Below are positions 1 to 21,100 of a stretch of 21,100 nucleotides of DNA, in pieces (position 1 is the first letter of the stretch; every line of letters starts with the position of its first letter). This DNA comes from a virus. A program made the translations under genes and the position numbers. The notes under the pieces are model-generated. The model was not told the origin of the DNA, did no database searches, and saw only the letters and a program-made list of their open reading frames with translations. The stretch lies in the IMG/VR virus record IMGVR_UViG_3300030419_004055, positions 1-21,100 of that record. One strand, written 5' to 3'.

Positions 1-497
1 ACATTGGGTATGGATTATCGGTTGTAGGTGTCACAACTCTTGCCTCTGCTGGTGGTATTACTACTACTGGTGGAGATTTGTATGTTGGTGGAGATCTCTA
101 CGTCAAGGATGATATTACTTACGATCAAGTTTCTGGTCGTGAGATTAATATTACTGGTCTTGGTACGATTGCATATTTCCATGCAACCACTGTAAGTGTA
201 AGTGGAGCTTCCACTCTTAGTGGTCTCACCAGTATGACCGATGTGGTATCAAGTGGTATTGTTACTGCGGATGCCTTCTATGGAGATGGTTCTAATTTAA
301 CTGGTGTAGTTGCTGCCAGTGGTGGTGCAATTGGTGTTGCTTCCGAAGGAACTTATATTGGATCTGGTACTACCTTTATTAACTTTGCATCCAGTAATGG
401 AACAGCATGGACGGTCACAGCTCCATCATCAGGTGTGGCAACCGCAACAGTTACTCCAGGTGCTTCACTTGGAATGGTAATCGCTCTTGGCGGTTAA
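1..497 (+). CDS. Fibre-like virion protein, 3' part (start lies before window)
   Basis: The frame is open from base 3 to the TAA at 495-497, so this is the C-terminal ~164 residues of a gene that begins upstream; an internal TTG at 78 is not a convincing start. It is a low-complexity, Gly/Ser/Thr/Val-rich beta-type sequence with marine-phage fibre modules: LASAGGITTTGG, then GGDLYV, then DVVSSGIVTADAF, then GDGSNLTG. A following segment (GVASEGTYIGSGTTFINF) resembles one in the 241-aa protein at 14736 (GIQSGGTQIGAGVTTLNF). The C-terminus is short and hydrophobic. The protein at 15461 shares the GGITTTGG and DVVSSG modules. Role as a tail-fibre or fibre-like component is inferred from these modules and the neighbours; which part of the virion it belongs to is unknown. 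Confidence 0.75.
   Translation, partial: IGYGLSVVGVTTLASAGGITTTGGDLYVGGDLYVKDDITYDQVSGREINITGLGTIAYFHATTVSVSGASTLSGLTSMTDVVSSGIVTADAFYGDGSNLTGVVAASGGAIGVASEGTYIGSGTTFINFASSNGTAWTVTAPSSGVATATVTPGASLGMVIALGG
240..272 (+). repeat. 33-nt dispersed repeat, copy 1 (DVVSSGIVTAD module)
   Basis: This 33-nt stretch encodes DVVSSGIVTAD in frame. It is identical to 15656-15688 and differs at two third-codon positions from 1409-1441. It is a short homology island shared by three fibre genes. Confidence 0.9.
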
Positions 498-503
498 TAA
501 ATA
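496..503 (+). promoter_or_regulatory. T4-type late promoter motif AATAAATA
   Basis: AATAAATA begins inside the TAA stop of the upstream fibre gene and ends 20 nt before the ATG at 524. It is a one-base variant of the T4 late consensus TATAAATA, which is read by the phage late sigma factor (gp55). Position and spacing match the other late motifs in the window. Confidence 0.6.
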
Positions 504-523
504 ACCTTAATACTTAAAGAACA

Positions 524-1060
524 ATGGCAGAATCGTTTACCAATTCATTATCAAGAGCAGTAGGGATCGTAACTACGAACACCGCAGGTTCCGTTGGAAT
601 TAAAACCAATATCATTAGTGGTATTTCAACAGTTGGAATTTCTTCGGGATATATTGTTGACAGTACTCATACTCTTCAAGGAACGAGGGTTGATAGAGTT
701 GATGTTAGTAAGGTTTATATTGATAGGGATTCAATTAATACTGCTGCGATATCAGGGACAGGTGCTTTTTCATTCCTAGGATTAACAAGTGCATATACTG
801 CTTCCGATAAAAGTATTTTGATTGGTGGTACATTTGCTAATAACACTGATAGTGCAGTGAATATTTGGATTGAAGTTCATGATAGTTCTTCAAATACAGT
901 AGCAGGTATAGGACAAAAGATTCCTGTTCCAACTGGAAGTTCTTTTGTTATTAGTGATGCTGGTAAGACATTGTTAGAAAATACTGATTCTCTCAGAGTG
1001 TATTGCGATACTGCAAATGGAGTTGATGTTGCTCTGAGTATCCTTAAGGGGGTTAGCTAA
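524..1060 (+). CDS. Small beta-rich virion protein (178 aa)
   Basis: I do not recognise a named family. The first ~60 residues are fibre-like (repeated GI.T/GIS). The last ~90 look like a beta-sandwich: an ILIGG strand, a NNTDSAVNIWIEV strand, PVPTGSSF, then LLENTDSLRVYC and a final strand. The same order (N..SA-V-[IV]-W, then VP.G/D, then L.[EN]N.S[IL]) appears in the 122-aa protein at 7630 and more loosely in the 134-aa protein at 15819. All three directly follow a late promoter and precede an adhesin-type gene. The ATG at 524 is chosen because it follows the late motif by 20 nt and the MAESF start is typical. A structural or decoration role is inferred. The gene ends immediately before the ATG of the next one. 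Confidence 0.75.
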   Translation: MAESFTNSLSRAVGIVTTNTAGSVGIKTNIISGISTVGISSGYIVDSTHTLQGTRVDRVDVSKVYIDRDSINTAAISGTGAFSFLGLTSAYTASDKSILIGGTFANNTDSAVNIWIEVHDSSSNTVAGIGQKIPVPTGSSFVISDAGKTLLENTDSLRVYCDTANGVDVALSILKGVS

Positions 1061-2488
1061 ATGGCAGTACATGGTCAAGGTTATATTGGAAGAAGTCCAG
1101 GTGACGCAGCTATAACTGTTGCTAGAGAAGTTTTTGAGCCAACAGGAGTTCAGACAGATTTTACATTTGCTTCGGGATATACACCGGGATATATGGATGT
1201 ATTCCTTAATGGTGTTAAATTACTTGAAGCAAGAGATTATGAAGCCGGTAATGGAAGTACAGTTGGTCTTTCTTCATATGCAGTGAGTGGAGATGTTCTT
1301 GAATTAGTTGCGTATAAAGCATTTAATTTGGGGCAAACCGTTGATCAAATAACAGGAGATTTGGATCTTAATGGTAAGTTAACTGTCACGGGAATTAGTA
1401 GTCTTACTGATGTGGTATCTAGTGGTATTGTTACTGCTGATGCTTTTTATGGTGATGGTTCTACTTTAAGTGGACTATCAACTGCTGCTGTTCCTGGTAT
1501 TAGTACCCAATTACATTCAGTTTTTGGTACTATGAATGTTTCTGGTGTTGCTACTTTTGCTGGTAATATTTCTGTTGGTGGAACCATTACTTATGATGAT
1601 GTAACCAATGTAGATTCTGTTGGTATTATAACTGCAGGAAAAGGATTTAGAGCTACTACTGGTGGTCTAATTGTAACTGCTGGTGTATCGACATTTACTG
1701 CTGCTATTGATGCTAATAGTTCTGCTGATATTTCAGGCGGTGTTAATTTAAGTGCTGGTAATTTAAAAGTAACCGCTGGTATTGTAACTATTGGGGCTGG
1801 TTTAACTTTATCATCAGACTTTATTCATTTAGGGGATAATAAGAAAATACAATTAGGTATTGCCTCTGATTTTACAATACAGCATAATGCTACTAATTCG
1901 GTAATTAATAATACAACCGGCCAACTAAGGATTGCTGGTGATGATGTCCGAATCATGAATAAGGATGAGGATGAAACTTATGCTACTTTTGCAAATGATG
2001 GAGCAGCAACGTTATACTATGATAACTCTAAAATAATAGAGACAGTTAGCTCAGGTGCTAGTGTTTATGGAGCATTAAAATTACAAAATGGTCTTCTGCG
2101 AGAGAATGTTAATAGAAATACAAGTGCTGCTGCTAATGCTGCTACTGCACTTAATTTAGATAATGGAATGGTTCACTGGTTTACAACTAACCTAGGTGCT
2201 GCTAATGTTAAAATGAATGTTGTTTCAGGTACTGGAATTAATACTGACCTCGCAATTGGAGATATGATAAGTGTTACTATTATGACTGCAGTGAATAGCA
2301 CTAGTAATTTTATTGAACAAGTTAGAGTTGATGGTGTAGAAGCATCGGCAGGAGTAACAACATACTGGACTGGAGGTAGTGCTCCAACTGACGGTGGAGG
2401 AAGTGGTGTTGATAGTTATGCATTTAATATTGTTAAGACTGGAAATGGCACATACGATATGATTGCCAATCAAGTCAAGGGTTCGTAA
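1061..2488 (+). CDS. Tail-fibre-like protein (475 aa), block A
   Basis: Residues ~15-92 form a head domain (FTFASGYTPGYMDVFLNGVK, then DYEAGNGSTVGL, then a hydrophobic strand) also found in the protein at 14736 and common at the N-terminus of marine phage fibres, where it probably docks the fibre. Next come DVVSSGIVTADAF and GDGSTLSG modules, a run of beta repeats, and a region with LGDNKKIQLGIASD, NKDEDETYATFANDGA and YYDNSK. The last ~110 residues (GTGINTDLAIGD, then VDGVEASAGVTTYW, then GGSAPTDGG) match the C-terminus of the 308-aa protein at 12258. The ATG follows the upstream TAA directly, with an AAGGGGG Shine-Dalgarno at 1046-1052. Its partner downstream is a glycine-rich protein, an order recalling T4-type gene 37 then gene 38. 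The receptor-binding role is inferred. Confidence 0.85.
   Translation: MAVHGQGYIGRSPGDAAITVAREVFEPTGVQTDFTFASGYTPGYMDVFLNGVKLLEARDYEAGNGSTVGLSSYAVSGDVLELVAYKAFNLGQTVDQITGDLDLNGKLTVTGISSLTDVVSSGIVTADAFYGDGSTLSGLSTAAVPGISTQLHSVFGTMNVSGVATFAGNISVGGTITYDDVTNVDSVGIITAGKGFRATTGGLIVTAGVSTFTAAIDANSSADISGGVNLSAGNLKVTAGIVTIGAGLTLSSDFIHLGDNKKIQLGIASDFTIQHNATNSVINNTTGQLRIAGDDVRIMNKDEDETYATFANDGAATLYYDNSKIIETVSSGASVYGALKLQNGLLRENVNRNTSAAANAATALNLDNGMVHWFTTNLGAANVKMNVVSGTGINTDLAIGDMISVTIMTAVNSTSNFIEQVRVDGVEASAGVTTYWTGGSAPTDGGGSGVDSYAFNIVKTGNGTYDMIANQVKGS
1409..1441 (+). repeat. 33-nt dispersed repeat, copy 2 (DVVSSGIVTAD module)
   Basis: This copy differs from 240-272 and 15656-15688 at two bases, both silent, and encodes the same DVVSSGIVTAD peptide. 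Confidence 0.85.
1835..1986 (+). repeat. Duplicated fibre segment, copy 1 (partner 12531-12682)
   Basis: Bases 1835-1872 are identical to 12531-12568 over 38 nt, and the match continues in register (offset 10696) to the coding of NKDEDETYATFANDGA. It marks the core shared by the fibre genes of blocks A and C. Confidence 0.85.
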
Positions 2489-2501
2489 GGAGGTTTTTGT
2501 T

Positions 2502-3545
2502 ATGTTTTTGGGGCCATTTATTAAACAGATGCCTATAGTAGGATATACTGGATTTGGTGGAGGTGCTACTAGTTTATTCAGAGGTGGTGCAGAAGATTTA
2601 AATTCAGGAATATCTGCAACTGGTGGAACTACAAACCCATATACAGACCCTGCTGGAGTTGCATGGACTGCCCATAAATTTACTGGTCCAGGAACTTTTA
2701 GTGTAAGTGAGGTAACTGGCACAGGATTAGTAGAATATCTTGTCGTCGGTGGGGGCGGCGGTGGTGCTGGTGGAACTCCTTGGGATGGTTCTGGCGGTGG
2801 TGGTGGTGCTGGCGGTTTTAGAACTAATGTAGATGGTCATCCATTAACTGAGCCAACTTCTACTGGTTTTCCAGTATCAGCTTCTCCTGGATCTTATCCC
2901 GTAACTGTTGGTTCTGGAGGTGGTGGGGGTGCGACGGGACCCAAACCTCCACATGATCCTCCTACTGGATCTCCTAATGCTAGTGATGGCGGATCTTCTA
3001 CCTTTAGTACTATAACGTCTGCTGGTGGCGGTGGCGGTGGTGGATATCAGAAAGTAGGTAATCCTGGTGGTTCTGGTGGTGGACATGGTAATAGTGGACC
3101 ACCTACTGGAGCAGGAATTTCTGAAGGAAATGATCCTCCTGTAAGTCCTCCTCAAGGAAATGATGGTGCTGGCGGCGGTGGTGGCCGTGGCGGCGGCGGT
3201 GGCGGCGGTGCTGGTGAAGCAGGAGAACCTCAACATGGTGGTGGCGGTAGTGAAGGTGGTCCTGGTGGAGATGGTTCTCCAATAGCAATTTGGGATAATA
3301 GTGCTACTTACTATGCTGGTGGCGGTGGTGGTGGAACCAATAAAAACCCACCTACAAACGTTGGCGGCGAAGGCGGCCAAGGTGGTGGTGGAGATGGTGG
3401 ACCTGGTGCTGCTGGTCAAGCCGGATCTGCAAACACCGGTGGTGGCGGTGGTGGCGGTGGTAATGTACCTCCTGCCCCTAACGTAGGATATGCGGGTGCA
3501 TCTGGTGGATCTGGTATTGTTATTGTTCGATACCGAACTAATTGA
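2502..3545 (+). CDS. Glycine-rich adhesin-like protein (347 aa), block A
   Basis: The start at ATG 2502 is chosen over an in-frame ATG at 2463: the later one has an AAGGAGG Shine-Dalgarno at 2487-2493 overlapping the previous stop, and the paralog at 13198 starts at the matching place. The N-terminus (GFGGGATSLF) leads to ISATGGTTNPYTDP, a FTGPGTFSVSEVTGTG strand region and YLVVGGGGGG. Long Gly runs follow, separated by polar, Pro-rich or Asn-rich loops, then the closing strand SGIVIVRYRTN. This is the glycine-rich domain plan known from phage adhesins, where Gly runs can pack as polyglycine-II helices as in phage S16 gp38. Two SPP-type Pro clusters and GPPTG occur in the loops. Role as fibre-tip adhesin is inferred from composition and position after a fibre gene. 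Confidence 0.8.
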   Translation: MFLGPFIKQMPIVGYTGFGGGATSLFRGGAEDLNSGISATGGTTNPYTDPAGVAWTAHKFTGPGTFSVSEVTGTGLVEYLVVGGGGGGAGGTPWDGSGGGGGAGGFRTNVDGHPLTEPTSTGFPVSASPGSYPVTVGSGGGGGATGPKPPHDPPTGSPNASDGGSSTFSTITSAGGGGGGGYQKVGNPGGSGGGHGNSGPPTGAGISEGNDPPVSPPQGNDGAGGGGGRGGGGGGGAGEAGEPQHGGGGSEGGPGGDGSPIAIWDNSATYYAGGGGGGTNKNPPTNVGGEGGQGGGGDGGPGAAGQAGSANTGGGGGGGGNVPPAPNVGYAGASGGSGIVIVRYRTN

Positions 3546-3570
3546 CATTTGACATTCTTCCCTATATAAT
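3542..3570 (+). promoter_or_regulatory. Consensus sigma70 promoter before oxygenase/halogenase cassette
   Basis: TTGACA at 3542-3547, a 17-nt spacer and TATAAT at 3565-3570 match the bacterial consensus exactly. The -35 overlaps the TGA stop (3543-3545) of the glycine-rich gene. A second TTGACA at 3549-3554 is too close to the -10 to pair with it. Initiation near 3577 would leave a leader of ~16 nt before ATG 3593. In T4-like phages such promoters drive early genes through host RNA polymerase. Confidence 0.75.
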
Positions 3571-3592
3571 AAACTGAATACATCATAGGTTT

Positions 3593-4213
3593 ATGGCATA
3601 TCAGAGTATATGGTATTTTACGGATCTCCCTGAGAAGGTGGTAGATCTGATAGAAGAAGATTTAACGGAAAATTTTGATCCCCAGATGGGAGACTCCAGG
3701 TTACATGGAGATTCTTTGAACAAAGATAAGAGAAATTCAATGAATGCCTGGGTTCCTACTAATCATTGGGTAGGTGGATTTATTTGGCATTATATCCAAA
3801 GAGCCAATAGAGAGAACTTCTTGTATGATTTGCGGTGTATTGATGGTGAAAGTATGCAATATACTAGGTACACGGAAGGGCAGTTTTATACCTGGCATAA
3901 TGATGCAGGACTTGCAGGACAGTATAAACCAGTAGCGGTAGGTAATCGAACAGAAGGACGCGGACAAGATTTCCTTAATGAGAAGGTGGAGATGGTAAGG
4001 AAATTGTCTTTTGCCATGCAATTATCTGATCCCGATGATTATGAGGGTGGGAATATTCAATTGATGGATGAAGGAGGTAAGAGTTATATTGCACCTCGAC
4101 AGAAAGGGTCTATAATGTTATTTGATTCTCGAACTCCACATAGAGTTCAAAAGGTAACAAAAGGTGTTCGGAAGTCTCTTGTGGGATGGACGGTTGGACC
4201 TCGTTGGAAATAG
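3593..4213 (+). CDS. 2OG-Fe(II) oxygenase, prolyl-4-hydroxylase-like (206 aa)
   Basis: A compact double-stranded beta-helix dioxygenase resembling PKHD-type hydroxylases. The metal triad is visible: H102 and D104 in TWHNDAG, and H183 in TPHRVQKV. R193 (VRKSLVGW) is placed to bind the 2-oxoglutarate carboxylate. YTRYTEGQFY before the HxD and the GGNIQLMDEGGK / PRQKGSIMLFDS strands are typical of the fold. Such enzymes couple 2OG decarboxylation to hydroxylation of a protein or small substrate; the substrate here is unknown. It is the first gene of a cassette with its own sigma70 promoter, directly after a glycine-rich adhesin-like gene. The ATG at 3593 has only a weak AGG upstream. Confidence 0.88.
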   Translation: MAYQSIWYFTDLPEKVVDLIEEDLTENFDPQMGDSRLHGDSLNKDKRNSMNAWVPTNHWVGGFIWHYIQRANRENFLYDLRCIDGESMQYTRYTEGQFYTWHNDAGLAGQYKPVAVGNRTEGRGQDFLNEKVEMVRKLSFAMQLSDPDDYEGGNIQLMDEGGKSYIAPRQKGSIMLFDSRTPHRVQKVTKGVRKSLVGWTVGPRWK

Positions 4214-4223
4214 GAGGTAAATC

Positions 4224-4952
4224 ATGGCAGAACAGATGACCGAACACGATATCCTTGTACAGGAGCGTCTTAACACTGGAACTTCATGGACAAGAAATGA
4301 AGATTTTGATAAGGATGGATACTTTGTAGTAAGAAATTTATGGGATCCTGAAGAACTTTATCATCCTGTTCCTAATATAAGAGGACAGTTAAACTATTGG
4401 GATAGAGATCCTGATCATTTCACTCATGTTGAACTTGAGACCCAAGTAGAAGGCTGTGTTTCCCGTTATTATCATCCTCAATATAGAGATATTCATACTG
4501 GTGTTCGTCTGAAATTAGAAAGTATTATCGGTAGGAAACTTTATAATACTTATTATTATGATAGATATTATTTTGAAGGACAAGAACTAGCTAAACATGC
4601 AGATAGAGGTGCATGTGAGATTTCTTGTACAATGCATATTAGTACTAATCTTCCCCAACCAGAAAAAGATTGGCCTATTAAGATTAAGACACCTGATGTT
4701 TACACTGATGAGACAAAAACTGCTATTCTAGTCCCTGGTGAAGAACGCTCTTGTGTATTAAATCCTGGTGATGCGATGTTGTATAAGGGATGTGAGAGAC
4801 CTCATTGGCGTGATCCTTTAGAAGGTCCAAAGGTTAATAAGTTTTTTGGTAAAAAAAAGGAAGGACCAGAGTATTATTATCATCAAATCTTTTTCCATTA
4901 TGTTTTACAAGATGGTATAAGAGCTCACTGTGCTTGGGATGCGGCTAGATGA
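4224..4952 (+). CDS. 2OG-Fe(II) oxygenase-like protein (242 aa)
   Basis: FDKDGYFVVRNLWDPEEL near residue 30 resembles the entry strand of PhyH/prolyl-hydroxylase-type enzymes. The putative iron ligands are H125 and D127 (AKHADRGAC) and H194 (RPHWRD), with the strand VLNPGDAMLYKG before the distal His. The region between carries aromatic residues (YNTYYYDRYYF) that could line a substrate pocket. The C-terminal YYHQIFFHYVLQDG is a plausible closing strand. A strong Shine-Dalgarno (AGGAGGT) precedes ATG 4224. It overlaps the next gene by ATGA and is second in the cassette. The overall fold assignment is solid; subfamily and substrate are not clear. Confidence 0.78.
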   Translation: MAEQMTEHDILVQERLNTGTSWTRNEDFDKDGYFVVRNLWDPEELYHPVPNIRGQLNYWDRDPDHFTHVELETQVEGCVSRYYHPQYRDIHTGVRLKLESIIGRKLYNTYYYDRYYFEGQELAKHADRGACEISCTMHISTNLPQPEKDWPIKIKTPDVYTDETKTAILVPGEERSCVLNPGDAMLYKGCERPHWRDPLEGPKVNKFFGKKKEGPEYYYHQIFFHYVLQDGIRAHCAWDAAR

Positions 4953-5503
4953 AGGCACCCCTTTTTGAATACCCTTCTTTTCAGTATGAGGTCGATGACT
5001 GGGAGTTTAAAAAGAAAGGTTTGCTTAATCGCATCAGCAAGCAGAAGTTTATTAGAACTCCCCTTCAGACTTTTGAAACTGATAGGCAGACTTCTGGCAA
5101 GACTTATGTTAATTATCTTACAGAGTTTTTAAGACCTCAACTTGATGAATTTTGTAAAGAAGCAGATGCTACATGTAGTATGACGGATGCATGGTGTGTT
5201 AGATATCATAAAGGAGATCATCAAACTATTCATAATCATAGAGGATGGGGATTTTCTGGTATTTTATATGTGGAGTTCGATCCACAACTCCATAGACCAG
5301 CATGTTTTATGGCACCGTGGCAAGATCCGAGGAATGATACAACTTACCTTTCATTTCCTAGTGTGAAGGAAGGAAGTCTTTTTATTGCACCTTCTTTTAC
5401 TCATCATTATGTTCACCCTGTGGATGTAAGGAAACCAAGAACGGTTATATCATTTGATTTATTACCAACATTACCCATTCACCAAACATTAAATGAAAGT
5501 TAA
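4949..5503 (+). CDS. 2OG-Fe(II) oxygenase superfamily protein, HxH variant (184 aa)
   Basis: It overlaps the previous gene by 4 nt (ATGA), so translation is coupled. The core GDHQTIHNHRGWGFSGILYVEF fits the phage-rich 2OG-FeII_Oxy_5-like group, whose members read H.H....SG.YY. H95 and H97 occupy the usual HxD position, so the second acidic ligand is replaced by His. The distal site is H152/H153 in FTHHYVHP, followed by R-K-P-R-T-V-I-S-F-D, the usual Arg and closing strand. Third gene of the cassette. Whether iron binding uses three His is inferred. The same HxH pattern appears in the genes at 14241 and 19231. Confidence 0.78.
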   Translation: MKAPLFEYPSFQYEVDDWEFKKKGLLNRISKQKFIRTPLQTFETDRQTSGKTYVNYLTEFLRPQLDEFCKEADATCSMTDAWCVRYHKGDHQTIHNHRGWGFSGILYVEFDPQLHRPACFMAPWQDPRNDTTYLSFPSVKEGSLFIAPSFTHHYVHPVDVRKPRTVISFDLLPTLPIHQTLNES

Positions 5504-6986
5504 GAGTATTTGTATTTTAGGTGGTGGAACATCTGGATTTGCTATGGCAGCTGCTTTGGCACGTTGTAGTGAGCGTTGTGGATTAGATATTGATATTAGG
5601 GTAGTTTATAGTGAGAGTATTGGGAGCATTGGGGTAGGAGAATCTACAATCATTAGTATTAATGAATTGTTAGGTTATTTGGGATTGGAAGATATGGATT
5701 GGATGAAAGAGTGTAATGCTACCTATAAGACTTCTATTAGATTTGAAGATTTTTATAAAAAAGGTACTCATTTTCATTATCCTTTTGGAAGAGTTCATCC
5801 AGAGCAGAATACTTTTGATGGGGTGAACCAATGGTTTGTTAATAAGGAAGTTTTTCCTGACACCTATACTCCTGAGAGAGCATCGACTTATTTTGTTTCT
5901 TCTACCATGTTAGCAGAGAAGAATAAGTTAACTGATGATGGTAATTATGATTTAGAAACTAATACTGCATATCATTTTGACTCTCACTTATTTGGAGAAC
6001 TTCTAAAGTCTTATTCTGAAGAAGGGGGAGTGGAAGTCATAGAGGATACTTTTAAGAGTGCAACTTTGAAGGAGGATGGTTCTATTGAGTCTTTGGTGTG
6101 TGAGAAGGGTACATATGAAGCAGATTTGTTTATAGATTGTAGTGGGTTTAGATCCTTACTTCTTGGTGAGGTAATGGGAGAAGAGTATGTTTCTTATGGC
6201 GATACTTTAATTAATAATAAGGTGTTAAGAGCACAGATTCCATACAAAAATAAAGAAAAAGAATTAAAGAATTATACTAATTGTGTTGCTTTGAAGAATG
6301 GATGGTGTTGGGAAATACCTTTATGGGATAAGATGTCTGTAGGATATGTTCATACAAATAAGTTTGCTACTGAAGAAGAGATTGAAAAAGAATTCTTTGA
6401 TCATGTGGGAGAAGTGGACTATGATATTGTAGAGTTTAAGACTGGGAGGTATAAAAGAGGATGGGTAAAGAATGTAGTAGCAGTAGGATTATCCTATGGA
6501 TTTGTAGAACCCTTGGAGTCAACGGGAATTGCAACAACACTCATGAATCTTTTTAGAGTTATAGAGTGTCTCTCTAAAAGAGATATGAATTATACACAAA
6601 TAGATAGAGATTTATTTAATTATGATATTCCTAAGAACATTGATGGATTTAGATCACTTGTAGAACTCCATTATTATCTTTCTAGTAGAAGTGAGAGTGA
6701 TTATTGGAAATATGTTACTGAGGATATTACTTACGATAATCTTCCCTTTTTACAGGCCAGTGTTGATTCAAGAACTTATTATGAACCTAATAATTTTAAT
6801 CCGGCTACTTTGTTCATTGCTGCTGGTATGAATTATTCTTGTTTTTCAAAAGCATTTGTTGTGAGAAGACCTAACGAGGCTTATAAGAAGAACAAGAAGG
6901 AGTTTGAGAAATATCTGAAGGATTTGGAGATAAATGTTCAAAGGCTTCCTTCCACCCACAAGTTTTTATTAAAGCATATTTATTGA
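5493..6986 (+). CDS. Flavin-dependent (tryptophan-type) halogenase (497 aa)
   Basis: A full-length member of the flavin-dependent halogenase family, which uses FADH2, O2 and halide to make hypohalous acid and halogenate an aromatic or electron-rich substrate. All diagnostic elements are present: GGGTSG at residues 10-15 for FAD binding; IGVGEST near 46-52; K79 in TYKTSIRF, the same number as the catalytic Lys of PrnA and RebH; W271-C272-W273-E-I-P, matching the WxWxIP halogenase motif; and FVEPLESTGI at 337-346. No flavin reductase is encoded nearby, so a host reductase would be needed. It overlaps the previous oxygenase by 11 nt and ends the cassette. Marine cyanophages carry related enzymes; one of them, VirX1, has been reported to prefer iodide. 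Substrate and halide here are unknown. Confidence 0.93.
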   Translation: MKVKSICILGGGTSGFAMAAALARCSERCGLDIDIRVVYSESIGSIGVGESTIISINELLGYLGLEDMDWMKECNATYKTSIRFEDFYKKGTHFHYPFGRVHPEQNTFDGVNQWFVNKEVFPDTYTPERASTYFVSSTMLAEKNKLTDDGNYDLETNTAYHFDSHLFGELLKSYSEEGGVEVIEDTFKSATLKEDGSIESLVCEKGTYEADLFIDCSGFRSLLLGEVMGEEYVSYGDTLINNKVLRAQIPYKNKEKELKNYTNCVALKNGWCWEIPLWDKMSVGYVHTNKFATEEEIEKEFFDHVGEVDYDIVEFKTGRYKRGWVKNVVAVGLSYGFVEPLESTGIATTLMNLFRVIECLSKRDMNYTQIDRDLFNYDIPKNIDGFRSLVELHYYLSSRSESDYWKYVTEDITYDNLPFLQASVDSRTYYEPNNFNPATLFIAAGMNYSCFSKAFVVRRPNEAYKKNKKEFEKYLKDLEINVQRLPSTHKFLLKHIY

Positions 6987-6993
6987 ATAAATA
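6986..6993 (+). promoter_or_regulatory. T4-type late promoter motif AATAAATA
   Basis: AATAAATA starts at the last base of the halogenase TGA stop and ends 20 nt before ATG 7014. An inverted repeat ACTAGA (6994-6999) / TCTAGT (7007-7012) with a 7-nt loop fills the gap between the motif and the start codon. Confidence 0.6.
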
Positions 6994-7013
6994 ACTAGAA
7001 AGTATATCTAGTA

Positions 7014-7604
7014 ATGACAAGAGCCAGAGAACTAGCCAAATTAGGCAATGAAAGTGTCCTTTCGGTGAATGCTGATAATGAAGTTGGTATTGGAAGTCAA
7101 ATCCCTGAGTCAAAATTAGATGTTGAGGGGACAGTAACTGCTACCACATTTAGTGGATCTGGTTCGGGACTAACAGGACTTCCAGGACAAGCAGATTTTT
7201 GGATAAAGACTGCTGCAGGAATCAATACTACAGTATCTGTTGGTATTGGTACTACAAGACCTGATTCAATTGCAAGAGTTAATAATACTTCAATAACAAA
7301 CGTTGGTATTCTTACTGCCTATCAGATTTATGGTGATGGATCTAATCTAACTGGACTTCCAGGACAAGTTGACTTATGGAGTAAAACTGCTGCTGGTATT
7401 AATACATTATCATCGGTTGGAGTTGGAACTACTAACCCTGTAGCTGATCTAACTGTGGGTCCTGTTGGTACTTCTGGTACTAGTCTTTTCGTTCATGGTG
7501 ATGCAAGAGTTGTTGGAGTTTTGACTGCTACATCCCTTAAAGAGGGAACTAAGAGTATGGCAACAATGGGTAAAGCCGTTGCAATGGCAATGATATTTGG
7601 ATAA
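7014..7604 (+). CDS. Small fibre-like virion protein (196 aa)
   Basis: After a short N-terminus (MTRARELAKLGN) and VNADNEVGIGSQIPESKLDVEGT, a phrase typical of marine phage fibre heads, the protein carries two copies of a 59-residue repeat. Each begins GLPGQ[AV]D[FL]W and contains KTAAGINT and SVG[IV]GTT.P. YGDGSNLTG lies before the second copy. The C-terminus (TKSMATMGKAVAMAMIFG) is short and hydrophobic, like those of the fibre-like proteins ending at 497 and 15799. It has its own late promoter and is followed by another. Fibre or fibre-linker role is inferred. No strong Shine-Dalgarno is visible. Confidence 0.75.
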   Translation: MTRARELAKLGNESVLSVNADNEVGIGSQIPESKLDVEGTVTATTFSGSGSGLTGLPGQADFWIKTAAGINTTVSVGIGTTRPDSIARVNNTSITNVGILTAYQIYGDGSNLTGLPGQVDLWSKTAAGINTLSSVGVGTTNPVADLTVGPVGTSGTSLFVHGDARVVGVLTATSLKEGTKSMATMGKAVAMAMIFG

Positions 7605-7607
7605 ATA
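7600..7607 (+). promoter_or_regulatory. T4-type late promoter motif GATAAATA
   Basis: GATAAATA overlaps the TAA stop (7602-7604) of the upstream gene and ends 22 nt before ATG 7630. It differs from the T4 consensus at the first base only. A CGGAG Shine-Dalgarno lies between it and the start codon. Confidence 0.62.
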
Positions 7608-7629
7608 AAACTACGGAGATTTTTAAGAC

Positions 7630-7998
7630 ATGGCTGCCCCAAATTTAGTAAATGTAACAACTATCACTGGGAAAACTACTGGTGCTGCATTGGATACCAC
7701 GACTACCACATCGTTGTTAGCAAACGGTTCTTCTTCAGGTAAGGTCTATAAGGTTAATTCGATTATTGTAGCAAATGTAGACGGGACTAACTCTGCAGAT
7801 GTAACGGTATCTTGGTATAATGGAAGTGCAGATAGGCATTTAGCAAAAACTGTTGCTGTTCCTGCTGATACCACTCTTATTGTATTGGGTAAAAATTCAC
7901 CAATCTATTTGGAAGAGAATCATTCTATTCGAGGTGGAGCAAGTGCTAATAGTGATTTAGAGATTGTTATTTCTTATGAAGAACTAACTGATGATTAA
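7630..7998 (+). CDS. Small beta-sandwich virion protein (122 aa)
   Basis: A compact all-beta protein: VYKVNSIIVANVDGTNSADV, then VSWYNG, VAVPADTTLIVLGKNSPIYLEENHSIRGG, and the final strand LEIVISYEEL. Short proteins of this type are common beside tail genes of marine phages and are usually annotated only as structural. It aligns by motif order with the C-terminal part of the 178-aa protein at 524 and, more weakly, with the 134-aa protein at 15819. It follows a late promoter and precedes a glycine-rich gene. Function is inferred from company only. Confidence 0.75.
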   Translation: MAAPNLVNVTTITGKTTGAALDTTTTTSLLANGSSSGKVYKVNSIIVANVDGTNSADVTVSWYNGSADRHLAKTVAVPADTTLIVLGKNSPIYLEENHSIRGGASANSDLEIVISYEELTDD

Positions 7999-8013
7999 TA
8001 GGAGGAACTGAAA

Positions 8014-9111
8014 ATGGCAAGAGGATTTATTGGAAATCGTATTGGAACTGCCGTTACAGACGGTGCTACTGGTGGACAGTTTTCTTTGGATGATAATTAT
8101 TATTTGATGACGAGAGATACATTAAATGCACCTTTCTCAGCAAGTGGTGGAAATCAGCAAAATGGATTGGCACCTGGAAATGGATATAAGTATCATACAT
8201 TTACGACTTCTGGTAGTTTTGTAGTTTCTTCAGGTCAACAAGCCGTTGAGGTTCTTGCTGTAGGTGCTGGCGGTGGTGGAGGATCTAATAATAATGGTGG
8301 TTCTGACGGCGGCGGTGGAGGCGGCGGCGGTGGAGTTGCCTTAGTTACTGCTTTATCTCTAGGTCCAGGAACTTATAATATTACCTGCGGTGGTGGCGGA
8401 GGAGGCGGTGGTGCAGGAACCACTAATTCTACACCTCCATGTGCTGTTAAAAGTGCTCCCTTTGGTGGACAGCAAGGGGATAAGGGTACAGATTCTGTTT
8501 TTGGTGCAACTTCTCCAACTACTATTAAAGTAACTGCATTAGGTGGCGGTGGTGGAGGATCAGGACCTAATGCTGGTAATGCTGATTGTGGCGGATCTGG
8601 TGGTGGTCAGGGTTCTGGTGGTGCTACTACATCTGCTGCTGTAGAAGGTCTTCAACCTGCTCAGAATAATCCTCATGATGGAACTGTAACTAATTATGGT
8701 TATGATGGTGGTGCAACTCCTGGATCTCCTCCTTTCACGGGTGCTGGTGGTGGCGGTGCTGGTGGAGAGGGTTCTGATGGATCTAGTGGTGGACCTGGCC
8801 AAGGTGGTGCTGGTGTCGATCTTGGACCAGCTGGATGGGATGCTCCTTTAATAGGTTATCCTGGTATTAACCCCCATAGTGGTTATTATAGTGGTGGTGG
8901 TAGTGGAGGTCGCGCACATCCTTCTGACAACCCTGTAGTTCCTGGTCCTTCTGGTGCGGGTGCAGGAGCTAATAAGAATACTGCTGCTGTAGCTGGAGCA
9001 ACTAATGGTAGTGGTGGAGGTGGTGGTGCTGGAACTCCAGTTAATAATAGTAATTTTGAATATGGTGCTGGCGGTGGTGCAGGCCTTGTTGTGGTTAGGT
9101 ACACTGTATAA
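8014..9111 (+). CDS. Glycine-rich adhesin-like protein (365 aa), block B
   Basis: A strong AGGAGG Shine-Dalgarno precedes ATG 8014. The first ~65 residues are specific to this protein (GFIGNRIGTAVTDGATGG, then DDNYYLMTRDTLNAPF). The core is the same architecture as the proteins at 2502 and 13198: FTTSGSFVVSSGQQAVEVLAVG, long Gly runs broken by variable Asn/Pro/Ala loops, and a closing strand AGLVVVRYTV. Unlike the other two it lacks the ISATGGTTNPYTDP segment and is not preceded by a long fibre gene, so it may attach to the virion through its own N-terminus. Two Cys residues occur in loops (TPPCAV and NADCGG). Receptor-binding role is inferred. Confidence 0.8.
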   Translation: MARGFIGNRIGTAVTDGATGGQFSLDDNYYLMTRDTLNAPFSASGGNQQNGLAPGNGYKYHTFTTSGSFVVSSGQQAVEVLAVGAGGGGGSNNNGGSDGGGGGGGGGVALVTALSLGPGTYNITCGGGGGGGGAGTTNSTPPCAVKSAPFGGQQGDKGTDSVFGATSPTTIKVTALGGGGGGSGPNAGNADCGGSGGGQGSGGATTSAAVEGLQPAQNNPHDGTVTNYGYDGGATPGSPPFTGAGGGGAGGEGSDGSSGGPGQGGAGVDLGPAGWDAPLIGYPGINPHSGYYSGGGSGGRAHPSDNPVVPGPSGAGAGANKNTAAVAGATNGSGGGGGAGTPVNNSNFEYGAGGGAGLVVVRYTV

Positions 9112-9120
9112 GGAAATCTC

Positions 9121-9504
9121 ATGGCAAAGTATTCCAAAATTAATTTGAAGGGAGTTGTGGTTGAGATTTTAGAGACTGATACTTTGAGTGAAGTTGAAGT
9201 TTTAAGTCCTCATGGTGGCCAATGGCTTGATTATCAGTTAGGATCTACGGTAGGTAGAGTGGCTAGAGTTTATGATCGTGATAATAATATTTGGAGGGAG
9301 CAACATCCCGTCGATGTTAATGGTGTTGCTTCAACTTCGTGGACTTTAAACACAACTACGGGAGTGTATAGTCCTCCTATAACACAGCCAGGAATTACAA
9401 CAATACAAGATGCTGATGGCAAGCAATATATGTGGAATGAGGCTGCATATCAAGCAGATACAGGTAATCCCAAGACAGTTGGATGGGCAATAACAATGAG
9501 GTAA
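9121..9504 (+). CDS. Small conserved marine-phage protein (127 aa), function unknown
   Basis: It starts after an AAGGAAA Shine-Dalgarno, 9 nt past the glycine-rich gene. The C-terminal half has SWTLNTTTGVYSPPITQPG, then DADGKQYMWNEAAYQ, then GW. This W-T-L-N...Y..P.P....DG..Y.W.E pattern recurs in short proteins beside fibre genes of cyanophages and related marine phages. The N-terminal half (VVVEILETD and a Trp/Arg-rich stretch) is unassigned. No enzyme motif is visible. A structural or assembly-chaperone role is possible but unproven. Confidence 0.7.
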   Translation: MAKYSKINLKGVVVEILETDTLSEVEVLSPHGGQWLDYQLGSTVGRVARVYDRDNNIWREQHPVDVNGVASTSWTLNTTTGVYSPPITQPGITTIQDADGKQYMWNEAAYQADTGNPKTVGWAITMR

Positions 9505-9507
9505 ATA

Positions 9508-9536
9508 TTGACATTATAAAATAATTTTGTTATACT
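9508..9536 (+). promoter_or_regulatory. Sigma70 promoter before oxygenase/carbamoyltransferase cassette
   Basis: TTGACA (9508-9513), a 17-nt spacer and TATACT (9531-9536, one change from TATAAT). Initiation near 9543 would leave a leader of only ~9 nt before ATG 9552. It sits right after the stop codon of the upstream gene (9502-9504). A GTAAATA resembling the late motif lies just upstream at 9501-9507 but is 44 nt from the start codon, outside the usual range. Confidence 0.7.
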
Positions 9537-9551
9537 TGAGAAAAATGGTAT

Positions 9552-10163
9552 ATGTTTTACGATCCTGGTGGATATTATATAATAGATGATTTTATACCTG
9601 AACAGAATCAAGATTCTGTTGAAAAACTTTTATTGAGCAATCAGTTTCCTTATTTTTATAATGATACTAGTAATGGAGAGAAGAGATCTTGTAATACAGT
9701 ACTCAATAGAAATACTTATGACCATCATCAGTTTGTTCATCAATTAGTCTATAATTATGAAAATCAATCTGAAAGAAGTGAAGAGTTAGTTAGTTTATTT
9801 CGTCCTTCTTTTAAGGAATTTTTTGGTGATGATGATTATAAAATTTTTAGAGCAAAGATAAATTTAAATACGCATCATCCTAAGACTAGGAAGATTGTTA
9901 TGCCTCATACTGATGCTTTGCAAAGGTGTTGGTCGATGGTTTATTTTGTAAATACAGTTCCTAATTCTTATACCTTAATTGGTAAGGAAATGTATGATAA
10001 ACCTTATCCTACAAAGTTTACTTTAAAATATAAAGGAGAAACAAAGAAGGGTCGTGCTATTCTTTTTGATTCGAGGAGATATCATTCTGCTGGAAAATGT
10101 CCCGATGGATATAGGAGATGCGTTATAAATTTTATGATTGATGAAGGACAAATGAAAGAATGA
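9552..10163 (+). CDS. 2OG-Fe(II) oxygenase (203 aa)
   Basis: The N-terminus YYIIDDFIPEQNQDSVEKLL is the usual helix-strand entry of phage prolyl-hydroxylase-like enzymes. The triad is clear: H119 and D121 in VMPHTDAL, and H178 in RRYHSAGKCPDG, followed by RRCVINFMI with the 2OG-binding Arg and closing strand. MVYFVNTVPNSYTLIG and KKGRAILFDSRR are core strands. Substrate unknown. It overlaps the carbamoyltransferase gene by 4 nt (ATGA), so the two are translationally coupled. The ATG at 9552 is the first in-frame start and has no good Shine-Dalgarno, in line with the very short leader predicted from the promoter. Confidence 0.86.
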   Translation: MFYDPGGYYIIDDFIPEQNQDSVEKLLLSNQFPYFYNDTSNGEKRSCNTVLNRNTYDHHQFVHQLVYNYENQSERSEELVSLFRPSFKEFFGDDDYKIFRAKINLNTHHPKTRKIVMPHTDALQRCWSMVYFVNTVPNSYTLIGKEMYDKPYPTKFTLKYKGETKKGRAILFDSRRYHSAGKCPDGYRRCVINFMIDEGQMKE

Positions 10164-11641
10164 CTGATAAAGTATCTCTTAGTACATACCATGATGCATC
10201 TATTGCTTTAGTCAAAGATGGGAATTTGGAATTATTATTGGAATCAGAAAGGTTTTCTCATGTTAAACATGATAAGATGTCCAATCAGTGCATGGAAGAA
10301 TTTGGGGATTTAGAGAATGCTCCACATGCGGGAATGGATTTAGATTCTACTCATCATGTTTATCATGCAGCTCATTCTTTTTATGATTCTGGATTTAAGG
10401 AAGCTGTATGTGTGATAGTTGATGGGATGGGATCTGAAGTTTCTTTAGATGATTCTCGTTTTAAAGAGGGAACTTATGGTAGAGAATCTATTAGCATTTA
10501 TAAATTAACTTATCCTCTTAAGATTGATCTGGTTTATCGTTATGTTTCAGTCCCCTTTGATAATTCTATTATTTTAGAAGAGGGAAAGACTCGTCCTTTA
10601 AAGAGGATAAGTCCTGCACTCATGTTTCAGAAAACATGTACGGCATGGGGAATGAATTGGTATGATGCAGGAAAGTTGATGGCAATGTCAGCATATTCTT
10701 CTAATGATGTAGATTATGATACTTCTATCTTTGAGATTGCTGAGAATGATATTAGAGAAGTTACTTTAAAACCAGAATTTAATACATTTGAAGAGAAAGC
10801 AGATTTTTGTAAGTGGTTACAAAAGTATAGTCAGGAATATGTAAGGAGACTGGTGGTTCAGGCGGTAGAACTATCTGGATGTAATAATGTCTGTCTATCT
10901 GGGGGATATTTCTTGAATTGTGTATCAAACAGTTATATTAGAAAAAATTTACCTAAAGATATTAAAATTTTTATTGAACCTATATGTGGAGATAGTGGGG
11001 TTGCAGTTGGATTAGCAAAACTATGTTGGTATGATGAGACTAAGAGTAGAAGAATTAATCCTCTTAAAACTGTTTATAATGGAGTAAAGAGAGAGATAGA
11101 TGTTGAAGGAGAGAAAACCACTTTTAAGGAAATATCACAACTATTATCAGAAGGAAAAGTTGTTTCTATATTTCAGAGCAGATCTGAATGTGGACCTCGT
11201 GCATTGGGTAATCGTTCTATCTTATATGATCCTAGAGATCCTGATGGAAGAAATAAGATTAATACCTTAAAGGGAAGAGAAGATTATCGTCCATTGGCAG
11301 CAACTGTATTATATGAACATGCTAAGAAGTGGTTTGATATGAGTTTTATTGATGAGTCTCCTTATATGTTGTATAATTTTGATGTGTTGTCGGATAAAGT
11401 TCCTGCTATTTGTCATGTAGATAATACATGTAGAATTCAGACCTTGAAAAAACCATTTAATAAGAATTTCTATCAGTTAATTTATGAGTTTTATAAATTG
11501 ACTGGTGTTCCTTTATTGCTTAATACTTCTTTTAATCTTGCAGGTGATACTATTGTGGAGACAGTGGAAGATGCGATTAATACATTAAATAAGAGTGATA
11601 TTGATTATCTTTATTTTCCTGAGAAGCAAATTATACTATGA
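10160..11641 (+). CDS. NodU/CmcH-type carbamoyltransferase (493 aa)
   Basis: This family moves a carbamoyl group from carbamoyl phosphate, via carbamoyl-adenylate, onto a hydroxyl of a sugar or natural product (nodulation factors, cephamycin, tobramycin). Visible signatures are: the N-terminal YHDASIALVKDG; the metal-binding HxxxH at H65 and H69 followed by D88 in VDGMGS; GGYFLNCVSNSYI, close to the GG..LNC.AN motif; the hallmark CGPRALGNRSILYDPR at residues 344-359; DYRPLAATVL; and TGVPLLLNTSFN. It is somewhat shorter than the usual ~550-600 residues, mainly before the HxxxH motif, but no key motif is missing. Coupled by ATGA overlaps to oxygenases on both sides, suggesting hydroxylation then O-carbamoylation of one substrate (inference). 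Confidence 0.92.
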   Translation: MTDKVSLSTYHDASIALVKDGNLELLLESERFSHVKHDKMSNQCMEEFGDLENAPHAGMDLDSTHHVYHAAHSFYDSGFKEAVCVIVDGMGSEVSLDDSRFKEGTYGRESISIYKLTYPLKIDLVYRYVSVPFDNSIILEEGKTRPLKRISPALMFQKTCTAWGMNWYDAGKLMAMSAYSSNDVDYDTSIFEIAENDIREVTLKPEFNTFEEKADFCKWLQKYSQEYVRRLVVQAVELSGCNNVCLSGGYFLNCVSNSYIRKNLPKDIKIFIEPICGDSGVAVGLAKLCWYDETKSRRINPLKTVYNGVKREIDVEGEKTTFKEISQLLSEGKVVSIFQSRSECGPRALGNRSILYDPRDPDGRNKINTLKGREDYRPLAATVLYEHAKKWFDMSFIDESPYMLYNFDVLSDKVPAICHVDNTCRIQTLKKPFNKNFYQLIYEFYKLTGVPLLLNTSFNLAGDTIVETVEDAINTLNKSDIDYLYFPEKQIIL

Positions 11642-12213
11642 AGAAATCAACTCTTATCTACCAAAAGAAGAATGCTTTTTCTAAATTTTATTGCAATCAG
11701 TTAATAGATTTTTTTGAGCATGAGGAGGTTGGAACGGGGATTCAATCAGATTTTTATGGGAAGAGGGTAGATAGAAAGATTAAAAATAGTTTAGACTTAG
11801 GAATTAAGATTTATTCGGATGAAAATCCTTTGATGGTTACGTTGAGGACAATATTAGGAAAAAATATACGGGAATTTGTAAAGAGATACCCTTATGTAGA
11901 TGGATTAAAATATTGGGAGGTTTATCCTGTTGCAAATATACAAAAATATCCACCAATGGGAGGATATTTGGTTGATCATTGCGAATATGCTGTGGAAGAT
12001 GAACCTGCCAACAAGAGAATTTTGGCATGGATGGTTTATTTAAATGATGTTACTGATAAGGGAGGGACATATTTTTCACATCAAGATATAACCTTAAAAG
12101 CAAGAGTAGGAGATCTTTATATTTGGCCAGCATATTTCACTCATGTTCATCGTGGTATTCCCTCACCTACGCAGATTAAATACATAGCAACTGGATGGTG
12201 TAATCATTTCTGA
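11638..12213 (+). CDS. 2OG-Fe(II) oxygenase, prolyl-4-hydroxylase-like, HxE variant (191 aa)
   Basis: The sequence NIQKYPPMGGYLVDHCEY places H114 and E116 at the HxD position, so the acidic ligand is Glu. This HCE form is familiar in phage P4H-like proteins and need not mean loss of activity. ILAWMVYLNDVTDKGGTYF, then KARVGDLYIWPAYFTHVHRG with distal H169, then KYIATGW complete the fold, with Lys rather than Arg as the likely 2OG anchor. It overlaps the carbamoyltransferase by 4 nt and closes the three-gene cassette. Substrate unknown. After it comes a 44-nt AT-rich gap with a tandem late promoter. Confidence 0.87.
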   Translation: MKKSTLIYQKKNAFSKFYCNQLIDFFEHEEVGTGIQSDFYGKRVDRKIKNSLDLGIKIYSDENPLMVTLRTILGKNIREFVKRYPYVDGLKYWEVYPVANIQKYPPMGGYLVDHCEYAVEDEPANKRILAWMVYLNDVTDKGGTYFSHQDITLKARVGDLYIWPAYFTHVHRGIPSPTQIKYIATGWCNHF

Positions 12214-12256
12214 TGACATAAATATCTTTATAAATATCTAAAAAGTGTAGAAGCGC
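12213..12256 (+). repeat. Duplicated late-promoter leader, copy 1 (partner 20730-20773)
   Basis: These 44 nt are identical to 20730-20773. After one mismatch (12257 A against 20774 G) the match resumes through the first ~20 nt of coding sequence, then decays. The repeat carries two tandem late-promoter motifs and the leader of a fibre gene. Confidence 0.95.
12217..12236 (+). promoter_or_regulatory. Tandem T4-type late promoter motifs (CATAAATA, TATAAATA)
   Basis: CATAAATA at 12217-12224 and a perfect TATAAATA at 12229-12236 lie 12 nt apart within a direct repeat of ATAAATATCT. The second ends 21 nt before ATG 12258, within the spacing shared by all late motifs here. Confidence 0.78.
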
Positions 12257-12257
12257 A

Positions 12258-13184
12258 ATGTCTCAGATTAATGTAACTACCATAAAGAGCCGAGTTGGGG
12301 GCGCACCTACTTTTTCAGAAGGGTTGGTTTCCTCAGGAATTTCCACATTCAGTAATAACGTAACTATCGGTGGAACTCTTACCTATGATGATGTTACAAA
12401 CATTGATTCGGTTGGGATGGTAACTGCCCAAGGAGGCATTAATGTAAGTGGTGGTAATGTAAAAGTAAATGCAGGTATTGTAACTGTTGGTGCTGGTGTA
12501 ACGATATCCTCAGACTTTATACATCTAGGTGATAATAAGAAAATACAATTAGGTATTGCCTCTGATTTAACAATACAGCATAACGGTACTAATTCTGTAA
12601 TTAATAATGCTACTAGTCAATTAAGAGTAGCGGGTGATGATCTTCGTCTTATGAATAAGGATGAGGATGAAACTTATGCTACCTTTGCAAATGATGGAGC
12701 AGCGAAAATATACTATGATAATAGTGCTAAGATTGAGACGATTAGTACAGGTGCCAGTGTATATGGAGGCATAAGACTAGAAGGTGGTGGTCTTATGAGA
12801 GAGCATTTTGCCACTTCAGGAACTGCCTTAAACTCTGATAAAGTTATTAATTGTAGCAGTGGAATGGTTCATTACCGTTCATCAGCAGTTGGTGGTGCAA
12901 ATGTTAAGTTGAATGTTATATCAACTGCAGGAATTAATACTGATATGGCAATAGGGGATGCAATGACTCTTACTGTTATTACAGTAGCAGGTAGCTCATC
13001 TCATTTTGTAGATCAAATTAGAATTGATGGTGTAGAAGCATCTGCTGGTGTTACCACTCATTGGGTAGGAGGTAGTGCTCCAACTGATGGTGGATCAAGT
13101 GGCGTTGATACTTATGCATTTAATATACTCAAGACGGGAAATGCTACTTATGTAGCAGTTGCTAATCAAGTTAAGACTTCGTAA
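12258..13184 (+). CDS. Tail-fibre-like protein (308 aa), block C
   Basis: The N-terminus MSQINVTTIKSR, then FSEGLVSSGISTF and LTYDDVTNIDSVG, differs from that of the block A fibre but is shared with the gene starting at 20775. From about residue 75 it parallels the block A fibre: ISSDFIHLGDNKKIQLGIASD, NKDEDETYATFANDGA, YYDNSAKIET, and the C-terminal INTDMAIGD, VDGVEASAGVTTHW, GGSAPTDGG and VANQVK. It is thus a chimaera: block E-type head on a block A-type shaft and tip. It follows a tandem late promoter. The downstream glycine-rich gene starts 13 nt later, as in block A. Fibre role inferred from these similarities. Confidence 0.84.
   Translation: MSQINVTTIKSRVGGAPTFSEGLVSSGISTFSNNVTIGGTLTYDDVTNIDSVGMVTAQGGINVSGGNVKVNAGIVTVGAGVTISSDFIHLGDNKKIQLGIASDLTIQHNGTNSVINNATSQLRVAGDDLRLMNKDEDETYATFANDGAAKIYYDNSAKIETISTGASVYGGIRLEGGGLMREHFATSGTALNSDKVINCSSGMVHYRSSAVGGANVKLNVISTAGINTDMAIGDAMTLTVITVAGSSSHFVDQIRIDGVEASAGVTTHWVGGSAPTDGGSSGVDTYAFNILKTGNATYVAVANQVKTS
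12531..12682 (+). repeat. Duplicated fibre segment, copy 2 (partner 1835-1986)
   Basis: In register with 1835-1986 at offset 10696; the first 38 nt are identical and later differences are largely silent. Confidence 0.85.
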
Positions 13185-13197
13185 GGGAGGTTAATTG

Positions 13198-14241
13198 ATG
13201 CTTAATAATTCTTGGTTTAAGAAAGAGAAACCACTTCCTGGTATGATAGGACTTGGTGGAGGTGCCACGAGTTTGACTCAAGGTGGTGTAGATTTGAATT
13301 CAGGAATATCTGCTACTGGAGGAACTACTAATCCTTATACTGATCCTGGTGGAGTTGCATGGACCGCGCATAAATTTACTGGACCAGGAACTTTTAGTGT
13401 AAGTGAGGTAACTGGAACAGGAGAAGTTCAGTATCTCGTCGTCGCTGGTGGCGGCGGTGGAGGTGGTGGAGGTGGTGTTAACCCACATGCTCCATGGACC
13501 AGTGCTGGTAGTGGCGGTGGTGGTGGCGGTTTTAGAACCAATTTAGAAGGTCATCCATTAGCTGGTGATCCTCTAACAGTATCTGCATCTCCTGGATCTT
13601 ATCCTATTAGTGTTGGGTCTGGCGGTGGTGGTGGATCAGGTCCTAATGCTCAAGGAGGATCTCAAGGTAATCCTTCTAGCTTTAGTACTATAACATCCAC
13701 TGGTGGAGGTGGAGCAGGTAGATATAAAGATAATGGAGGAACGACATACCCAGGAGAACCTGGTGGTTCTGGTGGTGGTGCTGGTCCGGGAGGTCCTCCA
13801 TCAACTGCTGGTGAAGGAAATGCTCCTCCTGTAAGCCCTCCTCAAGGAAATAATGGTGGTAATGGAGGAGGTGGAACTGGTAATGGAGGAGGTGGTGCTG
13901 GAGAAGCAGGTGAAGATAATAGTCCTAGCCATGGTGGTGATGGTGGAGAGGGTTCTCCAATAGCAATTTTTGATAATAGTGCTGTTTACTATGCTGGTGG
14001 TGGCGGCGGTGGATGTGCAAACCAACCATCAAATACCGCAGGAGAAGGTGGTGAAGGTGGTGGTGGAGATGGAGCAGGAGGCCCACCCACAGCGACATGG
14101 ACTGGTGGTAGTGGAAGTGCTAACACTGGTGGTGGTGGAGGCGGTGGAGCCGTACAATCACCTTATCCAAATCCTTCTGGTGGACAGCCTGGTGGTTCTG
14201 GTGGTTCTGGTATTGTTATTATTAGATATAGAACTAATTAA
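13198..14241 (+). CDS. Glycine-rich adhesin-like protein (347 aa), block C
   Basis: A paralog of the block A protein at 2502 with the same length and plan: IGLGGGATSLTQGG, ISATGGTTNPYTDPGG, FTGPGTFSVSEVTGTG, Gly runs with loops, PPVSPPQGN, SPIAIFDNSAVYYAGGGGGG, and the closing SGIVIIRYRTN. The strands are nearly the same in both while the loops between Gly runs differ in sequence and length. ATG 13198 is preferred over the adjacent TTG 13195 because of the AAGGGAGG Shine-Dalgarno at 13183-13190, which overlaps the previous stop as in block A. Its stop codon overlaps the ATG of the following oxygenase-like gene by one base. Role as fibre-tip adhesin is inferred. Confidence 0.8.
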   Translation: MLNNSWFKKEKPLPGMIGLGGGATSLTQGGVDLNSGISATGGTTNPYTDPGGVAWTAHKFTGPGTFSVSEVTGTGEVQYLVVAGGGGGGGGGGVNPHAPWTSAGSGGGGGGFRTNLEGHPLAGDPLTVSASPGSYPISVGSGGGGGSGPNAQGGSQGNPSSFSTITSTGGGGAGRYKDNGGTTYPGEPGGSGGGAGPGGPPSTAGEGNAPPVSPPQGNNGGNGGGGTGNGGGGAGEAGEDNSPSHGGDGGEGSPIAIFDNSAVYYAGGGGGGCANQPSNTAGEGGEGGGGDGAGGPPTATWTGGSGSANTGGGGGGGAVQSPYPNPSGGQPGGSGGSGIVIIRYRTN

Positions 14242-14723
14242 TGCATATTGATTATATTGATGATGATATTTGTGATTTCTTTATAGATAAATTGCGGTAT
14301 TATAAGTCACGTCCTGAATCTGAATTTTATGAAAGAGTTAGGACAATGAGAGGTGGATTTTTTGGCACTGTGAATTTACTACCTTTTGCTGACAAAGAAT
14401 TTTATGCTCACTTAAATGTGATTAAGAAGAAGGTAGAGGGAGTTTCATCCAAATCTTTAATGTATCATTATCTTCATATGTTAGATTATGAAGGTGGAGG
14501 TGTATTATTAACGCATAATCATGCCCATGCAGAATATTATACTTCTTTATTATATCTGAATGATTGTGAGGATGGAGAAACATTTTTGATGATTGATGGT
14601 GAAAGAGTGGAAGTTCAACCAGAAAAAGGTAAACTTCTTATGTATCCTGCGAATATTGACCATGGTGCTAACTATTCTTCCTCAAAGAAAGTAATGGTGA
14701 GTGGATATAATATAAATAACTAA
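14241..14723 (+). CDS. Small 2OG-Fe(II) oxygenase-like protein, HxH variant (160 aa)
   Basis: It starts within the stop codon of the glycine-rich gene (TAATG), so it has no promoter of its own and is probably coupled to the adhesin. The C-terminal half is a double-stranded beta-helix: LLTHNHAHAEYYTSLLYLNDCEDGE, then GKLLMYPANIDHGANYS, then VMVSGYN. H92 and H94 sit where HxD is expected; H96 and E98 are also close; the distal His is H141. There is no Arg at the usual 2OG anchor, only Lys residues (SSKKVMVSG). It may be a 2OG oxygenase with unusual ligands or a cupin-like metal protein. It is the shortest of the oxygenase-like genes. Confidence 0.7.
   Translation: MHIDYIDDDICDFFIDKLRYYKSRPESEFYERVRTMRGGFFGTVNLLPFADKEFYAHLNVIKKKVEGVSSKSLMYHYLHMLDYEGGGVLLTHNHAHAEYYTSLLYLNDCEDGETFLMIDGERVEVQPEKGKLLMYPANIDHGANYSSSKKVMVSGYNINN
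14711..14718 (+). promoter_or_regulatory. T4-type late promoter, perfect TATAAATA
   Basis: TATAAATA lies inside the last codons of the oxygenase-like gene, three bases before its TAA, and ends 17 nt before ATG 14736. The following ACTAAAAAA run resembles that after the motif at 15795. Confidence 0.75.
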
Positions 14724-14735
14724 AAAAGTATTGCG

Positions 14736-15461
14736 ATGCCGATAGGAAGACCGCTAGATTTAACCGCTAATGTTGCTAGAAAGGATATTTCAGTAACAGC
14801 GACTGCGGGACAGACCCAGTTTACTGTCCAAGGCGGTTATAGAATTAATGAGATAGGTGTATATCGTAATGGTGTTCGATTGGTAACTGGTAAAGATTAC
14901 ACGGCAAGTGATGGGGCAACAGTCACTTTACTTTCTGCTGCAACTGCCGATGATGTAATTAATTTTCAGATTTTTGATTCATTTAATATTGCTGATGCTA
15001 TTAATTCTGATTCATCCGATCAAACCATTAATGGTAATTTAACGGTTACTGGTGATATAGTTGGTGTCAGCACAAGAATGATAGGTGCGGTTGGTATTCA
15101 ATCGGGTGGAACTCAGATTGGTGCTGGCGTTACAACACTGAATTTTGTGGGAAGCGGTAACACATTTGCTTATGATGCTTCTGCTAATAGAGTGGATATT
15201 AGCATTTCTGGTAGTGGAAGTGGTGGTGGTTTAGGAACTGCTATTAATTATGCGGATGGTAGTACTGCATCTCCATTCAGTTATATTGGTAATTCAGTTG
15301 ATGTAACCGAGAATATGATGATTGGTACTTCTAAAGCTGGTGGTAACAGTTCTTATGTTGTTTCAATTTTCCCTTCAACGACTATTGCTTCTGGTGTTGC
15401 GGTTACAGTGGGTGCTGGTAAGACCCTGGTTCTTGATGTACTACAAATCGGAGATCTCTAA
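14736..15461 (+). CDS. Fibre-like virion protein with head domain (241 aa)
   Basis: Residues ~15-88 (DISVTATAGQTQFTVQGGYR, VYRNGVRLVTGKDYTASDGATVTL, then a hydrophobic strand) are the same head domain as at the N-terminus of the 475-aa fibre at 1061. Next come NGNLTVTGDIVGVS and GIQSGGTQIGAGVTTLNF, a module also in the partial protein ending at 497. The C-terminal third (NMMIGTSKAGGNSSYVVSIF, then VAVTVGAGKTLVLDVLQIGDL) is beta-rich and not recognised. It looks like a short fibre or fibre-base protein bearing the docking domain without a long shaft. Its TAA overlaps the next ATG by one base. Confidence 0.78.
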   Translation: MPIGRPLDLTANVARKDISVTATAGQTQFTVQGGYRINEIGVYRNGVRLVTGKDYTASDGATVTLLSAATADDVINFQIFDSFNIADAINSDSSDQTINGNLTVTGDIVGVSTRMIGAVGIQSGGTQIGAGVTTLNFVGSGNTFAYDASANRVDISISGSGSGGGLGTAINYADGSTASPFSYIGNSVDVTENMMIGTSKAGGNSSYVVSIFPSTTIASGVAVTVGAGKTLVLDVLQIGDL

Positions 15462-15799
15462 TGAGTAAGTTAGTTGTACAAAGCATAGAAGGACCTAATG
15501 ATAATGCCAATAGGTTTCCTGATGGTCTGAGTGTTACAGGCATCACTACTCTGGCAAGTTCTGGTGGTATAACAACTACGGGTGGTGTATTATTTGTGGG
15601 TGCAGGTGCTTCTGTCGGTGGTAGATTGGAAGTTTCTGGAATCACTAGTGTTGGGGATGTGGTATCAAGTGGTATTGTTACTGCGGATTCAGGAAGTTTT
15701 GGTGGAACTGTAACTGCTAATGCTTTTTCTGGTGATGGTTCAAATTTAACAGGATTACCTGCTGGATTTACTGAATTAGATGCAATGCTTTTTAACTAA
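15461..15799 (+). CDS. Short fibre-like virion protein (112 aa)
   Basis: Begins MSKLVVQSIEGPND, then GLSVTGITTLASSGGITTTGG, a GAGASVGGRLEVSGITSVG segment, DVVSSGIVTAD, and NAFSGDGSNLTGLPAG, ending in LDAMLFN. Nearly every module is found in other fibre-like genes of the window, so it is a mosaic of shared blocks. It overlaps the previous stop (TAATG) and is probably translationally coupled to it, suggesting the two products work together. A connector or short-fibre role is inferred. A late motif straddles its stop codon. Confidence 0.75.
   Translation: MSKLVVQSIEGPNDNANRFPDGLSVTGITTLASSGGITTTGGVLFVGAGASVGGRLEVSGITSVGDVVSSGIVTADSGSFGGTVTANAFSGDGSNLTGLPAGFTELDAMLFN
15656..15688 (+). repeat. 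33-nt dispersed repeat, copy 3 (DVVSSGIVTAD module)
   Basis: Identical over 33 nt to 240-272, about 15.4 kb away, in a different fibre gene; flanking sequence diverges on both sides. Confidence 0.9.
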
Positions 15800-15802
15800 A
15801 TA
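15795..15802 (+). promoter_or_regulatory. Degenerate T4-type late promoter motif ACTAAATA
   Basis: ACTAAATA straddles the TAA stop at 15797-15799 and ends 16 nt before ATG 15819. It has two changes from TATAAATA but the TAAATAACTAAAAAA context is the same as at 14713 onward. Confidence 0.5.
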
Positions 15803-15818
15803 ACTAAAAAAAGAAATC

Positions 15819-16223
15819 ATGACGCTTCAAAGAACACAATTGATAGGCATTACTTCCATTACAGGTATTAATACTGTTGGTATTTTTACTGCGGGAGTAA
15901 CTCCTATTCCAGTGGGAATTGCTTCTACTTCTTATATCAGAAGCGTTATTATGCATAACACTGGTACAGGAACTTGTAGATGTTCCTTGTATGTTAATCC
16001 TAATCATACTCCAGTTCAAACAGGGTTTGGTATTACATCGCAGAGAATTTTAAGAATTGATTTAGCACCTAACGAAACAAGTTTCTTTGAAACAAATTAT
16101 CCTATTGTATTAACTCCCAATGATTCCATTACTGGGGAAATTACAGCTCCTGATGTAGGTGGTGCAGGTATTGGATCAATGGTTAATTTTATCGTAAATG
16201 GCGATACAGATATAACATTCTGA
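15819..16223 (+). CDS. Small beta-rich virion protein (134 aa)
   Basis: The first ~25 residues are fibre-like (IGITSITGINTVGIFTAG). The rest reads as a beta-sandwich: SYIRSVIMHNTGTGTCRCSLYV, RILRIDLAPNETSFFETNYPIVLTPNDSITGEI, and a final hydrophobic strand VNFIVNG. The strand order matches the small proteins at 524 and 7630 (tNTGT-x-C-x-C-S-L-Y against NSADVTVSW; LAPNETS against VPADTT; LTPNDSI against LEENHSI), although identity is low. Two Cys (CRC) lie next to each other in one strand. It follows a late motif and precedes the propeller array. Structural role inferred. Confidence 0.72.
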   Translation: MTLQRTQLIGITSITGINTVGIFTAGVTPIPVGIASTSYIRSVIMHNTGTGTCRCSLYVNPNHTPVQTGFGITSQRILRIDLAPNETSFFETNYPIVLTPNDSITGEITAPDVGGAGIGSMVNFIVNGDTDITF

Positions 16224-16235
16224 TAGGGGTTTAAT

Positions 16236-17192
16236 ATGCCAATTAAATCACTGAACAGTAAGGACAGTTATTATAATTACTTCGCGGAATCGGGTACTTT
16301 GCAAGGCACTCTGTATAATTGGGGTGGAGATCGTGGTATATGGGCTGGTGGTTCAAATGGTGGTCCTTATGAGCTTACTATAGATTATATTTCAATACTA
16401 ACTACAGGTAATGCCAGTGATTTTGGTGACCTGTCAGATGCTCGTCAGTATCCTGCTGCGGTTTCCAATGGTCAGCGTGGGGTAATTGCAGGTGGTGATA
16501 GTGGACCTAAACTTAATGTGATTGATTATATAACTATTCCAACACTAGGAAACGCATTTGATTTTGGTGATCTCAATAATACTGCAGAGGGTCCTGCTTC
16601 ATGTTCGAGTAATGTCCGTGGATGTTTTGGTGGGGGTGGAACACCTAGTACTACTAATGCGATTGATTATATAACGATAGCAACTACTGGTAATGCAACA
16701 GACTTTGGTGATTTACAGGCTGCTAAAAAAGATGTAGCGGGAACTTCTGATGGGAGTCGTGGAGTTTTTGGTGGAGGTTATCAGGCTCCTACTTCTACTA
16801 ATGTAATAGGTTATATAACCATTGCAAGTACAGGTAATGCCACAGATTTTGGTGACCTGTCAGATGCACGATATCAGTTTGGTGCATGTTCTAGTAGAAC
16901 TCGTGGAATATGGATGGGTGGTAATGATGATGCAAGCAGCACAAATGTAATTGATTACGTAACGATAGCAACTACGGGTAATGCTACTGATTTTGGTGAT
17001 ACTACAGGAGACACTGAGAGAAATGCATGTTGTGCTAATGGAGAAAGAGGTGTAAGTGGTGGTGGACATAATGGAAGTTCAAAAATTAACATAATACAAT
17101 ATGTAACCATTGCAACTCCAGGAAATGCAACTGACTTTGGTGATTTAACTCAGACTCGTAGTGGTCCTGCTTCATGTTCGGGGGATGCATAA
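16236..17192 (+). CDS. Predicted six-bladed beta-propeller, copy 1 (318 aa)
   Basis: Six repeats of ~45-50 residues, each with a strand pair [IV].Y[IV][TS]I.T.GNA.DFGDL, a variable segment, and an RG[IV]..GG strand. There are six FGD motifs and six RG..(A/G)GG-type motifs. The first RG strand (GDRGIWAGG) lies at the N-terminus before the first FGD, and the last repeat stops at CSGDA, so the final blade would be closed by the N-terminal strand, the usual Velcro closure of kelch/RCC1-type propellers. The N-terminal ~25 residues (MPIKSLNSKDSYYNYF) probably attach it to the virion. No catalytic motif is seen. The variable faces between FGD and RG would suit ligand binding; adhesin role is inferred. 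A TAGGGG Shine-Dalgarno precedes the ATG. Confidence 0.8.
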   Translation: MPIKSLNSKDSYYNYFAESGTLQGTLYNWGGDRGIWAGGSNGGPYELTIDYISILTTGNASDFGDLSDARQYPAAVSNGQRGVIAGGDSGPKLNVIDYITIPTLGNAFDFGDLNNTAEGPASCSSNVRGCFGGGGTPSTTNAIDYITIATTGNATDFGDLQAAKKDVAGTSDGSRGVFGGGYQAPTSTNVIGYITIASTGNATDFGDLSDARYQFGACSSRTRGIWMGGNDDASSTNVIDYVTIATTGNATDFGDTTGDTERNACCANGERGVSGGGHNGSSKINIIQYVTIATPGNATDFGDLTQTRSGPASCSGDA

Positions 17193-18199
17193 TGGGAATA
17201 AAATCTTTAGGAAATTCAAAGGTAAAATATAAGGCAGTTTGGAAACAAACTGGATTAGAAGCTGCAGATCGTATTATGATTTGGTATGGAGATCGTGGAA
17301 TCTGGGGTGGAGGAGCATCAGGTAATGGTAGTCAATTGGATAGTATAGATTATAGGTCTTTAGCAACGACAGGTAATGCATCAGATTTTGGTGATTTAAC
17401 TCAGGCTAGACTTACTTGTTCAGGATGTTCTGATAGTAAAAGAGGATTATTTGGTAGTGGTACTTCAAGTAATGATGCTGGGGCGGTAAAAACTATTGAT
17501 TACATAACTATTGCAACTACAGGTGATGCTGCTGATTTTGGTGATTTAACAGTTAAATTTAACTATAGTACTTCATTTTCTGATGGTTCAAGAGGAATCT
17601 GGTCTACTGGACAGAATCAACCAAGTGCTGGGTATATCAATACCATGGATTATGTAACTATTGGAACCCTAGGAGATGCAACAGACTTTGGTGATAATAC
17701 ATTATTGCGTCATGCAGTTGCAGGATGTGCTAATGAAACTAGAGGACTGACTGGTGGGGGTATTGCTCCATCACCAGTTGGTACAAACAATACTATAGAT
17801 TATGTTACTATTGCTACAACAGGAAATGCAGTAGATTTTGGAGATTTAACTAACACTCCTTATGGTTTTGGTGCATGTTCATCACCAACTCGTGGAGTAT
17901 TTGCTGGAGGTGCTGCTCCTGCATCCCCATCATTTTATAATGTAATTGGTTATGTTACCATTGCAAATGCAGGAAATGCAACGGATTTTGGTGATTTGAA
18001 CTTTGATAAGGAAGGTTCCTTTGGAACTTCTAATGGTTCAAGAGGAGTATTTAGTGGTGGTTTTCAGGCTCCTACTCTTACACCTACTTATATTAATACT
18101 ATAGATTATGTGACCATTGCAACTCCAGGAAATGCCACCGATTTTGGTGATATGAATACTGCTAGAGCATATGGTGAAGCTATTTCGGGGGATGGTTAA
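17192..18199 (+). CDS. Predicted six-bladed beta-propeller, copy 2 (335 aa)
   Basis: The start at ATG 17192 is chosen over an in-frame ATG at 17174: it overlaps the previous stop as TAATG, has a GGGGGA Shine-Dalgarno, and gives the N-terminus MGIKSL, matching MPIKSL and MGLRTY of its two paralogs. Six FGD repeats and six RG[ILV] strands are again present, beginning GDRGIWGGG and ending AISGDG. Variable segments differ from copy 1 throughout (for example NDAGAVKT, QPSAGYINT, ASPSFYN), while the IDY[IV]TIATTGNATDFGDL framework is held. Role as a second alternative or additional receptor-binding propeller is inferred. Confidence 0.8.
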   Translation: MGIKSLGNSKVKYKAVWKQTGLEAADRIMIWYGDRGIWGGGASGNGSQLDSIDYRSLATTGNASDFGDLTQARLTCSGCSDSKRGLFGSGTSSNDAGAVKTIDYITIATTGDAADFGDLTVKFNYSTSFSDGSRGIWSTGQNQPSAGYINTMDYVTIGTLGDATDFGDNTLLRHAVAGCANETRGLTGGGIAPSPVGTNNTIDYVTIATTGNAVDFGDLTNTPYGFGACSSPTRGVFAGGAAPASPSFYNVIGYVTIANAGNATDFGDLNFDKEGSFGTSNGSRGVFSGGFQAPTLTPTYINTIDYVTIATPGNATDFGDMNTARAYGEAISGDG

Positions 18200-18201
18200 A
18201 G

Positions 18202-19185
18202 ATGGGACTTAGAACTTACAATACTAAATCTTCTTTCGAGGATCCATATACTGGGACTGGTCCTTTACGAGTAGCAGAGGTTACCAAATATTATGGAGAT
18301 CGTGGAATTTCTGCTGGTGGTGCAGATCCTTTTGTTAATGTAGTAGGTTATATTAATATAACACAGCCTGGAAATGCTACTGACTTTGGTGATATGACTG
18401 CTGCTACTGGATATGGTGCAGGATGTGCTGGTGGTGGAGGTCTGGCAAAGGCTAGTCGTGGATGTTATGGAGGAGGGCAAAATCCTTCTACTACTAATGA
18501 AATCCAGTATATAACTATAGCAACTCTAGGAAACTTCAGTGATTTTGGTGATTTATCCCAGTCTAGACTTGAGCTGGCAGCAGCGGCGGGTGGTAAAGCT
18601 GATAGAGGTGTATGGGCTGCTGGTTCAGATGGTTCTAATCTTACAGATAGGATAGATTATGTTACTATTGCAACTACAGGAAATGCCACTGATTTTGGTA
18701 ATGTGGACACGGATAGGAGAAGATGTGGTGGATTAAGTAGTGGTTATCGTATGGTTATTTGTGGAGGAACTGCTCAATCTGGAAGTCCTAACTCTAATGT
18801 TCTGGAGTATATAGAAATAGATACTGCTGGAAACGGAACAGATTTTGGTGATCTAACCGAATCTAAACATGAAGTGGGAACTGGGGGTAATGCAACTCGT
18901 GGAGTAATAGGTGGAGGTGATGCTGGTGCTGCTTCTAACGTAATAGAATATATAACGATAGCAACTCCTGGTAATGCAACAGATTTTGGTGATCTAACAG
19001 GAGCGCGTAATGCTATTGGTGCGTGTAACAATGATGCCCGTATTGTATGGATGGGTGGTCTCTTGAGTGGTAGTAATACTAATACTTGTGATTATGTAAA
19101 TATTGAAACACCAGGAAATGCAGTTGATTTTGGTGATATACAAACTAATCGTCGTTATGTTAGTAATGGTATTTCAGGGGATTAG
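18202..19185 (+). CDS. Predicted six-bladed beta-propeller, copy 3 (327 aa)
   Basis: Same plan as its two upstream paralogs: N-terminus MGLRTYNTKSSFEDPY, first strand GDRGISAGG, six FGD or FGN motifs and a C-terminus GISGD. It is the most diverged copy: the fourth RG strand reads YRMVICGGT, one FGD has become FGN, and two repeats have Glu at the strand (LEYIEID, YVNIETPG). Insertions such as GAGCAGGGGLAKAS lengthen the first blade. The gene begins 2 nt after the preceding stop. It is followed by a sigma70-type promoter and an oxygenase gene, as the glycine-rich genes of blocks A and B are. Confidence 0.8.
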   Translation: MGLRTYNTKSSFEDPYTGTGPLRVAEVTKYYGDRGISAGGADPFVNVVGYINITQPGNATDFGDMTAATGYGAGCAGGGGLAKASRGCYGGGQNPSTTNEIQYITIATLGNFSDFGDLSQSRLELAAAAGGKADRGVWAAGSDGSNLTDRIDYVTIATTGNATDFGNVDTDRRRCGGLSSGYRMVICGGTAQSGSPNSNVLEYIEIDTAGNGTDFGDLTESKHEVGTGGNATRGVIGGGDAGAASNVIEYITIATPGNATDFGDLTGARNAIGACNNDARIVWMGGLLSGSNTNTCDYVNIETPGNAVDFGDIQTNRRYVSNGISGD

Positions 19186-19190
19186 ATCTA

Positions 19191-19219
19191 TTGACGTATG
19201 GATAAATTGACTTTATAAT
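19191..19219 (+). promoter_or_regulatory. Sigma70 promoter before oxygenase of block D
   Basis: TTGACG (19191-19196, one change), a 17-nt spacer and a perfect TATAAT (19214-19219). Initiation near 19226 would leave only ~5 nt before ATG 19231, making the transcript nearly leaderless. Confidence 0.7.
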
Positions 19220-19230
19220 GAAAATAAAAA

Positions 19231-19887
19231 ATGTATAAAAAGGATGAACTTTTACAATTATTTCCTACTCCTATTCTAATTGCAAATTATCCATCTGATT
19301 ATTCTAAGGAATTAGAATGGATTAGAAAGTTAGAATGCAATAGACTTAATGGTGGTGGGATAAAAAAAGAAATAGATTGGAAAGCATCTCATCATAACCG
19401 TCAATCAGACGATACATTTTTGCTTGATAAACCAGAATTAAAAAAGATTCGTAAGTTTATTGATATAAAGATTATTAAGTATGTTAAGGAGATTCTAGGA
19501 TCATCAGATAAATTGATGATTACTCAATCATGGGTAAATAAGACAGCAAAAGGTGAGTCGCATCATCAACATGCACATCCTAATAGTCTAGTGAGTGGAG
19601 TGTGGTATCCTGTAATACATGATAAATTACCTCCTATTCAATTTCAAACTCCGATACAAAGAGATGTCTCATTAAATGTATCAAAATTTAATACTTTTAA
19701 TAGTGCAACATTTTTGTTACCTTTGAATAAAGGAGAGTTGATATTATTCCCTAGTAACTTATCTCATAGTGTACCAGCAAATCAATCTGATGAAGAAAGG
19801 ATTAGTTTGTCTTTCAATACTTGGAGTAGTAATGATCTTGGTAGTGTTGAGTCTCTTACCTATCTTCCTATAAGTCGTTTGAGTTAA
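19231..19887 (+). CDS. 2OG-Fe(II) oxygenase, 2OG-FeII_Oxy_5-like, HxH variant (218 aa)
   Basis: The opening LLQLFPTPILIANYPSD is typical of this phage and marine bacterial family. The core ESHHQHAHPNSLVSGVWYPV matches the H.H.N..SGV.Y motif, with H114 and H116 as likely ligands; GELILFPSNLSHSVPANQSDEERISLSFN supplies distal H179, the 2OG-anchoring Arg and the closing strand. This is the clearest family match among the three HxH proteins. Substrate unknown. It stands immediately after three beta-propeller genes, with its own sigma70 promoter. The next gene starts 4 nt after its stop, so the two may be co-transcribed. No Shine-Dalgarno is seen. Confidence 0.86.
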   Translation: MYKKDELLQLFPTPILIANYPSDYSKELEWIRKLECNRLNGGGIKKEIDWKASHHNRQSDDTFLLDKPELKKIRKFIDIKIIKYVKEILGSSDKLMITQSWVNKTAKGESHHQHAHPNSLVSGVWYPVIHDKLPPIQFQTPIQRDVSLNVSKFNTFNSATFLLPLNKGELILFPSNLSHSVPANQSDEERISLSFNTWSSNDLGSVESLTYLPISRLS

Positions 19888-19891
19888 AATT

Positions 19892-20719
19892 ATGTCTGAT
19901 TCTAAAATTGTAAAACAAGAGGTTGATAATAATATCATCACAGAAACTACTGGATTTCTTGTTCAAACTAATAATGTTAATGCCCATGCAGTTGAGAAGG
20001 TAAATAGATTTCTTCCTGAATTGGATGAAAAGACTAGAGCATTTGATCGTAATAATAGTCAAACCACATTATCAATGATGACTCTGACTATGATGACGGG
20101 TCAGTCCCCTTATCGTATGATGCGTCAGATTATGGCAGAGGTGGAGAAAAGAAAGGGAGCACTTGTAGAGGCACAAGTTAAACATGCGAGAGTTTTAAAA
20201 GAAATAGAGAAGTTGCAAGACTCTGAGGATACTGTATCACAGGCAAAGTATCGTCAGAAGTGTGTTAATATTGTAACGATGGAAAGTAAGATTAATGGTT
20301 CTTTTAAGGATATTGCTACTTTAATTGATGCATATAATAATATTAAAGAAAAGAATGGGATTACAGATTGGGATGAACAGGCATTTGAGAAGGAAGAAAA
20401 GAAACATCATGTGCGTCGTGGATTTGAATTGATGTATCGTAATCTTCTTGATGGTGGTAGAGCTTCAACTTCTACTATTGAATATTGTCAGCAATACGGA
20501 GTTCATCCGCAAGTCTGTCTTACTGAAGTATCAGGATATCTCCAATTTACAACAGAGAGAATTGCAAATAATGATCTTCCTCATGCCAATGATTTGGAAG
20601 AATTTTTGGATGAGATGGCAGATAAATACTATCTGAATGCTGATAAGACTGCTGAAAGGTTATTTGGCAAAGCTGACTTTGCTAACAATGATTACATGTA
20701 TAAAACAGTTAAGAAATAG
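19892..20719 (+). CDS. Alpha-helical phage protein of unknown function (275 aa)
   Basis: I do not recognise a named family. After a polar N-terminus (residues 1-55) there is a hydrophobic Met-rich stretch TLSMMTLTMMTGQSPYRMMRQIM at about 60-82, then long charged helices with coiled-coil character (VEKRKGALVEAQVKHARVLKEIEKLQ), and a mixed C-terminal domain with a Cys-containing segment (YCQQYGVHPQVCLTEVSGYL). Composition is quite unlike the beta-rich fibre genes around it. There is no signal peptide or catalytic motif. It starts 4 nt after the oxygenase and is followed by a late promoter. It could be an internal virion, assembly or early regulatory protein; the data do not choose. Confidence 0.7.
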   Translation: MSDSKIVKQEVDNNIITETTGFLVQTNNVNAHAVEKVNRFLPELDEKTRAFDRNNSQTTLSMMTLTMMTGQSPYRMMRQIMAEVEKRKGALVEAQVKHARVLKEIEKLQDSEDTVSQAKYRQKCVNIVTMESKINGSFKDIATLIDAYNNIKEKNGITDWDEQAFEKEEKKHHVRRGFELMYRNLLDGGRASTSTIEYCQQYGVHPQVCLTEVSGYLQFTTERIANNDLPHANDLEEFLDEMADKYYLNADKTAERLFGKADFANNDYMYKTVKK

Positions 20720-20729
20720 TATGCTTTTA

Positions 20730-20773
20730 ATGACATAAATATCTTTATAAATATCTAAAAAGTGTAGAAGCGC
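20730..20773 (+). repeat. Duplicated late-promoter leader, copy 2 (partner 12213-12256)
   Basis: 44 nt identical to 12213-12256, just before the fibre gene of block E. Non-coding identity exceeds that of the coding sequence downstream. Confidence 0.95.
20734..20753 (+). promoter_or_regulatory. Tandem T4-type late promoter motifs (CATAAATA, TATAAATA)
   Basis: CATAAATA at 20734-20741 and TATAAATA at 20746-20753, with the same 12-nt period as at 12217-12236. The second ends 21 nt before ATG 20775. Confidence 0.78.
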
Positions 20774-20774
20774 G

Positions 20775-21100
20775 ATGTCTCAGATTAATGTAACCACTAT
20801 AAAGAGTAGAACAGGAAGTGCGCCGAATTTCTCAGAAGGATTGGTCTCATCTGGAATTTCTACCTTTACTGCTGCGGTTTCCATTGCAGGAACTCTGACT
20901 TACGACGATGTAACTAATATAGATTCGGTAGGACTCATAACTGCCCAGGGAGGTATCAACGTCAGTGCTGGCAATATAAAGGTAAATTCAGGCATTGTAA
21001 CGGTTGGTACTGGTGTAACGATATCATCAGACTTTATACACGTTGCTGATAATTCTAAGATTAATGTTGGTACTGGTTCAGATTTAGTTTTATATCATAC
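20775..21100 (+). CDS. Tail-fibre-like protein, 5' part (continues past window), block E
   Basis: The frame is open from ATG 20775 to the window end (108 full codons). It begins MSQINVTTIKSRTGSAPNFS and continues EGLVSSGISTF, LTYDDVTNIDSVG, ITAQGGINVSAGNIKVN and ISSDFIH, all closely matching the block C fibre at 12258. After that the two part: VADNSKINVGTGSDLVLYH replaces LGDNKKIQLGIASDLTIQH. This second form is also common in marine phage fibres. It shares the head but has a different shaft, and its 44-nt leader is identical to that of the block C gene. Its length and tip are outside the window. Confidence 0.82.
   Translation, partial: MSQINVTTIKSRTGSAPNFSEGLVSSGISTFTAAVSIAGTLTYDDVTNIDSVGLITAQGGINVSAGNIKVNSGIVTVGTGVTISSDFIHVADNSKINVGTGSDLVLYH

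Follow-up and report, generated by a model that had tools for sequence, protein, structure and literature searches.

Phage morons are extra genes that carry their own promoter, and in T5 the early gene llp lies beside the late receptor-binding gene oad and is proposed to act on the receptor. In cyanomyoviruses, 2OG-Fe(II) oxygenases have been classed as auxiliary genes (T4-GC 104, 240, 412 and 611) and discussed for 2OG/nitrogen balance and DNA repair; the passages on these auxiliary genes describe neither a link to an adhesin type nor a contrast in promoters (PMC3037559). Within metaviromic islands of marine phages, eight Fe(II)-dependent oxygenase genes were listed with tail fibres under the inferred function 'host recognition', a label that section 11 of that article accompanies with no argument, adhesin-type specificity or promoters (PMC3909814). 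According to passages of a further article, cyanomyoviruses probably transcribe their early genes with the host's unmodified sigma70 and their late genes from NATAAATA, and the sigma70-like motif was reported as not found in S-RSM4 (PMC2984593). Cyanophage 2OG oxygenases, of which we counted 220 among the 4290 genes of 19 cultured genomes (approximately a dozen per genome), are without a settled function.

We analysed a viral stretch of 21,100 nucleotides (hereafter the window; all features listed in this paragraph lie on the plus strand), which is best read as late structural modules, each with late promoter, fibre and adhesin, alternating with enzyme cassettes that start at or just past the stop codon of a structural gene. 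The first block opens with a late promoter motif, AATAAATA (496–503), upstream of a fibre-cluster structural protein (524–1060; 54% identity to a Bellamy fibre cluster protein), followed by a fibre protein (1061–2488) and glycine-rich adhesin 1 (2502–3545; PF21722, E 3e-14). A sigma70-like promoter, TTGACA-17-TATAAT (12/12; 3542–3570), the ‒35 element of which overlaps the adhesin 1 stop codon, precedes three oxygenases, 3593 (3593–4213; PF13640), 4224 (4224–4952; annotated in PHROGs as ferrochelatase, with a 2OG-Fe(II) oxygenase fold) and 4949 (4949–5503; PF13759), and a flavin-dependent halogenase (5493–6986). In the second block, late motifs at 6986–6993 and 7600–7607 lie upstream of a fibre-type protein (7014–7604) and a small fibre-cluster protein (7630–7998), respectively; glycine-rich adhesin 2 (8014–9111) and a small adhesin-cluster partner (9121–9504), a relative of which was found in the Bellamy fibre cluster, are followed by the sigma70-like promoter TTGACA-17-TATACT (11/12, and 12/12 in L019; 9508–9536), oxygenase 9552 (9552–10163), an O-carbamoyltransferase of the NodU/TobZ type (10160–11641) and oxygenase 11638 (11638–12213). 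The third and fourth blocks contain a single oxygenase each. In the third, a double late motif (12217–12236) precedes a fibre protein (12258–13184), glycine-rich adhesin 3 (13198–14241) and a 2OG-oxygenase-like protein (14241–14723). The fourth consists of a late motif (14711–14718), three fibre-cluster proteins (14736, 15461 and 15819; 14736–16223), three FGD-propeller adhesins (16236–19185), the sigma70-like promoter TTGACG-17-TATAAT (11/12; 19191–19219), oxygenase 19231 (19231–19887; PF13759, propeller-linked subfamily) and a helical protein, U (19892–20719). A fifth block begins with a double late motif (20734–20753) and a fibre gene cut by the contig end (20775–21100; 78% identity to 12258). 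All open reading frames named in the initial annotation were present, and the layout it described, with an oxygenase after all four complete runs of adhesin genes, was borne out at a distance of at most two genes.

The same annotation held that the layout was not one block copied four times. Blocks 1 and 3 proved to be paralogous in both the fibre (1061 and 12258, 60% identity over 316 aa) and the glycine-rich adhesin (58%), and their DNA matched at 76% over 1.2 kb, with additional matches scattered as far as the adhesin stop; their oxygenases are unrelated. The three propellers (16236, 17174/17192 and 18202) are likewise paralogues (39–49% identity), and the three glycine-rich genes matched PF21722 above the cut-off. 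Both scaffolds presumably bind receptors.

The oxygenase assignments rest on several kinds of evidence. Proteins 3593, 4949, 11638 and 19231 exceeded Pfam cut-offs, while 9552 and 14241 fell below them. Six window proteins matched a profile assembled from proteins of cultured phages, window members excluded, five at E 8e-14 or better (14241 at 8e-14) and 9552 at 7e-12, although the profile members had been collected via searches seeded with window proteins. The predicted fold of 4224 gave P4H as its top match (Foldseek E 2.6e-7; TM-score by query length, 0.47). Putative iron/2OG ligands, read by eye, were HxD..H..R in 3593, 4224 and 9552, HxE with Lys replacing Arg in 11638, HxH with Lys in 14241, and HxH with Arg in 4949 and 19231. 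These enzymes belong to the same superfamily as the cyanomyovirus auxiliary oxygenases, and 3593 shares 81% identity with SSM2_035 of S-SM2, the record of which notes T4-LIKE GC 412. The carbamoyltransferase matched GdmN, novobiocin and TobZ entries.

The proposal of one oxygenase per adhesin did not survive comparison with related genomes. On contigs found with 3593 or 9552, an oxygenase came next at only one of 24 further glycine-rich run ends, the other 23 having no same-strand oxygenase next. In the 19 cultured genomes, the immediate downstream neighbour of an adhesin was an oxygenase in 2/29 cases (2/34 with Pfam-only adhesins added), which is about chance. The gene-order enrichment proposed as a check was, in these genomes, absent at the nearest gene but present at two to five genes downstream. 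The window is itself unusually rich in oxygenases (7 of 11 non-fibre genes versus 220 of approximately 4235 in the cultured genomes, p 2.6e-7), and shuffles given this composition are expected to place an oxygenase within two genes of all four runs in 39% of cases; thus, the fourfold recurrence adds nothing beyond this richness.

As in morons, own promoters are predicted for window cassettes (three of the four), and relatives lack such cassettes at the corresponding site: the glycine-rich run ends are mostly oxygenase-free, and protein U, the commonest gene immediately 3′ of propeller runs, directly follows them in 48 of 87 cases, whereas in the window 19231 stands between the propellers and U. 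Hitch-hiking is a possible, if tentative, explanation, in which self-promoted cassettes settle at a recombination hot spot 3′ of adhesin genes and then co-travel with them, their chemistry serving metabolism or defence unrelated to adsorption. The abundance of oxygenases throughout the genomes fits this explanation, as do the unrelated enzymes of paralogous blocks 1 and 3 and the 154 of 165 oxygenase cluster starts with no recognised fibre or adhesin gene within three genes upstream (19 genomes). Unlike morons, however, the window cassettes recur beside one gene class, show a subfamily preference and have no own terminator identified.

The two promoter classes were separated in the window. Late NATAAATA-type motifs at 496, 6986, 7600, 12217/12229, 14711 and 20734/20746 were each followed immediately by a fibre-cluster gene, and intergenic late motifs preceded fibre genes only; extra matches occurred at 20621, inside gene 19892, and at 6984 on the minus strand. 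Sigma70-like promoters occupied the 45–47-nt gaps upstream of 3593, 9552 and 19231. These gaps contained the top three of 54 sigma70-like sites in bases 1–20000, and the only sites in the whole window that depart from TTGACA-N16-18-TATAAT by a single base or not at all. Own promoters are thus predicted for three of the four cassettes, and none was found for 14241 in block 3. Upstream of 3593 orthologues, 14 of 21 sequences (window included) scored at least 10 of 12, a score reached by 4.6% of shuffled upstreams, and five further orthologue upstreams retained TATATAAT. At 4224-family loci, a promoter preceded 39/62 first oxygenases versus 3/116 adhesins (p 1e-19), or 39/62 versus 1/116 when the ‒10 element was required at 12–40 nt from the start. 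The late motif preceded 17/55 fibre genes versus 2/220 oxygenases in the cultured genomes (p 2e-11), where a strong promoter was found before only 2 of 11 post-fibre oxygenases, and additionally before Bellamy 47724. All of these promoter assignments and positions are motif predictions, with conservation seen for cassettes of the 3593 and 4224 types. For the 19231 type, a well-placed promoter (12–40 nt) was detected in just 2 of 19 distinct same-strand upstreams, 5/10 convergent loci, 10/23 cut-off loci and 0/3 loci without propellers, compared with 2/73 propellers and 40/625 other genes. The rarity of such promoters in same-strand loci, together with the position of the 19231 promoter only 11 nt upstream of the start codon, which leaves nearly no leader, speaks against early expression, as do the few strong promoters in cultured genomes, the lack of one in block 3 and the S-RSM4 report. 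Late promoters upstream could also read through into same-strand cassettes.

A shared late unit of adhesin and oxygenase, as first supposed, is not the rule. If the oxygenase were the last gene of each adhesin transcript, matched one to one, its position within two genes in 4/4 complete window runs would be explained, as would the scarcity of well-placed promoters in same-strand 19231-type loci and the three sigma70 gaps, in which no terminator-like site was listed (such sites are consensus matches alone, with a total near chance, 13 versus 9.6). This arrangement is very improbable, and as a general rule it is contradicted by the cassettes' own sigma70-like promoters, by the 1/24 run ends and by 15 of 47 propeller-linked 19231-type loci that are convergent, an orientation in which transcripts from the late promoter of the adhesin cannot cover the enzyme gene.

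In related viruses, the 19231-type and the 4224-family oxygenases each prefer one adhesin scaffold, a pattern that survives reciprocal tests. FGD propellers adjoined 19231-type oxygenases in 13 of the 14 loci that extend for five genes to either side and in 23 of the 28 that extend for three; overall, in a sample of 80 top-ranked matches that includes near-copies, as do our other samples of this size, a propeller was adjacent in 47 loci, 28 were undecidable and 5 were clearly without one. A glycine-rich adhesin lay within three genes of 46/66 4224-family groups, which follow the adhesin, and a propeller of 0/66; 17/66 had no recognised adhesin, fibre or long gene within that distance. The association of family with scaffold was strong (Fisher p 3e-24, with three loci having both scaffolds counted twice). 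A hot spot alone predicts neither the separation of subfamilies between propellers and glycine-rich adhesins nor the fact that oxygenases stay with propellers whichever strand they occupy and whichever side of a long inner tree branch they fall on, although a travelling unit inherited from one ancestor might yield such linkage too. The link first suggested is supported at the level of type but not of fixed pairs; the association is optional and the enzymes are exchangeable.

Preference for a scaffold is also what a protein-modifying enzyme predicts, and it suits modification of the adhesin at least as well as that of a receptor. The oxygenases might hydroxylate Pro, Asp or Asn of the scaffold in trans, present before or alongside the late adhesins, and one enzyme serving a whole type would explain the many adhesins without their own oxygenase. 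The PDB matches of 3593 (PiuC, E 2e-5) and 4224 (including P4H in complex with EF-Tu) are PKHD/prolyl hydroxylases, a group that includes protein hydroxylases. We consider this about as probable as hitch-hiking, with these points against it: it needs neither an early-type promoter nor opposite-strand placement, no residue differed at p<0.01 between 75 cassette-adjacent and 48 other glycine-rich adhesins, and carbamoyltransferase and halogenase partners are, to our knowledge, unlike known protein-hydroxylation systems.

Our preferred reading, to which we assign a probability of roughly one in three, is that these tailoring enzymes, expressed from promoters of their own and each tied to an adhesin type that suits it, act most likely on the host surface. 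The enzymes would be made early by host polymerase, ahead of the adhesins, and would hydroxylate, carbamoylate or halogenate those host-surface structures, or precursors of them, that the neighbouring adhesin type recognises; the altered infected cell would then stop adsorbing sister virions or debris. Such blocking would give a reason to link enzyme with adhesin yet express the two at different times. As with T5 llp, the oxygenases adjoin putative receptor-binding genes. Their expression may be early, to judge from sigma70-like motifs that are weak in same-strand propeller loci; unlike the blocking lipoprotein of T5, they are enzymes, and an effect on the receptor is proposed. The broader generalization is that in marine phages a late receptor-binding protein is paired, according to adhesin type, with an early enzyme rewriting its cell-surface target. 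It is rather unlikely; such pairs may be the enzymatic counterpart of a receptor-blocking gene beside its receptor-binding gene and, if real, would account for many unexplained cyanophage 2OG oxygenases, carbamoyltransferases and halogenases through a shared part in controlling adsorption. The subfamily–adhesin link, with the contrasting promoter class in glycine-rich cassettes, directs attention to substrates related to adsorption and indicates which genes, loci and times of expression to test. The predicted chemistry of the cassettes is compatible with tailoring of glycans or small molecules. The best solved relative of halogenase 5493, which ends an oxygenase cassette behind a glycine-rich adhesin, is VirX1 (PDB 6qgm, E 2e-99), a cyanophage halogenase described, in the passages concerned, as having a broad substrate range (PMC8407142).

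Every called gene of this 21.1-kb IMG/VR virus record lies on the plus strand (gene calls by a simple custom ORF caller), and the gene order reads FFFG-OOOH-FFG-s-OCO-FG-O-FFFPPP-O-U-F, where F is fibre, G glycine-rich (Gly-rich) adhesin, P propeller, O oxygenase, H halogenase, C carbamoyltransferase, s a small partner and U a helical partner. Among 19 cultured phage genomes compared, the fibre genes were mostly closest to those of Synechococcus phage Bellamy, and the first three oxygenases (starting at 3593, 4224 and 4949) had their closest relatives in S-SM2 or Bellamy, suggesting that the window probably derives from a T4-like cyanomyovirus of Kyanoviridae type. A DNA search of the whole window against phage records gave no matches.

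All genes and late motifs named in the initial annotation were found, and an oxygenase lies within two genes behind each of the four complete adhesin runs. Oxygenases represent 7 of the 11 non-fibre genes, compared with 220 of approximately 4235 in the 19 genomes (p=2.6e-7). Once this richness was fixed, four of four was seen in 39% of shuffles; the fourfold recurrence proposed as the signal is therefore expected often enough by chance, and the puzzle is the presence of oxygenase cassettes among adhesins, not the fourfold repeat.

To what extent an oxygenase follows an adhesin in general was analysed by rotation of the 19 genomes. The proposed enrichment was observed downstream of Gly-rich or propeller run ends, with an oxygenase no more than two genes away at 9/29 (2.29 expected; equalled or exceeded in 1 of 5000 rotations) and no more than five away at 16/29 (4.73 expected; none of 5000). 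Directly next to the run end, however, an oxygenase was found at only 2/29, close to the expected 1.35. Adhesin classes were assigned by regular expressions and window-seeded profiles (the latter for the cultured set only), and unrecognized adhesins therefore exist; Gly-rich genes detected by Pfam were missed, for example, in P-RSM6. The addition of PF21722 hits kept the enrichment within two genes (9/34 vs 2.86; 5 of 2000) and five genes (18/34 vs 5.88; 0 of 2000), with 2/34 at the next gene (1.59 expected). In the same genomes, 154 of 165 oxygenase cluster starts had no recognized fibre or adhesin gene within three genes upstream, and Bellamy carries numerous fibre/Gly-rich blocks with a single oxygenase cluster of this kind among them.

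The idea of one oxygenase per adhesin did not survive on these and on metagenomic contigs. On 19 contigs gathered with oxygenases 3593 and 9552 (L001–L019), a same-strand oxygenase was next at 1 of 24 Gly-rich run ends outside the bait cassettes, a count of same-strand oxygenases only that leaves out 16 run ends adjoining a bait cassette; one further Gly-rich gene, on L005, has an opposite-strand oxygenase two genes on. Gly-rich genes were reached via oxygenases because a Gly-rich scan gave only four loci; P-SSM3, S-SSM6b, S-H35 and P-HM1 belong to a 23-record Gly-rich family search, outside the 19 whole genomes. On 80 contigs selected solely for a propeller (best 80 of 414), 87 propeller runs were followed immediately by an oxygenase in 9 cases and by a homologue of U in 48.

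What recurs is an association between oxygenase subfamily and adhesin scaffold. Oxygenases, 23 genes in all, occur on 11 of the 80 propeller-selected contigs, and every one of the 11 includes a member of the 19231 subfamily, at 41–65% identity; the best relative in the 19 genomes was at 30%, and the best of the phage-collection matches listed at 36%. Single-sequence scans recovered no relatives of 19231 or 14241 and one of 9552, and 19231 relatives were found by profile scan, the best 80 of 362 loci being taken. Of these 80, 32 have same-strand propellers directly upstream, 15 are convergent with propellers within five genes, 5 lack a propeller despite enough flank and 28 are cut off. When loci are selected by flank alone, propellers are present in 13/14 of those flanked by five genes on each side and in 23/28 of those flanked by three. 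For the 52 decided loci, propellers were found in 47, compared with a mean of 31.3 and a maximum of 40 for a random other gene (5000 draws, either side), although this denominator favours linkage, since short loci were left out only where no propeller was seen. In the tree of 19231-type genes, a long inner branch splits two same-strand groups from the clade containing the window, to which one further same-strand locus, the five propeller-less loci and every convergent locus also belong.

The family of 4224 is associated with the other scaffold. A search gave 79 new loci, out of a total of at least 576 (L006, re-found by the scan, is outside the 79), in which the preceding gene was an oxygenase in 68/75. 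After removal of 13 loci with fewer than two upstream genes, 46/66 groups started no more than three genes from a Gly-rich adhesin, against 14.9 for random genes (maximum 24), and 0/66 started that close to a propeller. Near-copies and common descent inflate the linkage counts of both families.

The enzymes themselves were assigned by profile and structure. The 3593 product matches PiuC structures. The 4224–4952 family, labelled 'ferrochelatase' (phrog_2954) and noted as T4-LIKE GC 615 in the record of its S-SM2 relative, is assigned to the 2OG-Fe(II) dioxygenases from its motif and its predicted fold (pLDDT averaging 83; prolyl-4-hydroxylases are the top PDB matches). The 'DNA endonuclease (V)' labels on the families of 9552–10163 (best PHROG, phrog_274) and 11638–12213 (second PHROG, phrog_2297) look wrong, as the proteins match 2OG-oxygenase profiles. 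Gene 5493 matches the cyanophage halogenase VirX1, for which iodination of diverse aromatic substrates is reported in PMC8407142; in the cultured genomes, 8/13 halogenases lie within three genes of an oxygenase (3.44 expected; 85 of 5000). Gene 10160 matches O-carbamoyltransferases and overlaps the oxygenase on each side by 4 bases (10160–12213), an arrangement which suggests hydroxylation followed by carbamoylation; the oxygenase–carbamoyltransferase–oxygenase order is repeated in contig L019. Adjacency of carbamoyltransferase and oxygenase in the cultured genomes was not significant (4/16 vs 1.75 expected; 475 of 5000 as high).

The structural matches to hydroxylases, together with specificity at the scaffold level, are consistent with modification of the adhesins themselves by the oxygenases, a reading to which we give only slightly less probability than to the favoured one, an early action on the host surface. 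In residue composition, Gly-rich adhesins beside cassettes showed no difference from others at p<0.01; propellers near an oxygenase differed slightly from other propellers, the two sets being phylogenetically confounded.

Blocks 1 and 3, with adhesins 2502 and 13198, are paralogous (fibre 60%, adhesin 58%), with DNA similarity up to the adhesin stop, but their oxygenases are unrelated (no blastp match at 1e-5), and a promoter is present in one and none in the other. In addition, 19231 sits between the propellers and U in the window, while propellers and U are frequent neighbours elsewhere. Enzyme and adhesin are thus not a fixed inherited pair. Hitch-hiking of enzyme cassettes beside adhesins would be another explanation of the association, and is in our view about as probable as adhesin modification.

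We then considered the promoters. Sigma70-like sites are not in overall excess, since bases 1–20000 contain 54 and shuffles 70. The best three (12, 11 and 11 of 12), however, fall immediately ahead of 3593, 9552 and 19231, in gaps of 47, 47 and 45 nt, and no other site in the whole window has one mismatch or fewer. The −35 box of the 3593 promoter shares bases with the adhesin stop codon, and the stop-to-−35 spacing is three bases at 9552 and five at 19231. Late NATAAATA motifs precede the fibre-cluster genes 524, 7014, 7630, 12258, 14736 and 20775 and no oxygenase of the window; of two extra matches, one falls inside gene 19892 and the other is on the minus strand. According to PMC2984593, transcription of early cyanomyovirus genes is believed to rely on the host's sigma70 polymerase and that of late genes to start from NATAAATA; the middle promoter class is not clear-cut, and the early motif was not found in S-RSM4. 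Cyanophage auxiliary genes are reported to fall in the middle expression cluster (PMC5082946, the main text of which does not contain the word 'oxygenase').

The counts for the cultured genomes, the contig tallies, the 4224 family and the 19231 type disregard upstream regions of fewer than 110 bases, and for the last two only distinct upstreams were counted. In the 19 cultured genomes, 2/220 oxygenases and 17/55 fibre genes carry the late motif upstream, and only 2/11 first-after-fibre oxygenases meet the promoter score, a count omitting the Bellamy promoter, where another oxygenase precedes. Among 21 orthologues of 3593 (window, S-SM2, Bellamy and 18 contigs; L228, the same contig as L001, is in one contig tally and left out here), 14 have a promoter score of at least 10 at 22–30 nt from the start, five others retain TATATAAT and two have neither; 4.6% of shuffled upstreams reach 10. 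A leader like CTGAATACATTATAGG at 3571–3592, downstream of the promoter, is common to 3593 and its orthologues in S-SM2 and Bellamy; none of the other strong promoters in the 19 genomes is followed by it.

On 4224-family contigs, a promoter precedes the first oxygenase of the group in 39/62 cases, compared with 3/116 adhesins and 53/587 other genes; with placement at 12–40 nt from the start required, the counts are 39/62, 1/116 and 29/587. The signal of 19231-type genes is weaker than that of 4224-family and 3593 genes: 25/55 upstreams have a promoter and 17/55 a well-placed one (12–40 nt), against 2/73 propellers and 40/625 other genes. Well-placed promoters occur in 10/23 cut-off, 2/19 same-strand and 0/3 propeller-less loci; for the 15 convergent loci (L312–L345), the count is 5/10 distinct upstreams.

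We favour, at a probability of roughly one in three, the reading that the cassette enzymes would act early on the host surface, in a manner concerning the same adhesin type, because of the early-type promoters, the opposite-strand placement with kept linkage and the small-molecule or glycan chemistry. Confidence in this early host-surface action is lowered by the 2/19 well-placed promoters in same-strand 19231-type loci. Oxygenases are already known from cyanophages (PMC3037559, PMC9964418, PMC9146016), and a 2014 study lists eight oxygenases of metaviromic islands under 'host recognition' (PMC3909814). In titles and abstract beginnings of the open-licence literature, no description of adhesin-type-specific pairing or of the promoter contrast was found.

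Protein U (19892–20719; 275 aa) is helical, with a mean pLDDT of 81, and its homologues are present in 61/80 propeller loci; we regard it as a candidate assembly partner of the FGD propellers. Neither PDB nor BFVD gave a fold match at E≤0.001, and tblastn against 50,697 phage records found nothing, while a U profile gave one remote match, in the fibre region of S-RIM2. Finally, a direct repeat of 324 bases (80%) links 12213–12536 and 20730–21053; it carries a double late promoter along with the start of the fibre gene, and is a possible substrate for module duplication.
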